The translations under genes were made by a program, and so were the position numbers. A stretch of DNA of 57,275 bases from a virus: positions 1 through 57,275 of the IMG/VR virus record IMGVR_UViG_3300029199_000004. One strand, given 5' to 3'. The notes beneath the pieces are model-generated. The model saw nothing but the letters and a program-made list of their open reading frames with translations. It was not told the origin of the DNA and ran no database searches. The stretch's first letter is position 1, and the number at the start of each line of letters is the position of its first letter. Positions 1 to 57,275 of this stretch are shown here, piece after piece.

Positions 1-101
1 GGCCTGTGCGATGAGCGGCATGTACATGGCGGTGGCGGCGTTGCTCGATTCGAATGCCGTCCGGACTTTTAACGACAAGATCAAAGAGCTGACCCATGGC
101 G
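1..101. repeat. terminal overlap of a circular assembly (left copy)
   Basis: The 101 bases here are identical to bases 57175-57275. A gene that begins at 57071 continues in frame through the overlap and ends at 109, so joining the two ends restores a gene. This fits a circular or circularly permuted genome of about 57,174 bp better than a true terminal repeat. The overlap length probably reflects the assembler's k-mer. Confidence 0.95.
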
Positions 102-109
102 AAGCGTGA
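1..109 (+). CDS. end of the tail chaperone extension (lambda T-like frame)
   Basis: These bases hold the last 36 codons of the frame that begins at 57071 (or is entered by frameshift at 56963) and crosses the contig junction. The visible end reads ACAMSGMYMAVAALLDS and finishes ELTHGEA before TGA at 107-109. The stop lies 14 bases inside the tape measure gene, an overlap typical of chaperone and tape measure pairs. See the entries at 56592, 56957 and 56963. Confidence 0.75.
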   Translation, partial: ACAMSGMYMAVAALLDSNAVRTFNDKIKELTHGEA

Positions 110-3100
110 TGTTGAGCTGATCATCCGGGCGAAGAACGAGGCGACCAGCACCGTCGATGCCGTTGCCAAGTCCATGGCCGAGCTGGAGGAGCGTCAGAAC
201 ACGCTCGGGACCAGCGCCAAGAAGACCGACGGCTTGCTCGGTCAGCTGGCGGACGAATTCGACAAGCTGAAAGCCGTCAGCGGAAGTGTCCAGGCACTCG
301 ACCGGCTGCAGGAGGCGGCGGCACGGGCTGGCGATGCGTTCGTGCGTCAGGCAACCGAGCTGGCCAAGTCGCGCGAGAGCTATACCGATCTGACCCGCTC
401 GCAGCAAATGGTCGCCACTGCTGGCCAGAAGCTGCAGGCTGAGGTTGAGCAGTCAGCTGCGGCTCTCGCCAAGGAAGCCAAGGCGGCGTCAGAGACCAAG
501 GCGCGGCTCAACGAATACGCGACGGCCCAGCGCAAGGCGGCGCGAGAAGCCGCGGCGGCCGAAGCGGCCCTGGCCAAGGCTCGCGCAAAGTACGCCGAGA
601 AGCCGACCGCTGCTCGTGAAACCAAGCTGGTCGACGCCTCGCTGCGTGTGCAGCAGACGAAAAAGGCAGCCCGGGAAGCCGCGCTGGCCGAAGCCCAGCT
701 GACCAGGGCGTATGCGGCCCAAAGTGCCCAGCTTCAGATCAACCGCACGGCGCACTCCACCGCGGCCCAATCGCTGAGCGAGCTGGAGAGCGCCGAGAAG
801 AAGCTGGCGTCGGAGATCACGAAGACCGAGTCCGCCATTGCTCGGCAATCCGATGAGATGGTGCAGGCTCAGTCCGAGTACGCCGAGCTGACCCAAGTGA
901 TGAGCCGGGCAGAGCAGACCTTCCAGCAGACCGCCGCGGCGCAGGGTGTGCTTGGGCAGTCCTCGCAGCAGGTTGCCACTCAGCTGACCATTCTGAAGGC
1001 CCGCATGCAGGAGCTGCAGGCGGCCAGCAAGGGGGCGGGCAACCAATCGCGGCCCATGATCGATCCGGCTGCGCTGCGTGAATCGAACCTTGGTCTCCGT
1101 GAAGCCATGACCACCATCCGCGCTGCTGCCAACGAGGCGTCTCGCGGCGAGGTGAGCCTGCGGGAACTCGGGAATGCGGTAGATCAGGTCTCCCGCTCCG
1201 GAAAGCAGCTGGACGGCTTGCTCCGGGCAGTGGAAAAGCAGGACGCCGCGGTAACCAGCGCCCGGCAGGAGTGGGCCTCCGCACAGGCTGAGGTGAAGCG
1301 GCTGGCAGGTGCCATTCGCTCGGCAACACAACCGTCCGAGCAACTGGCTGCGGCGTTCGGCCGAGCCCAAGGGCGTGCACGGGCTGCGAAGGACGCATTC
1401 CTGCAGGAGAGCGCCGCTGCCGATGAATTGAGTACCGGGCTGCGCCAGGCTGGTCTGCAGCACAGCACGCTGGCCGATGCTCAGGCGCGCCTGAAGACGA
1501 GCATCGCCGCGAACAGTGCTGCGCTGACTCGCGGACGGGCAACCCTGATCGGCTACTCCGGTGGGGCAGACCGGGCGGCATCTGGCTCTCGCAATGCCGC
1601 TGGTGGTATCAGCTCGATCAAGCCTGCCGCGGCGGGCTCCGCATCCGGTCTGAAGAAGCTGGTCGGCGCCCTGGCTGAGGTGAATTCCGGAGGTCGCACG
1701 ACGCTGTCCCTGACGCAGCGCTTGCGTGGGCAGCTGTTGTCGATGGCCGCTGCGGCTGGCGGTTTGTACGGCGTCCGCGATGCGCTTGGCGGGGTCGTCC
1801 AGGCTCAGCTGGAGATGGATGCGGTCCAGTCGCGCCTGTCCGTTGCCTTCGAAGGTGACCAGCAGAAGGTCCAGCGCGCTCTGGCGTTCACTGAGAAGAC
1901 GGCCGATGAGCTCGGCCTGTCGTTCCGGACGCTGTCACTGCAGTATTCCAAGCTGGCCGCTGCTTCCCTCGGTACCAATCTCGAAGGCGAGAAAACCGAG
2001 GCCATCTTCCGCTCCATGGCTGAGGCGGCCCGTGTCCTGCGCCTGACCGATGACGAGGTCGCCGGTTCGTTCAAGGCCATGACCGACATCATGTCCAAGG
2101 GGACGATCCAGGCCGAAGAACTCAAGGGTCAGCTCGGCGACCGCTTCCCGGGTGCTGTGCAGATCATGGCCAAGGCACTCGGCATCGGCACCGCCGAACT
2201 CGCCAAGATGATGGAGCAGGGGCAGCTCACCAGCGACAAGCTCTACGAGTTCTCGCAGGAGATGGGTAAGCGCGTTGCGCCGGCACTGGCGGACGCAGTG
2301 GTCTCCGCTTCGGCGAAAATCGCTCGCCTGCAGAACGCCGTGTTCGAGACCCAGCTGGCCATCGCGAAGTCCGGTTTCCTCGATGAACTGAGCGAGGGTG
2401 TCGAGCATCTGACCGAAGCCTTGAATGATCCAGCAGTCCAGGAGGGCTTCAAGAAGCTCGGGCACTACCTCGGCGAGCTGATCAAGCTGGGCATCGTGCT
2501 GGTCGACAACATCGATGCGGTCGTCATGCTGCTCGGCGCCATGCTGGGCATCAAGGTTGCCGGTAGCCTGGCAGCCAGCTTCATCAGCATCAGCAAGGCC
2601 GCGAAAGGGCTGTATGGCACGCTCGGTTCAGTGGAGAAGGGGCTCGTCGCGCTGAAGGCGGCTTCCGCTGCTGCCGGCGGCGGGCTGAGCGGGATGCTCA
2701 CCGTGCTCGGCAGGGGCGCTGCGTATGGCGGTCTGTATGGACTCATTGCGGCCGAAATCTACCTGATCGCTGACGCCGCCTACGACGCATATCAGGCCAA
2801 CCAGAAGCTCGAAGGGCTGAAGAACCGGCAGGCTCAGCAACAAGCCAAGGCGGACCGGCAGCAGGCTGAAGCGCTCGCTGAGCTGAACAAGGTACGTGCG
2901 GCCGGCGGCAAGGAACAGCTCGGGATCGACCAGGCGGTGATCCGCTCGACCGAAGAGCTGATCGGCATGACCGATAAGGAGATCGACGCCTATCAGGACC
3001 TGCTGATTGCCCGGATGAAGGTCGTCGGTGCGACCCGGACTGCTGAGGAACTGAAGGGCAAGGAAAAGAACCTACAGCTCATCGCCCAGCTGAACTCCGA

Positions 3101-5069
3101 AGAGCGCCAACTGATGGCTGCGGTAGAGCAGAGCGCGGTCCTGGAACAAGCCCGGGCAGCAGCGGTGAAAGGTACGGCCGACGCCGTGGGTCAGGTGGCA
3201 GCGGCTTCCGAGGATGCCGGCGCCAAAGCTGACGCGCTGAAGCAGCGTCTCGATGCCGTGGCGCAGATGAACTTCGACAACTCCATCATCGCTCTGGAGA
3301 GAGTCCACAACGCCAAGATGGCAGCCCTGACGCTGAGCGGTGCTGACGAGCAGCAGCTACTCTCGGCCACGACTCAGTTCGAATCCCAGCGGCTGGACAT
3401 CGTCCGTCAGTTCTCCTCGAAGCAACTGGAGCTGGTGCGGCAGGACACCGAGCGGCGTAAGCAGATTCTGGACACGAAGAAGCTCGACGATGCCGCCCGG
3501 GCTGAGGAGCTGAAGAAGATCGAGGACAACGCTTCGAAGGCGCGCATCCAGATCGTCCAGCAAGAGGTGCAGGCGGTCTCCTCGGCGCGTGAGCAGGCCC
3601 TGGGTCGGTACATGTCGGCATTGCAGCGGGTGGCCGACCTCGATCGCCGGATTGCTGACATCCGCCTGCAGGGTGAATTCCAGGTCGCCGATATCCGCCG
3701 TGGCGCGATGGCCGATCACCTTGCCTACCAGTCCCGTGCTCAAGAGATGAGCAAGCTCAACGGGCGGATTCAGGAAGAGATCGCACGCGGCAACTACGAG
3801 GTCGCAGAAGCCCTCGCGCAGCGGCAAATGAGCTTGGCTCAGTCGCTGAACCAGGAAGTGAAGAACGGCGAGAAGATTGTCGTCACCAAGGAGCAGGCTG
3901 CCCGCAATGCTGTAGCCGGCACGCAGAAGGCCAACGAGAACCTGATCAGCGTCCTGCAGAAGCGCAAGGAAATCGAGAAGGCTGAAGCCGAGGAGCAGAA
4001 GCGGCTCTATGAAAATCTGACCTCCACCCTGGAGAAGCTGAACAAGACGCTGGCTCGGGTATCGGGTGCCGAGGAGATCGACATCCCGCTCACGGTCGAC
4101 GAGGCCAAGGCGAAGTCGGACCTGGATCGCACGATCGCCGATATGAAGGGGGTCGCCTTCGGCAGTAAGGTGGGCGTGCCGGTCAGCGCTGATACCCGCG
4201 ACTACGTGGCCAAGTTCGACAGCGATGTCCTCTCGAAGGATGGCAGCCAGGTGCGGGTCGGCGTGTTCATGGAGGACGGGGCCTACAAGATCAAGGTCAA
4301 CGAAATCCAGAACCAGAAGATCGTGGCCACCGCTCAGGTGGAGTTCTCGGGGTCCGACCTGCAGGCTGCCGTTGCCCGGGCCAAGCAGATCGTGGAAGGC
4401 GACTTCCCGAAGATGCAGCTGGCCTTCGACAGCGCCAAGACCTATGCCGAGTTCCAGCAGCTCAGCGAGGACGTGAAGCGCCAGCTGTCGGAGCAGAGCT
4501 TCGTCGTGTCCACCCAGTTCCAAGCGGAAACGGAAGAGGTGGACGCCATCATTCGCCGGTATGCCAGCGATGTCACCGAAGCCCCGGTTGCGTTTGACCC
4601 GGACACCACGGCGGCCGATCGTGCCCGGGCACAGATTGCCCAGCCGATCATCGTGCCGGTTCAGTACGTCGCCTCCGGCAAGCCGGTGTCCCGTGCCAAC
4701 GGCGGTGTGATCAAGGTTCCCGGCTTCGCCTCGGGCGGTTCGCCTGGCGGCCTGATCCGCGGCCCCGGCACTGGCACCAGCGACAGCATCCTGGCTGCCG
4801 TGAGCAACCGCGAGTACATCGTCCGGGCCATGGCTGTGCGCAAGTACGGCACCGGCTTCCTCGACCAGCTGAACGCCGGCACGCTCAACCCTGACCGGCT
4901 CGCTGGTGCAATGGGGGGCGGAAGGGGCGGTGCTGCCGAAGGTGGTGACTCCATGTCGGTCAACCTGACCATCAACGGACGTGAGACCGGCCGGCTGTCT
5001 GGCAGCCGATCGAGCGTGCAGAACCTCGTCGATTCGCTACACGAAATCGCACGCCAGACCGGAGGGTAA
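96..5069 (+). CDS. tail tape measure protein
   Basis: This 1657-residue protein sets tail length and is the scaffold around which the tail tube polymerises. Residues 1-480 are long Ala/Glu/Lys/Gln-rich coiled coil. Residues about 565-730 match the conserved tape-measure N-terminal domain (FTEKTADELGLSFRTL, then LKGQLGDRFPGAVQIMAKAL). A hydrophobic stretch follows at about 800-835 (AVVMLLGAMLGIKVAGSLAA), a second coiled coil at about 900-1350, and a Gly-rich C-terminus with ANGGVIKVPGFASGG, typical of the family. It is the largest gene in the window and follows the tail tube and chaperones across the contig junction. At roughly 0.15 nm per residue the tail would be about 250 nm, which is inference. 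The start ATG overlaps the end of the chaperone frame. Confidence 0.96.
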   Translation: MAKRDVELIIRAKNEATSTVDAVAKSMAELEERQNTLGTSAKKTDGLLGQLADEFDKLKAVSGSVQALDRLQEAAARAGDAFVRQATELAKSRESYTDLTRSQQMVATAGQKLQAEVEQSAAALAKEAKAASETKARLNEYATAQRKAAREAAAAEAALAKARAKYAEKPTAARETKLVDASLRVQQTKKAAREAALAEAQLTRAYAAQSAQLQINRTAHSTAAQSLSELESAEKKLASEITKTESAIARQSDEMVQAQSEYAELTQVMSRAEQTFQQTAAAQGVLGQSSQQVATQLTILKARMQELQAASKGAGNQSRPMIDPAALRESNLGLREAMTTIRAAANEASRGEVSLRELGNAVDQVSRSGKQLDGLLRAVEKQDAAVTSARQEWASAQAEVKRLAGAIRSATQPSEQLAAAFGRAQGRARAAKDAFLQESAAADELSTGLRQAGLQHSTLADAQARLKTSIAANSAALTRGRATLIGYSGGADRAASGSRNAAGGISSIKPAAAGSASGLKKLVGALAEVNSGGRTTLSLTQRLRGQLLSMAAAAGGLYGVRDALGGVVQAQLEMDAVQSRLSVAFEGDQQKVQRALAFTEKTADELGLSFRTLSLQYSKLAAASLGTNLEGEKTEAIFRSMAEAARVLRLTDDEVAGSFKAMTDIMSKGTIQAEELKGQLGDRFPGAVQIMAKALGIGTAELAKMMEQGQLTSDKLYEFSQEMGKRVAPALADAVVSASAKIARLQNAVFETQLAIAKSGFLDELSEGVEHLTEALNDPAVQEGFKKLGHYLGELIKLGIVLVDNIDAVVMLLGAMLGIKVAGSLAASFISISKAAKGLYGTLGSVEKGLVALKAASAAAGGGLSGMLTVLGRGAAYGGLYGLIAAEIYLIADAAYDAYQANQKLEGLKNRQAQQQAKADRQQAEALAELNKVRAAGGKEQLGIDQAVIRSTEELIGMTDKEIDAYQDLLIARMKVVGATRTAEELKGKEKNLQLIAQLNSEERQLMAAVEQSAVLEQARAAAVKGTADAVGQVAAASEDAGAKADALKQRLDAVAQMNFDNSIIALERVHNAKMAALTLSGADEQQLLSATTQFESQRLDIVRQFSSKQLELVRQDTERRKQILDTKKLDDAARAEELKKIEDNASKARIQIVQQEVQAVSSAREQALGRYMSALQRVADLDRRIADIRLQGEFQVADIRRGAMADHLAYQSRAQEMSKLNGRIQEEIARGNYEVAEALAQRQMSLAQSLNQEVKNGEKIVVTKEQAARNAVAGTQKANENLISVLQKRKEIEKAEAEEQKRLYENLTSTLEKLNKTLARVSGAEEIDIPLTVDEAKAKSDLDRTIADMKGVAFGSKVGVPVSADTRDYVAKFDSDVLSKDGSQVRVGVFMEDGAYKIKVNEIQNQKIVATAQVEFSGSDLQAAVARAKQIVEGDFPKMQLAFDSAKTYAEFQQLSEDVKRQLSEQSFVVSTQFQAETEEVDAIIRRYASDVTEAPVAFDPDTTAADRARAQIAQPIIVPVQYVASGKPVSRANGGVIKVPGFASGGSPGGLIRGPGTGTSDSILAAVSNREYIVRAMAVRKYGTGFLDQLNAGTLNPDRLAGAMGGGRGGAAEGGDSMSVNLTINGRETGRLSGSRSSVQNLVDSLHEIARQTGG

Positions 5070-5072
5070 GCC

Positions 5073-5459
5073 GTGAATACGCTGAAGTTGGGGGGCGTGA
5101 CGCTCAACGCCCAGATGGTCTGGGAGGACAGATTCCGGTCGCAGAAAGTGGCCCAATCAGTGATCATCACGCTCGGAGGGACCCCCGTAACCTACAGCCA
5201 GTCGCTGGTGGCCGGGGAGAGCATCACTCTTGTTTCCCAGCGCGATCGCGGCTGGCTGACCGGGGCGATGGTGGAACAGATTGGCGAGCTCGCTGCCCTT
5301 GCAGGCGCCGTGTTCGAGCTGGAGATAAACGGGGTCGTGCGCCAGGTTGTATTCCGGCACCACGAGCCGCCGGCATTCTCAGCGGAGCCGTTCGTCCCGC
5401 GTTTCAACCAACAGTTGACTGACTACTTCACAGCCACGATCAAGCTGATGACCGTTTAA
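5073..5459 (+). CDS. minor tail protein, unrecognised family
   Basis: This 128-residue protein starts at GTG three bases after the tape measure stop, behind GGAGGG at 5064-5069, so it is translationally linked to it. The sequence looks beta-rich, with alternating hydrophobic residues (VIITLGGTPVTYSQSL, VFELEINGVVRQVVF), and has no recognised catalytic motif. The first gene after the tape measure in lambda-like phages usually encodes a distal or minor tail protein (lambda gpM position). The assignment rests on position only. Confidence 0.6.
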   Translation: MNTLKLGGVTLNAQMVWEDRFRSQKVAQSVIITLGGTPVTYSQSLVAGESITLVSQRDRGWLTGAMVEQIGELAALAGAVFELEINGVVRQVVFRHHEPPAFSAEPFVPRFNQQLTDYFTATIKLMTV

Positions 5460-5469
5460 GGAGAGGCAG

Positions 5470-6456
5470 ATGCCCATCACCCCGTCTGACATCAAGTGGT
5501 ACAAGTCGCTGACCGTGGCAGACGCTGCGGCGAACGGCGGGCGCATGAGCAACGTGCAATCGCCCAGCGGCATCAAGAACAACATCCTGCCCGACATCAC
5601 GCTGGCCGAGCGGAACGCCGGCATGACCCGCTACCGGAAGATGTTCATCAAGGTGGCAAACGGCGAGAACATCGCGCTGGCCAATGCCCGGGTGTTCCTG
5701 CAGCTGCCGACGCCGGGCGAGGACAGCGTTACCTTCTTCCCGGGCACCCAGCGCGACACCCAGGCGGCGATCACCGGTAGCGAGCGGCTGTACGGGGGTG
5801 GACGGCTGAACGCCAACGTGGCGGCTGGAGCGGTGACCGTGGCGGTTCTGACTGAAGGCGCCGCGCTGAACTGCATTCGATCTGGCGACACGATTCGGAT
5901 CACTGACAAGTCGGGCGTGTCGGCCGCCGGTAACGAGGAGTTCCGGATCGCGACGGAGGTGACATACGCGGGCGATATCGCGACGCTTACCCTGGATGCA
6001 CCTCTCGACCACGGCTACACGTCGGCAGCGGGTATGGTGGCGTCGGTGTACCTCGCGGGTGACGTGGAGACCGCGGTTTCCAGCCCGCAGGCGACCTCCG
6101 CAGCCGGCGGTGTCAGTGGGGCGATCGCCGGGGATAGTGTTGGCACTGTAGAGCAGGACTGGACGCTGACGTTTACCTCGGCGACTGCGTTCAACATCGT
6201 AGGGGACACCGCCGGTAATATCGGCTCAGGGAACGTCGGAGGGACCACCTCACCCATCAACCCCGCGTTCCCAGGTCGTCCGTACTTCTCGATCCCGGCG
6301 GGTTTCTTCACCGGTACGTTCGCAGCCGGCGACACGGTCACATTCACGACTTCGCCCGCGGCCATCCCACTTTGGTACAGGCAGATCGTCCCGGCCGGGG
6401 CGTCGGCCATCTCCGGTAACCGGGTCATCGTTGGGCTGGACGGCGAGAGCGCATGA
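5470..6456 (+). CDS. tail protein, beta-rich, unknown
   Basis: The 328-residue product starts behind the strong site AAGGAGAGGCAG. The first 110 residues contain SDIKWYKSLTVADAAANGGR and SGIKNNILPDIT, which look like a conserved globular start. The remainder is rich in Ala, Gly, Thr and Val with repeated short strands and no catalytic motif. It overlaps the next gene by four bases (ATGA). Its place among five consecutive tail genes supports a distal tail or baseplate role. I do not recognise the family. Confidence 0.6.
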   Translation: MPITPSDIKWYKSLTVADAAANGGRMSNVQSPSGIKNNILPDITLAERNAGMTRYRKMFIKVANGENIALANARVFLQLPTPGEDSVTFFPGTQRDTQAAITGSERLYGGGRLNANVAAGAVTVAVLTEGAALNCIRSGDTIRITDKSGVSAAGNEEFRIATEVTYAGDIATLTLDAPLDHGYTSAAGMVASVYLAGDVETAVSSPQATSAAGGVSGAIAGDSVGTVEQDWTLTFTSATAFNIVGDTAGNIGSGNVGGTTSPINPAFPGRPYFSIPAGFFTGTFAAGDTVTFTTSPAAIPLWYRQIVPAGASAISGNRVIVGLDGESA

Positions 6457-7616
6457 TTCAAACCAGCCTCAACGCCGGCTTTGCGGCTCCAGCTGGGCCG
6501 CTTCGGCTTCAGTATGTGAAGGAGGACAACCTGCTTCCATCGGAAGTGGCCGCTGCGGAGAGGACGCAAGACAACATCAACGCTGGGTGCTACGTGGTGC
6601 CGGAACGCACTCTGACCGAAGCAGAGGAGCGCGCCCGGGACGAACTGCTTCATCACCATGACCAGCTGGCTTGGCCCATTCGTAAGCTGCGGCTATATCC
6701 GGCTGATGCCGCGGTGCTCCGCTGCAACTACGGCGCGGTTCGCCCATTACACCGGGTGCAGGAGGCGGTCGATGAGATCGTAGTGTTCGCCGGTTCCGAC
6801 CAGGTTCAGCTTGAGAGCGTCGGCGACCCGTCTGCGATCACCATCATCGGCCGAGCCTATGACGAGACCGGGGCGGAAGTCGAAGACCCTCAGCTTGTCT
6901 ACCGCGGCGCTGGTGTCATCACTTGCGATCGGAAGCTGTTCGCCCGCGTGGCCGCAACCTATCAGACCGAGTACCGGGTTATCGAGCTGACGGTCGTCCC
7001 GACGGGCGAAAACTTCGAGGTGCAGGTGATCGCATTCCAAGGTGGAGAGACCGCCTCGACGCTCGTGCCCTACGAGATGTTGGAGTTCGACACCGGCCAG
7101 GTCGCTGGCGTGAATTGCGGCGGCGGGCTGAATGCTGGGCAGGAGCCGGTGAACGCGCCGCCGCCAGCTGCTCGCTACGAAATGCTCAGCATGAGCCACG
7201 GCGCGAAAGTCGAGAAGGACGCCGAGCTGCAGGTGACCATGACCTTCCGCAATATCAATGCGGTGGCAGGTACCGGTGCCGTGAAATTTGGCCTTCAGTA
7301 CGGACCGTCGGTCAGCGGGGTGTTCAACTGCGATGCCAACGGCGTGGCGTCGATCAATCTGAGTCTGAGCCCGGACAAGGTCGGTACGTTCGCCACTTTC
7401 GGCGAGATCATCGGGGACTTTTTCTCGCAGCAGCGGGGGAGGGTCGAAGTCACTGATCCTGATGCTGAACCTGCAATCTGGCGCGAGGTGTCCCGTGAGA
7501 TGACCGACATCGACGTGGATGGAGTGGGGATCAAGCGGATTGAGAAGGTCACGTTTGATCTCGACGGAACCGGTGAGCTGGTAACCCTGGCGTTCGATAA
7601 CACCGAGGTCCAGTGA
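6453..7616 (+). CDS. tail protein, unknown
   Basis: This 387-residue protein begins at an ATG overlapping the previous stop (ATGA), implying coupled translation. The sequence suggests mostly beta structure in two halves, split around residue 220 (CGGGLNAGQEPVNAPPPA), a Gly/Pro linker. The second half has an Ig-like look (VTMTFRNINAVAGTGAVKFG). There are few cysteines and no membrane segment. It sits in the tail tip block and is probably structural. The family is not recognised. Confidence 0.6.
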   Translation: MIQTSLNAGFAAPAGPLRLQYVKEDNLLPSEVAAAERTQDNINAGCYVVPERTLTEAEERARDELLHHHDQLAWPIRKLRLYPADAAVLRCNYGAVRPLHRVQEAVDEIVVFAGSDQVQLESVGDPSAITIIGRAYDETGAEVEDPQLVYRGAGVITCDRKLFARVAATYQTEYRVIELTVVPTGENFEVQVIAFQGGETASTLVPYEMLEFDTGQVAGVNCGGGLNAGQEPVNAPPPAARYEMLSMSHGAKVEKDAELQVTMTFRNINAVAGTGAVKFGLQYGPSVSGVFNCDANGVASINLSLSPDKVGTFATFGEIIGDFFSQQRGRVEVTDPDAEPAIWREVSREMTDIDVDGVGIKRIEKVTFDLDGTGELVTLAFDNTEVQ

Positions 7617-9040
7617 TGGGTATCGTCGAAGGACCGTTCCGGTTCATTGTCTCGATCACCAAGGCACCACTATTTCCCCTATTTCCCCGACTGGGTTCAC
7701 CGTCTCTACCGGTGACGTTGAACCAGTATGTGTTCAGTCGCTGGGACAGTCAGTCAGGGCAGGCACTCAATGTGTTTTATGCGAGCGAAGTCACGGTTGA
7801 GGCTGCGACAGATACATCAAGGGTCCTGCAGCTCAAACACTACACCCAACCAAACGCGGGAATTGTCCGGCAAACATCCAACCTTTATGACGTGAGCGAG
7901 GAGACTGTCGAGTTAGCTCCTCCTGCTGTTGGCCACCGGACATGCGACCTACTGACCGACTTCAATAACGATGCACCCACGGCCGGGGCGTTCTGGACCT
8001 ACACGGTCAATGTGGTGCCAGCTCAAACCATGGCCGTCTCCTATGATCTGATCGGGGCTGGCGGGGCGCGAGTTCCCGGCCTGATCGGGTTCTATTACGG
8101 TGGAGGGACCGTAGTAGCGGTGGTGGATGGGGACACACCGCCTGACTACTCCGCTCGCGTGATTCAGGTGACAGCGAATGCTTCGTGGACTCAGGTCACC
8201 GACCAGGTCGTTCCGGTGAGCAAAGCCTACTTCTATGAAGAAACTCAGAATCAGAAGGTGGTAAACGGCTACTGGCAGAACGACGGTGCACCTACCGTCG
8301 TCAGCGACACGTACCGCGAGGTCTACGGGGCGATCCAGCAATCGCTACTTGATCAGATCGCCTTGCCGCCGTCCTATGACGTGCTGGGGGCGGCGTATAC
8401 CTACGAGTCGCGCGGCAATGCTGTCCCCGGAGCTCTCGAAGGGACGGGTGCTGAGCCTGACCCAACCGTCATGCTGGAGCTCGGGCTAACCCTCGATTCG
8501 TATCGGGCAAATAGCCAAGCGGTACTCAAGTCGTTCGCCTTCGTGGTTCTCACGGTAGACATCAGCGCCTCGGCCGGTGACTTGCTCGTCGCGGTCAAAA
8601 AATTGTCCATCAAGACCAATGGTTACGCGGTGGACCCGCTGAATGGACCAGTGAACGGGGCTGGCTCACCCAATGCCGGTATCGCAAACCGTACCCCTAC
8701 ACAAAGTTTGGGCGCGATGGGGCAGAGCTGGAGCGGAAGTGGGTTTGCGGCCGAAAGCTCTACTTCGGTGAGGATTGGGACCGGTCACAGCCTTGGCGCA
8801 ATCTGGGTCAAGGACACTCCATTGGGCTCAGCGCTTAGCGCCGAGCTGGACGGTCAAGAGGTCACGCTAATCGATTTCGAGCTCTCGGAAGCCGATCTGC
8901 AAGCTCGATATGACTCAGGGATGCCGGGGCCAACCCTGTATACAGCTGTGCACGCTGGCAGCTCAGGTCCGAAGCGAACCTACAGCGGCCCAAGCACCTA
9001 CGTGGTACGAGGGGACTTCCTTGATTTCATAGCTTCCTGA
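7613..9040 (+). CDS. tail protein, unknown
   Basis: The 475-residue product starts at GTG 7613 overlapping the previous TGA; an ATG at 7616 is equally possible. It lacks catalytic motifs and membrane segments and is rich in Ser, Thr, Gly and Asp, as expected for an exposed structural protein. Codon use in the first 300 bases looks somewhat less G+C-rich than its neighbours (runs such as TTTCCCCTATTTCCCC), which may mark exchange of this module. A tail tip or fibre role is inferred from position. Confidence 0.6.
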   Translation: MMGIVEGPFRFIVSITKAPLFPLFPRLGSPSLPVTLNQYVFSRWDSQSGQALNVFYASEVTVEAATDTSRVLQLKHYTQPNAGIVRQTSNLYDVSEETVELAPPAVGHRTCDLLTDFNNDAPTAGAFWTYTVNVVPAQTMAVSYDLIGAGGARVPGLIGFYYGGGTVVAVVDGDTPPDYSARVIQVTANASWTQVTDQVVPVSKAYFYEETQNQKVVNGYWQNDGAPTVVSDTYREVYGAIQQSLLDQIALPPSYDVLGAAYTYESRGNAVPGALEGTGAEPDPTVMLELGLTLDSYRANSQAVLKSFAFVVLTVDISASAGDLLVAVKKLSIKTNGYAVDPLNGPVNGAGSPNAGIANRTPTQSLGAMGQSWSGSGFAAESSTSVRIGTGHSLGAIWVKDTPLGSALSAELDGQEVTLIDFELSEADLQARYDSGMPGPTLYTAVHAGSSGPKRTYSGPSTYVVRGDFLDFIAS

Positions 9041-9147
9041 GTGCCCCCATAGCGTTGAGTGCACGAATCGGTCGATCCCGTTTCAGCTTGCTGCGATTCT
9101 ACTAACGGTGGAAAATCCAACCAAAGAATCAACTGCGGAGCCGGTAG

Positions 9148-10755
9148 ATGGCCCAGCTAATGACAAAGCCCATGATGCACCGCGCGATTCAGGCCGGGGC
9201 CACGAACCACTGGCGCTACGACCAGGGTGCCCTCGCGAATGCAGTCGGTGAAGGGGTGGAGCTGGCGGCATCCGGTTCGCTCGGTCAGCAGCCTGGGTTC
9301 CCAACGCCATGGGAGCCTGACGGCGGCTACCTGGACGTGAACGCCTACCTCTACACCCCTGCCGACACTCGCTTAGACGATCAGTTCTCAGTATTCGGGC
9401 AGTTCACGGTCTACCCCCAGTCAGCTCAGGCCGGCACCCCGCGACGCACGCTCCTATCAGTTCTGTATACCGACGGTGTTTCCGAAGGTGGCGATCTGCG
9501 CGAGATCAGCGTCAGCGTACAACGATCGAGCACGTCGGGAATGCAGGCGGTGATAACTCACTACTTTCCCGATATCGGTCCCGTGAACATCACACATGAC
9601 CTCGGTCCGGCGGACATGGTGCTGACGGTGTACGCCTGCATCCAAAGCACCCCAACCGGTGCGAGGGTCATCCTCCTGACCCCAGGGCGCACTCCGATCA
9701 TGGAGGACATAGACCAGGTTGGCGCCCCGTTGCTACCTGGGTTTTGCGGTGCCCCGGTTACCACGACCATCGGGTATGCCTACCCATTCGGCAGCTGGTC
9801 CCGCGAGCGCAATTTCGTTGTCGTGTTCTCCAATCTATGCACCTTCTCGCGGCAGGTGACGCTCGCCGAGCTGTTCGGTTGGTCCCGCCTGATGGAACTC
9901 GGGCAGTCATCGGATGGGATTCTGCTTCCGGAAAACAACGCGCGTTCTGCAATTTCCGCAGGCTACGGGCTGGCGGCTGAAGACACCCTGCTGACGCTAG
10001 GGGACGACGCTGCGAAATTCTCGGTACCCGGACCCTTCGAAGAAGGACGGGTGACGCTGGTCGCCCCCACCGACTCCAGCGATTTTGAGGTCTGCGCCTT
10101 GGTGGCCAACGACTTCAATCAGCTTGAGCTTCGGCGCGGCGAGGAGGGTACGGTCGCTAAGCAGTGGCCGGCCGGCACCCTGGTGCGCGGGTTCTTGACC
10201 AATGACCAGCTTCGGCCCAACCCACTGGTTCTACCTCGTTACAGCTCCGCTCGGAAGTACACGGGCTATGGCGTGCCATGGGTCGCGGTCACTGATGCGC
10301 CGGACTTCGCCGGCCAGATCGCCACATTGGTCACGAGCATCGATGGCCTCGCCCAGTCGCTAAACATCACGAACGGGGAGGTGGTTCTACTCAAGAACAA
10401 GAACGCAAATTTGACCTCACGGATCGTCGAGCTGGAAGCGCGGCCGAGCAGAGAGGATTACGACGCGCTTGCGGCAGAGATCGCCGCGCTGAAGCTGCGA
10501 GTCAAGGCGCTGGAAGGTGGCGATGTCTCAGACGAGTTTCTGCTGGTCGATGCCCAAGGCAATGTCCTGACTGACGCTAACGGTACAGCACTGTCCGCGC
10601 CTGGTTCGCTGAGTCCCATCACCTTGGTGGATGCCGCAGGTGACGTGCTGGTGGATGCCAATGGCGTGCCGCTGGAAGGGCAAGACATGCGTTTGGTCGA
10701 CAGTGGTGGAACAGACCTGGTCGACACCGATGGTGCACAGCTCATCGCCGCCTGA
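9148..10755 (+). CDS. tail fibre-like protein with C-terminal coiled coil and LVD repeats
   Basis: This 535-residue protein has a beta-rich N-terminal part (about residues 40-270) that could be a lectin-like sandwich, a coiled coil at about 395-455 (VLLKNKNANLTSRIVELEAR), and three imperfect C-terminal repeats at about 465-535: LLVDAQGNVLTDANGTAL, LVDAAGDVLVDANGVPL and LVDSGGTDLVDTDGAQL. Coiled coil followed by short Asp/Gly repeats is typical of trimeric fibres. It has its own gap upstream (9041-9147) and a GGAG ribosome site. A receptor-binding role is inference. Confidence 0.65.
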   Translation: MAQLMTKPMMHRAIQAGATNHWRYDQGALANAVGEGVELAASGSLGQQPGFPTPWEPDGGYLDVNAYLYTPADTRLDDQFSVFGQFTVYPQSAQAGTPRRTLLSVLYTDGVSEGGDLREISVSVQRSSTSGMQAVITHYFPDIGPVNITHDLGPADMVLTVYACIQSTPTGARVILLTPGRTPIMEDIDQVGAPLLPGFCGAPVTTTIGYAYPFGSWSRERNFVVVFSNLCTFSRQVTLAELFGWSRLMELGQSSDGILLPENNARSAISAGYGLAAEDTLLTLGDDAAKFSVPGPFEEGRVTLVAPTDSSDFEVCALVANDFNQLELRRGEEGTVAKQWPAGTLVRGFLTNDQLRPNPLVLPRYSSARKYTGYGVPWVAVTDAPDFAGQIATLVTSIDGLAQSLNITNGEVVLLKNKNANLTSRIVELEARPSREDYDALAAEIAALKLRVKALEGGDVSDEFLLVDAQGNVLTDANGTALSAPGSLSPITLVDAAGDVLVDANGVPLEGQDMRLVDSGGTDLVDTDGAQLIAA

Positions 10756-10831
10756 GCGATGACCCCTAAATCGAAGTAGCAACGCCCAGTTCGGCCCCCG
10801 GACTGCCAACCCCGTAGAAAGGAGAAACACG

Positions 10832-11950
10832 ATGCCTGTTCAACACACCGCCTCTGGCCCGGGGGCTCCGACATCCGCGCCGCCGAGCATTGGTGCTCAC
10901 TACACCGATACCAGTACGGGCGATCAATACCTGGCAAAAGGTACCGCCTCGGTGGCTGATTGGGTCAAGCAAGGTGCTGGTCCAGAGGTGCGTTTCTACC
11001 GGACCGACTGGACCGACATCTCGTTCAACGGGCCGCCGCGCGGCTTCCTGGCAGCTGCCGAGTCGATCGATGCCGTTATCGGTGTCGGCTACGGCCTGAT
11101 CAAGACCACAAGCGGCTTCGACCGGAAGGAGATCATTGGCACCGGAACGCAGTTCACGGCAGTGGCTTGGTCTGACAGTCTCGGCAAAGGCGTCGCGATG
11201 GCGTCCGTCTATGACGATGGTTCGGCGAGCAATCTCGCTGTGCCCTACACCTCTAGCAGCGATGGTGAGACCTGGACCGCCGGGACCATGACCACGTTCT
11301 ACGTATCGGACGGCGCTCTGGTCTGGGCGGAAGGCATCGGGAAGTTTGTGGCCGGCATTCAAACCAATGGCAATGCCGACTATGGCTATGCCTACAGCTC
11401 TGACGGTGTGAACTGGGATACCGTTGCTGGAGGTACCGGTTCCGGCATCTTCCGGATGCGCTGGATCGAGCAGCTGGGCCTGCTGGTGGCCATGCGATAC
11501 GCGAGCGGCGCTCTCGAAGTAATCACCAGCCCTGATGCCCAAGTCTGGACGGTAGCTGCGTCGATCACTGCCGCCAGCACCACTCTTGCGGATATCGCAT
11601 GGTCTCCCGCGCTAGGTCGCGCTCTCATCTCCACACACGCAGGCGAGGCGTATTACTGCGACACCGAAACTCTCGGCACCTGGACGAAGCTCACAATCCC
11701 GAGCGGAGGGTCCGGTGGAAACATGCTTTGGATCGACGAGCTCTCCGCTTTCGTTGGCGTGGGGAATGCCGGAGACGGTAAACGCCAGGGTCTCGTGAGT
11801 CGTGACGGCAAGTCGGTGGAGGAGCGAGTAGGGGGCGGCAGCACAGCCGCTTACACCTCACTGGTCTGGTCCGCCGCGCACAAGACTCTGTTTGCAGGTG
11901 CATCCAGCTACTTGGGTACTGGCGTGCCGCTGGTGGTTGCCGTCCCTTGA
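10832..11950 (+). CDS. tail tip protein with six propeller-like repeats and Asp-boxes
   Basis: This 372-residue protein starts behind the strong site AAAGGAGAAACACG. From residue 110 on, a unit of about 45-50 residues repeats: VAWSDSLGKGVAM, LVWAEGIGKFVAGI, RWIEQLGLLVAM, IAWSPALGRALIS, LWIDELSAFVGVG and LVWSAAHKTLFAG. Between units lie Asp-box motifs (SSDGETW, SSDGVNW, SPDAQVW) as in BNR/sialidase propellers. Six units fit a six-bladed beta-propeller. No sialidase arginine triad is evident, so a carbohydrate- or receptor-binding role is more likely than catalysis. A weak terminator follows. Confidence 0.7.
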   Translation: MPVQHTASGPGAPTSAPPSIGAHYTDTSTGDQYLAKGTASVADWVKQGAGPEVRFYRTDWTDISFNGPPRGFLAAAESIDAVIGVGYGLIKTTSGFDRKEIIGTGTQFTAVAWSDSLGKGVAMASVYDDGSASNLAVPYTSSSDGETWTAGTMTTFYVSDGALVWAEGIGKFVAGIQTNGNADYGYAYSSDGVNWDTVAGGTGSGIFRMRWIEQLGLLVAMRYASGALEVITSPDAQVWTVAASITAASTTLADIAWSPALGRALISTHAGEAYYCDTETLGTWTKLTIPSGGSGGNMLWIDELSAFVGVGNAGDGKRQGLVSRDGKSVEERVGGGSTAAYTSLVWSAAHKTLFAGASSYLGTGVPLVVAVP

Positions 11951-11959
11951 TTCGCACCT

Positions 11960-11983
11960 AAAGCCCCCAGCATCGGGGGCTTT
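11960..11983. terminator. hairpin after the propeller gene
   Basis: A perfect 9-bp stem (AAAGCCCCC / GGGGGCTTT) encloses a 6-base loop ten bases after the stop of the preceding gene. The T tract is only three bases long, so it may terminate weakly or protect the mRNA end. Confidence 0.6.
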
Positions 11984-12031
11984 CTGCCAGAACAATGATC
12001 GGCGTTTGCCGACTCCCTTTGAGAAGCGGAC

Positions 12032-13630
12032 ATGGAACTGAACCGACACGGCCTCAATGAGGTAGGTCTGAACGAAGCAACCGCCGATGGCGGTGGCCGT
12101 GTCGTCGCAGAGTTCGACTCATCCTTTTCGCTGCGTGAGCTGATCGCTGCGCAGCACGATGCACCCTTCGAGATTGGGCCGAAGGTTCGCCAGCAGCATG
12201 AGTCCCGTTGGGGGTTGCGCGTCTTGGTTGCGCATGCTGCACCTTTCGGCAGCCGCATCGCTCCGGTTTATCACGCGGCCGAGTTCACGCTGGTCGCTCG
12301 CCTGCAGGCGCAACACGAGGCCGAGCTAGACCTGCAGCTACGGCAGCCGGTGTCGGCCCAACACGAGGCGATGTGGGCTACCCGTGTCGTCACCCAGCAC
12401 GAGACGAGCTGGCGGGCGGCCCACGCTGTATCCGCTCAGCACGTCGCGCCGTGGTCGTCTTCCGTCCCGGTTGCCGTCGAGCACGACGCGACGTTTGACC
12501 TGCTTGCCTATGTGCCGGTGGCGACTCAGCACCGCGCGTCCTTCGACGCAGAGGCATCCTCAGTCATCAATATCTCCGGCAATCCGCACGTCGAGATGGG
12601 CGGGCGGCAGATCGCAATTTCCGGCGCCGACCTGGCGTTCGACGAGGGCGGTTTCGCCTGGACATCGAGCATCGAGCTGGCGCAGGTCGGCGATTACCAA
12701 GCCTTCCGGCGCAACGATCCGTTCACGGTGGTGCTGTTCGGCGACCGGTATGAGTTCATCGTCGACTCGAAGTCGCTGAGCCGGGACCGGCCGGCCGGCG
12801 TGAGCATGGTCATCTCTGGCGTCTCGCCGGTTGCAATGCTCGACAGTGGCCCTGACCGGGCTGCCGAGATCACCAAGACCTGGACTGCGCCGGTTAATGC
12901 TAGCGACGTGGTGCGCGAGTTGGCCGGCGATATCCCGGTGGACTGGCAGATCATCGACTGGCTCATCCCGGCTCACCGGCTGGGCGTCAGCAACGCATCG
13001 CCGATCGGTGTGATTCAGCAGGTAGCTCAAGCTGCCGGCGGCGTGGCCGAGGCGAAGCAGGACGGCTCGCTGCTGATCCGGCCGGCGTTCCCGGTGTCGG
13101 TGCCCAATTGGGGCAAGGAGCCCTCCGATCACGTCTTCACCGATGCCGCGGACAACCTGTCGGTTCGGGAAGGCGTCGTCGCGGCTGCCGTGTTCGATCG
13201 CTTTTACCTCACCGATGCCGCGGCCACGGCAAGCAGTGATCGCGTCGAGTGGGCGCCGGAGGAGGGCGATGCTCACCGCGGCAGGCTGCTGGTCTACCCG
13301 GGCAACTGGCGCACCAATCTGGCCGTCACCTCGACCCGTAGCGGTGTGGTGCTCGGCCCGGTCGGCATCGTCACCCGCGAGGAGGAGGAGACCATCGAGA
13401 TTCGCCAGGGGACCGGCAATACGCAGTACCCGATCGACGCCATCCTCGAAACCGAGTGGCTGGATCGCAATCTGGGCGGCGTGTCCGCGGCCCCGTATAC
13501 CAACGAGATCAGTGCGGCCGGCGCGGGTGGCTACAGCCTGCTGCGCATCCGCTACCGGACGAAAGCGATCGTCTACAACGCCGAATATGCCGCCGAAGGC
13601 ATGGCTCAATTCCTGGTTGAGGAGCTGTAA
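12032..13630 (+). CDS. tail hub or tip protein with ten His-centred N-terminal repeats
   Basis: This 532-residue protein has an unusual N-terminal 180 residues built of about ten repeats of 12-17 residues around a conserved His and aromatic residue: AQHDAPFEI, QQHESRWGL, VAHAAPFGS, VYHAAEFTL, AQHEAELDL, AQHEAMWAT, TQHETSWRA, AQHVAPWSS, VEHDATFDL and TQHRASFDA. Residues 185-530 form a separate domain, beta-rich at first, ending with NTQYPIDAILETEWL. That end resembles the C-terminal half of the next gene product, suggesting duplication. It stands where tail hub proteins are found. The function is inferred from position. Confidence 0.65.
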   Translation: MELNRHGLNEVGLNEATADGGGRVVAEFDSSFSLRELIAAQHDAPFEIGPKVRQQHESRWGLRVLVAHAAPFGSRIAPVYHAAEFTLVARLQAQHEAELDLQLRQPVSAQHEAMWATRVVTQHETSWRAAHAVSAQHVAPWSSSVPVAVEHDATFDLLAYVPVATQHRASFDAEASSVINISGNPHVEMGGRQIAISGADLAFDEGGFAWTSSIELAQVGDYQAFRRNDPFTVVLFGDRYEFIVDSKSLSRDRPAGVSMVISGVSPVAMLDSGPDRAAEITKTWTAPVNASDVVRELAGDIPVDWQIIDWLIPAHRLGVSNASPIGVIQQVAQAAGGVAEAKQDGSLLIRPAFPVSVPNWGKEPSDHVFTDAADNLSVREGVVAAAVFDRFYLTDAAATASSDRVEWAPEEGDAHRGRLLVYPGNWRTNLAVTSTRSGVVLGPVGIVTREEEETIEIRQGTGNTQYPIDAILETEWLDRNLGGVSAAPYTNEISAAGAGGYSLLRIRYRTKAIVYNAEYAAEGMAQFLVEEL

Positions 13631-14127
13631 TGGCAGTCACCGCTTCCATCGTTGTCGCGTTCGGCCAGGCCGCGCAGGACGACGCAATTCTGATGGCTGA
13701 AATCGACACGCGCCCGACTGTCGAAGGTGGCCTGAATAACGGTCGCACGCAGTTCATGCCGGGCGACTCCGTGGCGTACCTGATCTACAAGCACAAGGTC
13801 CTGAATACCGAGCACCGCCCCAGCGCTGGAACCGTGTCGCGCGTCGGCAGTGGTCAACGGCAGGTGGAGGAGATGGTCACCTTCCTCGATGTGGTCGACG
13901 GCAACGTCCAGTACCCCATCCATACCCTCGACAGCTTCGAGTGGCTGGGTAACCAGCTCGGGCCGATCTCTGCCGGCGGCGGGCAGGCGATCCGGGCGGC
14001 AAGCCAAGGCGTCGGGGTGGCCATCGTCCGGTACACCACCAAGTTCGATATCTGGCGGCTGAACTCGCCGGCTGAAATCAACGGGCGGGACTCCTTCAGC
14101 ATCGCCGTCCTGATCACCGGAGACTGA
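13630..14127 (+). CDS. small tail protein, partial paralogue of its upstream neighbour
   Basis: The 165-residue product starts at an ATG overlapping the previous TAA by one base. Residues 65-150 (NVQYPIHTLDSFEWLGNQLG, ISAGGG, VAIVRYTTKFDIWRL) align with the end of the upstream protein (NTQYPIDAILETEWLDRNLG, VSA, LRIRYRTKAIVYNA). The shared block probably forms the same fold, perhaps an interlocking ring element of the tail tip. No enzymatic motif is seen. Confidence 0.6.
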   Translation: MAVTASIVVAFGQAAQDDAILMAEIDTRPTVEGGLNNGRTQFMPGDSVAYLIYKHKVLNTEHRPSAGTVSRVGSGQRQVEEMVTFLDVVDGNVQYPIHTLDSFEWLGNQLGPISAGGGQAIRAASQGVGVAIVRYTTKFDIWRLNSPAEINGRDSFSIAVLITGD

Positions 14128-14128
14128 C

Positions 14129-14431
14129 ATGCCTGAAGCCTATGTGCAGCGTGGGGAGGGTCTGAGCCAGGGCGCGGACATCGTCGATCCGCTCATGTCG
14201 ACGCCGCTGGTGCTGCTTGAGCGCGGGCGCGCGGAGATCGACAAGGCCAGCGGGCTGCAGAAGGTCCAGCTCACCTGTCGATACCGCGGCGGCGTGAGGA
14301 CCGGGCAGCTCGCCGAGGTACACGACAGCCTGCAGGGCGAGACTTATTACGGCAAGCTGGTCGGTGTGGCCTACAAGGTCCGCGGCGTGAGCGTGCTGCT
14401 GGAAATCACCATGCTGAGGAAGCCCGCATGA
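14129..14431 (+). CDS. small tail protein, unknown
   Basis: A 100-residue basic protein starting one base after the previous stop and overlapping the next gene by four bases (ATGA). It contains QKVQLTCRYRGGVRTGQLAEV and GKLVGVAYKVRGVSVLLEI, an alternating pattern typical of a small beta-barrel. It is inferred to belong to the tail tip complex from its tight coupling to the genes on both sides. Confidence 0.55.
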   Translation: MPEAYVQRGEGLSQGADIVDPLMSTPLVLLERGRAEIDKASGLQKVQLTCRYRGGVRTGQLAEVHDSLQGETYYGKLVGVAYKVRGVSVLLEITMLRKPA

Positions 14432-14667
14432 TCAACCAAGCCCTCGCAGCGCTCCGTGATCTGCTGGCGCCATCGACAGCCAACATCACCGGATTGGTCA
14501 CAGCAGCGTCGGCCGGGCAGTATTCGGTCGCGACGAAGAAGGGGACCCGCTCGTACCCAGCGGCGCCAGGTCTGACACCCTTGGTTGGCCAGCGGGTGAT
14601 CCTCCAGACCGGCATGATCAGTCAGGTTGTGAGCGCGGCCGAGCAGGCGCCGACGTTCTACGTCTGA
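14428..14667 (+). CDS. small tail protein, unknown
   Basis: A 79-residue product overlapping the preceding gene by four bases and closing the tail operon. The N-terminus is a short helix (INQALAALRDLLAP) and the rest looks like small beta strands (LVGQRVILQTGMISQVV). It is not recognised. An operator-like palindrome begins right at its stop codon. Confidence 0.5.
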   Translation: MINQALAALRDLLAPSTANITGLVTAASAGQYSVATKKGTRSYPAAPGLTPLVGQRVILQTGMISQVVSAAEQAPTFYV

Positions 14668-14684
14668 TCCAACTGTCAGTTGAC
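14668..14684. promoter_or_regulatory. operator-like palindrome before the holin genes
   Basis: TCCAAC-TGTCA-GTTGAC matches the genome-wide palindrome TTCAAC-N5-GTTGAA with two mismatches. TTGACA inside it could serve as a -35 element. It lies between the tail operon and the membrane proteins at 14764. A small hairpin (ACCGGA / TCCGGT) follows at 14703-14722. Confidence 0.45.
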
Positions 14685-14763
14685 AATTCAATAATCGGGT
14701 GAACCGGATTGTTCAGTCCGGTAACCTTCGGGCAACTGAAGCGTGAGCTGCCGAGACTGCCCT

Positions 14764-15129
14764 ATGGAGCGAACCACCCAAGCCACCAATGCCCTGGTGG
14801 CAACCTCGATCACCTTGTGGGGGATCGCCACCGGTCTGAGTTACGAAGTCCTTCTCGCGGGCTTTGCCGGCGGCCTGGTCTCTCTCTCGTTCCTCCCTCC
14901 CATGGGCATCTGGCGTCGAATCTGGACGCCGGTCACCGCCACTCTCACCGCGGGCTACACCGCCCCGATCGCAGCTCACTACCTTGCCTCGATGCTGTCC
15001 GGGATCGACATGCTTGCCTCGCTCGTCTTCTCGGCGTTTTGCCTGGGCCTGGCCGCGCAATTCCTGATCCCGATCGCGATCAAACGAGCACAGAAGAAGG
15101 CTGAAACCATCGGGGAGCCCCAGCCATGA
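14764..15129 (+). CDS. membrane protein, putative holin
   Basis: A 121-residue protein with three predicted transmembrane segments at about residues 10-45, 58-80 and 83-108, a short polar start and a basic tail (KRAQKKAETIGEPQP). This layout suits a class I holin, which forms lethal lesions in the cytoplasmic membrane at lysis. GTG 14743 would add seven residues, including two cysteines; the ATG is preferred because the extension is atypical, although neither start has a strong ribosome site. It overlaps the next membrane protein gene by four bases. The assignment rests on topology and context. Confidence 0.6.
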   Translation: MERTTQATNALVATSITLWGIATGLSYEVLLAGFAGGLVSLSFLPPMGIWRRIWTPVTATLTAGYTAPIAAHYLASMLSGIDMLASLVFSAFCLGLAAQFLIPIAIKRAQKKAETIGEPQP

Positions 15130-15413
15130 CATTGGATTCCGCCCTGATCCTATTCAACTCTGCCGCGGCCATCGTGGCGCTCTGGTCGTCGATCTGCGCG
15201 ACCAACCACATGAGTCGCAAGACCCCACTGGCGATCCGCCTGGCGTTCATTCTGATCGGTGTCGGGGCTGCTGCAGCGCTGCTGGCGCCCGGCTACCTGG
15301 GGCGCGCTCCGACGAACGCGGAGTTGTTGCTGGTGACAGGTGTGGCGCTGCTGGCCGTAGCCGACCGTCGTCGTCGGCACAGCCGCAGGTTGGGAAGGGA
15401 AGTCAGGAGCTGA
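15126..15413 (+). CDS. small membrane protein, second holin or antiholin candidate
   Basis: The 95-residue product has hydrophobic segments at about 5-25, 37-57 and 66-80 and a strongly basic end (ADRRRRHSRRLGREVRS). It is coupled to the previous gene by an ATGA overlap. Adjacent small membrane genes of this kind often form a holin/antiholin pair. The endolysin and spanins lie elsewhere in this genome, so the lysis role is inferred only from topology. Confidence 0.5.
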   Translation: MTLDSALILFNSAAAIVALWSSICATNHMSRKTPLAIRLAFILIGVGAAAALLAPGYLGRAPTNAELLLVTGVALLAVADRRRRHSRRLGREVRS

Positions 15414-15524
15414 TTTTCCGCTTCCTTAGATATTGAAGTCACTTGCGACTAATTGGCTACGCTGAGTATGCAGTGGGCTCTGTGGTCGCGCCGGCAAGTC
15501 GACGACATACGAGAGGGTGACATT

Positions 15525-15848
15525 ATGGAAAGCCAAGGTCTGATGAATGCGGCAAAGGCACTTCAGGAATCCGAGTTGGCGTGGGTGCCGCAGTTCTTGA
15601 GTGAGTTCAAGGGGGATGCAGAAGCGCTCAAGAAGTTTGACAGTGCCCCCGAGGAATACATCCGATCGCGAGGTTACGACCTCCCTGATGGATTCCACGT
15701 TCATTACATTGACGAGAACGGCGAATACCACCCACGAGAAGATAATCTGTCCCCGGGAGACTCCGGGTTTCGCTTGGAGGCCCGGGTTGATCATGGGAAC
15801 GTGGCCCTAGGCATTTGCATCTATTGCCCGGATAGCTGCAACAAGTAG
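15525..15848 (+). CDS. NHLP-leader-like small protein with a Cys-rich end
   Basis: The 107-residue protein starts at ATG 15525 behind GAGAGGGTGACATT; an upstream extension has no ribosome site. The central part (ALKKFDSAPEEYIRSRGYDL, PDGFHVHYIDENGE) resembles the leader domain shared by nitrile hydratase alpha subunits and NHLP-type peptide precursors, in which a short acidic helix is followed by GY-x-LP-x-G and a strand. The C-terminus is GICIYCPDSCNK, with three cysteines. No modifying enzyme or exporter is visible nearby, so a peptide-natural-product role is speculative. It stands alone between operons, like a moron gene. Confidence 0.6.
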   Translation: MESQGLMNAAKALQESELAWVPQFLSEFKGDAEALKKFDSAPEEYIRSRGYDLPDGFHVHYIDENGEYHPREDNLSPGDSGFRLEARVDHGNVALGICIYCPDSCNK

Positions 15849-15925
15849 GGAGTCGAGCGCCCCCCTGAGGCTTGATACCTAAATTCCATCACACGCCAAG
15901 ATGACATGTTGTATCCACCCCCGCC

Positions 15926-16270
15926 TCAGATCGGGCCTTTGCCCAAACCGGCAATAGACGGCAAGGTGGATACACTAGGGCCTTCCTCACTAGATTCAGT
16001 CGACCAACAGAATACCTCGCTCGGTTCGAGCGGCGGCCCGTAAGCCCACGGGCTCATGTCCAGGTACTCGGGGTATTCGTCCAACGGGCGGTGCCAGCCG
16101 GTGACCATCTCTTCTTCCGTGGCCTGCGGGATGCCGTATCGCCAGTCGCTCGCATGGCTGATGCAGCCCGGGCAGTTCTCCGGCTCGACCGGTAAGCTGT
16201 GACCAAGGTCGATGTACACATGCTCCTGCCAGGTTTCACCCTTGCACCATGGGCAGACCCCGACCTTCAC
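15926..16270 (-). CDS. zinc-ribbon protein, unknown
   Basis: This 114-residue protein starts at GTG 16270, preceded by GAGG nine bases upstream. It carries two CxxC pairs (VCPWCKGE near residue 6 and NCPGCISH near residue 35) expected to bind one zinc ion, then a long acidic and aromatic tail (YPEYLDMSPWAYGPPLEP). Zinc ribbons of this type are common in phage early operons, some with roles against host nucleases or polymerase. No specific function can be assigned. It overlaps the HicA-like gene by four bases. Confidence 0.6.
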   Translation of the reverse strand: MKVGVCPWCKGETWQEHVYIDLGHSLPVEPENCPGCISHASDWRYGIPQATEEEMVTGWHRPLDEYPEYLDMSPWAYGPPLEPSEVFCWSTESSEEGPSVSTLPSIAGLGKGPI

Positions 16271-16476
16271 AGCACACCTCGATCGGACTTCTTCAGATTC
16301 GAGATCGCGTTCTTGTGAGCACGACGGTCGCTCGGTGATCCGCCGAAGAACACCGGCCGGCGACCGGGCTTCGAGAATTTCAGGTGCCCGCCACCGGTCC
16401 ACTGATGAACGTAGCCCAGGGTCGCCGCGAACTCGACGACGCGGGTAACGCTGTCGTTGCGTCGAAGCCTAGACAT
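16267..16476 (-). CDS. HicA-like mRNA interferase
   Basis: This 69-residue protein starts at ATG 16476 with GGAGGT upstream. It has the HicA pattern: an N-terminal helix (VTRVVEFAATLGYVHQW), a glycine-rich turn with the presumed catalytic His (TGGGHLKFSKPG) and SPSDRRAHKNAISNLKK. HicA toxins are double-stranded-RNA-binding-fold RNases normally neutralised by HicB. No HicB-like gene lies beside it: the neighbours are a zinc ribbon and a small DNA-binding-like protein. It may be a solitary or repurposed HicA. Confidence 0.75.
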   Translation of the reverse strand: MSRLRRNDSVTRVVEFAATLGYVHQWTGGGHLKFSKPGRRPVFFGGSPSDRRAHKNAISNLKKSDRGVL

Positions 16477-16723
16477 GGGCCACCTCCGGCTCGGCGCCCT
16501 GGTACTCGGCCCACCACTGACGGAACTCGCTGAAGCGGTAGTAGTTCTTCCGACCACCCGTGGTGAGCGCCGGCTTGGGTATCGCGACCTTCGACGCCGA
16601 CATGTGTCCCTGCAGCTGGAGTCGAGTCATGCCCAGGGCGGTGGCGATCTCGCAGAAGGTGCGCAGCGGTTCGCGGACCGTGCCTAGGTTGGACCGACAG
16701 GTGTACATCGATTGCAGCTTCAT
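16469..16723 (-). CDS. small HTH or excisionase-like protein
   Basis: An 84-residue protein starting at ATG 16723 behind GGAGTGACGA; an ATG 15 bases downstream is an alternative. Residues 16-75 suggest a winged HTH (TFCEIATALGMTRLQLQGHM, then GRKNYYRFSEFRQWWAEY), as in excisionases and MerR/AlpA-like proteins. It overlaps the HicA gene by eight bases. It is transcribed from the promoter at 16763-16792, which contains an operator. It could be the excisionase, given the integrase 660 bases away, but no family is certain. Confidence 0.55.
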   Translation of the reverse strand: MKLQSMYTCRSNLGTVREPLRTFCEIATALGMTRLQLQGHMSASKVAIPKPALTTGGRKNYYRFSEFRQWWAEYQGAEPEVAHV

Positions 16724-16762
16724 TCGTCACTCCTATGACTTGGTGCTATCAACCTGATGGCT

Positions 16763-16792
16763 ATCCTAATCAACCAATAGTTGAATGGTCAA
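16763..16792 (-). promoter_or_regulatory. leftward promoter with operator in its spacer
   Basis: On the minus strand TTGACC (16787-16792) and TAGGAT (16763-16768) are 18 bases apart. The spacer is occupied by the palindrome ATCAAC-CAATA-GTTGAA (16769-16785 on the plus strand). The promoter faces the gene starting at 16723. A protein on the palindrome would block RNA polymerase. The stop codon of the gene at 16770-16982 also lies within it. Confidence 0.7.
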
Positions 16793-16982
16793 GCGCGCGG
16801 GTTGCTTCGGTGGCCCGGAGAATTGATCGGATTTTTCCCAGCTCACGGGCGGCCACTTCACGCGAACGCTCGCGCTTACCCCCACTGCAGTAGGGCCTAC
16901 CGTCCCAGGGCTCCCACGAAAGCCCGCATGCAGGGCATTCGAGATCACCGATCCGGTTCCGGGTTGGGGCAGGACAGGGCAT
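16770..16982 (-). CDS. small zinc-finger-like protein
   Basis: A 70-residue protein starting at ATG 16982 with GGAGGCGAAT upstream. It has a single CxxC (LECPACGLSW) and a further Cys (GRPYCSGG), followed by a basic helix (KRERSREVAARELGKI). Its last codons and stop form part of the operator at 16769-16785. Function unknown. Confidence 0.5.
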   Translation of the reverse strand: MPCPAPTRNRIGDLECPACGLSWEPWDGRPYCSGGKRERSREVAARELGKIRSILRATEATRALDHSTIG

Positions 16983-17020
16983 ATTCGCCTCCGTTTCGAT
17001 ATTCAACTGATGGCACGTTA

Positions 17021-17037
17021 TGCAACTTATAGTTGAA
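17021..17037. promoter_or_regulatory. operator-like palindrome
   Basis: TGCAAC-TTATA-GTTGAA differs from the consensus palindrome by one base. A half site, ATTCAAC, lies at 17001-17007. On the minus strand TATAAG overlaps it and could be a -10 element (with TTGCGT 17 bases upstream) for the gene starting at 16982. Confidence 0.6.
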
Positions 17038-17097
17038 TCGCTAAGCGCACGCAATGCCCAGGTCGTTCAGAATCGACGAATTCCGGTGGATTCCTGA

Positions 17098-17382
17098 TTG
17101 GTAAGAATTTGGTAAACGAAACGAGGGGGTGCGCTACAGGCTACGGATGACGGGGCTTCTAAGAATTAGCGCGACAATCCATCATGGGTGCAATACTAAA
17201 CCGCCGATCTACTGCAGGCCGCGTGGTTGCTGGTGTTGAGGCAGTTTTCATCAAATTGACATCGGTTGTATTTTAGTTGAATATCCCAACTTACCAGTGG
17301 AATCCTGTGCATTTCTGATTCTGCTTGGTAAAATTTACCGAGGTGGTGGAAATTTTTACCAATTAGGGACGAGGGTTACCAA
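17098..17382. other. integrase upstream region with TTGGTAA repeats, candidate attP or arm sites
   Basis: TTGGTAA or its complement occurs near-exactly six times upstream of the integrase: 17098, 17109, 17291 (TTACCAG, one mismatch), 17325, 17356 and 17376. Two form the perfect palindrome GGTAAAATTTACC (17327-17339). Clustered short repeats of both orientations beside an integrase resemble arm-type integrase or excisionase binding sites, or an integrase autoregulatory operator. A half operator (TAGTTGAAT, 17274-17282) is also present. The core attachment sequence cannot be identified without a host junction. There is no gene from 16983 to 17383. Confidence 0.45.
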
Positions 17383-17383
17383 C

Positions 17384-18538
17384 ATGGCCACGATCAGAAC
17401 GCGCAAGAACCGGGATGGGAAGGTGATGTACACCGCCCAAATTCGGATCAACAAGGACGGGGTGCAAGTCTATCAGGAGAGCCAGAGCTTCGAGCGAAAG
17501 AAGGCCGCCGAGGTCTGGGCGAAGCGCCGCGAGACGGAGCTGAATGCTCCTGGTGCGATCGAGCGGATGAAGACTTCGACCACGACGCTCTCGGACATCA
17601 TCGAGCAGTATCTGGAGGAAGTTGGTAAAGCCAGGCCGCTCGGTAAAACGAAGGAAGCGACGCTGCGCTGGATCGGCCGGAGCTACCTCGGTCAGCTCAC
17701 TGACGTGGAGATCACCAGTCAGGCGCTCGTTGACTACGCCCTTTGGCGGATGGAGGAGGAGGGTGGCGCCGTGAAGCCGCAGACGGCGGGTAATGACCTG
17801 GCCCACCTCGGTTCCGTCCTGTCACTCGCTAATGCCGCCTGGGGCTACGAGATCGACCCCACCGTGATGATGCGCGCCAGGATGGTGCTGAAGGGGCTCG
17901 GTTACAAGATGAAGAGTCGGGAGCGCGATCGCCGGCCGGAGCTGGACGAGCTTGACCGGTTGATGACGATGTTCTGCCGCAGCCATGCTTCCCGGCCCAG
18001 CTCTATGCCCATGGCGAAGATCGTAGCTTTCGCGCTGTTCAGCACTCGCCGGCAGGAGGAGATCGTCCGCATCCGGTGGTCCGATCTGGACGAGAAGCGC
18101 CAGGCCGTGCTGGTGCGTGACATGAAGAACCCTGGTGACAAGTGGGGCAACAACGTGTGGTGCCACCTTCCGGACGAGGCGTGGGCAATCATCCATAGCA
18201 TGCCGCGGGTCTACGATGAGATTTTCCCCTACACGGTCGACGCCATTCAGGGGGCTTGGATTCGCGGGTGCAAGATGGCGCTGATTGAGGACCTGAACTT
18301 TCACGATCTTCGCCATGAGGGCGTGAGCCGACTGTTCGAGATGGACTGGGATATCCCGCGCGTTGCGTCGGTGTCCGGTCACCGCAACTGGAACTCGATG
18401 CGGCGCTACACCCACTTGCACGGACGGGGTGATAAGTACGCGGGCTGGCAATGGCTGCCGAAGGTGTTGGAGGCGAAAGCGGTGTTCGGCGAGTGGGTGG
18501 ACCGCAAGAAGAGGTCAGCGAAGGCGGCGGCCGTTTAG
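17384..18538 (+). CDS. int: tyrosine integrase
   Basis: This 384-residue site-specific recombinase integrates and excises the prophage. The start at ATG 17384 follows GAGGG and matches a typical integrase N-terminus (MATIRTRKNRDGKVMYTAQI), a small arm-binding domain. A SAM-like core-binding domain spans about residues 65-170. The catalytic domain shows the box I arginine (STRRQEEIVRIRW), the Lys region (MKNPGDKWGNN), HDLRHEG (His and second Arg), GHRNWNS and the nucleophile in MRRYTHL. All expected catalytic residues appear present. Its 3' end overlaps the convergent prtN-like gene by 24 bases. It shows the phage is temperate. Confidence 0.95.
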   Translation: MATIRTRKNRDGKVMYTAQIRINKDGVQVYQESQSFERKKAAEVWAKRRETELNAPGAIERMKTSTTTLSDIIEQYLEEVGKARPLGKTKEATLRWIGRSYLGQLTDVEITSQALVDYALWRMEEEGGAVKPQTAGNDLAHLGSVLSLANAAWGYEIDPTVMMRARMVLKGLGYKMKSRERDRRPELDELDRLMTMFCRSHASRPSSMPMAKIVAFALFSTRRQEEIVRIRWSDLDEKRQAVLVRDMKNPGDKWGNNVWCHLPDEAWAIIHSMPRVYDEIFPYTVDAIQGAWIRGCKMALIEDLNFHDLRHEGVSRLFEMDWDIPRVASVSGHRNWNSMRRYTHLHGRGDKYAGWQWLPKVLEAKAVFGEWVDRKKRSAKAAAV

Positions 18539-18790
18539 CTGGGCCTCTTCCTTCACCGCCGCCGCGTGACGCTCGTCGATGTACTTGGCCAGGTCGGTGA
18601 GGAAGATTCCCTTGGCACTCTTCTGCGTGCCGGCTTCCATCCGGGTGATCGGAATCTGGATGGTGCCGGCGTTCGCCTTGCGCTGGAACTGGTCGACGGT
18701 GAGGTGACGGAAGTAATCCTCGCACACTCGGTCGAGCGGGATGACGGCGAGTCCGTTGTACTGAGCCATCAGCAGAAACAGCGTGTTCAT
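18515..18790 (-). CDS. PrtN-like pyocin activator family protein
   Basis: The 91-residue protein matches the Pseudomonas PrtN family over its whole length: MNTLFLLMAQYNGLAVIPLD, VCEDYFRHLTVDQFQRKA, PITRME and LTDLAKYIDERHAAAVKE. PrtN activates pyocin genes during the SOS response by binding P-boxes; phage copies may control late genes or interfere with host pyocins. It is transcribed from a promoter at 18829-18858 whose spacer is filled by an operator, so it should be silent in the lysogen. The ribosome site is weak. The family call is firm; the role in this phage is inference. Confidence 0.88.
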   Translation of the reverse strand: MNTLFLLMAQYNGLAVIPLDRVCEDYFRHLTVDQFQRKANAGTIQIPITRMEAGTQKSAKGIFLTDLAKYIDERHAAAVKEEAQLNGRRLR

Positions 18791-18828
18791 TACGGCTTGA
18801 ACCCCAAGTACGAAATTGCAGTTGGCGC

Positions 18829-18858
18829 AGTATATTCAACCATCAGTTGAATTGGCAA
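18829..18858 (-). promoter_or_regulatory. prtN-like gene promoter filled by a perfect operator
   Basis: On the minus strand TTGCCA (18853-18858) and TATACT (18829-18834) are separated by 18 bases. Within that spacer lies the perfect palindrome TTCAAC-CATCA-GTTGAA (18835-18851). This is the cleanest promoter and operator composite in the window. Confidence 0.8.
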
Positions 18859-18864
18859 CCACGC

Positions 18865-19092
18865 TTAGCCTGGAATCCCCTTGTTCGGTGGCAGCTCACC
18901 CTTGATACGACGGGCGCTATAGTCGATCTGGAACCAGCCTCCGCAGCGGCAGGTGTACTGTTCCCCTTGGACATCCTCAAGGTCGTCGCCGTCGATGCCG
19001 ATGATGTCCTGGCAGTGTGGGCAGCGGCAGATCAGGCTTCGGTCGGTGTCGCGGGCGACGTGGTGTACGTCGTAGATGTATTCGTCAGCCAT
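18865..19092 (-). CDS. zinc-ribbon protein, unknown
   Basis: A 75-residue protein starting at ATG 19092 with AGGAG upstream. It has CRCPHCQDIIG (near residue 22) and YTCRCGGWFQID (near residue 47), a four-cysteine zinc ribbon with an acidic linker. It overlaps the following upstream gene by eight bases, suggesting coupled translation. Function unknown. Confidence 0.55.
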   Translation of the reverse strand: MADEYIYDVHHVARDTDRSLICRCPHCQDIIGIDGDDLEDVQGEQYTCRCGGWFQIDYSARRIKGELPPNKGIPG

Positions 19093-20023
19093 TGGTGGGC
19101 TCCTGGCAATGTAGGGGACCGGCGTCAGGCTCGTAGCCTTCACCGATCACGTCGAGGTTTTCGCAGTGGCGGATGGTTGAATATCCATCACCGACCAGAT
19201 CACCGCCGCACGTCTGACAGACGCCGCCGTTGTCAGGTCCGTTCAGACTTTCGCCGTAGGCTGCCATCGCTTGCTGGGCGGCCTGCAGCGTTGGCTCGGC
19301 GCCACCCGGCAGTGCAGCCTCGTCGTACCAGACGAACACACCCTCAGCGAACTGGTCGATGTGAGGCGCGACGCGATTGGGGTACGGCTGCGCGATGGGG
19401 GCGGCGTACAAGTTGTGCTTACCTGAATCGAGCAGCTCAATCCCGTGGAACTCATACGGCCCTTCGTGCCGATCTTTCACCTCGACCCACGCCACCGGCC
19501 GCTGCTCGGTCTGCGCGATGGGGGCGGCGTAGAGTGGTCTATGAGGCCACCAATCAAGACCTTTACCGTTTGTCCAGGTCGAATAGCCGACAATTTCACC
19601 GGAATCATTGACGGTAGGCTTTTTGTGTTGCCATTCCACCGGCCGCTGCTCGGTCTGCGCGGGGCGTGCGATGCGTTCCAGTGTGTACATCACCGCCGCC
19701 TCTGCGGCGTGCTGGTAGGTGGCGCCAGGCAAGAGGCAGCATTCCCTATACACACGGCGGACGATGTTCTCGATCTGCTCCCAGGAGAGCATCTGCTCGG
19801 GACTTTGCTCATCCTGCGCCGGGGCTGGCTCGGCAGTCAGGCGCTCATAGGCGCTCGGTCCCATCTCCACAACCGCGGTCTTGGTGAATTCCCGCTCAGC
19901 GATATGCTCGATCACGCTGCGGGCCTGGCTCTCGGTGTCGTACCAGTCGATTCCCAGAATCGCCCGGGACAGTTCGTGGCGGCGGCCGGCTTGCGCGTTG
20001 ATCCGGTTTCGGATGTCGTCCAT
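19085..20023 (-). CDS. mosaic phage protein with LYAAP repeats
   Basis: This 312-residue product starts at ATG 20023 behind ACGAGGAATTGAG. It has an N-terminal helical part, then recurring segments PAQTEQRPVEW, LYAAPIAQTEQRPVAW and LYAAPIAQPYP, a motif shared with many short phage proteins of the DUF551 type. A CxxC near the end (VCQTCGGD) may bind metal with a later Cys. The repeats look like accreted modules. It reads leftward from the LexA-box region, so it may share SOS control with the divergent gene at 20082. Function unknown. Confidence 0.55.
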   Translation of the reverse strand: MDDIRNRINAQAGRRHELSRAILGIDWYDTESQARSVIEHIAEREFTKTAVVEMGPSAYERLTAEPAPAQDEQSPEQMLSWEQIENIVRRVYRECCLLPGATYQHAAEAAVMYTLERIARPAQTEQRPVEWQHKKPTVNDSGEIVGYSTWTNGKGLDWWPHRPLYAAPIAQTEQRPVAWVEVKDRHEGPYEFHGIELLDSGKHNLYAAPIAQPYPNRVAPHIDQFAEGVFVWYDEAALPGGAEPTLQAAQQAMAAYGESLNGPDNGGVCQTCGGDLVGDGYSTIRHCENLDVIGEGYEPDAGPLHCQEPTNG

Positions 20024-20051
20024 CTCAATTCCTCGTAGAAGTGTGCGAAAA

Positions 20052-20071
20052 TACTGGTTGTCCATACAGTA
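20052..20071. promoter_or_regulatory. LexA (SOS) box
   Basis: TACTG-N10-CAGTA matches the LexA operator: the CTG and CAG triplets are exactly ten bases apart and the flanks extend the symmetry to ATACTG / CAGTAT. It lies between two divergent genes, 11 bases before the plus-strand gene and 29 bases before the minus-strand gene. In phage 186 a LexA box controls an antirepressor, so this site may couple DNA damage to induction. Confidence 0.8.
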
Positions 20072-20081
20072 TGGTGATGCC

Positions 20082-20333
20082 ATGCACCATGAAAACTTGC
20101 CGCCGTTCAGGCCGGTCAGTCAGGAAGAGTTGCGCCGGTTCTGGGTGGAGAACCCGACCGGCCCGGTGCGCCGGCTGACGCTTGAGGTCGAGCGCTACCG
20201 CCGCCTGATTGCGGAGATTGATCAGATGTCCCGAACGATCCACCAGGCGTGGCGAGATAGCGTCGGCGGGGACCTGGTCGCGCTGCACAGGCTGAAGGTG
20301 CTGCTGATGTCTGAACGGGACCGCTCGGGCTAG
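20082..20333 (+). CDS. small helical protein under LexA control, candidate antirepressor
   Basis: This 83-residue protein starts at ATG 20082, eleven bases after a near-ideal LexA box. It is one of the few plus-strand genes in a minus-strand region. The sequence suggests an amphipathic helical bundle: FRPVSQEELRRFWVENPTG, then VRRLTLEVERYRRLIAEIDQ and LVALHRLKVLLMSERDRSG. No DNA-binding or enzymatic motif is evident. Small SOS-controlled genes in temperate phages are often antirepressors (Tum in 186) or induction regulators. That role is a hypothesis from regulation and context. Confidence 0.6.
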   Translation: MHHENLPPFRPVSQEELRRFWVENPTGPVRRLTLEVERYRRLIAEIDQMSRTIHQAWRDSVGGDLVALHRLKVLLMSERDRSG

Positions 20334-20341
20334 CGCTGCGC

Positions 20342-20881
20342 TCACGGGCGATCACCGCCTGAGCCTTGCAAAAATGCGTGATTGGCGTGTTCGCCATGTA
20401 GAACTTCACGGGCAGCCACAATCGCGGCCCTTGCATCATCTAGATCGTCGAAAAGGCCAATGTAGTAAGCCTTTAGGTCAACCTCTATCTGCGCTTGCCA
20501 CTTTCCACACGCCTTGTTCCAAGTGACACCCTTTACGCCAGAGGTGTTGTTCCTCTGTCTGCGCCGGTTCCTATTATTCCCAGCGGATGTCACCAACCTC
20601 AGATTCTTTGGCAGGTTATTCAGCTGGTCACCGTCAATATGGTCGACCTGCATGCCTTGCGGGATGGGGCCGTTGCGCATAATCCACAAGACGCGGTGCA
20701 CGTTGATCCCCCTACCGTTTACCGTGACCGTCAGATATCCGCGTCCGTCCCGGCAGCTCACCTCATGTCCGATACGGACACCCTTTTTCCTCACTTTCCA
20801 GCGAACGGTATTCCCAACGTCCTGGAACGCGGTCAGTAGCTCTGCTTGGCTAGGTTCAGGATTTCTTTTCGAGCTGCTCAT
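20342..20881 (-). CDS. HNH endonuclease with AP2-like domain (copy 1)
   Basis: The 179-residue protein has an HNH_3-type nuclease core (INVHRVLWIMRNG, VDHIDGDQLNNLPKNLRLVT) followed by an AP2-like DNA-binding domain (NTSGVKGVTWNKACGKWQAQ, then GLFDDLDDARAAI). Free-standing enzymes of this type act as homing endonucleases or nicking enzymes and spread their own genes between phages. It is clearly paralogous to the product of 39384-39902. Codon use is less G+C-rich than its neighbours, suggesting acquisition. Confidence 0.88.
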   Translation of the reverse strand: MSSSKRNPEPSQAELLTAFQDVGNTVRWKVRKKGVRIGHEVSCRDGRGYLTVTVNGRGINVHRVLWIMRNGPIPQGMQVDHIDGDQLNNLPKNLRLVTSAGNNRNRRRQRNNTSGVKGVTWNKACGKWQAQIEVDLKAYYIGLFDDLDDARAAIVAAREVLHGEHANHAFLQGSGGDRP

Positions 20882-20894
20882 GTCAGTTGGCCAC

Positions 20895-21338
20895 CTACGG
20901 ATACGTCCAAGGGAAGCGACCTTCGAGCTCGCGGCCGTCGTTCAACCGGTAGACCATTGCCCGGTCGCGGCTGGCGATGAAGCTGGCGCGCTCGGCCTGC
21001 AGTAGCTCGCCGTCCACCTGGATCAGCAGCGGGCAGTCGACCGGAGGAAGCTGATCAGCTGGGTTGAGGTGCACCGGCTCGGCGACGACCAGGCAGTTGT
21101 CCGGATCGGCCAGCTCCAGCAGCACGGCGTTCAGCTCCTTGATCCTTTCCTCTGCAGCGATCAGCTTCTCCAGCAGCAAAAGCTCCTTCTCGACGAAGGT
21201 GTCGCGCTGGCGCTCCTGCGTGGCGATCTTGGCGTTCAGCGCCTCGATGTGTTCGGCCGAGGCCATCAGCAGCTCGCGCCACTTGACCAGCTGTTGACCC
21301 GTGATCGAGTCGGGCATGTTCTTCGGTTTGGTCTTCAC
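20895..21338 (-). CDS. coiled-coil protein, unknown
   Basis: This 147-residue protein starts at GTG 21338 behind AGGGGAACATC; ATG 21317 is an alternative. Residues 12-70 form a strong coiled coil (LMASAEHIEALNAKIATQER, LLLEKLIAAEERIKELNAVL). The C-terminal half looks like a small beta domain (LIQVDGELLQAERA, MVYRLNDGRELEGRFPW). Such proteins are often found in phage early operons without known function. Confidence 0.55.
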   Translation of the reverse strand: MKTKPKNMPDSITGQQLVKWRELLMASAEHIEALNAKIATQERQRDTFVEKELLLLEKLIAAEERIKELNAVLLELADPDNCLVVAEPVHLNPADQLPPVDCPLLIQVDGELLQAERASFIASRDRAMVYRLNDGRELEGRFPWTYP

Positions 21339-21352
21339 GATGTTCCCCTGGC

Positions 21353-21454
21353 TCAAACGAACGAAAGGGCCAGCCAGATCAGCAGGAGGAGCAGCCCGGA
21401 AACCACCAGGTCGGTACGGGTCGGTACCGTTTCTTTCTGCTCGTGCTTGCTCAT
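21353..21454 (-). CDS. 33-residue single-pass membrane protein
   Basis: A very small gene starting at ATG 21454 with AGAGGG nine bases upstream. It encodes a polar start (MSKHEQKETVPTRTD) and one transmembrane helix (LVVSGLLLLLIWLALSFV). It is the first gene downstream of the promoter at 21486-21515. It could be an exclusion or membrane-modulating peptide. Function unknown. Confidence 0.5.
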   Translation of the reverse strand: MSKHEQKETVPTRTDLVVSGLLLLLIWLALSFV

Positions 21455-21485
21455 CTGACTGGCCCTCTGATGTTGGTGTGCCAGT

Positions 21486-21515
21486 AGTATATTCAACCAA
21501 TAGTTGAAATGTCTA
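21486..21515 (-). promoter_or_regulatory. leftward promoter filled by a perfect operator
   Basis: On the minus strand TAGACA (21510-21515) and TATACT (21486-21491) are 18 bases apart, with TTCAAC-CAATA-GTTGAA (21492-21508) filling the spacer. The geometry is identical to that of the prtN-like gene promoter. It drives the genes from 21454 leftward. Confidence 0.8.
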
Positions 21516-21719
21516 GTGTGGCTGCGCCTCCGGACGCTCAATCAGTTTGAGGTTGGCCGGGCCGTAGATGTGCAGGAAGCTGCCACCACCTGCAGCCTGG
21601 TGCTCGACCACCATTCGGGTCTCGCCGTTGGCCTTGGTGAAGACGCTGCGGACCTCGCCGCCGATGTGGTAGTCGCCGGTAACCTTCATCACGAGGTCGC
21701 CAATTTGGAACTCGGGCAT
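21513..21719 (-). CDS. small SH3-like phage protein
   Basis: A 68-residue protein starting at ATG 21719 with GGAGAGAAGCG upstream. The pattern FQIGDLVMKVTGDYHIGGEV and MVVEHQAAGGGSFLHIYGPANLKLIE resembles small KOW/SH3-like barrels encoded in many phages (often annotated as conserved hypothetical with a GD-x-V motif). Its end lies at the promoter that drives the next transcription unit. Function unknown. Confidence 0.55.
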   Translation of the reverse strand: MPEFQIGDLVMKVTGDYHIGGEVRSVFTKANGETRMVVEHQAAGGGSFLHIYGPANLKLIERPEAQPH

Positions 21720-21732
21720 CGCTTCTCTCCAG

Positions 21733-22080
21733 TCAGTTGTCGCCAGGTCGAATTCGCCAGGTCGAATTCGCCCGGGCAGTCGTTATGGTCCAGCCGCCCT
21801 GTAGCGTGACCTTCCGGCGGCGGCTCTCCGGGATGCGCTCAATGCGGGTCACCTTGGTCTTCACCACCAGGGTGTCCCGGCGAACGCGCACGAGGCTCGG
21901 GTGGGCCTTCTCCAGCTTCACGAGCGACGTGCTGAGGGTATGGACGGTGCCATCGATCATCAGGGCGTCCACGTACTTCAGAGTCGCCATGTACGCGGCT
22001 ACCTTGCTGGTGTCGACGGGGATACGCCGGCCCAGCTTCATCTCGTAGGGGTGTGCAGCACACTCATCTCGATGCTTCAT
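21733..22080 (-). CDS. LytTR-like DNA-binding domain protein
   Basis: The 115-residue product starts at ATG 22080 with GAGGG upstream. Residues 30-100 follow the LytTR pattern: VDALMIDGTVHTLSTSLVKL, a loop, then HPSLVRVRRDTLVVKTKVTR and IERI, ending with a strand. LytTR domains bind direct repeats in promoters. Here the domain stands alone without a receiver domain, as in some phage regulators. The 3' end contains a 14-bp tandem duplication. The fold assignment is by pattern only. Confidence 0.55.
   Translation of the reverse strand: MKHRDECAAHPYEMKLGRRIPVDTSKVAAYMATLKYVDALMIDGTVHTLSTSLVKLEKAHPSLVRVRRDTLVVKTKVTRIERIPESRRRKVTLQGGWTITTARANSTWRIRPGDN
21743..21770. repeat. 14-bp tandem duplication
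   Basis: CCAGGTCGAATTCG occurs twice in direct succession near the 3' end of the LytTR-like gene. As 14 is not a multiple of three, the second copy shifts the frame and may have changed the C-terminus of the protein recently. Confidence 0.6.
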
Positions 22081-22292
22081 GGGGTGACCCTCGAAAGGGC
22101 ACAGCGGTCGAATGTGCGTTGATAGCTCCGCAGATCGGAGCCGACGCCGTGTCGAACTTGAGGGGAAGGGCAGTTGTGCGGCACGGCGGCCGGCTGGATC
22201 GGTCCCGCGACCACGGGCGCCAGCAGCGCCCAGGTCAGGAACAGCGTGCAGAAGGCCGCGGTGTCGCCAGCAGCGCGCTGAGCGGGAGTCAT
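22077..22292 (-). CDS. small membrane-anchored protein, unknown
   Basis: A 71-residue product whose ATG overlaps the stop of the MazG-like gene. It has a hydrophobic segment at about residues 10-32 (TAAFCTLFLTWALLAPVVAG) and a polar, basic tail with two Cys. The start is supported by coupling to the upstream gene and its end by overlap with the next. Function unknown. Confidence 0.45.
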   Translation of the reverse strand: MTPAQRAAGDTAAFCTLFLTWALLAPVVAGPIQPAAVPHNCPSPQVRHGVGSDLRSYQRTFDRCALSRVTP

Positions 22293-22759
22293 CAGAAGCG
22301 CTTCCCGTTGGCTTGGGCGCGGTTCTCCAGCTTGTGATCGGCACGCTGCTGGTTGTATGCCAGCTTCTCGACCATTGCTCCTGCCAGGTCCAGGTTGCGG
22401 GCGCCGGCATAGTCGAAAATGCGGATCAGCGTGTCGGCCAGCTCGACCTCAACCGCCTTGCGGTGCGGGAGCTTGTCGTCCATCAGGTCCTTCCGCAGGC
22501 CCTCCAGCGCTTCAGACAGCTCGCTGTGCATCAGGGCAATCAGCTCCCCGTCGTTGCGCGGGGTCGGCTCGCCGGTCAGCGGGTCGTTCCACCAGCCGGA
22601 TGCCTTGGCGAGGAAGTGGCACAGCTGCTGTGCGTCGTGGATTCCGACCGAGGCGCTACCAACGGTGGATGCTTCGACCTGGTCGCACTCGGGGTCGAGC
22701 TTGGCTAGCAAGTGGTCCAGGAGGTCTTCGGCTTGTTGGGTGTTCAGGTTAGTGCTCAT
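22292..22759 (-). CDS. MazG-like nucleotide pyrophosphohydrolase
   Basis: This 155-residue protein has the all-alpha NTP pyrophosphatase signature: MHSELSEALEGLRKDLMDD (ExxE metal ligands) followed by VEVELADTLIRIFDYAG (ExxxD). Enzymes of this group hydrolyse noncanonical or signalling nucleotides; phage MazG is proposed to alter host nucleotide pools or ppGpp. The N-terminal 60 residues are a helical extension. The start ATG is placed 10 bases after an operator-like palindrome. Substrate unknown. Confidence 0.8.
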   Translation of the reverse strand: MSTNLNTQQAEDLLDHLLAKLDPECDQVEASTVGSASVGIHDAQQLCHFLAKASGWWNDPLTGEPTPRNDGELIALMHSELSEALEGLRKDLMDDKLPHRKAVEVELADTLIRIFDYAGARNLDLAGAMVEKLAYNQQRADHKLENRAQANGKRF

Positions 22760-22768
22760 GGTGGAAAT

Positions 22769-22785
22769 CTCAGCTATTGGTTGAA
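22769..22785. promoter_or_regulatory. operator-like palindrome
   Basis: Read on the minus strand this is TTCAAC-CAATA-GCTGAG, two mismatches from the consensus. It sits between two leftward genes, overlaps the stop of the upstream gene and lies 10 bases before the MazG-like start codon, leaving no room for a normal promoter. It may act as a roadblock (stoperator-like) site. Confidence 0.55.
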
Positions 22786-23204
22786 ATTGAGGGCGAGCGG
22801 AAACCGCGACCCTCGTAGTCGCGGGTGATGATTTCAGCCAGTACGCCGCGCATCTCTGCCGCGTAATGCCGCTGCCCGGTCTGCAGCCAGAGACCGAGCC
22901 CGATGACCACTGCCGTCTCCATCAGCGGCAGCCTGTTCGCCCGGCAATACTCCTCCGGCGAGATCGGCCAGTCGGTAACCAGGTGCTCCGCGGTGGCCAG
23001 CACCTCGCGCAGCTCGATGAAGTGGATGGCCTTCTCCAGATCGACCCGGCCGTTCTTCTCTCGGTGACGAGTGGCGTACTTCAGGATCGAATGGGCGCAG
23101 GCATCCAGCTTGTTGGTCATGCTGAACTGCACCGGCTGGATTGGAAGGCGGGAGTAGTAGCTACCCTCAGCCTGGGTCGTCAGTGGATTGGGCTTGGTGG
23201 TCAC
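22770..23204 (-). CDS. DUF3310 family protein
   Basis: A 144-residue protein containing the DUF3310 pattern YSRLPIQPVQFSM, then LDACAHSILKYATRHREKNG and VDLEKAIHFIELREV. The family is common in phages of many hosts, usually among nucleotide metabolism or replication genes, and is sometimes called a nucleotide kinase without proof. The final codons, encoding SISTNS, coincide with an operator. Start chosen at ATG 23204; the ATG at SMTNKLD would be too short for the domain. Confidence 0.75.
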   Translation of the reverse strand: MTTKPNPLTTQAEGSYYSRLPIQPVQFSMTNKLDACAHSILKYATRHREKNGRVDLEKAIHFIELREVLATAEHLVTDWPISPEEYCRANRLPLMETAVVIGLGLWLQTGQRHYAAEMRGVLAEIITRDYEGRGFRSPSISTNS

Positions 23205-23209
23205 TTCGC

Positions 23210-23473
23210 TCAGGCCCCCACTGCCAGAATCGGGGCTTCAGCATTGGCGGACTTCAGGTCTGCCAGCATGCGCTCCAGGGCGGCACTGGCTTCCTTGCTG
23301 TCCACGTTCAGGGTCAGCTGGGTGATCCCCATGCCGGGGGCCACGGGCTGCTGCAGGCGGTGAATGATCTCGCTGTTCATCGAGCGGTGGTTGGCCCGCG
23401 CGGTTTCCTTGATCTCATCGTGAAGAGCATGCGGCAGGCGCGCCACGAATTTGGTGATGTTCATGCGGCTCAT
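23210..23473 (-). CDS. Arc-like ribbon-helix-helix DNA-binding protein
   Basis: The 87-residue product starts at ATG 23473, overlapping the RdgC stop (ATGA). Residues 4-45 match Arc/MetJ proteins: NITKFVARLPHALHDEIKET (strand and helix A) then NHRSMNSEIIHRLQQ (helix B). These act as dimeric repressors. The rest is a helical tail that may set oligomer state. It is probably an autoregulator or modulator of the rdgC operon. Confidence 0.8.
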   Translation of the reverse strand: MSRMNITKFVARLPHALHDEIKETARANHRSMNSEIIHRLQQPVAPGMGITQLTLNVDSKEASAALERMLADLKSANAEAPILAVGA

Positions 23474-24492
23474 AGCAGGTCTTCCTCTTCCTCGGCTTGT
23501 TCTTCGTCGCGCTCGTCCTCGCCGTCGAGGAGGTCCGCCAGCGCCTCCGGCTTCTCTTCGCCGCCCAGTGCGTCGAGCAGATCGCCCAGCAGCTTGAGCA
23601 TCAGGTCTTGCACCAGCAGCAGGGTGGCCCGGGCCTCGGTGACCTTGCTCTCGTCCTCGCCGATGTCGTCGCGAATCTGCTGATGCAGCTCCTCGGGCCA
23701 CTGGATGCCCTTGATACCCAGCATCTCGTTGACGGTGAACGGGACCCCTTCCTGGCCAAGCCCGCTTTCGGGTTCCCAGATCAGCTCCAGCTGGTTGACG
23801 CGCCGGCCGGACTCGATCAGCTGCACGATGTCGTCTTCGCTCAGGTCGACGTTCTTTCCGCTCAGGGTCGAGCTTTCTTCGGAAGCACCTCGGGATTGGA
23901 ACGATTCACCCAGGGAGAATGCCGCCGGGGCGCTCAGGTCCGGGTTTTTCACCCACTCGGTGAAGCTCACGATCGGTGAGACCTTGGTGCCGACCGGACG
24001 CAGCGGCAGGCTGCCGAGTGCTGAGCGCAGCAGGGACAGCAGGTCCTCAGCCTTCTTGGCGCTGGTGGTCTCGACGAAGACGTAGGGTGGGCAGATCAGT
24101 GCGTTGATCCGGCTGTGACTGACGAAGGCATGCGGCATCATGGCTTGGACGATCTCGTCCTTGATCCGAGCCTTCTCCTTCGCGTAGACCTTGCGGACCT
24201 GATCCTTCTCGATCTCGCGGACCTTGGCCTCGACGTTCTGCTTCACCACTTTGCCGGGCAGCAGCCGCTCGGACTTGCGCGCAGCAATGAAAATGCCCTT
24301 GGCGCCGATGGGCTCAGCGTAGTCATCGTCGACACCCAGCGGCTCGATGAAGCCCATGGTGCTGAGTTCCTGGCTGGCCGGGTTGCGCGCCGCCTTGGTT
24401 TGCAGCGCCTCGGACAGCGCCTCCAGGTCGTGCAGCGGAATCGGTTGCGTGAACCGATAGGTCAGCACGTTGTTGAGTAGCTTGATCGACAC
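23470..24492 (-). CDS. rdgC: RdgC-like recombination-associated protein
   Basis: This 340-residue protein belongs to the RdgC family, ring-shaped dimers that bind double-stranded DNA and limit RecA. The start at GTG 24492 is chosen because AAGGGGG precedes it and VSIKLLNNVLTYRFTQPIPL matches the family's N-terminus; upstream in-frame codons lack a ribosome site and overlap the repeats at 24.6 kb. The middle part (MGFIEPLG, GIFIAARKSERLLPGKVVKQ) is typical. The C-terminus is very acidic (DEEQAEEEEDLL), longer than in many hosts. A phage copy could modulate host recombination during replication or lysogeny. Confidence 0.85.
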   Translation of the reverse strand: MSIKLLNNVLTYRFTQPIPLHDLEALSEALQTKAARNPASQELSTMGFIEPLGVDDDYAEPIGAKGIFIAARKSERLLPGKVVKQNVEAKVREIEKDQVRKVYAKEKARIKDEIVQAMMPHAFVSHSRINALICPPYVFVETTSAKKAEDLLSLLRSALGSLPLRPVGTKVSPIVSFTEWVKNPDLSAPAAFSLGESFQSRGASEESSTLSGKNVDLSEDDIVQLIESGRRVNQLELIWEPESGLGQEGVPFTVNEMLGIKGIQWPEELHQQIRDDIGEDESKVTEARATLLLVQDLMLKLLGDLLDALGGEEKPEALADLLDGEDERDEEQAEEEEDLL

Positions 24493-24543
24493 GGTGTTAC
24501 CCCCTTGTGAGCCGTCAGCAGATTGATTGCTTGGCGATGTTAA

Positions 24544-24560
24544 TTCAACCAACGGTTGAA
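24544..24560. promoter_or_regulatory. perfect operator upstream of rdgC
   Basis: TTCAAC-CAACG-GTTGAA is a perfect copy of the palindrome, 52 bases upstream of the rdgC start. On the minus strand TTGATA precedes it and TAACAT follows, giving a 19-base spacer promoter of moderate quality that would be blocked by a bound repressor. Confidence 0.65.
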
Positions 24561-24594
24561 TATCAATCCAGCAAGTTGAATTTAGGCTGAGCTG

Positions 24595-24829
24595 AGGTCT
24601 CGCCGGGTCGGTGAAGTAATGCCTCGGATGCAGGTCTCGCTGGCTCGGCAAAGTAGTGCCTGGAGTCGCCCGGGCCATCGGCATTCGGGTTCCCCCACGT
24701 CCATGAGCCGGTCACGGGCCGAAGGCAGCTGCTCGATCGCTTTCCAGCTCGCGGCGGAGGCGGTGGGCCAGCGGGTCGGAGGTCTCGCCAGGGTGGCAAA
24801 GTAAAGGTCTCGCCAGGGTGGCAAAGTAA
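24595..24829. repeat. four copies of a 25-30 bp repeat in a gene-free region
   Basis: AGGTCTCGCC followed by a variable GG-rich centre and GGCAAAGTAA recurs at 24595-24624, 24632-24661, 24780-24804 and 24805-24829. The last two are an exact 25-bp tandem pair; the first two are diverged and extend to TGCCT. No gene reads through them with support. The stretch 24493-25135 otherwise holds only the operator and no convincing coding sequence. Spaced direct repeats suggest protein binding sites, perhaps partition- or packaging-like. Confidence 0.65.
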
Positions 24830-25135
24830 GCGGTCCAGGTCGGTCCAGAAAAAAATCGGTACAGAGCGCGACACCCAGGGTTCACGCGGGTCCGAATCAG
24901 GCGGCGGGAGGGGGCGAAATAGGGGGCGGGCGCCCGCTCTGGCGGTCACGGCATGCCGCTGGAATGGCCGCTGCAGCGCTCCGGCTGCCGTCTGGCGCGC
25001 GTTCGCCAGTCGGCAATGCCTAGCTAGTGGCCAGCATGCTGGCGCCGCGTAGGCGAGCGCGTAGGAGCTCAAATTGACCGGGCGCCGTTGCTGGCGATAT
25101 GGTGGCCGCCGTCCAAGTAATCAGGAGCGCAAGCA

Positions 25136-25678
25136 ATGCCCGGCGAACTCTTCGGCCTTTTCGTTTTGACCGGCGGCACGGTTGCCGCTGCGCTGGCGTA
25201 TCTGGTCTGGTCGCACGTATCGGCGGCGCGGGAGAAAGCCCGGGAGGCTGCGAAAGAACAGCGCTGGCGCGCCGCGTTCGGGATGGCGGAAGAGTCACCA
25301 GCGGCGCCGGAGTCACGCAAGCCCGGGCGCGCATGGTTGCCGGTTGCTGTGCTGGTCGGCGCCCTGGCGATCGGCGCCGGGCTTATGGTGGCGGATGAAG
25401 GCGAAGAGGGCGCCCGGCCGGCTGCAGCGGATGACCTGGCCGCGCGGTTCCCGGGACCATGGCGCGCCGACTATCGCCAGGATTTACAGCGGGCGCTGTT
25501 GGCTGCCGGCGCTGGTGCGTGTGTGTACCGGTACCGGACCGGAACCGCGCCGGGCGAATTCCTGGCGTATTGTCCGGGCTCCGGCGCTGGCCAGTGGCGT
25601 GCCTATCTGGTCTGGCTCCCGTCCGGTCGGACAATGGGACCTTTCCCGCCGTCGGCAGACTTGCCGCTCCCGGAATAG
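25136..25678 (+). CDS. membrane protein, unknown
   Basis: A 180-residue protein starting at ATG 25136 behind AGGAG. It has an N-terminal transmembrane helix (LFVLTGGTVAAALAYLVWSH), a charged linker, a second helix at about residues 67-85 (WLPVAVLVGALAIGAGLMVA) and a C-terminal soluble part of about 85 residues. It faces the leftward operon and ends at a shared bidirectional terminator. A lone rightward gene in this position may be expressed in the lysogen. Function unknown. Confidence 0.6.
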   Translation: MPGELFGLFVLTGGTVAAALAYLVWSHVSAAREKAREAAKEQRWRAAFGMAEESPAAPESRKPGRAWLPVAVLVGALAIGAGLMVADEGEEGARPAAADDLAARFPGPWRADYRQDLQRALLAAGAGACVYRYRTGTAPGEFLAYCPGSGAGQWRAYLVWLPSGRTMGPFPPSADLPLPE

Positions 25679-25685
25679 CGGGCAC

Positions 25686-25711
25686 AAAAAAGCCCGGCAA
25701 TCCCGGGCTTT
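25686..25711. terminator. bidirectional intrinsic terminator
   Basis: AAAGCCCGG / CCGGGCTTT (9-bp stem, loop CAATC) lies between convergent genes. Reading leftward the stem is followed by a run of six T, so it ends the 29383-25730 operon strongly; reading rightward it has three T. Confidence 0.88.
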
Positions 25712-25729
25712 CGGTTGGATGGTTGGCGG

Positions 25730-25942
25730 TTATCCGTACCGGTCGAAGTCTTCCGCATAACTTCGCGTTTTGATCGCGCTCGCGATTATTGCCATCAGTA
25801 GGGCGGCCAGGATGCTGCCGCCGGGCTTGATCGCCATCCAGAACGCGGCGCCATAGGCGATGAGCCGAACGGTTCGGACCAGCAAGTTAAAGCCGGCGTA
25901 AACGTAAACGGCCGCGGGCGTTTTCTCTTCGTCCGGTTTCAT
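25730..25942 (-). CDS. small membrane protein, end of leftward operon
   Basis: A 70-residue product overlapping the previous gene by four bases. It has hydrophobic segments at about 12-35 (VYVYAGFNLLVRTVRLIAYG) and 38-57 (IKPGGSILAALLMAIIASAI). It is the last gene before the terminator. Function unknown. Confidence 0.55.
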   Translation of the reverse strand: MKPDEEKTPAAVYVYAGFNLLVRTVRLIAYGAAFWMAIKPGGSILAALLMAIIASAIKTRSYAEDFDRYG

Positions 25943-26328
25943 TCTGCGCCCTCAATCAATCGCCTTTCGACCAGATCGCCCCAACATCCGATCGATAGCC
26001 GGCGCCCTTGAAAAATCAGCGTTGCCGCGTATGTATCGCCCGCGTTCGCATAGTAAACGTGCTCCCGGTTGCGCTTGTGCCAACCGAGATATTCCACGCC
26101 ATGGAAGCCGGCGGCACGGTCGACCGCTTCGCGCTTCGCCTGGCGCAGATTCGGCAACGGTCCGCACGTCGGAATAATGGTGCCGTCTGCAGCAGGATAA
26201 ACGGCGGCCAGTTCCTCAAGGCTACGCGCTTTCCAGATTGCCCGGATCAACTCCGGTTCGCAGTCTAGCCGGATATTTCGGTGTGAAAGGCTCGCCAGGG
26301 TTGGCGCTATCCATAGTGGCGCGGTCAT
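25939..26328 (-). CDS. unknown protein of the leftward small-gene operon
   Basis: The 129-residue product starts at ATG 26328 behind AGGAGGCGCC and overlaps both neighbours by four bases. It has HRNIRLDCEPELIRAIWKAR and a C-terminal region with several Cys and aromatic residues (YLGWHKRNREHVYYANAG, GDTYAATLIFQGRRLSIGCW). It may be a small alpha/beta protein. No family is recognised. Confidence 0.5.
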   Translation of the reverse strand: MTAPLWIAPTLASLSHRNIRLDCEPELIRAIWKARSLEELAAVYPAADGTIIPTCGPLPNLRQAKREAVDRAAGFHGVEYLGWHKRNREHVYYANAGDTYAATLIFQGRRLSIGCWGDLVERRLIEGAE

Positions 26329-26714
26329 TGTGGCGCCTCCTGGCTTTCGTCGTCGTCGCCATAGGCGGCCGGTATCTGGTGCCCGCAATGGTCGCAACGA
26401 AGCGCGCCGTCTTCCCAATTGACGCCAGAGGCGACCACGCGCCAGCCGGTCGAATAGTTGCCGCGGATTTCCTCGGTTATTTCCCGAAGGTTCGCCCGGG
26501 CGCAGTCGAAGCAAAGCGCGGCGCCGTCGGATGTCGCCAGGTATAGCGGATAACCGCCGGGAAACGTGAACTCGCCAGCGCGGAGCGTGGCGCGAAGGTC
26601 GGCGCCGGTCTCAATCTCCGACCGCTGAAAGGCGAACCGTGCGCGGACGGTTTCGCAGTTTGAGTGCCGCACCAGATCGCCGGAGCTCGAAACGAAAAAA
26701 TTAGCGTGTGCCAT
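26325..26714 (-). CDS. CxxC protein of the leftward small-gene operon
   Basis: This 129-residue protein starts at ATG 26714. It contains two CxxC pairs, CFDCARAN (near residue 72) and CDHCGHQIP (near residue 110), likely a zinc site, and an acidic end (DDDESQEAPQ). The N-terminus (MAHANFFVSSSGDLVRHSNC) is well formed. It overlaps the next gene by four bases. Function unknown. Confidence 0.5.
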   Translation of the reverse strand: MAHANFFVSSSGDLVRHSNCETVRARFAFQRSEIETGADLRATLRAGEFTFPGGYPLYLATSDGAALCFDCARANLREITEEIRGNYSTGWRVVASGVNWEDGALRCDHCGHQIPAAYGDDDESQEAPQ

Positions 26715-26728
26715 GGTTGCAAATTCCC

Positions 26729-27145
26729 TTATTGGTTGATTTCGCGGCCGAACGTGCACACGCCGGAGCGCTGCAGCCAATCGATAACCCGATCTCGCGT
26801 TATGCCGCCGGGGAAAGGCGCGCGACCGTCGAGCAATGCCAGGCCATACGGCACGCCGCGCCCGTCTAGGCTTCGCTTAAGTGCCTTGTCCGGGATGTCG
26901 AGCACCAGCGCGGCGCGCTCGCGACTACTGGCGCGCGTGAATTTCCGGTTGCCGTCCTCATCTTCGGCGCACCATAGCGGTTCGCCTAATCCCCAATATG
27001 CGCCGCCGTCGTCATACCCGCCGGAGTCCAACCGGACACGATAAAGGCGGACGAAGCGCGGCAGATCGGTTTCTAGGAAGCCATCGGCCTGGCGTCCCAT
27101 CGGTGCGCCGTAGCGGCTCGAAACATCGGAAAATTGCTTAGCCAT
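26729..27145 (-). CDS. conserved accessory-element protein, unknown
   Basis: A 138-residue product starting MAKQFSDVSSRYGAPMGRQ, with FVRLYRVRLDSGGYDDGGAY and WGLGEPLWCAEDEDGN. I recall similar proteins from Pseudomonas plasmids and islands, always without a function. The stop region contains the half operator TTGGTTGA. Its start overlaps the previous stop by one base. Confidence 0.55.
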   Translation of the reverse strand: MAKQFSDVSSRYGAPMGRQADGFLETDLPRFVRLYRVRLDSGGYDDGGAYWGLGEPLWCAEDEDGNRKFTRASSRERAALVLDIPDKALKRSLDGRGVPYGLALLDGRAPFPGGITRDRVIDWLQRSGVCTFGREINQ

Positions 27146-27666
27146 TATGCTGCCGCCTCTTCAGATTCCAGCCGCGCGCGCTCTTCGGCTTCATATTCGC
27201 GCTGATGTTCGGCAGCTCTTTCGGCCATGGAATCGGCAGCCCGCGCCGCGCCCGCTTCGTCGTCGTATACGGTCGCGTCCAGCTCGCTGGCCATACCTTC
27301 GCCAATGCTCCAACCGGCTAGGAAGCCGCGCGACTTCGGCAGCCGGCACACAATGCCGCGGATGGTCTCGGAGTCGCCGAATTCATCAGTGAACCATCCT
27401 GTGTGACCGATTGAGCGGCACACGTCGTCCGCCCATTGCCAGCGCAAGCCCGGCGCGAAGTCGGACGCCAGGTAGAACGCCAGGCCATTGCAGCGGCTGG
27501 CCGGCTTCGGCGCGTGGTAATACGGACCGGCTACCGGTTGCGTGCGCCGTTGTATGCGGTCGGCGATCGATCCGCGCGGGAGCATCGCAACGCGGCGCGG
27601 CCAGGCGAAACCGGCGAAAGTGAATTCCGGAGCCGGGAGCGGGAACAACTGCGAAAGAGTTTTCAT
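27145..27666 (-). CDS. unknown protein of the leftward small-gene operon
   Basis: This 173-residue protein begins MKTLSQLFPLPAPEFTFAG and ends in a long charged helix (AADSMAERAAEHQREYEAEE). It has SRCNGLAFYLASDFAPGLRW and CRSIGHTGWFTDEFGDSET, a pattern I cannot place. It is translated from one of the repeated leaders (27668-27703). Function unknown. Confidence 0.5.
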   Translation of the reverse strand: MKTLSQLFPLPAPEFTFAGFAWPRRVAMLPRGSIADRIQRRTQPVAGPYYHAPKPASRCNGLAFYLASDFAPGLRWQWADDVCRSIGHTGWFTDEFGDSETIRGIVCRLPKSRGFLAGWSIGEGMASELDATVYDDEAGAARAADSMAERAAEHQREYEAEERARLESEEAAA

Positions 27667-27667
27667 G

Positions 27668-27703
27668 GTTGATAATTCCTCTGATGGTTGAAATCGCGGG
27701 CGC
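27668..27703 (-). repeat. repeated leader, copy 1
   Basis: A 36-bp leader occurs before three genes of the operon: here, at 27926-27951 (first 26 bp only) and at 28157-28192. On the minus strand it contains TTCAACCATCAG, then the ribosome site AGAGGAAT, then ATCAAC next to the start codon, so two operator half sites bracket the ribosome site. Confidence 0.7.
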
Positions 27704-27705
27704 AG

Positions 27706-27924
27706 TTATTCCGCGGCTGCAGCGGTTGGCGGAATGCTCCGGCTGCCGAAGTTCGAAGCCGAAAATTTAACGGCGCGGATACTTTCGACACATTCGGCGA
27801 TCGCGCCGGCCAGTTGTTCGGCCTGATCAGCGTCGAGATAAACCGTCTCGCCATCGGCGCCGATGAATGCCAGGGCGACCGAATCGCCGAAGCGGTGAAT
27901 GTGCGCGTTAACGGACTTTTTCAT
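27706..27924 (-). CDS. small unknown protein
   Basis: A 72-residue product beginning MKKSVNAHIHRFGDSVALAF, with ADGETVYLDADQAEQLAGAI. The pattern is a small alpha/beta domain resembling other short proteins in Pseudomonas accessory regions. Its start lies within the end of the upstream gene and behind leader copy 2. Function unknown. Confidence 0.5.
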   Translation of the reverse strand: MKKSVNAHIHRFGDSVALAFIGADGETVYLDADQAEQLAGAIAECVESIRAVKFSASNFGSRSIPPTAAAAE

Positions 27925-28156
27925 TGTTGATAATTCCTCTGATGGTTGAAACGGTGGCCGGCGTCATGCCTGCTTTTCTGAGCCAAGCGCAAGCCGACGC
28001 GAAAGCGGGCCCATATTCCTGCGCGTGGCGTTCACGCCACTGCATCACGCCGGTAGTGCCGCCGAAGTCGGACCATGTGAACACGCTATATCCATCGCTT
28101 GACTGGCGAATTTCGGCGCACCTTTCTTGCGCTTTGCCGCTGAAAACTAGTGTCAT
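27908..28156 (-). CDS. small unknown protein
   Basis: An 82-residue product starting at ATG 28156 behind leader copy 3. It contains GYSVFTWSDFGGTTGVMQWR and a helical end. Its last residues (TVSTIRGIINNEK) are encoded by leader copy 2, so this gene overlaps the next by 17 bases. Function unknown. Confidence 0.5.
   Translation of the reverse strand: MTLVFSGKAQERCAEIRQSSDGYSVFTWSDFGGTTGVMQWRERHAQEYGPAFASACAWLRKAGMTPATVSTIRGIINNEKVR
27926..27951 (-). repeat. repeated leader, copy 2
   Basis: This copy is identical to the first 26 bp of copies 1 and 3. It both encodes the end of the upstream protein and supplies the ribosome site of the downstream gene. Confidence 0.7.
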
Positions 28157-28192
28157 GTTGATAATTCCTCTGATGGTTGAAATCGCGGGCGC
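28157..28192 (-). repeat. repeated leader, copy 3
   Basis: This copy is identical to copy 1 over 36 bp, and the similarity continues a few bases further (GTTATTC). It lies between 28195-28953 and the gene at 28156. Confidence 0.7.
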
Positions 28193-28194
28193 GG

Positions 28195-28953
28195 TTATTC
28201 GCCGAAATAGAAAACGCTGGCGTATTGAATAAGGTCGGCCACTTCGTCGGAGTCGCATGCGTACTCCTGTTTCCCTTCGAACCAATCTTGATACAACAGA
28301 CGCGCGCTTTCCGGTTCGCCGTAACGGTCCAGGTCGCCGACTATCTCGACGTGCGGTCCGCCGGTACACAACAGAATGCGGAATTCCGAGGCCGAAAGTC
28401 TGGCGCCGACGGTTTCCCAATCGCTGCGAATCTCGACAGAAAGCGCGTCATCTTCGATGCGCTGGCGAGCATCGTCCTGGCTTTCGCAATCGCCGGCTGC
28501 CGCTTCCAGCTCATCCAGTTCCGCGGCGTCCTCCTCGGATAGTCCACCGTTTGGAGCATCGGAAACCCAGAATGCCCAACCGTCGAGCGTGAATGAAAAG
28601 GCGCCGGTCTGGGTTTCCACATTATCGGCCGCCTCTTCGAAGCGCGCCGCGCGTCCCAGCTGTTCCGCCTCTTCAATTTTGTCGCCGGTCTCGGAATGGC
28701 TTTCCGCCTCTTCCCGGCATTGTTCGGCGCGTTCGCGCAACTCTTCGGCGATATGGTCCCGGGCGTCTGTGAATTCTGCGAACTGGCAAGGCTCCGAATC
28801 CGGCAGATATCCGGCCATGTTCCAACCGGCAACAAACGGCTGCCGCTCTTCGCGCAATTCTTCCAACCGGTCATAGTCGCAGTTGAGCGCAGCCACCATG
28901 GCGCGAACGCTGGAAAGTTGGGCTTTTGCTTGATCGCGTGCGTTATCGGACAT
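28195..28953 (-). CDS. strongly acidic protein, possible DNA mimic
   Basis: This 252-residue protein starts at ATG 28953 behind AAGGAATCTCGAAA. By my count it has 62 Asp or Glu against 21 Lys or Arg, a net charge near -41. The first 110 residues are helical (RLEELREERQPF, ELRERAEQCREEAESH) and a probable beta domain follows (AFSFTLDGWAFWVSDAP, FRILLCTGGPHVEIVGDL). Such acidity is seen in antirestriction and other DNA-mimic proteins, but no known family is recognised, so this is a suggestion only. Confidence 0.55.
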   Translation of the reverse strand: MSDNARDQAKAQLSSVRAMVAALNCDYDRLEELREERQPFVAGWNMAGYLPDSEPCQFAEFTDARDHIAEELRERAEQCREEAESHSETGDKIEEAEQLGRAARFEEAADNVETQTGAFSFTLDGWAFWVSDAPNGGLSEEDAAELDELEAAAGDCESQDDARQRIEDDALSVEIRSDWETVGARLSASEFRILLCTGGPHVEIVGDLDRYGEPESARLLYQDWFEGKQEYACDSDEVADLIQYASVFYFGE

Positions 28954-28967
28954 TTTCGAGATTCCTT

Positions 28968-29123
28968 TTAGTTGAACTTAGAACTAACGGTTGAAACGGC
29001 GGGCGCAACAGTGACGCGCCAGGCTCCGGCGACCTTTCCCAATCGGACTATTTGCCCGGCTTTCGCTTGCTGGAAAGCGTAGGAAAAGGCGAAAGCGGCG
29101 CACGGGAAAGCATGGTCAGTCAT
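28968..29123 (-). CDS. 51-residue protein, too short for most gene callers
   Basis: On the minus strand an ATG at 29123 opens 51 codons beginning MTDHAFPCAAFAFSYAFQQA and ending STVSSKFN before TAA. Its ATG overlaps the stop of the gene at 29120-29383 (ATGA), and it fills the only gap in the operon. The central part (AGQIVRLGKVAGAWRVTVAP) looks like a small beta hairpin. Support is positional. Confidence 0.5.
   Translation of the reverse strand: MTDHAFPCAAFAFSYAFQQAKAGQIVRLGKVAGAWRVTVAPAVSTVSSKFN
28979..28995. promoter_or_regulatory. degenerate operator-like site
   Basis: TAGAAC-TAACG-GTTGAA has two mismatches to the palindrome. A further half site, GTTGAA, is at 28971-28976. It lies just upstream of the gene starting at 28953, inside the end of the 51-residue gene. 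Confidence 0.35.
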
Positions 29124-29383
29124 AGCGCGGACTCCGGCATGCCGTGCTGGCGTAGCGCGCCGATAACCTGGCCGGTTACGTCACGGTCCGCAGCGTCGAA
29201 GAATTCGAAGCCAGAGAAACGGCCGCGGCGATGCACTACCACTAGCGCGAGCTCATTTTTCCGGTTACGCACGGCAAAGCGGCCGAAAGCGTAGGGACCG
29301 GCGGAAAGTATTGCAGCGCGGCGCATGGCGCGACCGACCTTTGCCAGGAAAGCGGGATTGATAAGAGCGGTTCTATTCAGCAT
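29120..29383 (-). CDS. first gene of the leftward operon, unknown
   Basis: The 87-residue product starts at ATG 29383 behind AAGGAGTCGCCGCA. It is basic at the start (VGRAMRRAAILSAGPYAFGR) and has a strand-rich middle (NELALVVVHRRGRFSGFEFF) and a short helical end. It is the promoter-proximal gene of the operon driven from 29423-29451. Function unknown. Confidence 0.55.
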   Translation of the reverse strand: MLNRTALINPAFLAKVGRAMRRAAILSAGPYAFGRFAVRNRKNELALVVVHRRGRFSGFEFFDAADRDVTGQVIGALRQHGMPESAL

Positions 29384-29422
29384 TGCGGCGACTCCTTTTC
29401 AATTCATCCAAACCACGCGCGA

Positions 29423-29463
29423 ATAATATCGCCGTGATGTTGAAGATTCAACCGATAGTTGAA
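29423..29463 (-). promoter_or_regulatory. leftward operon promoter with operator over its -35
   Basis: On the minus strand TTGAAT (29446-29451) and TATTAT (29423-29428) are 17 bases apart. The -35 element is one arm of the perfect palindrome TTCAAC-CGATA-GTTGAA (29447-29463). The promoter faces the operon beginning at 29383. Confidence 0.72.
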
Positions 29464-29500
29464 AAGAAAATGCGAAAAGTTGAATCGGCAGGGAGGCGGC

Positions 29501-29590
29501 AGCCCGGCAAGGCCAGGATCAGCAGCCCGGCAAGGCCAGGATCAGCAGCCCGGCATCAGCAGCCCGGCATCAGCAGCAGCCCGGCATCAG
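29501..29590. repeat. GC-rich tandem repeats
   Basis: Two exact 23-bp copies (29501-29523, 29524-29546) starting AGCCCGGCAAGGCC are followed by shortened 14-bp units AGCCCGGCATCAGC at 29547 and 29561 and a related unit to 29590. No supported gene crosses them. The gene-free stretch 29384-29996 contains these repeats, a promoter with operator, a CGAAATCCG / CGGATTCG hairpin near 29909-29933 and a terminator. Confidence 0.7.
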
Positions 29591-29958
29591 GGCGCCAGGA
29601 TGGATAGCGGGTTGAATCCGGATTAATCGGAGTTCGGGAACCTGGCGAATCAGCCGAATGCGGCAATTCGTGAATCCCTGAATTCGGCAATTCGTGCGCC
29701 GCGGCTACCTGGCCAGCTGGCGCCGCCGGGCCTGGCGTGGTCGCTCTGGGTCCCATCCAGGGAATCCGGGCTGCCGGGGGGTCGCCGAGGCTCGGGATTC
29801 GAGGGTTTTCAACCTGTGCAATAGGACTCTCGTGCGTAAATTGCTGATCTACAAAGGGTTTCAGCGAGCTCGGTTTTTCCAGAATTCGGTCGTAGGCACC
29901 TCTGGCTCACGAAATCCGATTTTTCCGGATTCGCGCTGGAGGAATCTCGGGCAAAAGA

Positions 29959-29978
29959 AAACCCGCCGGAGCGGGTTT
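29959..29978 (-). terminator. intrinsic terminator
   Basis: AAACCCGC / GCGGGTTT with loop CGGA lies 19 bases past the stop of the 61-residue gene. On the minus strand it is followed by TTTTCTTTT. Confidence 0.8.
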
Positions 29979-29996
29979 CTTGGTGTTCTGGGTTTT

Positions 29997-30182
29997 TCAG
30001 TCACCGATCTTATGAGTGCTGAAGTAGCGGCGCCTGCGTTCGCGGACGACCTCTTCCGCCACGTCGAACACCTCCCCCGGATTGGTTGACCCGGACAGCG
30101 TGTTCGCCTGCTGGCCCGCAACAATCGCGATGGCTAATGCGGTGATCAGATCGATTTCGTCGTGATCGAACTCCGGACCCAT
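29997..30182 (-). CDS. small unknown protein downstream of HU
   Basis: A 61-residue product starting one base after the HU stop. It is acidic and helical first (MGPEFDHDEIDLITALAIAI) and basic at the end (VVRERRRRYFSTHKIGD). It is the last gene before a terminator. Function unknown. Confidence 0.5.
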   Translation of the reverse strand: MGPEFDHDEIDLITALAIAIVAGQQANTLSGSTNPGEVFDVAEEVVRERRRRYFSTHKIGD

Positions 30183-30183
30183 C

Positions 30184-30456
30184 TCAGTTCACCGCTTCCA
30201 GCAGCTTCTTGCCCGGGCGGAACTTCACAACCACCTTCGATGCGAGCTGCATGGGATTGCCGGTCTGCGGGTTGCGTGCGGTGCGGGCAGGGCGGGTGAC
30301 TGGGCTGAAGCTGCCGAAGCCGACGATGCGAACTTCGTTGCCGGCGGAAAGCTCAGACTGCAGGCCGTGCAGTACGGCGTCGACCATGCGGCCGGCTTCA
30401 GCTTTGCTGGTGTTGGTCTGCAGTGCGATGGTGTCGATCAGGTTCTGCTTGGGCAT
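30184..30456 (-). CDS. HU/IHF family DNA-binding protein
   Basis: A 90-residue histone-like protein starting at ATG 30456 behind CCAGGAGATACACC. It has the full HU pattern: MPKQNLIDTIALQTNTSKAE, the dimer region, VRIVGFGSFSPVTRPARTA and RNPQTGN at the tip of the DNA-binding arm, then VVVKFRPGKKLLEAVN. HU bends DNA and helps replication, integrase complexes and repression loops. A phage-encoded copy may assist integration or replication initiation. Confidence 0.93.
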   Translation of the reverse strand: MPKQNLIDTIALQTNTSKAEAGRMVDAVLHGLQSELSAGNEVRIVGFGSFSPVTRPARTARNPQTGNPMQLASKVVVKFRPGKKLLEAVN

Positions 30457-30484
30457 GGTGTATCTCCTGGTTTGCAGGTGCTTC

Positions 30485-30511
30485 GGTTGAAAAATCAGGT
30501 GATGGTTGAAT
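30485..30511. promoter_or_regulatory. two operator half sites upstream of HU
   Basis: GGTTGAA (30485-30491) and GGTTGAAT (30504-30511) lie in direct orientation, 19 bases apart, between the HU gene and the gene upstream of it. The second overlaps that gene's stop codon. Confidence 0.4.
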
Positions 30512-30819
30512 CAGCGGGCGATATGAAACGGGTTGAGAGTCGGGCCGGTACCGGCGTGGGCGCGGTTGTTGAGGGTGGAGTGGAGCATGTAGAAGGCCAA
30601 CTTCTTGGCCCGGCGCTCCCGCTTCGCGGCGGCGGCCAGGATGCGCGCCTGCTGGTGAGGGTTGTTCGGGTCGCGCTGCTGGCGCCGGGTCGGTCGCATG
30701 TAGGTGTGCCGGCCGTACAGCCCGGTCGAGCGACCTGACGATCCGATCATCAGCGATCCGATCGCGGCGCCAAGGCGGGCAGCAATGCCTGAGAAACGCA
30801 GTCCATCAGTGATTAGCAT
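30511..30819 (-). CDS. basic protein, unknown
   Basis: The 102-residue product starts at ATG 30819 with AGGAACACTCAA upstream. After a Gly/Ala-rich start (SGIAARLGAAIGSLMIGSSG) that may contact membrane, it becomes highly basic (MRPTRRQQRDPNNPHQQARI, AAAKRERRAKKLAF), suggesting nucleic acid contact. Function unknown. Confidence 0.5.
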   Translation of the reverse strand: MLITDGLRFSGIAARLGAAIGSLMIGSSGRSTGLYGRHTYMRPTRRQQRDPNNPHQQARILAAAAKRERRAKKLAFYMLHSTLNNRAHAGTGPTLNPFHIAR

Positions 30820-30895
30820 TTGAGTGTTCCTATGTTGCGTTGAGGAGTGATCGGGTTGACATAGGTGAGGGCGAACCCCCACCCGAGCATCGGTC

Positions 30896-31180
30896 CTAAT
30901 CCACCGATGGTGCGTGTTCGCGGCTGTATCGCTCACCGCAGAACATGCAGAAGTTGCCCGTCAGAGCTATGCGCTGCTTCTTCGCCTTCATCCCGTCCTT
31001 CCCAGGTACGGAATAGGTGAATTGCACCTCAACCTGGTTCTTGTACTCCAACTGCTGGTTGGCCCCCATGAGCAATCCGTAACCGCGCAGTTCAGAGGAG
31101 ACGTTCTCCGCGCCCAATGGCAGCGATTGCATGAATTTCGAAGCCAGCTGTTGTTCCATTTCGGCTTTGCAGTTGCACAT
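30896..31180 (-). CDS. small Cys-containing protein, unknown
   Basis: A 94-residue product starting at ATG 31180 behind CAGGGGAAGTAACGG. It starts MCNCKAEMEQQLASKFMQSL and has CMFCGERYSREHAP near the end, so two Cys pairs may bind zinc. The middle part is beta-rich (YKNQVEVQFTYSVPGKDG). Function unknown. Confidence 0.5.
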   Translation of the reverse strand: MCNCKAEMEQQLASKFMQSLPLGAENVSSELRGYGLLMGANQQLEYKNQVEVQFTYSVPGKDGMKAKKQRIALTGNFCMFCGERYSREHAPSVD

Positions 31181-31198
31181 CCGTTACTTCCCCTGTTG

Positions 31199-31450
31199 TC
31201 AGATCAATTCATCCAGGTCGTCTGCTTGGGGCTCCTTCCCACTCCAGAATCCGCCCTGATATCTAGCGGTGACCCAATAGCCCGCGGTGTTTTTCTCCAT
31301 TCCCGCTTCGAGCATTTCGTGTTGCGTGAGGCATCTTCTGTCCTTCCCGTACCGTCCTGTCCGGTGCTTATCGAAGCTGGCGAGCGAGTTGAAAAACTCT
31401 TCGCAGCCTGAACATTGGCATCGGCTGTTGGATACGGTCAGGTTGGACAT
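31199..31450 (-). CDS. zinc-finger-like protein with DDLDELI tail
   Basis: An 83-residue product starting at ATG 31450. CQCSGCEEFFNSLASFDKHR with later CLTQHEM resembles a C2H2/C3H finger found in phage proteins. The C-terminus ADDLDELI is an acidic, hydrophobic-ended tail shared with several replication and DNA-modification proteins here (38673, 39285, 41877, 46243, 46266). Function unknown. Confidence 0.55.
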   Translation of the reverse strand: MSNLTVSNSRCQCSGCEEFFNSLASFDKHRTGRYGKDRRCLTQHEMLEAGMEKNTAGYWVTARYQGGFWSGKEPQADDLDELI

Positions 31451-31605
31451 GCAGCAAGACTCTCTTAGGTTCGAAAACATGCAAGAGACCGTCTGTCGGG
31501 TTTTTGCATGCCATTTCCAGCTCTAACGTCGGGCTGAGAAATCAACGATCGGCCTGCAACCCATGCGTAGGTACTGGGTTGCAAATGAAACCAGTGCTTT
31601 GGGTG

Positions 31606-31842
31606 TCATGTGCGGCTCAGAATCACGCCGGCGTTCTTTGCGGGCCTGCGCACTATGACCACGGGCTGATGGACCACTTCCGGCATGACCTCTGTGCCGC
31701 GGGAGAGCATTCGATCGATTTCGGCAGCTGCAGCCATAGCTTCAACCCGCTGGTCAGTTCGACCTCCCCCCGGAAGCGCCCAACCGCCGCGTTCATCGAC
31801 CACCACGGTGGCACGCCCAAAGCGGACATCCTTCTGACGCAT
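31606..31842 (-). CDS. small unknown protein
   Basis: A 78-residue product starting at ATG 31842 with GAGGGGG upstream. It has RFGRATVVVDERGGWALPGG and MPEVVHQPVVIVRRPAKNAG, short strands around a helix. It is separated from the operon on its left by 155 bases in which I see no gene. Function unknown. Confidence 0.45.
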   Translation of the reverse strand: MRQKDVRFGRATVVVDERGGWALPGGGRTDQRVEAMAAAAEIDRMLSRGTEVMPEVVHQPVVIVRRPAKNAGVILSRT

Positions 31843-31933
31843 GACAAAACCCCCTCGTTTCTGCGCCCAACGCACGGGTATCGTGAGGCGGGCAGCTGAT
31901 GGGGGTCGATTCTGATGGCCCTTTGATCACGTT

Positions 31934-31950
31934 GTCAACCAGTAGTTGAA
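31934..31950. promoter_or_regulatory. operator-like palindrome between 31842 and the spanins
   Basis: GTCAAC-CAGTA-GTTGAA has one mismatch. On the minus strand TTGACA (31933-31938) with CAGAAT 18 bases on could be a promoter for the gene at 31842. Confidence 0.6.
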
Positions 31951-31995
31951 AAACCAACTTAGTGCACCAGGTGTACTTATGCCAGGAGGTGGATC

Positions 31996-32343
31996 GTGAA
32001 GTGGTTGCTAGGGGTGACGGCCGCGCTGGCCGTGGCGGTGTTGGGGCTCGGCTGGCAACTCAAGGGTGCCTGGGAGGATGCCGCGTCTTCGCGGAATGAA
32101 GCGTTTGCGGCGCTGCAGGCAGCCGGTGAACAGCGCCAGCAGGCAGAGCTGCTGCTTCATCGGATGGGGCAGCTCGATGCTGCGCTCGGCAGGCTTGCCG
32201 ACCGGACGGAGGTCAACGACCGAAAGCTCGATGCGGCACTGGTTCAGATCAACGAAATTCAGAAAACCGAGGGAGATAGCGATGAGTCCATGGCGTGCCT
32301 TGACGTGCTTGTGCCTGTTCAGCTTGACGGCGTCCTGCGCTGA
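31996..32343 (+). CDS. Rz-like inner-membrane spanin
   Basis: A 115-residue protein starting at GTG 31996 behind AGGAGGTGGATC. It has an N-terminal membrane anchor (LLGVTAALAVAVLGLGWQL) and a periplasmic coiled coil (FAALQAAGEQRQQAELLLHR, LGRLADRTEVNDRKLDAAL), the standard i-spanin plan. With its Rz1 partner it fuses inner and outer membranes at the last step of lysis. It is far from holin candidates and endolysin. The call rests on topology and on the overlapping lipoprotein gene. Confidence 0.85.
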   Translation: MKWLLGVTAALAVAVLGLGWQLKGAWEDAASSRNEAFAALQAAGEQRQQAELLLHRMGQLDAALGRLADRTEVNDRKLDAALVQINEIQKTEGDSDESMACLDVLVPVQLDGVLR

Positions 32344-32578
32344 TCAGCCTGTAATCACGACGACCGAGTATCAGCAGGTCTACCTACCGGACCGGTTCCT
32401 CCGCGACTGCCCGGTGCCGCAGTGGGAAGGAGGGACGTACCGGCAGATCGGGGCACATGCGAAGCGAATCAAGACAGCGCTGGAAAACTGCAACCTGCAG
32501 CTGCAGCAGGGGAGGGAGTACCAGGACGCGATCCGGTCTGGTCAGCAGCTGCCCGATAGCGTTGTCCCACTTAAATAA
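32282..32578 (+). CDS. Rz1-like outer-membrane lipoprotein spanin
   Basis: The 98-residue lipoprotein starts at ATG 32282 (GAGGGAG upstream) within the Rz gene in another frame and extends past it, as in many spanin pairs. The signal peptide MSPWRALTCLCLFSLTASC ends in a lipobox (LTASC), so the mature protein begins at Cys19. The mature part has QVYLPDRFLRDCPVPQWEGG and a helical end (RIKTALENCNLQLQQGREYQ). Its last codons carry the first, imperfect copy of the repeat of the candidate replication origin. Confidence 0.85.
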   Translation: MSPWRALTCLCLFSLTASCADQPVITTTEYQQVYLPDRFLRDCPVPQWEGGTYRQIGAHAKRIKTALENCNLQLQQGREYQDAIRSGQQLPDSVVPLK

Positions 32579-32879
32579 ACTGGGACAAGAAACTGGGACA
32601 AGCCGACCCCCCGGAAAATCTGGCCTGCAAGGCTGTCTGTCCCAGTTGTCCCAGTTGTCCCAGTTATTTGAAGTCTTATATGTGAGAGGAATACATCTGC
32701 TGAGAATGACCCGGTGAGAGCATGGTGATGTCACTGTCACATAGATGTGTTTCGTACATATATAAGAGTGAAAGAAACTGGGACAACGCCGTAACTGGGA
32801 CAAGAATTGCTGGAAGCCGCGTGGCACTAAGGCTCCAGCTTGTCCCAGTTCTTGTCCCAGTTTCTCAAATGTCCCAGTT
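32563..32879. other. iteron array, candidate replication origin
   Basis: The 10-bp sequence AACTGGGACA occurs exactly ten times: forward at 32578 and 32591; reverse at 32638, 32647 and 32656 (9-bp period); forward at 32776 and 32793; reverse at 32841, 32853 and 32870. A one-mismatch copy is at 32563. The two symmetric halves flank an AT-richer stretch (32666-32775) with the direct repeat TGTCACTGTCAC. No gene lies between 32579 and 33060. Arrays of this kind bind replication initiators; the primase-helicase gene lies directly downstream. Confidence 0.65.
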
Positions 32880-32885
32880 CTTTTT

Positions 32886-33061
32886 GAATCCCGAAAAATC
32901 AGGATTCGCGTTGGTCAAAAAATGAGCTGTTGGCTCGCGAGCGAAATCGGACAAATCGGAATTCGTACCATCCGGCTGCGAAATCGGAAAAATCGGGATT
33001 CGCTGCGTACACGAAAAAGCCGCCCGAAGGCGGCTCTGAAATCCGAAAAATCAGGATTCGC
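32886..33061. repeat. repeated hairpin element next to the iterons
   Basis: Four related elements occur: GAATCC-N10-GGATTC at 32886-32907, then AAATCGG-rich variants ending AATTCG or GGATTCG near 32943-32964 and 32979-33002, and GAAATCCGAAAAATCAGGAT near 33038-33061. A fifth relative lies at about 29909-29933. They could be secondary initiator sites or transcript-level hairpins at the end of the primase gene. Confidence 0.5.
33014..33035 (-). terminator. intrinsic terminator of the primase operon
   Basis: AGCCGCC / GGCGGCT with loop CGAA; on the minus strand the stem is followed by five T (33014-33018). It lies 26 bases past the primase stop. Confidence 0.85.
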
Positions 33062-35919
33062 TATCGACGCAGCCTCACCACGTTGTCGGCGAGCGATTCC
33101 AGATCGTCCAATTCTTCGTGTGCCGCCAGCGCAGCCTTGGCCATCTCGATGCCCTTTGGCGTGAGTGCCGAGCCTTCGCCGATCAGCTCGCGGTTGCGCG
33201 TCCATACCTGCAGCTTGCGAGACTCCCCATCGACGCTCAGGCGCGTCTCCCGGGCCTTCACGAAGCCCATCGGCTTGAGGAACGAGGATACCCCGCGCCC
33301 CTTGAGCCCAGCGCCCATGCCGCGGCGATCCAGCTCGGTGCGGAAGGAGGACCAGATCAGCGTGTCATAGCTGATAGACGGGTCGCGACCCAGCTCCAGC
33401 ATCTCCTCCAGCAGCTGGCGCTCTTCCGACTTGGCGTCCTCGGCCATCACCGCCTTGAACTCCGTGTTGGGCGCACGCCCGTTCGGCTTGTAGTGGGCGC
33501 TGAATTCGTATTCGTTGAAGAACTCCAGGAACTGGTGCGGCCGCTCGGCGATGTGATCCCAGAGCTCGCTGACGTAGTCGGAGCCTTCCTCGGCGACACG
33601 CTTCTCACGCCATTCGATGACCTCCTGGTTGTTCAGGAAGCGGGTGAACAGCACCAGAAAGCGCGTGTTGTCCTCCTCCATCGGCAGGCAGTCTTCGAAG
33701 TTCGTCGTCAGGTACATGTTGCAGAAGTTGCGCTCGGTGACGACATCCTTCTGCATGCGGCGGATCGGCGTTTCGTCGTTGGTGATCACCGGCTTGATCT
33801 TGTTGAGGACGTAGTAGCCCTCTTTGCCCGGCAGCTTCACTTCCTCGACCACGCACAGCAGGCGCTCGTAGGACCAGCCATTGAACTTCTCGGTGAGCTG
33901 TTCCGAACCGATGATCGCAGTGTTGTGGCGGCCGAGCATCTGGCGCAGCAGCTTGGCCAGAAGCGATTTACCCTCGTCCTCGCAGCCCTTGATCAGCAGC
34001 GCATACTTGAGCTTGCGACCCGGATGGCGCACGCAGTGGGCAATGAAGTCCAGCAGCATGCCCTGGTGCACCGGATTGGGTAGCAGGTCGGCGATCAGCC
34101 GCTTGAGCAGCTTGACCCCTTTCTTGCCCTTGTAGCCGCCGGTTTCAACGTGAGCGCGCCGGTATGTGTTGACGCACAGCAGCCCGTCTTCGTTGAACAG
34201 CGCCGGCTGATCCGGGTTGAACTTGGTCCAATAGGGCATTGGCAGCGAGAAAATCTGCGTGGCGACATCGAAGGCGGTGATCTTCGTCAGACCCATGTCG
34301 CCCGAGCCGAACTGATCGCCGGCTTCCCGGTTGTAGCGGCCGTTGAAGCCCTCCTTGCTCAGCACTTCCTTCGTGTCCAGATTCAGGAATTTGTTCTCGC
34401 TGGTGACGTAGACCCAATCCTTCAGCCACTTCGGCAGCGGCTGATCGCTCATCTGGTCGCGCAGGTTCTCAACCGTCGGCGCCAGCATCTTGCGTGCGGT
34501 TGCCTTGGTGATCTTCTGATCTGCCAGCTCGGCGAATTTCGCCTGCACATCCGGTGCAACCAGGTCGCGATGTAGGTCACGGAAATCGGTAGTCGGGAAG
34601 GCGCGGATGATCTCCAGGCGCCGCTCCAGATCATCCAGGCTGGTCGCCTTCGCGATACTCCGACGGACCTTGCGCAGCACGTCCTCGATCGTTGGTGCCT
34701 TCTTTTCCGGCTTCTCAGCCGGTGGTGCACCGATCAGGTCGTCGAAGTCGTCGTCCGTGGCTGCGGCGGCGACCGGCTCGTCTTCATCTTCATCCTCGTC
34801 ATCGAGTTCGCCGAGAATCTGCAGCATTCCCGCGTTCCGCTCGGTCTCGATTTCGGCTTCAACCTGCGCCAGCGCCTCGCGCACCGCCTCCTGCTTGAGC
34901 ATGAAGTCGACCATGGCCTTGTACGACGGCCACTCGACCGGGGATAGCCCTGCGGTGTCGTAGTCCTCATCCAGATGGCGGAAGAGATGGATGCGTCCCA
35001 GATCGAAGGTGTTGTGCTGGCCGACCGCCGGATCGGAGCCGTGGTCGGACTGGATGAAGGCGTCATCGTAGACCCGCACGCTCGGTGCGCCGGTCGCATT
35101 GACGTAGGCGTAGCGCTCGCCGTGGGCAGTGTATTTGTCGTCCAGGAACGTCGAGATGAAGGTGTGCGGATCGAACGCGCGGTGCACCGCGGTGATGATC
35201 GGCGCCTGGGCCTTTTTCTCTTCCGGGTGAGTCATGCACCGGCCGGCGACGTACTCGCTAACCTTTTCCTTTGCGCGCTTCGGCCAGGTTTCGGCGTCGT
35301 CGGCCGGGTACTGTGCCAGCGCGATGTCCGGATCGAAGAAGTCACCCTCGACCAAGGCGAACTCGTAGGGCTGGTCGCTGCTGACGGATGGGAAGTACAT
35401 GCCCTGGGCTGGCGTGTAGCTCTCACGGGCCACCGCCTCCATCTTTCCATCGAGCATCTGCGCCAGCGCGCGAGCGACAGGCTCGTACTCGGCCGGGGCC
35501 ACGTCACGAGCGAGCGGAACCAGAATGCGCAGCTTCGGCGTGGTCTCGGAGTGCGACCTGGTGGTGTGCACCAAGTGGGCGATCCCGCTGAACGCCGACA
35601 GTGTGCCGATCAGGTTGAATTCGTCCCAGATCGCCTCGCAGTGGTCGTCCAGGTCGAGGTTGACGATCGAGCGTGACACCAGGCTGCTGTCGCTGCGCTT
35701 CCCATCGGAGCACAGGCCGCCAAAGAACAGGCCGGTGTTCTTGCTGCGCGCCCGGTCCTTTGGGCTCATGGCCAGGTATTGCTCGGTGCTGATTTTGCGC
35801 CGTACCGGTTCACGGAAAAGCTCCGCGATCTCGTCGAATGTGCCCTCAAGGCTTACCAGCTCCCCGCGCTCTGCCGCGGTTGTGCGGCCATAGCTGAGCT
35901 GTCGGTTTCGCGCGCTCAT
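33061..35919 (-). CDS. primase-helicase (DUF5906-type)
   Basis: This 952-residue protein should prime and unwind DNA at the phage origin. The N-terminal 230 residues look like an archaeo-eukaryotic-type primase domain, with a metal-binding acidic motif (VNLDLDDHCEAIWDEF, near residue 90) and LVHTTRSHSETTPKLRILVP. A linker at about 370-420 is extremely acidic and contains DDDFDDLIGAPP. The C-terminal SF3/D5-like helicase has Walker A (KGCEDEGKSLLAKLL, near 643), Walker B (LLCVVEEVK, near 687) and TTNFEDCLPM, typical of DUF5906 proteins. It overlaps the upstream HTH gene by four bases and ends near the iterons. Confidence 0.88.
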   Translation of the reverse strand: MSARNRQLSYGRTTAAERGELVSLEGTFDEIAELFREPVRRKISTEQYLAMSPKDRARSKNTGLFFGGLCSDGKRSDSSLVSRSIVNLDLDDHCEAIWDEFNLIGTLSAFSGIAHLVHTTRSHSETTPKLRILVPLARDVAPAEYEPVARALAQMLDGKMEAVARESYTPAQGMYFPSVSSDQPYEFALVEGDFFDPDIALAQYPADDAETWPKRAKEKVSEYVAGRCMTHPEEKKAQAPIITAVHRAFDPHTFISTFLDDKYTAHGERYAYVNATGAPSVRVYDDAFIQSDHGSDPAVGQHNTFDLGRIHLFRHLDEDYDTAGLSPVEWPSYKAMVDFMLKQEAVREALAQVEAEIETERNAGMLQILGELDDEDEDEDEPVAAAATDDDFDDLIGAPPAEKPEKKAPTIEDVLRKVRRSIAKATSLDDLERRLEIIRAFPTTDFRDLHRDLVAPDVQAKFAELADQKITKATARKMLAPTVENLRDQMSDQPLPKWLKDWVYVTSENKFLNLDTKEVLSKEGFNGRYNREAGDQFGSGDMGLTKITAFDVATQIFSLPMPYWTKFNPDQPALFNEDGLLCVNTYRRAHVETGGYKGKKGVKLLKRLIADLLPNPVHQGMLLDFIAHCVRHPGRKLKYALLIKGCEDEGKSLLAKLLRQMLGRHNTAIIGSEQLTEKFNGWSYERLLCVVEEVKLPGKEGYYVLNKIKPVITNDETPIRRMQKDVVTERNFCNMYLTTNFEDCLPMEEDNTRFLVLFTRFLNNQEVIEWREKRVAEEGSDYVSELWDHIAERPHQFLEFFNEYEFSAHYKPNGRAPNTEFKAVMAEDAKSEERQLLEEMLELGRDPSISYDTLIWSSFRTELDRRGMGAGLKGRGVSSFLKPMGFVKARETRLSVDGESRKLQVWTRNRELIGEGSALTPKGIEMAKAALAAHEELDDLESLADNVVRLRR

Positions 35920-36119
35920 GCGACTTTCTCCACGCGACGTTGGCTGAGCTTGAGTTCGAGGAGTTCGAGCTGGGCGTCAGGGATCGACGGCTCGTTGCGG
36001 CTACGCCACATGCGAACCGTCTTCTTGCTGCGCGAGAGGAGGGCGGCCACGTCGCCGATGCTGACGCCGTGCTGCGCCATTAGCGCGCGAAGGCGCTGTG
36101 TTTTCGGATCGAGCGTCAC
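35916..36119 (-). CDS. small HTH protein coupled to the primase gene
   Basis: The 67-residue product (MTLDPKTQRLRALMAQHG) has an HTH pattern at residues 18-40: VSIGDVAALLSRSKKTVRMW. It is first in the leftward primase operon, overlapping the primase start (ATGA), and lies under the promoter at 36151-36179. It may be an initiator accessory protein or autoregulator. Confidence 0.7.
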   Translation of the reverse strand: MTLDPKTQRLRALMAQHGVSIGDVAALLSRSKKTVRMWRSRNEPSIPDAQLELLELKLSQRRVEKVA

Positions 36120-36150
36120 GCTACACCTCGGTTGGCCCTAGTTTTAGGGC

Positions 36151-36191
36151 AGAATACGGTTGCCGAGATGAAGATTCAACCAATGGTTGCT
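36151..36191 (-). promoter_or_regulatory. primase operon promoter with operator over its -35
   Basis: On the minus strand TTGAAT (36174-36179) and TATTCT (36151-36156) are 17 bases apart. The -35 overlaps TTCAAC-CAATG-GTTGCT (36175-36191), a two-mismatch operator. The layout equals that at 29423-29463. Confidence 0.68.
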
Positions 36192-36192
36192 T

Positions 36193-36465
36193 TTACGATC
36201 GTAAGAACACGTAATCGTGGAAGTCGCTGAATGAGACTCTGCCGTCGCCGATCTCAACCAGTTTGCGGACGTACTTTGCCGGCACCGATTTGTCTTTGAT
36301 CCAGCGATAGACGTACTGGTTGCTCAAGCCGAGATGCTTGGCCAGGACCGGAATGCTCCGTTTACCCTCGCTATCAGGCGGGCAAGCCTTCAGCAGTAGG
36401 TCCTGCAGAGGGCCGAGCTCCTTGTAGCGGCTGATGTCGTCGAGGTCCATGTCGCGTGTGCCCAT
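36193..36465 (-). CDS. Cro/YdaS-like HTH regulator
   Basis: A 90-residue protein with the YdaS/Cro pattern: RSIPVLAKHLGLSNQYVYRW, IKDKSVPAKYVRKLVEI, then a short wing-like end (GRVSFSDFHDY). Residues 1-25 form a helical extension. It is divergent from the replication operon and could be the lytic-side repressor. No ribosome site is obvious for ATG 36465 or ATG 36450, so translation may be leaderless. Its stop lies one base beyond an operator. Confidence 0.72.
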   Translation of the reverse strand: MGTRDMDLDDISRYKELGPLQDLLLKACPPDSEGKRSIPVLAKHLGLSNQYVYRWIKDKSVPAKYVRKLVEIGDGRVSFSDFHDYVFLRS

Positions 36466-36564
36466 TCATCTATTTGTAGAATTGTCGGCATTCTAGGTAG
36501 CGCTCCGAGACCGGCGCAAGGCGAAATCGACGACGGCCGTGTCAATGCGCATCAAGTGGTGGTA

Positions 36565-36581
36565 TTCAACCAACAGTTGAC
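36565..36581. promoter_or_regulatory. operator upstream of the rightward replication operon
   Basis: TTCAAC-CAACA-GTTGAC has one mismatch; its right arm includes TTGACA, a consensus -35, but no good -10 follows at the normal distance. It lies in the 197-base gap between the divergent Cro-like gene and the first gene of the replication operon. Confidence 0.65.
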
Positions 36582-36662
36582 ATGACGAAAATGGATGGTG
36601 TTCAATTGCCGTCACTGAAGCGAACACGCAGCAGCCGACTCACCATCCAGGAGCAAGTGAAC

Positions 36663-37349
36663 ATGCAGGTAACCCTCGACATCAGCGACAAGTTCGCGAA
36701 CGCCATCAACGGTCTTTCCGAAGCGATCCGCTTTGCCAGCGGCGCTACGACAGCCGCAGCCCAGGAAGTGGGTAAGTCTGCTGCTGCCGCCGTCACCGAC
36801 GCTGGTAAGACCGCCGAGTCGAAAGCCGAATCCGGCCCGATCTTCTGGGCCGACAACAGCACCGGTTACTTCGGCAAGGTGGCCAACGAGGCCGAATACG
36901 CTGCCAAGAAGGCCGAAGCCGACGGCGTCTACAAGATCACCGAGAGCATCTACAACGAGAAGCAGGCGGCGCTGAAGGAAAAGAACGCGGCTGATGCCAA
37001 GGCCAAGAAGGCGGCTGACGCCAAGGCCAAGAAGGAAGCTGACGCCAAGAAGGGTGCCGAGTCGACCACCGAGAAGAAGGGTGCCGAGCATCCGCCGGTC
37101 GAAGCGCTCGTCGAGGTCTTCGCACGCTACCTGCCGAAGGACCTGGACAAGGAAACCCGCGCCGAGCGCGCCAAGTTCGTCAAGCCGTTGCTGGAGCGTT
37201 TCGGCGCCGCCCGTGCAAGCGAGCTGCTGCCCGAGCACCGCGCGCTGGCCATGAATCTGGTCGAGCGCAAGATGGCCGGTGAAGACATTGATCCGACCAG
37301 CGCCGATTTCGCTGAAGTCTGCGCTCAAGCTGAAGACGACCTGGTCTGA
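36663..37349 (+). CDS. first gene of the replication operon, Ala/Lys-rich
   Basis: This 228-residue protein starts at ATG 36663 with AGGAG upstream; the in-frame start at 36582 lacks a ribosome site and lies in the operator. It has an N-terminal domain (MQVTLDISDKFANAINGLSE), a middle region with IFWADNSTGYFGKV, a highly repetitive Ala/Asp/Lys linker (ADAKAKKAADAKAKKEADAK) and a C-terminal helical domain (PVEALVEVFARYLPKDLDKE). It might bind DNA or another replication protein. The family is not recognised. Confidence 0.6.
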   Translation: MQVTLDISDKFANAINGLSEAIRFASGATTAAAQEVGKSAAAAVTDAGKTAESKAESGPIFWADNSTGYFGKVANEAEYAAKKAEADGVYKITESIYNEKQAALKEKNAADAKAKKAADAKAKKEADAKKGAESTTEKKGAEHPPVEALVEVFARYLPKDLDKETRAERAKFVKPLLERFGAARASELLPEHRALAMNLVERKMAGEDIDPTSADFAEVCAQAEDDLV

Positions 37350-37360
37350 ACCAACCGGTG

Positions 37361-37381
37361 AGGGGGCCTTCGGGCCTCCCT
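37361..37381 (+). other. UUCG hairpin before the DUF2800 gene
   Basis: AGGGGGCC-TTCG-GGCCTCCCT can pair with one bulge and a stable UUCG loop. It lies between two genes of the operon, just before GGAGAGGG that serves the GTG start at 37396, so it may attenuate transcription or protect mRNA. Confidence 0.4.
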
Positions 37382-37395
37382 TTGGAGAGGGCAAG

Positions 37396-38673
37396 GTGAC
37401 TGCACACCAACCAATAGATCGCACCCCGATCGCAGCTGCCATCGCCGCGCATCACCGGCTGAGCCCATCGGATGCCGAAGGGTGGATGGTCTGTCCGGGC
37501 AAGCCGCGGATGGAAGAGCGCTTCCCCGAGGAGAGTAGTGAGTTCTCCAGCGAAGGTACCGCAGCACACACCGTGCGCGAGCGTTGCCTGAATGAAGGAA
37601 TCGATGTCGACGCTCTGGTTGGCGAGAAGATCGAGGCCGATGGGCTGTTCTTCGAGGTGACTGACGAGTGGGTGCGCTGGCTGCAGCCTGGTATCGACCG
37701 CATCCGCGAGGCGAAAGCTGAATGGGTCTTTGAACACCGGGTCGAGATGGACCCGTGGATCGAAGGTGGCTTCGGGACGCTGGATGCCGGCGGCATCTCT
37801 GACGACCTGATCACCATCGACGACCTGAAATTCGGCCGCGGTGTGACCGTAGATGCTGAGCGCAACAAGCAGATGATGATCTACGCGCTCGGTTTCTGGA
37901 TGAACTACGCCAGACACCGAACGAAGGCCACACGCTTCCTGTTGCGCATCGACCAACCGCGTGTCTCCGGTGGAGGCAGTGAGTGGTACACCACGCTCGA
38001 CGAGCTTTTGGTGTTCGCCGAGGAGGTCGCTGCTGCGGCAATCGCCACGCTGGACCCGGATGCGCCACTTAAACCGAGCCCGAAAGGGTGCCGATTCTGC
38101 CGGGCAGCACGCAACTCGGCCTGCTACGCGCTGGATCAATTCGTCCTCGACTTGCTGGGTATCGACCTAGAGAGCCTGGACGCCGACCGCAGGAGGAAAC
38201 CTGAATTGACTGCACACGCGAGCCTCACCCCTGAGCGCCGCAGCTACGTGCTGGAGCACAAGTCGCTGATCACCAGCTGGGTCAACAACCTGCATGCCGC
38301 GGCGCTGGACGATGCGCTCAAAGGGTTGCCTGTTCCTGGGTTCAAGGCTGTCGCCACGCTCGGTGATCGCACCTGGGTCAACGAAGCTGAGGCGGAAGAG
38401 TTCTGGAAGGCCAAGATGCCAGCCAAGGCCATCTACACGCAGCGGCTGAAAAGCCCAGCACAGATGGAGTCGGCCGCCGGTACGCGCAACTGGAAGGCTG
38501 CCCAGGAGTTAATCCATCGGCCGGAAGGCAAGCCGGCACTGGTACCGGAAAGCGACAAGCGCGAGGCGCTGATCCCAATCCTCAGCCTGCTGGACGATCT
38601 GGACGACGATGACGACCTGGTCGCTGCTGACGAGATTCAACCTGAAGTCGATGAATTCGACGATCTGATCTGA
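37396..38673 (+). CDS. DUF2800 family PD-(D/E)XK nuclease
   Basis: The 425-residue protein starts at GTG 37396 behind GGAGAGGG, at the typical family start (MTAHQPIDR in effect). It shows SPSDAEGWMVCPGKPRMEER, then the nuclease core EHRVEMDPWIEGGFGTLDA and ITIDDLKFGRGVTVDAE (D-x-K). A cysteine cluster (GCRFCRAARNSACYAL) could hold an iron-sulphur cluster as in RecB/Cas4-like nucleases. In related phages it sits with the DUF2815 protein and polymerase, suggesting a recombination exonuclease. The C-terminus is acidic, ending VDEFDDLI. Confidence 0.82.
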   Translation: MTAHQPIDRTPIAAAIAAHHRLSPSDAEGWMVCPGKPRMEERFPEESSEFSSEGTAAHTVRERCLNEGIDVDALVGEKIEADGLFFEVTDEWVRWLQPGIDRIREAKAEWVFEHRVEMDPWIEGGFGTLDAGGISDDLITIDDLKFGRGVTVDAERNKQMMIYALGFWMNYARHRTKATRFLLRIDQPRVSGGGSEWYTTLDELLVFAEEVAAAAIATLDPDAPLKPSPKGCRFCRAARNSACYALDQFVLDLLGIDLESLDADRRRKPELTAHASLTPERRSYVLEHKSLITSWVNNLHAAALDDALKGLPVPGFKAVATLGDRTWVNEAEAEEFWKAKMPAKAIYTQRLKSPAQMESAAGTRNWKAAQELIHRPEGKPALVPESDKREALIPILSLLDDLDDDDDLVAADEIQPEVDEFDDLI

Positions 38674-38688
38674 CCGAGGAAACACAAC

Positions 38689-39285
38689 ATGGCAACTGCA
38701 CGTCCCGATATCGCCGTACTGAAAAACGTCCGCCTGTCCTTCCCGAAACTGTTCAAGGCCGAGAAGTCCACCGACACCTCGGCGCCCAAGTTCAGCGCTG
38801 CATTCCTGATCGATCCGGAGACTGCCGAGGGCAAGGCGAACATCAAAGCCATCAACGCTGCCATCGAGCACGTCAAGGGCAAGACCTGGGCGGACAAGGC
38901 TGAGAAAATCTTCAACAACATCGAGTGGGACCGTAAGCCGCTGCGCGACGGTAACAAGGCTACCAATGCCGAGGGTGATGTCTACGCGGGCTACGAGGAC
39001 ATGATGTACGTCCAGGCCAGCTCGCCGGAAAAGCGCCGGCCGCAGGTCCTCAAGCGCGACAAGAGCCCGACCGTCGAGGAAGACGGCATTATCTACGGCG
39101 GCTGCTATGTGGATGCTGTTGTCAGCGTCTACTCGGTCACCGACAAGGACAAGGGTGGCAACGGTGTGTTCGCGTCCATCGAGCTGGTGCGCTTCCGTCG
39201 CGACGGTGAGCCGTTCGGCGCCGGCGCTGTCGATGCCGACGACTACCTCGACGATCTGGACGACGAAGACGACGACATGATCTGA
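38689..39285 (+). CDS. DUF2815 family ssDNA-binding-like protein
   Basis: A 198-residue protein with the DUF2815 pattern: DIAVLKNVRLSFPKLFKAEK, SAAFLIDPETAEGKANIKAI, RKPLRDGNKATNAEGDVYAG and VDAVVSVYSVTDKDKGGNGV. The family is regarded as an OB-fold phage ssDNA-binding or annealing partner. Its tail, YLDDLDDEDDDMI, resembles the acidic C-terminus by which SSB recruits other replication proteins, and similar tails are present on other proteins here. A strong terminator follows. Confidence 0.82.
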   Translation: MATARPDIAVLKNVRLSFPKLFKAEKSTDTSAPKFSAAFLIDPETAEGKANIKAINAAIEHVKGKTWADKAEKIFNNIEWDRKPLRDGNKATNAEGDVYAGYEDMMYVQASSPEKRRPQVLKRDKSPTVEEDGIIYGGCYVDAVVSVYSVTDKDKGGNGVFASIELVRFRRDGEPFGAGAVDADDYLDDLDDEDDDMI

Positions 39286-39299
39286 GTCAAACCCCGCAG

Positions 39300-39325
39300 A
39301 AAGGGCGCTTCGGCGCCCTTTTTTT
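39300..39325 (+). terminator. intrinsic terminator after the DUF2815 gene
   Basis: AAAGGGCGC-TTCG-GCGCCCTTT followed by further T: a textbook terminator with a UUCG loop, inside an apparent replication operon. Downstream genes therefore need read-through or their own promoter. Confidence 0.93.
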
Positions 39326-39335
39326 CCACCAATGG

Positions 39336-39353
39336 GTGAGTATTCAACCAATG
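39336..39353. promoter_or_regulatory. half operator at the start of the HNH gene
   Basis: GTGAGTATTCAACCAATG is identical to 41897-41914, including the possible start codons at both ends. The TTCAACCAA half site lies where initiation would occur, and no right arm is present. Confidence 0.5.
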
Positions 39354-39383
39354 AAAGTGAAGAAGCTAGAGGGTATGCCGGCC

Positions 39384-39902
39384 ATGACTATGCGTACTGA
39401 GCCGAGCCGCTGTGAACTACTGGCTGCGTTTGAGGATGTAGGGCACACCGTTCGCTGGCTGCCGGGTCTAGGGGGGCGCGCGATTGGAGAAGTGACTTGC
39501 CAGAATACACAAGGCTATCTCCAGGTGGGTTTCAAGAAGGAGCGTTGGCTAGTTCATCGCCTGCTTTGGATTATGCGCAACGGGTCGATCCCTTATGGCT
39601 ACCGGATCGATCATATAGACGGTAACAAACTCAATAACCAGCCTAGCAACATGAGACTGGCCACCCTGGCTGAAAACGCCAGAAACGCCTTACTCCGCTC
39701 CGATAACACCTCAGGAGTTAAAGGTGTCCAGTGGTACAAGCGTTACGGGAAGTGGATGGCGATTATTTGCGTAAACGGGCGGAACCGGAATTTAGGTTAT
39801 TTCGCGGACAAGTTGAATGCTGAGAACGCGGTTAAAGCTGCGAGGCTTCGTCTCCATCGCGAATTCTCGAATAATGGTGTTGGTTCATCGCATGAATACT
39901 AA
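39384..39902 (+). CDS. HNH endonuclease with AP2-like domain (copy 2)
   Basis: The 172-residue protein is paralogous to the product of 20342-20881: both share an N-terminal segment (CELLAAFEDVGHTVRW here), LVHRLLWIMRNGSIPYGY, IDHIDGNKLNNQPSNMRLAT, NTSGVKGVQWYKRYGKWMA and a C-terminal helix. The start at 39384 follows GAGGG and aligns with copy 1; GTG 39336 or ATG 39351 would extend it through the operator half site. It lies between a terminator and the DNA polymerase gene and has lower G+C than its neighbours, as expected of a mobile homing-type gene. Confidence 0.85.
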   Translation: MTMRTEPSRCELLAAFEDVGHTVRWLPGLGGRAIGEVTCQNTQGYLQVGFKKERWLVHRLLWIMRNGSIPYGYRIDHIDGNKLNNQPSNMRLATLAENARNALLRSDNTSGVKGVQWYKRYGKWMAIICVNGRNRNLGYFADKLNAENAVKAARLRLHREFSNNGVGSSHEY

Positions 39903-41877
39903 AAAAACAGTGGTACTCGATGTGGAGACGTATAGGGACTATTTCGAAGTCGGCGTGCGCAACATCGAGACGGGCAACACGCTCGTGTTTGAGCAGTACG
40001 ATGGGGTGAGCCTCGATCGCGAACTGCTCGCCAAGGTGCTCCGGCTCTGCCAGATCATCACGTTCAACGGGGCGACCTACGATATCCCGATGGTCTACTA
40101 CGCGCTGCAGGGGGTGAGCAACATCCAGCTCAAGCGCGCCAGCGATGCAATCATCCAGCAGAACCTCAAGCCTTGGGAGTTCGAGCGCACCTTCGGCGTC
40201 CGCATCCCCAAGATCGACCACATCGACCTGATCGAGGTGGCGCCCGGGCAGGCCAGCCTAAAAATCTACGGCGGCCGGGTCCATACCCAGCGCATGCAGG
40301 ACCTGCCGGTGGAGCCTGACGCCTCGATCACCCCCGAGCTTCGCCCGCAGCTGGTCTCCTACAACGGCAACGACCTGAACGCCACCAAAGACCTGCGCAC
40401 CGGGCTGATCAAACAGCTGGAGCTGCGTGAGCGGATGTCCGAAGAGTACGGCATGGACCTGCGCTCCAAGTCCGATGCCCAGATTGCCGAGGCGGTGATC
40501 AAGAGTCAGCTGGAGCGGCTGAGCGGTGTGCGCCCTGAGCGGCCGAAGTTCCCGGCCGGCACCAGCTTCAATTATCGGGTACCGGATTTCATCAGCTACA
40601 CCACGCCCGTGATGCTCGAAGTGTTGGAGATGGTGCGCAACGCGAAGTTCGTCGTCGAGAGCAACGGCAGCGTGGCGATGCCTGATGAGCTCTCTGATGC
40701 AAAGGTCGTGATGGGTGGCTCGATCTACCGCATGGGGATCGGCGGGCTGCACTCCAGCGAAAGCTCGGTCACCCATATCGCCGACGACGACACCCTTCTG
40801 ATCGACCGCGACGTGGCCAGCTACTACCCGGCGATCATCCTCGGTCAGGGCCTGTACCCCAAGCACCTCGGACCCGCCTTTCTCAAGGTCTACAAGTCGA
40901 TCGTCGACCGGCGCCTGGCAGCCAAGCGTGCTGGCGACAAGGTCACCGCCGACTCGCTGAAGATCACCATCAACGGATCGTTCGGCAAGTTCGGCTCCAA
41001 GTGGTCGTGCCTGTATTCGCCGCACCTGATGATCCAGGTAACGATCACCGGCCAGCTGGCGTTGCTGATGCTCATCGAGATGATCGAGGGGGCCGGCATC
41101 TCCGTGGTCAGCGCCAACACCGACGGCGTAGTGATCAAGTGCCCGAAGGATCATCTGGACGACCTGAACGCAATCGTCGCCGAATGGGAGCGCCGCACCA
41201 CGTTCGAGACCGAGGAAACGCAGTACAGCGCGCTCTACAGCCGCGACGTGAACAACTACATCGCTGTGAAGACCGACGGCAAGGTCAAGCTCAAGGGCGC
41301 CTTCGCCGAACCCGGTCTGCAGAAGAACCCCGCCAACCAGATCGCGATCCAGGCAGCAGTCGACGCACTGACCAAGGGTGTGCCGGTGGAGGCCACGCTG
41401 GCGGCCTGCAAGGACATCACCAAGTTCGTGACGGTGCGCCAGGTCAACGGCGGGGCGGTATATGGGCACTGCGAGTTCGACCCCAAGGCCAAGGTCGCCG
41501 AGAAGAAGGCTGTCTTGGAGCGCGAGGGCTGGTTCGAGTGGCCGGAGCCGGGGACCTGGACCAACGAGGATTACACGCTGGCGCTCAGCCGAGACGAAGC
41601 CTACAAGCACGTCACCCAGGCACAGCTGAAGAACGCGCGGTACCTCGGCAAGGCCGTGCGCTGGTACTACGGCATCGGCGAGACCCGGGACATCCGCTAC
41701 AAGATCAACAGCAACACCGTTTCCCGGTCTCGCGGCGCAGTGCCGCTGATGGACCTACCCGAGGAGTTCCCCACTGACGTGGACCTGAGCTGGTATGCGC
41801 GCGAGGCCGTCTCGATCATGCGCGACGTTGGCCATCCAGCCTACCAGTGGGACGCAAAGCTGGACCATCTGATTTGA
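39892..41877 (+). CDS. family B DNA polymerase
   Basis: This 661-residue enzyme has the 3'-5' exonuclease motif I (TVVLDVETYRDYF, residues 6-18) and motif II (ITFNGATYDIPMVYY, near 57), then polymerase motif A (DRDVASYYPAIIL, near 304), motif B (LKITINGSFGKFGSKW, near 357) and motif C in the reduced form SANTDGVVIK (near 407), where most family members have DTDS. It is shorter than cellular family B polymerases. Its start overlaps the HNH gene end; no good ribosome site is visible, so coupling is likely. It ends KLDHLI. Confidence 0.88.
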   Translation: MNTKKTVVLDVETYRDYFEVGVRNIETGNTLVFEQYDGVSLDRELLAKVLRLCQIITFNGATYDIPMVYYALQGVSNIQLKRASDAIIQQNLKPWEFERTFGVRIPKIDHIDLIEVAPGQASLKIYGGRVHTQRMQDLPVEPDASITPELRPQLVSYNGNDLNATKDLRTGLIKQLELRERMSEEYGMDLRSKSDAQIAEAVIKSQLERLSGVRPERPKFPAGTSFNYRVPDFISYTTPVMLEVLEMVRNAKFVVESNGSVAMPDELSDAKVVMGGSIYRMGIGGLHSSESSVTHIADDDTLLIDRDVASYYPAIILGQGLYPKHLGPAFLKVYKSIVDRRLAAKRAGDKVTADSLKITINGSFGKFGSKWSCLYSPHLMIQVTITGQLALLMLIEMIEGAGISVVSANTDGVVIKCPKDHLDDLNAIVAEWERRTTFETEETQYSALYSRDVNNYIAVKTDGKVKLKGAFAEPGLQKNPANQIAIQAAVDALTKGVPVEATLAACKDITKFVTVRQVNGGAVYGHCEFDPKAKVAEKKAVLEREGWFEWPEPGTWTNEDYTLALSRDEAYKHVTQAQLKNARYLGKAVRWYYGIGETRDIRYKINSNTVSRSRGAVPLMDLPEEFPTDVDLSWYAREAVSIMRDVGHPAYQWDAKLDHLI

Positions 41878-41896
41878 CTGCGTTTTCAACCACCTA

Positions 41897-42187
41897 GTGA
41901 GTATTCAACCAATGATCGAGAGCCCAATTGAGGACTTGGTATGCGAGAGAGCCGAAGCTGCCGGCTGGATCGTCCGGAAGCTGCGCTGGATCGGCCGGCG
42001 CAACGGCATGGACCGCTTCTTCCTGAAAGAGGGGCGCATCGTGCTGATTGAATTCAAGCGTCCGGACGGCAAGCCGCGGGCCACTCAGCAGCGTGAGATC
42101 GACCTGTTCCGTGCGGCCGGCGCCGAGGTGCATGTCGTAGACGTGCCGACAGCCGCTCTGCGTATTCTGGGGGTTCCCTATGCGTAA
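41897..42187 (+). CDS. VRR-NUC domain nuclease
   Basis: A 96-residue protein (or 91 from ATG 41912) that is almost only a VRR-NUC domain: SPIEDLVCERAEAAGWIVRK, a metal-binding Asp (GMDRFFLKEG), IVLIEFKRPDGKPRATQQRE with the E-x-K pair, and AAGAEVHVVD. Stand-alone VRR-NUC nucleases resolve branched DNA or process replication intermediates in many phages. The start overlaps the 18-base element shared with 39336. It overlaps the helicase gene by eight bases. Confidence 0.88.
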   Translation: MSIQPMIESPIEDLVCERAEAAGWIVRKLRWIGRRNGMDRFFLKEGRIVLIEFKRPDGKPRATQQREIDLFRAAGAEVHVVDVPTAALRILGVPYA

Positions 42188-43649
42188 GCTCGATGACCTG
42201 CGGCACAGCCAGCTGGTGGGCGTGAAGAAGATCGTCGAGAACCCTGCGTGCATGCTGGGGATGGCGATGGGGCTGGGGAAAACCGGCACAGCGCTGACAG
42301 CGTTCCGCGAGCTGCTGGACACCTTCCAGGTCACCCACATCCTGGTGATCGCGCCGCTGCTGGTGGCCGAGGAGACCTGGCCCGATGAGATCGATGCGTG
42401 GGAGCACACCAGCGTGCTCGACTACGAGGTGTTGACCGGTCCACCTGACCGGCGTGAGCAGCGCGCCCGTAGGCTGCCCGAGATCAGCATTATCAACACC
42501 GAGAACGTCGGCTGGCTGGTCGAATTCTGGGGAGATGACTGGCCCTACGACTTGGTGTGCATCGACGAAATCTCGCGTTTCAAGAATCCGTCGAAGAAGA
42601 CCAAGCCAACCAAGGTGGCGGTTCAGAAAGCCATGGACGAAGCGATGCGCGAGCTGCCGAAAGGGCTGACGGACGAGCAGATTGACGCCGCGGTCAAGAA
42701 GGCGGTCAAGAAGGTGAAGGGTAATCCGACCCGGTTCGGGGCGCTGTGCAGCGTGCGCAAGCGCATCCTGCGTGTCATCGGGCTCACCGGAACCATGTCG
42801 CCCAACGGCCTGTTGGACATCTGGAGCCAGTTCTATCTGCTGGATCAGGGCGAGCGACTGTATGGCAGCTTCAACCAGTACCGCACTCGCTGGTTCGATA
42901 GCGACTACATGGGCTACCGCTATACACCGCGGCCGGGTGCGTTTGAGCAGATCGTCGAGCGCATTCAGGACATCACCCTGAGCATGAAGACGGAGGATTA
43001 CGTCGACATGCCGCCGGTCATCCACAACACGATCCGTGTGAAGCTGCCACCGAAGGTGATGGCCCAGTACCGCAAGTTCGAGAAGACCATGCTGCTCGAA
43101 GAGCATGACATCGAGGCGGTGAACGAGGGTGTGCTGACCGGCAAGTTGCTGCAGCTGGCCAACGGCTCGGTCTACGACGAGGACGGCAACGTCATCGAAA
43201 TCCACTCACTGAAGCTCGATGCCCTGGACAGCGTGATCGAGGAGGCCAACGGGGCGCCGGTTCTGGTCGCCTACAGCTACCAGTTCGACCTGGAGAAGCT
43301 GCGCAAGCGCTACCCGAAGGCTGAGGTCGTCGGCGAGGCGCCGAACCTGCAGAAGCGCTGGAACAACGGCGAAATTTCCATCCTGCTGGCGCACCCGCAG
43401 TCCGCTGGTCACGGATTGAACCTGCAGTACGGTGGTTGCATCACCGTCTGGTACGGCCTCTGCTGGAGTCTCGAATACTACCAACAGTTGAATAAGCGTC
43501 TTCACCGTCCAGGCCAGAAGGAAACGGTTGTAATTCACCATATCGTTGCCGAGGGTACGGTCGATGAGCGGGTAATGACCGTTCTGCCTGAAAAAGATGC
43601 ACTCCAAGACGCGCTCGTCGAGGCGACGAAGTACAGGGAGGTAGTGTGA
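42180..43649 (+). CDS. SNF2-type DNA helicase/translocase
   Basis: The 489-residue protein belongs to the SNF2-like superfamily 2. Walker A is AMGLGKTGTALTA (near residue 29), motif II is VCIDEISRFKN (near 127), motif III is VIGLTGTMSPNGL (near 199), and motif VI is YQQLNKRLHRPGQKETVV (near 436), with the arginine finger. It is commonly next to VRR-NUC in phages and probably remodels replication forks with it. An operator-like match (TACTAC-CAACA-GTTGAA, 43476-43492) lies inside its coding sequence, probably by chance. Confidence 0.92.
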   Translation: MRKLDDLRHSQLVGVKKIVENPACMLGMAMGLGKTGTALTAFRELLDTFQVTHILVIAPLLVAEETWPDEIDAWEHTSVLDYEVLTGPPDRREQRARRLPEISIINTENVGWLVEFWGDDWPYDLVCIDEISRFKNPSKKTKPTKVAVQKAMDEAMRELPKGLTDEQIDAAVKKAVKKVKGNPTRFGALCSVRKRILRVIGLTGTMSPNGLLDIWSQFYLLDQGERLYGSFNQYRTRWFDSDYMGYRYTPRPGAFEQIVERIQDITLSMKTEDYVDMPPVIHNTIRVKLPPKVMAQYRKFEKTMLLEEHDIEAVNEGVLTGKLLQLANGSVYDEDGNVIEIHSLKLDALDSVIEEANGAPVLVAYSYQFDLEKLRKRYPKAEVVGEAPNLQKRWNNGEISILLAHPQSAGHGLNLQYGGCITVWYGLCWSLEYYQQLNKRLHRPGQKETVVIHHIVAEGTVDERVMTVLPEKDALQDALVEATKYREVV

Positions 43650-43684
43650 CCTGGCGGTCAATATCCCCCTTTCTGTTGAATGTT

Positions 43685-43754
43685 TGTCAATTTACGCAAA
43701 AAAGAATTGACACCGTTGTTGGATAGTTCAACATCAAGTCAACAGATAGTTGAA
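43685..43754. promoter_or_regulatory. control region upstream of the repressor gene
   Basis: The perfect inverted repeat TGTCAATT (43685-43692) / AATTGACA (43705-43712) is followed by a half operator TTCAAC (43727-43732) and a one-mismatch operator GTCAAC-AGATA-GTTGAA (43738-43754). TTGACA at 43707-43712 may be a -35. The palindrome implies autoregulation of the repressor; the TGTCAATT repeat may be the target of another regulator, such as the Cro-like protein. There is no gene in 43650-43830. Confidence 0.62.
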
Positions 43755-43830
43755 TAGCGGTTTCGGCCACCGAGTGCTACCGCGCGTGTGGCCGACACGC
43801 TGTCGATAAACCCGAAGGAGGGGGAAAACC

Positions 43831-44484
43831 ATGGCCGATTTAGGATTCGCCAACCGGCTGAAGGTGGCATGCGACGGCAACAGTCGAGTTCCGACATTCG
43901 GCAAAGGCCGCCAGACATGGCTCAAGGATGAGATGGGTGTGAGCGCCGAGGCCGTGCGCAAGTGGTTCGCAGGTTCGCGTCCGCGCCCCAGCATGATGGG
44001 TAAGCTCGCCAAGGTTCTCGGTGTTGACGAATCGTGGTTGGCGCTGGGCATCACGCCCAACATGGAAGTGAAAGAGCGTAAGCAGCACAGCGCCCAGATG
44101 GCCGGTGCAGTTAACGTTTTCATGGGACTTGTGCAGCTCAATGGCGGCACCTGCGCCTTCCCAGCCGAGGGTGATCCCCTGGCTGAGTTCGTCAGTTTTC
44201 ACAGCATCCGCGAGGGTACCCAGACCTATTACCATGTTGCGACCGCGCAAACAGTGGAGGCTGGCCTGTTACGCTTCTATATTCCCAACGAATACGAGCG
44301 TTGCGCTGTGATCGGTGCAATCCCGAAAGGTCCGTTCGACATACGCTTCATTCACATGCCTCACGATCTCATCGAGAAACACGGCGTGCGCCGTGGCGGC
44401 TACCTGGCCGTTGAAGTGAAGGAGTCGGGCACGCACTACTATACGGGCGAGGATCGCTGGAAGCTGGTCACCGACAAGCACTGA
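43831..44484 (+). CDS. candidate immunity repressor (HTH-XRE)
   Basis: This 217-residue protein starts at ATG 43831 behind AAGGAGGGGG. Residues 20-75 form an XRE-type HTH (FGKGRQTWLKDEMGVSAEAV, RKWFAGSRPRPSMMGKLAKV, LGVDESWLALG). The C-terminal 130 residues form an unrecognised domain (LRFYIPNEYERCAVIGAIPK, HMPHDLIEKHGVRRGGYLAV). The Ala/Cys-Gly cleavage site and Ser-Lys dyad of LexA/CI-type S24 repressors are not evident, so it may not be cleaved during SOS. Operators stand directly upstream. It is the best candidate to bind the genome-wide palindrome; the Cro-like and Arc-like proteins are alternatives. Confidence 0.72.
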   Translation: MADLGFANRLKVACDGNSRVPTFGKGRQTWLKDEMGVSAEAVRKWFAGSRPRPSMMGKLAKVLGVDESWLALGITPNMEVKERKQHSAQMAGAVNVFMGLVQLNGGTCAFPAEGDPLAEFVSFHSIREGTQTYYHVATAQTVEAGLLRFYIPNEYERCAVIGAIPKGPFDIRFIHMPHDLIEKHGVRRGGYLAVEVKESGTHYYTGEDRWKLVTDKH

Positions 44485-44524
44485 GTCGAATATCGCGTCG
44501 ACAGGTTCCGCGGCCACAAGTACG

Positions 44525-44542
44525 GTTGGTTGAGTATTCAAC
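44525..44542. promoter_or_regulatory. operator half sites before the endolysin gene
   Basis: GGTTGA-GTAT-TCAACC is a perfect inverted repeat of the half site in outward orientation, unlike the standard arrangement. It lies 14-31 bases before the endolysin start codon. Confidence 0.5.
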
Positions 44543-44555
44543 CGTGAGTGGCGCC

Positions 44556-45104
44556 ATGAGCAAGCAGATCGACAACATCATCGCAGCGGTCATCGACGCA
44601 GAGGGCCGGTATTCGAATCACAAGTCCGACCGCGGCGGTGAGACGATGTACGGGATCACCCGTGCCGTCGCCCGCGCCAACGGCTACCAGGGTGACATGC
44701 GCGACATGCCGCGAACCCTGGCCGAGCACATCTACCGCAACCGCTTCGTCGTCGAGCCCAGGTTCGATAAGGTGCTGCTGCGCTCCACGCTCATCGGCGA
44801 GGAACTGGTCGACACCGGAGTGAACATGGGGCCGCACCGAGCCGCTGAGTTCCTGCAGCGCTGGTTGAATGGCTTCAATTTACCGGGCAGCGGTTATGAC
44901 GACCTGTTCGTGGATGGCCGCATTGGCGATATCAGCCTCAACGCGCTCGATCGTTTCCTCGCGAAGCGTGGCCGGGAAGGCGAGGGGGTCCTGCTTCGTG
45001 CCCTCAACTGTACCCAGGGCAACCGGTACCTCGAACTCACCGAGCACGACTCTGACCAGAGGACATTCCTCTACGGCTGGGTCCGCGCCCGTGTCGTGAT
45101 CTGA
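44556..45104 (+). CDS. GH108 endolysin (N-acetylmuramidase)
   Basis: The 182-residue protein starts at ATG 44556 (MSKQIDNIIAAVIDAEGRYS). It carries the glycosyl hydrolase 108 signature IDAEGRYSNHKSDRGGETMY followed by GIT, with Glu16 as the presumed catalytic acid; the family cleaves the glycan strand of peptidoglycan. A C-terminal peptidoglycan-binding-3-like part follows (LDRFLAKRGREGEGVLLRAL). There is no signal peptide, so export would depend on a holin. It is not next to holin candidates (14.8 kb) or spanins (32 kb). Confidence 0.92.
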   Translation: MSKQIDNIIAAVIDAEGRYSNHKSDRGGETMYGITRAVARANGYQGDMRDMPRTLAEHIYRNRFVVEPRFDKVLLRSTLIGEELVDTGVNMGPHRAAEFLQRWLNGFNLPGSGYDDLFVDGRIGDISLNALDRFLAKRGREGEGVLLRALNCTQGNRYLELTEHDSDQRTFLYGWVRARVVI

Positions 45105-45106
45105 GA

Positions 45107-45148
45107 TTCAACCAATAGTTGAATAGTCACTCGTGCGGTTGGTACGAT
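45107..45148 (+). promoter_or_regulatory. rightward promoter with consensus operator over its -35
   Basis: TTCAAC-CAATA-GTTGAA (45107-45123) is a perfect operator. Its right arm supplies TTGAAT (45119-45124), and TACGAT follows 18 bases on (45143-45148). The promoter faces the methyltransferase gene at 45181. Confidence 0.7.
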
Positions 45149-45180
45149 GGCGCCTTTACGAGCCTCATGCGAGCAGTGTT

Positions 45181-46266
45181 ATGGCGCGTGCCTACTACAA
45201 CGAAATCGACAAGCAAGCTGCCCAGTGGCTCCGCAACCTTATCGCCCGAGGTCTGATCGCCCCAGGCGATGTCGATGAAAGGAGCATCAGCGATGTCTCT
45301 CCAGACGATCTGCGCGGCTACACCCAGTGTCACTTCTTCGCCGGTATCGGTGTCTGGTCATACGCCCTACGACGAGCTGGTTGGGACGATTCCCGTCCAG
45401 TCTGGACCGGTTCCTGCCCGTGCCAGCCTTTCAGCAGCGCAGGCGCGCAAGAAGGGTTTGCTGACGAGCGGCACCTATGGCCAGACTTCCATTGGCTCAT
45501 CCAGCAGTGCCGCCCTCCAGTCCTCTTTGGAGAGCAGGTTGCAGGCAAGGCTGTCGAGCCTTGGGTCGACCTTGTACAAGCTGACCTGGAAGCCCTGGGT
45601 TACGCCTTCGGGGGTGTCCCGTTTCCGTCTGCGGGCGTCGGTGCTCCGCACATCCGTGACAGATTGTTCTGGGTGGCCGACAGCGACAGCGTCGGATTCG
45701 CGGGGCTTACCGGGGTATCGCAAGGACGGCGCGCCGAAGCCGGAACTGACAGCAGTTGCTCAGTTCGCCTCTTGGGCAACGCCTTCAGCTCGAGACTGGA
45801 AGAGCGCATCCGCCTCCACGGAGTTCCTGGAGCAGAGGCTGGAGCAGAGGCTGGAGCAGAGTCGGGGGAAGCCTCTGAGCGAGCAGGCATTCACGTTGGT
45901 GGGCTGGCAGACGCCAACGGCAAATACTCCCGGAGGGACGCCGGATCAGGCGCTAGCACGGAAGGAGAAGGTCAGCTGCGGAAACTCGGTGACATGCCTG
46001 CCACACCAAGTGCAACTGATAGGCCCGGCGCGGTTAACGGTATCTGGCGAGATGCTGACTGGCTCAGCTGCCGGGACGGAAAGTGGCGGCCAGTTGAATC
46101 CGGCACATTCCCGCTGGCTCATGGGGCTGCCAGCCGAGTGGTGCGATTGCGCGCCTACGGAAACGCGATCAACGCGGAAGCGGCGACCCAGTTCATCGGC
46201 GCGTTCCTCGACATCGAGCGTGGAGTTGGACGAGCTGATCTGATCGAGCTTGATCCTTTGATCTAG
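45181..46266 (+). CDS. DNA cytosine-C5 methyltransferase
   Basis: This 361-residue enzyme methylates cytosine C5, probably to protect phage DNA from restriction. The start MARAYYNEIDKQAAQWLRNL is the usual one in phage relatives; GTG 45133 would run through the promoter. Motifs seen are I (HFFAGIGVWSYALRRAGW), IV with the nucleophile (GSCPCQPFSSAGAQ), VI in the form FGEQVAGK, VIII (RDRLFWVADS) and X (AYGNAINAEAATQFIGAF). A low-complexity segment (AEAGAEAGAESGEASE) marks tandem repeats. Most of its length is also read in another frame (45269-46243). It ends ELDPLI. Confidence 0.9.
   Translation: MARAYYNEIDKQAAQWLRNLIARGLIAPGDVDERSISDVSPDDLRGYTQCHFFAGIGVWSYALRRAGWDDSRPVWTGSCPCQPFSSAGAQEGFADERHLWPDFHWLIQQCRPPVLFGEQVAGKAVEPWVDLVQADLEALGYAFGGVPFPSAGVGAPHIRDRLFWVADSDSVGFAGLTGVSQGRRAEAGTDSSCSVRLLGNAFSSRLEERIRLHGVPGAEAGAEAGAESGEASERAGIHVGGLADANGKYSRRDAGSGASTEGEGQLRKLGDMPATPSATDRPGAVNGIWRDADWLSCRDGKWRPVESGTFPLAHGAASRVVRLRAYGNAINAEAATQFIGAFLDIERGVGRADLIELDPLI
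45269..46243 (+). CDS. second gene encoded in another frame of the methyltransferase gene
   Basis: A 324-codon frame, +1 relative to the methyltransferase, is open for 975 bases. Its product shows patterned sequence not expected by chance: three W-x-TP/TA-type motifs (GWPTATASDSRG, SWATPSARDWKS, GWQTPTANTPGG) and LNPAHSRWLMGLPAEWCDCA followed by PTETRSTRKRRP. I recall similar proteins annotated beside phage Dcm enzymes, which supports real translation. It ends VELDELI, the same kind of tail as the overlapping enzyme. ATG 45269, ATG 45275 and ATG 45293 are possible starts. Function unknown. Confidence 0.6.
   Translation: MSMKGASAMSLQTICAATPSVTSSPVSVSGHTPYDELVGTIPVQSGPVPARASLSAAQARKKGLLTSGTYGQTSIGSSSSAALQSSLESRLQARLSSLGSTLYKLTWKPWVTPSGVSRFRLRASVLRTSVTDCSGWPTATASDSRGLPGYRKDGAPKPELTAVAQFASWATPSARDWKSASASTEFLEQRLEQRLEQSRGKPLSEQAFTLVGWQTPTANTPGGTPDQALARKEKVSCGNSVTCLPHQVQLIGPARLTVSGEMLTGSAAGTESGGQLNPAHSRWLMGLPAEWCDCAPTETRSTRKRRPSSSARSSTSSVELDELI
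45827..45861. repeat. 12-bp tandem repeat in the dual-coding region
   Basis: CTGGAGCAGAGG occurs twice in tandem (45827-45838, 45839-45850) and once more with a changed last base. Because the unit is a multiple of three, slippage would keep both overlapping frames open. Confidence 0.75.
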
Positions 46267-46268
46267 GT

Positions 46269-46285
46269 TTCAACCGTTGGTTGAT
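46269..46285. promoter_or_regulatory. operator before the terminase genes
   Basis: TTCAAC-CGTTG-GTTGAT has one mismatch and begins three bases after the methyltransferase stop, 17 bases before the TerS start codon. No standard promoter is evident around it. Confidence 0.6.
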
Positions 46286-46301
46286 TATTCCGGAGATAAC
46301 C

Positions 46302-46988
46302 ATGGCCCCAAAAACGGCGCCCAAGAGACGCGGCAGACCACCAAAGGCCAAGCCTCCGGTCGAGATCGATGACGACGACCTGATTGGCTCGGTGCCGGCT
46401 GCAGATGAGGAGTCATTGGAACCGATCAGCACCGCCCTGGCGGATGTCTACGGCGGCGTTAGCGCCAGCTGGCTCGCCCAGGTTTTCGGTCACGACAAGA
46501 ACACCATCGCCAAGAAGCTCGCCAGCGCCGGCTGCGAAGTCGTTGGCCGTCGAAACGGCGGGCCGCTGTACCGCATCCCCGACGCAGCCGCGTATCTGGT
46601 GAAGCCCAAAGTCGATCTCGTCGCGTATATCAAGACGCTGCGCCCGAATGACCTGCCGCCGATGCTCAACGATGCCTACTGGTCGGCGATGATCAAGCGG
46701 CAGAAGTGGGAGGAAAACGCCCGCGATCTCTGGCGCAGCGAGGATGTGCTGAAGGTGTTCGGTGACCTTGCCATCTCGTTCAAGACGACGGCCAACCTCT
46801 GGGTGGAGGAGGTGGAGCGGATCGAGGGCCTGACGCCTGAACAGCGTCTGCTGATCACCCAGCTCACTGACCGCTTGCTGGAGAACGTCTACCACCTGAT
46901 GGTGGAGGCGCCGAAGAGCGGCAAGACGCTACCGTCGATCGCGGAAGAGGGTGCTGCCCCAGAGGGCAGTGAGGGCTCCTCCGAGTGA
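46302..46988 (+). CDS. terminase small subunit
   Basis: A 228-residue DNA-recognition subunit starting at ATG 46302 with CGGAGATAACC upstream. It begins with an AT-hook-like basic segment (KTAPKRRGRPPKAKPP) and an acidic motif EIDDDDLIGSVP, then an HTH-like domain (SASWLAQVFGHDKNTIAKKL, ASAGCEVVGRRNGGPLYRI) as in Nu1-type or DUF1441 proteins, and a helical oligomerisation region. Its stop overlaps the GTG start of TerL. The packaging site is presumably nearby but not recognisable. Confidence 0.85.
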   Translation: MAPKTAPKRRGRPPKAKPPVEIDDDDLIGSVPAADEESLEPISTALADVYGGVSASWLAQVFGHDKNTIAKKLASAGCEVVGRRNGGPLYRIPDAAAYLVKPKVDLVAYIKTLRPNDLPPMLNDAYWSAMIKRQKWEENARDLWRSEDVLKVFGDLAISFKTTANLWVEEVERIEGLTPEQRLLITQLTDRLLENVYHLMVEAPKSGKTLPSIAEEGAAPEGSEGSSE

Positions 46989-49099
46989 TCTTCGAATCCC
47001 TTGAGCAGATGATCGCAGCGTCTGCCGGTGGCATCCGACCTCCAGAACGCCTGACGGTCGCCCAGGCGGCCGAGCGGTCACGCTACCTCAACAACCCTGG
47101 CAGCTACGTCGGCTTCTGGGACAACAGCATCGCCCCGTATCTGGTCGAGCCCATGGAGGTGCTGACCAGCTTGGAATACCTCGGCATGATCTTCGCCGGC
47201 CCGGCCCGGACGGGGAAGTCTGATATGTTCTTCAACTGGCTGTGCCATACGGCGATCTTCGATCCCGCGGACATGATGCACGTCCTGATGACGCAGAACG
47301 TCGCTCGCGACTGGAGCCAGAAGGACCTTCGCCGGGCCTTTCGCCATTCGAAGGAGCTGGGCAAGACAGTTGCGCCCGGCCGGCAGAACCAGTCCACCCA
47401 CTCGATCCGCTTCCTGTCAGGCATGCACCTTCTGGTCAAGTGGCCGACCATCAGCGAGCTCTCGGGTAAGACCGTGGGCCGCAACTGGATTTCAGACTAT
47501 GACCGCATCGACGAATCCATCGACGGGGAAGGTAACGCCTACGACCTGACTGCCAAGCGCGGCCAGACATTCCGCCGCAACGCGATGACCGTTGCCGAGT
47601 CGAGCCCGGGCTACGAGATCGAGGACCCCAAGTGGGTACCGAAGACTCCGCATGAGGCGCCGCCGACGAAGGGTATCCTCGCGCTGTACAACCGTGGTGA
47701 CCGTCGCCGCTGGTACTGGAAGTGCCCTCACTGCAGGAATCCGTTCGAGCCCGATTTCAAGCTGCTGCACATTCCTGATTCGAAGGATCACGTCGAGGCC
47801 GCCGAGGCGACCGTAATGGTGTGCCCACACTGCGCCGGCATCATCTGGCATGACGGCAAGGATGGCGTGCCCGGCAAGAACGAGTTGAACCAGATCACCG
47901 AGGGTAATGCCCGGTGGGTTCGCGACGGTGAGATATGGGTGCCGCGGGAGAACCGGGTCGAAGGTTTGCCCTTCCGCTCCGACATCGCCAGCTTCTGGAT
48001 GAAAGGGCCTGCTGCCGCGTTCACTACCTGGCGCGATCTGGCGCTGAAATACCTGAAGGCGGACGAGGAGTATGAGCGCACCGGAAGCCAGGAGGCGCTG
48101 AAGACCACGGTCAACACCGACCAGGGACTACCGTTCCGGCCGAAGGGTTTGGACGAGGGGCGCCTTTGGGAAGACGTGAAGGCCATGGCGCGCGATCTCG
48201 GCGAGAAAGTGGTGCCGGAGGGGGTGCGCTTCCTGGTGGCCGCTGTCGACGTGCAAGGTGGTCGCTTCGAAGTCCAGGTCATGGGCTTCAGCGAAGGCGG
48301 GGACATCACGGTCATCGACCGCTTCGCTATCAAGAAGTCCGATCGCAAGGACGAGGACGGTGAGCGCGAGTGGGTGAAGCCTGCGTCCTATGTCGAGGAC
48401 TGGAAGCTGCTCATCGACCAGGTGATCCTCAAGACTTACCCCCTGGCTGATGGCTCCGGCCGGCACATGTCGATCAAGGTCGTGGGCTGCGACTCGGCGG
48501 GTAAGGGTGACAAGAAGAACGACAGCTCGACGACCAAGAACGCCTACCTGTTCTGGCGGATGCTGCGCGACTCGGATGGCAGCGAGTTCCCGGCAGGGCT
48601 GCATAACCGCTTCAGGCTGCTCAAGGGCGGCTCCAACAAGACCGCACCGCGGGTGCAGATCAGCTATCCGGATTCCGAGCGAAAGGACCGCAGTGCCGGC
48701 GCGCGAGGCGAGATTCCGGTGCTGATGATCAACACGCTGGCCCTCAAGGACCAGCTGAACGTTATGCTCGATCGCACGAGTGCCGGCGGCGGACGGATCA
48801 ATATGCCCGACTGGCTCCCTGACTGGTGGTTCGCCGAGATGGTGGCCGAGGTGCGCAATGCCGACGGCTGGGTGAAGAAGTCGCCGCGAAACGAAGCGTG
48901 GGACTTGCTGGTGTACGCCATTGCGCTGTCGCTCTATCGCCCGATCAAGATCGAGCACCTGGACTGGAACAACCCACCGGGATGGGCTGCAGAGTGGGGC
49001 GACAACGACCTGGTCTTCTTCCCCGAGGAGCGCAAGGCCGGTGTGATCGCTGAACCGAAGGGGCAAACTCTGGAAGAGTTGGCGGCTCTGCTCGCTTAG
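46985..49099 (+). CDS. terminase large subunit, GpA family
   Basis: The 704-residue packaging ATPase and nuclease starts at GTG 46985 overlapping TerS. Walker A is FAGPARTGKSDMFF (near residue 70). Two CPHC motifs (WKCPHCRNPF, near 242; MVCPHCAGII, near 278) form a zinc site common in the GpA family. The nuclease domain has an acidic residue in LVAAVDVQGGRFEVQVMG (near 419) and CDSAGKGDKK (near 502). Length and order match lambda gpA, which makes cohesive ends, so cos packaging is plausible. Confidence 0.95.
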   Translation: MIFESLEQMIAASAGGIRPPERLTVAQAAERSRYLNNPGSYVGFWDNSIAPYLVEPMEVLTSLEYLGMIFAGPARTGKSDMFFNWLCHTAIFDPADMMHVLMTQNVARDWSQKDLRRAFRHSKELGKTVAPGRQNQSTHSIRFLSGMHLLVKWPTISELSGKTVGRNWISDYDRIDESIDGEGNAYDLTAKRGQTFRRNAMTVAESSPGYEIEDPKWVPKTPHEAPPTKGILALYNRGDRRRWYWKCPHCRNPFEPDFKLLHIPDSKDHVEAAEATVMVCPHCAGIIWHDGKDGVPGKNELNQITEGNARWVRDGEIWVPRENRVEGLPFRSDIASFWMKGPAAAFTTWRDLALKYLKADEEYERTGSQEALKTTVNTDQGLPFRPKGLDEGRLWEDVKAMARDLGEKVVPEGVRFLVAAVDVQGGRFEVQVMGFSEGGDITVIDRFAIKKSDRKDEDGEREWVKPASYVEDWKLLIDQVILKTYPLADGSGRHMSIKVVGCDSAGKGDKKNDSSTTKNAYLFWRMLRDSDGSEFPAGLHNRFRLLKGGSNKTAPRVQISYPDSERKDRSAGARGEIPVLMINTLALKDQLNVMLDRTSAGGGRINMPDWLPDWWFAEMVAEVRNADGWVKKSPRNEAWDLLVYAIALSLYRPIKIEHLDWNNPPGWAAEWGDNDLVFFPEERKAGVIAEPKGQTLEELAALLA

Positions 49100-49121
49100 C
49101 GAATCAACTTTCGGTTTTATA

Positions 49122-49138
49122 TACGACCGATGGTTGAT
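49122..49138. promoter_or_regulatory. weak operator-like site before gpW
   Basis: TACGAC-CGATG-GTTGAT keeps the right arm but has a poor left arm. A half site AATCAAC is at 49102-49108 and an AT-rich TTTTATATA lies between. It fills the only gap in the head operon besides terminators. Confidence 0.35.
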
Positions 49139-49180
49139 ACGATTCGGCCGAACAGAACCGTATTCGCCGTCGGGGGCCGC

Positions 49181-49399
49181 ATGGCTGTAGACCTGCAACG
49201 TCAGTTGGAAGAAGCCGAGCAGGCATATCACAGCCTGATGACCGGCCAATCCGTCGCCGAATTCCGCGACCAGAACGGCGAGCTGATCCGCTACACCCCG
49301 GCCAATGCCTCAAGGCTGCTCGGCTACATCCACTCGCTGAAGTCGCAGCTGGGGCTCATTCCAGCTGGCTCCGTCGGCCCAGGGAGGGTCTGGTTCTGA
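49181..49399 (+). CDS. gpW-like head-tail joining protein
   Basis: A 72-residue protein starting at ATG 49181 behind GGGGG. It resembles lambda gpW (68 residues) in length, location between terminase and portal, and pattern: DLQRQLEEAEQAYHSLMTGQ, AEFRDQNGELIRYTPANAS and LLGYIHSLKSQLG. gpW closes the filled head and allows tail attachment. It overlaps the portal start by one base. Confidence 0.88.
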   Translation: MAVDLQRQLEEAEQAYHSLMTGQSVAEFRDQNGELIRYTPANASRLLGYIHSLKSQLGLIPAGSVGPGRVWF

Positions 49400-51072
49400 T
49401 GGACCTTTCCGCCATGGATTATCTCGACCCCCTGATCGGTGAGCTGCCGGTCAGGGAGATGGCTGCGCGGGGCGCCTACGATGCGTCCAGCCACCATTCG
49501 CGTGAGCTGTCGTTGTGGTCGTCCCCGCTGCAGTCCGCTGACATGGACATCCTCCCGGACAAGCTGGTGATGGATTCCCGTGTGCGCGACACCCTGCGCA
49601 ACGACTCCTATGTCCAGAACGGCGCGACGATCCAGAAGGATTCCATCGTCGGCGAGATGTTCCTGCTCAACAGCAAGCCGAACTACAAGGTGCTGGGGCT
49701 GGATGAGGTCTGGGCGGAAGAGTTTCAGGAGGAGGTCGAAGCCAAGTTCACTCTATACGCCGAGTCGATCCGAAATTTCCCGGACGCAGCCCGCAAGTTG
49801 ACACTCACCGGGATGGTCCGCCTGGCGGTTGGCATCCATGCGATGGCCGGCGAGGTCCTGGCGTCGGTTGAATGGATGCGCAACGGCTACCGTCCGTACC
49901 GCACTGCGCTGCAGATGCTGGACCTTGATCGGCTGAGCAACCCTCAAGGCGAGATGGACAGCCCAACCCTGCGCGGCGGCGTGCAGCGGGACAAGTTCGG
50001 TGCACCCATCGGCTACTGGATTCGCCAGGCACATCCGAGCGACTGGATGAACCCGGACGGCTACAGCTGGAAGTTCGTTCCGGCCACTCGTGGTCAGGTC
50101 ACCGGCAATCCCGGCTGGGACCGCCCGCAAATGATTCACATCGTCGATCAGTGGCGCCCGGATCAGAGCCGCGGCGTCGCCAGCATGGTCTCCGCGCTGA
50201 AAGAGATGCGGATGACCAAGAAGTTTCGCGATGTCGTGCTGCAGTCGGCGGTGCTCAATGCGAGCTATGCGGCCAGCATCGAATCCGACCTGCCCAGTGA
50301 TGTGGCGCTGGCACAGGCCGGCGGCGGCGACCCGCAAGCGCTGACCGGCTTTGCCAATACCTACCTCGGCGAGGTGGCCAAGTACGTCGGCGGGTCGCGC
50401 AACATCCGCCTCGATGGCGTCAAGGTGCCGGTGTTCTACCCGGGCACCAAGATGAAGCTGCAGAACGCCGGCACGCCCGGTGGCGTCGGTTCCGACTTCG
50501 AGGCGTCGATGCTGCGCTACATCGCAGCGTCCCTTGGGGTCAGCTATGAGCAGCTGTCGAAGGATTACAGCAGCGCCAACTACTCGAACCTGCGTGCGGC
50601 CATGGCTGAGACCGGCAAGCGCATGCGAGTGCAGAAGCGCCAGGTCGCCGACCGATTCGCCAGCACCTTCTACCGCTTGTGGCTGGAGGAGGCGATCAAC
50701 TCCGGCGAGATCACTTCGCTGCCGCGCAAGGCTCCGAACTGGTACGAGGGGCTTAATCAGGAGGCTTACAGCTCCTGCGAGTGGATCGGCGCCAGCACCG
50801 GGCAGATCGATGAGCTGAAGGAAACCCAGGCTGCGGTCCTGCGTGTGAACAACGGCCTGTCCACCCGTGAGGATGAGCTGGCCAAGCTCGGCAAAGATTG
50901 GCGCGTCGTGTTCAACCAGCTGGCTCGCGAGAAGAAAGCTGCCGAGAAGCACGAGCTGGAATTCGGCGCGGACAAGTCCAGCAAGAATCAGATGAACGCC
51001 GCCAGCGGCACCCCGAGCGATACGGGCGACGGACCACGCAGCGAAGACAAAGAGGAAAAGACCGATGAGTAA
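49399..51072 (+). CDS. portal protein, lambda family
   Basis: A 557-residue protein forming the dodecameric ring through which DNA enters. Conserved features include WSSPLQSADMDILPDKLVMD, SRVRDTLRNDSYVQNGATIQ, VRLAVGIHAMAGEVLASVEW, HIVDQWRPDQSRGVASMVSA and YIAASLGVSYEQLSKDYSSA with NYSNLRAAMAETGKRM. The length matches lambda gpB. It begins MDLSAMDYLDPLIGELP, another D-x-LIG motif. It overlaps the protease gene by eight bases. Confidence 0.95.
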   Translation: MDLSAMDYLDPLIGELPVREMAARGAYDASSHHSRELSLWSSPLQSADMDILPDKLVMDSRVRDTLRNDSYVQNGATIQKDSIVGEMFLLNSKPNYKVLGLDEVWAEEFQEEVEAKFTLYAESIRNFPDAARKLTLTGMVRLAVGIHAMAGEVLASVEWMRNGYRPYRTALQMLDLDRLSNPQGEMDSPTLRGGVQRDKFGAPIGYWIRQAHPSDWMNPDGYSWKFVPATRGQVTGNPGWDRPQMIHIVDQWRPDQSRGVASMVSALKEMRMTKKFRDVVLQSAVLNASYAASIESDLPSDVALAQAGGGDPQALTGFANTYLGEVAKYVGGSRNIRLDGVKVPVFYPGTKMKLQNAGTPGGVGSDFEASMLRYIAASLGVSYEQLSKDYSSANYSNLRAAMAETGKRMRVQKRQVADRFASTFYRLWLEEAINSGEITSLPRKAPNWYEGLNQEAYSSCEWIGASTGQIDELKETQAAVLRVNNGLSTREDELAKLGKDWRVVFNQLAREKKAAEKHELEFGADKSSKNQMNAASGTPSDTGDGPRSEDKEEKTDE

Positions 51073-52342
51073 CCTGCTGGCCTCGCGCTTCGCGAACGCA
51101 CCGGTGATGGTGAGCGACTGCAAGGCCGACTGGATGAGCAATTGCCTCGCCTCGGTATCCGCTGAGCTGAAGACGATCGAGGCTCGCGCCTCCAGCGAAC
51201 CTGTCGCCCTGGCCTATGACGACTTCTGGCCGGCTGCCGACAGTTGGATGGCGCGCTACCGCCCGTACATCGTCCAGGACGGTACGCTGCTGATCCCGAT
51301 CAAGGGCATGCTGCTGCACGACTTCGGCTACCAGCTTTATGACTGGGCAACCGGCTACGTCTACATCCAGAAGGCGTTCGAGCGCGGCATGGCCGACGGA
51401 AGCGTTCAGCGCATCGCCATGATTCTGAGCTCCGGCGGCGGCGAGGTAGCCGGCTGCTTCGATGCGGTCGACCGTGTCTTTGCGATGCGCGGCGAGAAAC
51501 CCATCCACGCCTTCGTCAATGAGCATGCCTATTCGGCTGCATACGCTTGGGCGTCAGTCGCTGACAAGATCACGATCACCCGTACCGGTGGCGTCGGTAG
51601 CGTCGGCGTGGTCACTGCGCACATGGATGTGTCGGGGTGGAACGAGAAGATCGGCATCAAGATCACCTTCATCCATGCCGGTGAGCACAAGGTCGATGGC
51701 AATCCACACGAGCCCTTGTCCGATGTGGCCAAAAACCGGATGCAGGCCCGGATCGACGGCCTCTACAATATTTTCGTATCGACAGTGGCGCGGAATCTCG
51801 CGCTCGATGAGCAGGTGGTCCGTGACACCAAAGCGCTGACCTACAGTGCCGAGGAAGCGGTAAGCCTGGGATTCGCGCACGAAATCCGAGCCTTCGATGA
51901 AGCGCTGGCCGCCTTCTCTGGCGGACTGTCACCAACCGCAGGAGAAGAAACAATGAGCACACCGGAACAAGCCGCTGCACCCGCACAGGCTGATCTGGAT
52001 GCGGCTCGCGCCGAGGGCCGGAAAGAAGGTGCCACGGCCGAGCGCGAACGCATTCAGGGGATCATGGGCTGCGACGAAGCCAAGACTCGTCGTGCCCTGG
52101 CAAACCACCTTTCGTTGAATACCGAACTGTCGGTTGATTCTGCGAAGGGCATTCTGGCTGCATCGCCCGCTGAGGACGACAAGGCCGAAGGGAATGCCGG
52201 TGGCAAGGGCAGCGCCTTTGAGCAGGCAATGGGTCAGAACAACCCCGAACTCGGCGCCGATGGCGGCGGTAACGACGAACAGGCCAGTCAGCAGACCCTG
52301 ATGCAGGAATTCCGCGCGGCCAATGGCATTGAGGGCAAATAA
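51065..52342 (+). CDS. S49 family head maturation protease fused to scaffold
   Basis: The 425-residue protein is a SppA/ClpP-fold peptidase like lambda gpC. The catalytic Ser is expected in HAYSAAYAWASVADKI (near residue 158) and the general-base Lys in HAGEHKVDGNPHEPL (near 207); GGGEVAGCFDAVDRV and GGVGSVGVVTAHMDVSG also fit the fold. The last 130 residues are a helical scaffold domain that is also made separately from an internal start at 51953. It cleaves scaffold and portal during prohead maturation. Confidence 0.93.
   Translation: MSNLLASRFANAPVMVSDCKADWMSNCLASVSAELKTIEARASSEPVALAYDDFWPAADSWMARYRPYIVQDGTLLIPIKGMLLHDFGYQLYDWATGYVYIQKAFERGMADGSVQRIAMILSSGGGEVAGCFDAVDRVFAMRGEKPIHAFVNEHAYSAAYAWASVADKITITRTGGVGSVGVVTAHMDVSGWNEKIGIKITFIHAGEHKVDGNPHEPLSDVAKNRMQARIDGLYNIFVSTVARNLALDEQVVRDTKALTYSAEEAVSLGFAHEIRAFDEALAAFSGGLSPTAGEETMSTPEQAAAPAQADLDAARAEGRKEGATAERERIQGIMGCDEAKTRRALANHLSLNTELSVDSAKGILAASPAEDDKAEGNAGGKGSAFEQAMGQNNPELGADGGGNDEQASQQTLMQEFRAANGIEGK
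51953..52342 (+). CDS. nested head scaffold protein (Nu3-like)
   Basis: An in-frame ATG at 51953 follows GCAGGAGAAGAAACA, a strong internal ribosome site at the junction between protease and scaffold domains. It would give a 129-residue Ala/Glu/Gln-rich protein (MSTPEQAAAPAQADLDAARA, EGRKEGATAERERIQGIM, TLMQEFRAANGIEGK). Lambda makes Nu3 in the same way from gene C. The scaffold guides capsid assembly and is then degraded. Confidence 0.82.
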   Translation: MSTPEQAAAPAQADLDAARAEGRKEGATAERERIQGIMGCDEAKTRRALANHLSLNTELSVDSAKGILAASPAEDDKAEGNAGGKGSAFEQAMGQNNPELGADGGGNDEQASQQTLMQEFRAANGIEGK

Positions 52343-52344
52343 CC

Positions 52345-52773
52345 ATGCACCAGCCTGACTACACCAAAGCCGGCATCGCCAGCTTCCAGAATGACTCCGT
52401 TGCCGGAGCAGTCGAGCTCTTCGCGGGCGACACGCCGGCTCCGGTGACCGATTTCGCGCTGCCTGGTGCAACCCTGGCCACTGCGGGCATCCCGGCGTGG
52501 ACTCCGATCTTCGTTGACGCGGCCACTCGCGCGGTCACCCTGGCCGTCACCGGCTCGGCTGATCCAGCGGACGACGTGAAGCCGAACGCGATCACCGTTG
52601 CTCCGGTTCCGGCCGGTAGCCCGGCCACCACCAGCGTCCCGGTTTATAAGGCCGGATCGTTCAACATCAACGCACTGAAGTGGCCGGAATCCTTCGCCAC
52701 CGAAGGCTCGAAGCTCGCGGCGTTCGATCTGGCGGCTTGCCAGATTTACGTCAAGAAGCCTTTCTACGCATAA
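52345..52773 (+). CDS. head decoration protein, gpD-like
   Basis: A 142-residue protein between protease and major capsid genes, starting two bases after the scaffold stop. MHQPDYTKAGIASFQNDSVA, LFAGDTPAPVTDFALPGATL, IPAWTPIFVDAATRAVTLAV and YKAGSFNINALKWPESFATE match the gpD-like family that trimerises on the expanded capsid and stabilises it against internal DNA pressure. Confidence 0.88.
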   Translation: MHQPDYTKAGIASFQNDSVAGAVELFAGDTPAPVTDFALPGATLATAGIPAWTPIFVDAATRAVTLAVTGSADPADDVKPNAITVAPVPAGSPATTSVPVYKAGSFNINALKWPESFATEGSKLAAFDLAACQIYVKKPFYA

Positions 52774-52788
52774 GGAGTGCGGGGAATC

Positions 52789-53832
52789 ATGTCTATCGAA
52801 ATCAGTCCGCTCGACACCAACACGCTGCTGGGCTTCTACCGGGAAGTCCCGGCGCCGAGCAACTACTTCCGCAACCTGCTGGTGTCTTCGGTCATCAACT
52901 CTGAAGACGAGTTCATCGACTTCGAGAAGCTGGTCGAAGGTCGCAAGCTCGCGCCTCTGGTGGTCCCGACTGCCCAGGGCGTGCCGATGTACAGCGAAGC
53001 CTCGCGCATGTCCCGCGTGAAGCCGGCGTACCTGAAGCCGAAGGACCCGGTCAGCCCCGGTCGCGCTATCAAGCGTCGTCCTGGCGAAGGCATGTTCAGC
53101 CCGAACAGCATGTCCCCGCGTGGCCGCTTCATGGCGATCATCGGGGACATTCTGCGCACCCACCGCAGCGCCATCGAGCGTCGTCTGGAGTGGATGTGCG
53201 CCGAGGCTGCGATCCACGGCAAGGTGACCCTTGCCGGCGAGAACTATCCGACTACCGTCGTCGACTTCGGCCGCAATGCCGACCACACCGTCGTGCTGAC
53301 TGGCGTTGCCACCTGGGACAACGTCGACGCCGATATCGTCGGTGACCTGAACACCTGGATCGAGCGCGTGCGCCGCGCTGAGTTCGGCGGCCCGGTCAAC
53401 CGTGTAACCCTCGGCAAGGATGTCGTCGACCCGTTCCTGCGCAACAAGAGCGTGCGCGAGCACCTGGACACCCAGATTCGTGGTACCAACGGCGAGCTGA
53501 ACATCGGCATCCGTACCGGTGAGTACAGCGAGCGTCTGGGCCGCCTGGGCAACCTTGAAATCTGGACCACCAGCGACTTCTACGAGCTGCCGCAGGGTGG
53601 CACCAAGGAGTTCATGCCTGCCAAGGGCGTGCTGTTGACCGGGCCGAACATCAACATGGTCGAAGCCTACGGCGCGATCCTGGACGACAAGGCCAACTTC
53701 AATGCGCTGCCGGTGTTCCCGAAGCAGTGGACCAACGACGATCCGGCCGTCACCTTCGTGATGACCCAGTCTTCGCCGATCGAGGTGCCGGTGAACCCGA
53801 ACAACACCTTGTTCGCGACGGTGTTGGCGTAA
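52789..53832 (+). CDS. major capsid protein, gpE-like
   Basis: The 347-residue HK97-fold coat protein starts at ATG 52789 with GGAGTGCGGGGAATC upstream. It matches the gpE family: LDTNTLLGFYREVPAPSNYF, LPSTFF-like region replaced here by VVPTAQGVPMYSEASRMSRV, PAYLKPKDPVSPGRAIKRRP, and RVTLGKDVVDPFLRNKSVRE with NLEIWTTSDFYELPQGG. High expression is expected; a terminator follows directly. Confidence 0.94.
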   Translation: MSIEISPLDTNTLLGFYREVPAPSNYFRNLLVSSVINSEDEFIDFEKLVEGRKLAPLVVPTAQGVPMYSEASRMSRVKPAYLKPKDPVSPGRAIKRRPGEGMFSPNSMSPRGRFMAIIGDILRTHRSAIERRLEWMCAEAAIHGKVTLAGENYPTTVVDFGRNADHTVVLTGVATWDNVDADIVGDLNTWIERVRRAEFGGPVNRVTLGKDVVDPFLRNKSVREHLDTQIRGTNGELNIGIRTGEYSERLGRLGNLEIWTTSDFYELPQGGTKEFMPAKGVLLTGPNINMVEAYGAILDDKANFNALPVFPKQWTNDDPAVTFVMTQSSPIEVPVNPNNTLFATVLA

Positions 53833-53846
53833 CGACAACCCTGCAG

Positions 53847-53869
53847 AAGGCGGCCTTGCGCCGCCTTTT
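53847..53869 (+). terminator. intrinsic terminator after the capsid gene
   Basis: AAGGCGGC / GCCGCCTT with loop CTTGC, followed by TT and TTTC nearby. It lies 14 bases after the major capsid stop and would raise the ratio of capsid to downstream products. Confidence 0.8.
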
Positions 53870-53894
53870 GTTTCAACTCCAAGGTGAATACTCC

Positions 53895-54281
53895 ATGAAA
53901 AAGTTGATTGCCGTTCACGAGATCGTGCGCAATGACGCGAAGGGTCAGCGCGAAACCGTTGCTCCGGGTAAGCAATTCAGCGGCTCTGACGAAGAGGCTA
54001 CGTTCCTGATGGGCATTGGTGCCGCCAAGCTCGCAGCTCCGGCGGTAGAGCAGATCGCACCGGCTACCACCGACAACAGCGACAACAGCGACAACAGCGA
54101 CAACAGCGACAACAGCGACAACACCAACCCGGCACGCGACCTGAGCAAGATGCTCAAGCCCGAGCTGCTGGCGATCGCTGCCGAGCTGGAGATCGAGGGT
54201 CACCAGGACATGACCGTCCCCCAGCTGCGCGAAGCCATCGAGGCCGAGGAAGCCGCGGCTGAAGAAGAGTCGATGATCTGA
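53895..54281 (+). CDS. head completion-type protein with DNS repeats
   Basis: A 128-residue protein starting at ATG 53895 behind AAGGTG. It has an N-terminal beta part (KKLIAVHEIVRNDAKGQRET), a linker of Asp-Asn-Ser triplets coded by a 9-bp tandem repeat, and a C-terminal SAP-like helical part (LSKMLKPELLAIAAELEIEG, MTVPQLREAIEAEEAAAE). Its position, after the capsid gene, is that of lambda FI, which aids packaging. It ends EESMI and overlaps the next gene by one base. Confidence 0.65.
   Translation: MKKLIAVHEIVRNDAKGQRETVAPGKQFSGSDEEATFLMGIGAAKLAAPAVEQIAPATTDNSDNSDNSDNSDNSDNTNPARDLSKMLKPELLAIAAELEIEGHQDMTVPQLREAIEAEEAAAEEESMI
54072..54125. repeat. 9-bp microsatellite (GACAACAGC)n
   Basis: Five exact tandem copies (54072-54116) and one degenerate copy. 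They encode Asp-Asn-Ser repeats in the linker of the FI-position protein. Copy number can change without frameshift, so linker length should vary between isolates. Confidence 0.9.
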
Positions 54282-54679
54282 TGAACATCCGCGAGCTGAA
54301 GCGCCGGGCTCGCCGGCAGCTGCATGATCGGATGTCCGAGCCTGCGCTTTATCTCGCGGACAGTTCTGCTGCACCAGTGGGCGTCACTGTGCGCCTGCAT
54401 CTGTCGTTCAACGAAGTGGGGGAGCTGCTGCGCGGCGGTTTCTCTGAACGGCAGGAGATCACCCCGCGCATCATTTTTCTTGGCAGCCAGGTGCAGCCGC
54501 GCCACCGCGGGATCGTGGTGACGCAGGACCTAGGGGCCTATCTGATCGAAAACGACCTGCCGCCGGATGACATTACCGTCACGGCCGAGGTCAGCAAGCT
54601 CAGCCGCAACCAGGTGATCAGCTTCGGCTGGAATCCGGATGCTCAGTACATGGGACTGGTGCCACCGGAAGGCTTGTGA
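54281..54679 (+). CDS. head-tail connector-like protein
   Basis: A 132-residue protein in the lambda FII position. It starts with a basic helix (MNIRELKRRARRQLHDRMSE) and continues in beta strands (VGVTVRLHLSFNEVGELL, ITPRIIFLGSQVQPRHRGIV). Proteins here attach to the portal-gpW complex and receive the tail. The assignment is from order and size. Confidence 0.65.
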   Translation: MNIRELKRRARRQLHDRMSEPALYLADSSAAPVGVTVRLHLSFNEVGELLRGGFSERQEITPRIIFLGSQVQPRHRGIVVTQDLGAYLIENDLPPDDITVTAEVSKLSRNQVISFGWNPDAQYMGLVPPEGL

Positions 54680-55257
54680 TGGACAGCTACGTCGTCGCGG
54701 TTGAGGGGCTTTCCAGCCTCAGCGACATCCAGAATCTGGACGAGAACATCCTGCTGCGTGCCCGACAGGCGATCAACCGCACGACCGAGCGTGCCCGCAC
54801 CCGAAGCGACAGGGAGATGCGTGAGCAGATCGCCTTCCCCGCGCGATACCTGAGCAGCCGCCTGATGGTGAGCAAGAAGGCGAGCGGGCGCAACCTGCAG
54901 GCGGTCATCACCGGCCGGGATCGCCCGACCTCGTTGGCACGGTTTGCCAAGAACAAGGACGTGTCCGCAGCGCGCCGGAAGGGTGGCGTATCGGTGACCG
55001 TCAGCCCAGGGCAGACGCGCTTCATGGGTGGCGCCTTCCTGATGCAACTGCGCGGCGGGAATCTGGGGTTGGCGATCCGGCTGAAGCAGGGGCAGTCCCT
55101 GCGCAACAAGCGGAAGCTGGCGAGCGCCGGCAAGGGCCTCTACATCCTCTATGGCCCCAGTGTCGACCAGGTCTTCCGCTCTGTCGCAGACGAGTACGCT
55201 GCACCCGATGCCGCCGAGTTTCTTGAACGTGAATTCCTTCGACTGATGGAGCTATGA
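54676..55257 (+). CDS. minor tail protein Z-like
   Basis: The 193-residue product is close in size to lambda gpZ (192). It begins at GTG 54676 overlapping the previous stop, or at ATG 54679. It contains LLRARQAINRTTERARTRSD, REMREQIAFPARYLSSRLMV and TRFMGGAFLMQLRGGNLG, which fit the prophage minor tail protein Z family. gpZ is needed for tail completion and DNA ejection. Confidence 0.82.
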   Translation: MMDSYVVAVEGLSSLSDIQNLDENILLRARQAINRTTERARTRSDREMREQIAFPARYLSSRLMVSKKASGRNLQAVITGRDRPTSLARFAKNKDVSAARRKGGVSVTVSPGQTRFMGGAFLMQLRGGNLGLAIRLKQGQSLRNKRKLASAGKGLYILYGPSVDQVFRSVADEYAAPDAAEFLEREFLRLMEL

Positions 55258-55754
55258 CCATGCCCGATCCATTCCGCCTGAGAGTCCTCAAGGCCCTGAC
55301 TTCCGCGCTAGAGGAGATCACGCCCGCCAACGGCTACGAGTTCGACCTGAGCGGCAAGGTCTTTCGGGGGCGAGGCGTTTTCGGCGACAGCGACCCTCTG
55401 CCGTTGATCAGCATCCTCGAAGCGATTGAGGAACAGCCACAACTGTCATCTCCACCTTCAGGTGAACATTCAACTGGGTCGTGGGAGCTGCTGGTGCAGG
55501 GTTTCGTTGAGGATGATGACCTCGACAACCCAACCGACCCGGCTCACCGGTTGATGGCCGAGGTGAAGAAGCGGCTCGTTGAGGAGCGTGTGAAGCAGCG
55601 CCAATACAACATCTTGGGCATGGAAGGTCGGGTCGATGAGCTTCGGATAAGCCCTGGCGTGGTGCGCCCAGCGGACGATATTTCCGGCAAAGCCTATTTC
55701 TGGTTGAGGCTCACCCCGGTGCTGGTGGAGAATCTAGCAGACCCCTACGTTTGA
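55254..55754 (+). CDS. tail terminator-like protein
   Basis: The 166-residue protein lies between the gpZ-like and tail tube genes, where lambda gpU is encoded. MPDPFRLRVLKALTSALEEI, FDLSGKVFRGRGVFGDSDPL and SILEAIEEQPQLSSPPSGEH followed by LVQGFVEDDD are typical of tail terminators, which cap the tube and stop its growth. It overlaps the gpZ-like gene by four bases. Confidence 0.72.
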   Translation: MTMPDPFRLRVLKALTSALEEITPANGYEFDLSGKVFRGRGVFGDSDPLPLISILEAIEEQPQLSSPPSGEHSTGSWELLVQGFVEDDDLDNPTDPAHRLMAEVKKRLVEERVKQRQYNILGMEGRVDELRISPGVVRPADDISGKAYFWLRLTPVLVENLADPYV

Positions 55755-55761
55755 ACGGGGT

Positions 55762-55786
55762 TTCAACCAACAGTTGCATGTTCAAC
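55762..55786. promoter_or_regulatory. operator before the tail tube gene
   Basis: TTCAAC-CAACA-GTTGCA has one mismatch; a further half site TTCAAC is at 55781-55786. It fills the gap between tail terminator and tail tube genes. Confidence 0.6.
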
Positions 55787-55802
55787 GTCGAGGTAGACAC
55801 AC

Positions 55803-56579
55803 ATGAAGCAGAACTACACGCTTGGCCGGGGCGAGATTCACTTCGGCCAATTCAAGACCGGCACTCAAGTGCCTCGCGGCGAGCGTTACTTCGGTAACAC
55901 GCCGGAGTACGGCATCACCGCCGAGCAGGAGAACCTGGACCACTATTCCAGTGACGAAGGCGTTCGCAAGAAGGACGAGTCCGTGCTGCTGCAGCTGGAC
56001 TACGCCGGCAGCCTGACCACCGACCACATCTCCCCCGAGAACATGGCGATCTTCTTCCTCGGCGAGTCGATGATCCAGACGACCGTCGCTGCGACCGCAC
56101 AGGCGTTCTCGTTCGAGGACATCGAGCAGGGTATGACCTACCAGCTCGGCACCAGCGATGCCAACCCGTCCGGTGTCCGCCAGGTGAGCAACGTCGCGCT
56201 GACCGGCACGGGTGAGACCGCCGAAGCTGGCGTCGACTACGTGCTCGATCCGGTGCTGGCGCGCATCACCATCCTGGAAGGCAGCACCAAGCTGGCCAAT
56301 GGCTCGACCCTCGCCGGTACCTACGACGTGGAGGCCAGTTCTCGCGAGCGGGTGATCAGTAAGGCCACCACCGTCGAAGGCTCGCTGCGATTCATCGCCA
56401 AGAACCCGACCGGCAAGAACATCGACTACTTCATGCCGTGGGTGAAGATCACCCCCAACGGTGACTTCGCGCTGAAGAGCGATGAGTGGCAGCAGCTGCC
56501 TTTCACCCTGGAAATCCTCAAGAAGGGTTCCCTGGAGGCTATCTACTGCGACGGCCGCCCTTACGTTCCGGCCCCGTAA
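55803..56579 (+). CDS. major tail tube protein
   Basis: A 258-residue structural protein. MKQNYTLGRGEIHFGQFKTG, ERYFGNTPEYGITAEQENLD, YSSDEGVRKKDESVLLQLDY and LRFIAKNPTGKNIDYFMPWV with VKITPNGDFALKSDEWQQLP are typical of the tail tube fold of long flexible tails. An insert at about residues 130-185 (VDYVLDPVLARITILEG) may be an added Ig-like domain. It comes before the chaperone pair and tape measure, as expected. Confidence 0.92.
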   Translation: MKQNYTLGRGEIHFGQFKTGTQVPRGERYFGNTPEYGITAEQENLDHYSSDEGVRKKDESVLLQLDYAGSLTTDHISPENMAIFFLGESMIQTTVAATAQAFSFEDIEQGMTYQLGTSDANPSGVRQVSNVALTGTGETAEAGVDYVLDPVLARITILEGSTKLANGSTLAGTYDVEASSRERVISKATTVEGSLRFIAKNPTGKNIDYFMPWVKITPNGDFALKSDEWQQLPFTLEILKKGSLEAIYCDGRPYVPAP

Positions 56580-56591
56580 GGAGCAGCACCC

Positions 56592-57074
56592 ATGGGACTT
56601 CTGGACCTGAAAATCCCGACGGCCCAAGTTGAGACCCCCGGCGGCAGCTTTGCCGTTCGGGGGCTTTCGCTTGAGGACTTCGTGAATCTGCATCACGAAC
56701 ACACCGCCGAGTTCGGATCGGTGTTCGACCAATTCCGCACCTGGGCATCGAGCGAAGGAGATGACCTGCCGCCGCTGGACCAGTTCTGCGCCAAGTTGCT
56801 GTACCAGGCTCCGATCCTTGCGGCGCGCGTCATCGCCAAGGGTGCGGACGAAGATTCTCCGGAGGGCCTGGCCATGGCTCGGCAGCTACCGCCGCTGACT
56901 CAGGCTGAGGCGCTGCAGGCGATCGGCCGGCTGACGTTCCGCTCCGAGGACGACGTAAAAAAGATGCTGGCGCTGGTGATCGCGCAGGTGAAAGCCCTGA
57001 CGCAAGCGCTGCTGAAAAGCTCCCAATACCTCCCGACGCCCGAAGCTGGCTCTGGTCTTTTCGACCAGGAGTGA
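56592..57074 (+). CDS. tail assembly chaperone, lambda G-like
   Basis: The 160-residue protein follows the tail tube gene behind AAGGAGCAGCACCC. It has a beta start (GLLDLKIPTAQVETPGGSFA, VRGLSLEDFV) and a helical middle (AKLLYQAPILAARVIAKGAD, LTQAEALQAIGRLTFRSEDD). At residues 122-124 it crosses GTA AAA AAG, a -1 slippery sequence, so a part of ribosomes should make a longer G-T-like fusion. Chaperones of this type coat the tape measure before tube assembly. Confidence 0.85.
   Translation: MGLLDLKIPTAQVETPGGSFAVRGLSLEDFVNLHHEHTAEFGSVFDQFRTWASSEGDDLPPLDQFCAKLLYQAPILAARVIAKGADEDSPEGLAMARQLPPLTQAEALQAIGRLTFRSEDDVKKMLALVIAQVKALTQALLKSSQYLPTPEAGSGLFDQE
56957..56963 (+). other. programmed -1 frameshift site A-AAA-AAG
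   Basis: The heptamer AAAAAAG is in the phase required for -1 slippage (GTA AAA AAG in the chaperone frame). After slipping, the -1 frame is open from 56963 through the contig end to 106, where the unshifted frame stops at 57074. The fusion has 124 + 106 = 230 residues. This is the classical lambda G/GT arrangement. Confidence 0.82.
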
Positions 57075-57275
57075 GCCTGTTGCTGGCCAATGGGCACACG
57101 AACGCCTGGCGATACCCGCTGGGCATGCTGCAGGACGAGGTGAGGCTGGTTCACCAGCGCCAGGACAAGCAGGCGGCCTGTGCGATGAGCGGCATGTACA
57201 TGGCGGTGGCGGCGTTGCTCGATTCGAATGCCGTCCGGACTTTTAACGACAAGATCAAAGAGCTGACCCATGGCG
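56963..57275 (+). CDS. chaperone extension, lambda T-like (continues at base 1)
   Basis: The frame entered after the slippery site reads DAGAGDRAGESPDASAAEKL and onward without stop, passing GTG 57071, which overlaps the G stop (GTGA) and could also start separate translation. The later part (NAWRYPLGMLQDEVRLVHQR, then QDKQAACAMSGMYMAVAALL) looks conserved and helical. The gene crosses the contig junction and ends at 109, just within the tape measure gene. In lambda the T domain recruits tail tube protein. Confidence 0.78.
57175..57275. repeat. terminal overlap of a circular assembly (right copy)
   Basis: Identical to bases 1-101. See the entry at 1-101. Confidence 0.95.

Follow-up and report, generated by a model that had tools for sequence, protein, structure and literature searches.

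The 57,275-nucleotide stretch analysed here (the window) comprises the complete genome of a temperate, Casjensviridae-like phage, with a palindromic repeat, TTCAAC-N5-GTTGAA, scattered between genes throughout. These repeats probably (about 0.82) serve as operators for a lysogeny repressor that the phage itself encodes, the HTH protein of 43831-44484, in what would be a dispersed master-repressor system. An earlier note, made from the sequence alone, had called the phage lambda-like, a loose label; its terminase, its DNA polymerase B and the order of the helicase and regulator genes group it with temperate members of Casjensviridae. The following genes are relevant to its lifestyle and regulation:

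17384..18538, plus strand: tyrosine integrase (PF00589, E 1.2e-15), indicating a temperate lifestyle
18515..18790, minus strand: excisionase/PrtN-like protein (phrog_1300, E 6.6e-29; PF11112)
35916..36119, minus strand: Cro-like HTH protein, homologue kept in Phobos
36193..36465, minus strand: small regulator, "Arc-like" in the earlier note, homologue kept in Phobos
43831..44484, plus strand: candidate master repressor, 217 aa, 434-Cro/CI-like HTH followed by a predicted C-terminal PD-(D/E)XK-like domain

The putative operator motif and its genomic positions

A rescan of the window recovered real sites at all 16 coordinates previously listed, and the count of five perfect copies was correct. 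The seven one-mismatch sites already reported are genuine, but two others (5403 and 53872) had been overlooked, bringing the number to nine; similarly, the four reported two-mismatch sites are real but belong to an incomplete list, since 14 were found. Several of the remaining two-mismatch sites are intragenic or chance occurrences. The window contains 28 sites with up to two mismatches, compared with a mean of 1.09 and a maximum of 4 in 100 dinucleotide shuffles, as well as 76 exact TTCAAC half-sites versus 30 expected, and a gap of 5 between the arms dominates over other gap lengths. The sites were described as nearly all lying between genes, and the centre indeed falls in non-coding DNA, about 12% of the genome according to our own heuristic gene calls, for 13 out of 14 sites with at most one mismatch (p about 1e-11). 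The palindromic sites are:

5403..5419, unstranded: doubtful one-mismatch site inside ORF 5073-5459
16769..16785, unstranded: one mismatch, in the divergent region that precedes integrase
17021..17037, unstranded: one mismatch, extra half-site TTCAAC at 17002
18835..18851, minus strand: perfect, in the spacer of leftward promoter TTGCCA-[op]-TATACT; G001, a related genome, shares the promoter and arms but has a diverged centre
21492..21508, minus strand: perfect, in the spacer of leftward promoter TAGACA-[op]-TATACT, conserved in G001
24544..24560, minus strand: perfect, in the spacer of leftward promoter TTGATA-[op]-TAACAT
31934..31950, unstranded: one mismatch, before rightward gene 31996
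36167..36191, minus strand: operator separating the Cro-like gene from the Arc-like gene; arm forms the -35 TTGAAT, with -10 TATTCT
36565..36581, plus strand: one mismatch, where the rightward replication block begins; its arm forms the -35 TTGACA
43727..43754, unstranded: operator cluster preceding the candidate repressor gene, with TTCAAC at 43727 and GTCAAC-agata-GTTGAA at 43738
45107..45123, plus strand: perfect, between the endolysin and methyltransferase genes; arm forms the -35 TTGAAT, with -10 TACGAT
46269..46285, plus strand: one mismatch, in the short gap preceding the gene for the small terminase subunit
53872..53888, plus strand: one mismatch, flanked by one gene that ends at 53832 and another that starts at 53895

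The right arm of the last of these, GGTGAA, resembles a Shine-Dalgarno sequence, and a further half-site, GTTGAA, lies at 43675, upstream of the repressor gene.

The core of the element is palindromic, as first described, but the unit is often made of three half-sites rather than a single 17-bp palindrome. The third half-site is located 2 bp past the palindrome, creating a direct repeat at 19 bp (TTCAAC-N5-GTTGAA-N2-TTCAAC), and such repeats often abut a start codon. Direct repeats of the form TTCAAC-N13-TTCAAC, which had escaped the earlier note, number 25 at up to two mismatches, versus 2.0 expected. Elements of this kind are:

9097..9121, plus strand: degenerate three-half-site element (15/18) that precedes gene 9148
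14668..14692, plus strand: three-half-site element (15/18), directly 3' of gene 14428-14667
22761..22785, minus strand: three-half-site element abutting the ATG of gene 22292-22759
26716..26740, minus strand: degenerate three-half-site element, with AGGGAA as its middle half, abutting the ATG of gene 26325-26714
27668..27692, minus strand: TTCAAC-catca-GAGGAA-tt-ATCAAC-cATG, middle half resembling the Shine-Dalgarno of gene 27145-27666
27926..27950, minus strand: element like the preceding one, abutting the ATG of gene 27706-27924
28157..28181, minus strand: element like that at 27668..27692, abutting an ATG at 28156
28971..28995, minus strand: direct-repeat half-sites a short distance before the ATG of gene 28195-28953
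29439..29463, minus strand: complete three-half-site element (18/18), TTCAAC-tatcg-GTTGAA-tc-TTCAAC; arm doubles as a -35 (TTGAAT-N17-TATTAT)
30486..30510, minus strand: direct-repeat half-sites before gene 30184-30456
39324..39348, plus strand: TTCCAC-caatg-GGTGAG-ta-TTCAAC-caATG, 3' of the SSB gene, ORF starting at 39351
41885..41909, plus strand: TTCAAC-cacct-AGTGAG-ta-TTCAAC-caATG, within the 34 bp that separate the DNA polymerase gene from gene 41912
55762..55786, plus strand: three-half-site element (17/18) in a 48-bp gap (genes 55754 and 55803)

Tested on 62 genomes, the orientation bias of the third half-site is modest (113 versus 78, p 0.014), and that of the direct repeats is 31 versus 15 (p 0.026); a strong "polar element" reading was toned down after this test. 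The centre CAATA was also considered as a mark of genome polarity and dropped, being strong in the window and G001 and mixed in AchV4 and YMC16.

Some sites sit in the spacer or the -35 of sigma70-like promoters. When sites were aligned, -10-like hexamers were enriched at +9 and +25-28, counted from the centre of the operator along the gene direction. A consensus promoter and terminator scan of 38000-57275 yielded fewer matches than in shuffles, and promoter overlap is therefore claimed from the aligned-site test only. Many sites look like ordinary promoter operators rather than elongation stops.

Conservation and association with the regulator gene

The sites recur at syntenic gene boundaries of related phages, a comparison on which the earlier note had staked its proposal: 15 out of 16 are present in G001, and the doubtful 5403..5419 is the only site with at most one mismatch lacking a counterpart there. 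Arms are 98.7% identical between G001 and the window, a value inflated by pairing sites with at most one core mismatch in both genomes, while centres are 53% and flanks 43-70% identical. In an unbiased palindrome search, the same palindrome ranked top in AchV4 and YMC16 and joint top in PS6 and RHph_X2_30, and did not appear in the Phobos list. Homologues of the Cro-like and Arc-like proteins are retained in Phobos, which has neither the 43831-44484 protein nor the sites; in Phobos-type phages, the regulator gene is lost together with the integrase.

Across 28 records, either terminase-selected or regulator-bearing, site density was 1.54 per 10 kb with a strong regulator homologue, 0.59 with none and 0.08 with a weak homologue (Mann-Whitney p 0.004), and a reversed-pattern control gave 0.25-0.34 per 10 kb for the strong-homologue and no-homologue groups. 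Exceptions include RcWhiteOak and G014, with a strong homologue and one site each, and G018, with 7 sites and no regulator detected. An exact-pattern scan of IMG/VR returned single matches in 80 contigs, among the matches listed.

The candidate repressor

Several lines point to the 43831-44484 protein as the likely binder. Single-sequence searches retrieved no useful relative of this regulator; a profile search did find relatives. The protein matches phrog_2967 (E 3.7e-23) and HTH_3 (PF01381, E 1.6e-7), and its AlphaFold model (pLDDT 91 / 94.8) has a Cro/CI-like XRE/HTH_3 fold (TMt 0.79 to both 2cro and 3jxb), with the recognition helix VSAEAVRKWF at residues 37-46. Pfam and domain searches gave no S24 peptidase match, and the C-terminal domain is not of the LexA/CI type. 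This domain is predicted to adopt a PD-(D/E)XK nuclease fold: the top Foldseek matches were Hjc and I-Ssp6803I (TM 0.55-0.61 to the latter), and the 26 best PDB matches of the isolated domain were all PD-(D/E)XK nucleases (probability 0.97-1.00, best E only 4e-3). Pfam recognised no nuclease family in it by sequence. Inspection by eye of the catalytic D...(E/Q)xK motif showed that most members lack Lys at the presumed Lys position and that the window protein has Ser in place of the presumed Asp; the predicted nuclease domain may be catalytically dead.

A site upstream of the regulator's own gene was found in exact form in 36 out of 66 homologues, versus 7.9% of random windows, and in 62 out of 66 when at least 7/8 positions were required, versus 33% of random windows. 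The candidate would thus autoregulate via the 43727..43754 cluster. Position 1 of its helix aligns with Gln28 of 434 repressor and Cro, whose change to Ala reportedly shifted the preference at operator position 1 from A to T (Wharton and Ptashne, in 1987). The outer base of the arm is A in 57% of cases where helix position 1 is Gln and in 7% otherwise (p 5.5e-6). The homologues had themselves been picked by a recognition-helix pattern, which counts against this result. Since the tree shows only two independent switches, we toned down a strong covariation claim; the outer base tends to follow helix position 1.

Proposed mode of action, alternatives and known systems

We infer physical binding, repression and roadblocking, and also lysogeny itself. 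A repressor dimer would read TTCAAC-N5-GTTGAA, and further half-sites 19 bp away would let additional subunits dock. The repressor would repress its own gene and, in a lysogen, occupy about two dozen places at once. Where a site lies inside or overlaps a sigma70-like promoter, the bound protein would keep RNA polymerase out; where it lies in a short operon gap beside a start codon, the protein would obstruct elongation or initiation as a roadblock. The early, replication, lysis, head and tail blocks would then be silenced together and not through one OR/OL-type switch. A broader picture is possible but tentative, in which a widespread temperate proteobacterial lineage would combine a 434-like HTH and dead-nuclease repressor with about two dozen palindromic operators, and the 19-bp half-site, fused to Shine-Dalgarno and start codon, would form start-codon stoperators blocking both initiation and passing RNA polymerase.

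The same protein could instead be mainly an activator or a dual timing regulator, with the sites forming a middle/late lytic promoter family rather than serving prophage silencing. The arms often coincide with -35-like TTGAAT or TTGACA, with -10-like hexamers 16-18 bp off in the gene direction, and sites precede lytic genes in all blocks. However, operators lying between good -35 and -10 hexamers (18835, 21492, 24544) fit repression better, some sites have no promoter-like partner, and the regulator gene disappears with the integrase in Phobos-type phages, making this alternative unlikely. That the main binder is the Cro-like protein, the Arc-like protein or a host factor is very improbable. 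Both small proteins are DNA-binding candidates with an operator between their genes, yet Phobos keeps both homologues (40% and 51% identity) without the sites, and the diversity of annotated host genera (Klebsiella, Achromobacter, Pseudomonas, Marinobacter, Sinorhizobium) disfavours a single host factor. The Cro-like protein may nonetheless share some sites. Action in RNA, as start-associated hairpins or extended ribosome-binding sites controlling translation, would suit the copies ending 0-2 bp before an ATG with a Shine-Dalgarno-like middle half (GAGGAA, GGTGAG, AGTGAG), but it is hardly credible given that a promoter-like sequence encloses or follows many of the copies, placing them outside the predicted transcript, and that copies track a putative DNA-binding protein.

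The likeness to stoperators drawn in the earlier note is apt in two respects: operons contain short intergenic sites, and the three-half-site element has a modest bias in orientation. L5-like (Cluster A) mycobacteriophages carry more than 20 immunity-repressor sites genome-wide, in promoters and short intergenic spaces; these are 13-bp, asymmetric and oriented with transcription, and the repressor binds them as a monomer through its two DNA-binding domains (PMC9283540). The phage described here shares with them many putative repressor sites dispersed in short intergenic regions, but differs in host phylum, motif and repressor C-terminal domain (HTH plus a predicted PD-(D/E)XK-like domain), and has a palindromic core, implying a dimer, with only a modest bias in third half-site orientation. 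The SPBRE of the Bacillus prophage SPbeta is likewise a repeated, intergenic, promoter-linked element bound by one master repressor (putative in our case), MrpR, which has a tyrosine-recombinase fold with catalysis lost and a 15-bp motif derived from 9 ChAP-seq peaks (PMC10516654). In contrast, the window's candidate repressor, with about two dozen sites, has no such fold but a 434-like HTH and a predicted PD-(D/E)XK-like domain. In T1 and Citrobacter phage Stevie, also proteobacterial siphophages with dispersed intergenic copies, a 22-bp repeat occurs in sixteen to twenty mostly intergenic copies likened to stoperators, but it is asymmetric, oriented, found in lytic phages and of unknown role (PMC4319613). 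The 434, lambda and P22 repressors and N15/phiKO2 CB share the N-terminal HTH fold, the recognition-helix register and a palindromic operator of similar length, whereas their operators are clustered in OR/OL, with five sites in two regions in phiKO2/N15 (PMC4997575), and the window protein has no LexA/CI-type C-terminal domain.

No description of dispersed sites in Casjensviridae was found in the literature searched, which covered few subscription journals. The accessible parts of the AchV4 and AH2 papers name repressor genes and mention no dispersed operators. AchV4 yielded no stable lysogens in the laboratory (PMC7996906), which counts against the lysogeny part of our reading. Our best reading is that the layout is a new variant beside L5 stoperators and the SPbeta SPBRE, a third, apparently unrelated version of dispersed master-repressor operators, in proteobacterial phages. 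Just as MrpR reuses a recombinase, the candidate repressor apparently reuses a nuclease fold. The repressor-operator pair would predict immunity groups in Casjensviridae, and, together with the natural repressor-less Phobos-type relatives, the operator and its putative repressor make it testable why some temperate phages silence their genes genome-wide.

Palindromic sites in the window and its relatives

The 57,275-bp window carries an exact 101-bp terminal repeat and is therefore a complete circularised phage genome. Its terminase, DNA polymerase B and a candidate repressor, here called the regulator, match Casjensviridae. Regulator matches occur in integrase-bearing members of this family (Achromobacter AchV4, Klebsiella YMC16/01/N133, Pseudomonas SS2019XI, Burkholderia AH2, Marinobacter PS6 and Rhizobium RHph_X2_30), and the window itself has both an integrase and an excisionase/PrtN-like gene.

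43831-44484, plus strand: regulator gene (217 aa, helix-turn-helix, HTH), between helicase and endolysin genes; in AchV4 and YMC16 the gene has the same position and is followed by an annotated excisionase
23470-24492: RdgC-like recombination protein gene, annotated too in AchV4, SS2019XI and PS6

TTCAAC-N5-GTTGAA occurs 28 times in the window at up to two mismatches, compared with 1.09 in shuffles. The sites listed in the earlier note are correct, with the one-mismatch sites 5403 and 53872 left out; 13 of the 14 sites at up to one mismatch lie between genes, in agreement with its statement that nearly all do. In G001, an IMG/VR record of 57,971 bp with a 90% identical terminase, 15 of 16 window sites are matched by a site at the corresponding gene boundary. 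Given how rarely such sites would arise by chance, these 15 collinear ones are not accidental. Identity is 98.7% in the arms (inflated, as pairs were chosen as sites in both genomes), 53% in the five central bases and 43-70% in the flanks. At near-perfect sites (5404-55763), the base 5' of the right arm is nearly always A on the plus strand in the window and G001, independently of gene direction, a pattern absent in AchV4 and YMC16.

When 5+5 palindromes were ranked by frequency with no motif supplied, TCAAC-N5-GTTGA was the commonest in the window (11), AchV4 (9) and YMC16 (5), and shared first place in PS6 (3) and RHph_X2_30 (4). The same search did not show it in Phobos, a relative with neither integrase nor regulator.

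Site anatomy

In four genomes, the distribution of distances between half-sites has its maxima at convergent N5 and direct N13, which together define a composite element, TTCAAC-N5-GTTGAA-N2-TTCAAC.

29439-29463, minus strand: strongest three-half-site copy, 18/18 match
22761, 26716, 27668, 27926, 28157, 39324, 41885: third half-site abutting ATG, with a Shine-Dalgarno-like middle half-site (GAGGAA, GGTGAG or AGTGAG)

Across 62 genomes, the extra half-site lies downstream in 113 cases vs 78 upstream (direct repeats, 31 vs 15), a bias and not a rule. Sites elsewhere fall within promoter-like sequence: using approximate textbook hexamer frequencies, -10-like hexamers were enriched in the gene direction at +9, where the operator would occupy the spacer, and also at +25 to +28, with an arm serving as -35; read against the genes, positions +25 to +28 showed no enrichment.

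The start regions at 27668-27692, 27926-27950 and 28157-28181, which belong to three consecutive leftward ORFs, consist of the same 25 bp, TTCAACCATCAGAGGAATTATCAAC, suggesting duplicated promoter/start cassettes. A degenerate three-half-site element (52114-52138, minus strand) inside gene 51065-52342 recurs in AchV4 (5761) and G001 (35538), which may reflect coding conservation only.

The candidate repressor

Upstream of the regulator's own gene, an exact site was found in 36 of 66 distinct cases vs 7.9% of length-matched random windows, and a site matching at seven or more of eight positions in 62 of 66 vs 33%. The outer base of the half-site varies together with the residue that opens the recognition helix (VSxEAVRKWF): the base is A in 57% of cases with Gln and 7% with other residues (p 5.5e-6), although the tree has only two independent switches. 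This helix residue aligns with Gln28 of 434 Cro/repressor; changing Gln28 of 434 repressor to Ala reportedly switches the preference at operator position 1 from A to T. The window regulator has Ala and an outer T, the same direction. Homologues of the window's two other candidate regulators (Cro-like and Arc-like) are present in Phobos, which has no sites.

Loci around IMG/VR regulator homologues are usually enriched in CAAC-N5-GTTG, mostly with 2-7 copies each vs 0.1-0.9 expected, and far more so at gap 5 than at other gaps. Among 28 records (20 picked by terminase and eight named phages), site density per 10 kb was 1.54 with a strong homologue, 0.59 with none and 0.08 with weak homologues, vs 0.25, 0.34 and 0.04 for the reversed pattern. 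Exceptions are RcWhiteOak and G014, which have a regulator yet one site each, and G018, with seven sites and no regulator detected. Homologues with altered recognition helices (in RcWhiteOak and IMG loci with VSxET/VSREA) mostly lack dispersed CAAC-N5-GTTG, and in some cases a related CAAC-N5-CTTG-like site precedes the homologue's own gene; their operator may therefore have shifted.

The AlphaFold model (pLDDT 91) shows a Cro/CI-like HTH. PDB matches of the isolated C-terminal domain (residues 80-217, pLDDT 94.8) are mostly PD-(D/E)XK nucleases, including NhoI and EcoRV, the closest being Hjc resolvases and the homing endonuclease I-Ssp6803I (TM 0.55-0.61 for the latter; best E-value overall, 4e-3); a Pfam sequence search of this domain returned nothing. 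By eye, most family members apparently lack the expected catalytic Lys, and the window protein apparently lacks the Asp. The domain is thus predicted to have a PD-(D/E)XK nuclease fold with apparently lost catalytic residues and not to be a LexA/CI peptidase; it is probably an inactive oligomerisation module, and inactivation of the protein by RecA-stimulated self-cleavage is unlikely.

Proposed mechanism

The window system would work like L5 stoperators (PMC9283540) and SPbeta SPBRE/MrpR (PMC10516654), but lacks defining features of both, its palindromic core and HTH plus nuclease-like fold setting it apart. In the favoured reading, a single dimeric, autoregulated repressor would occupy about two dozen sites, shutting promoters and, inside operons, obstructing polymerase. 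Site anatomy supports promoter exclusion; the repressor may also block elongation and control lysogeny.
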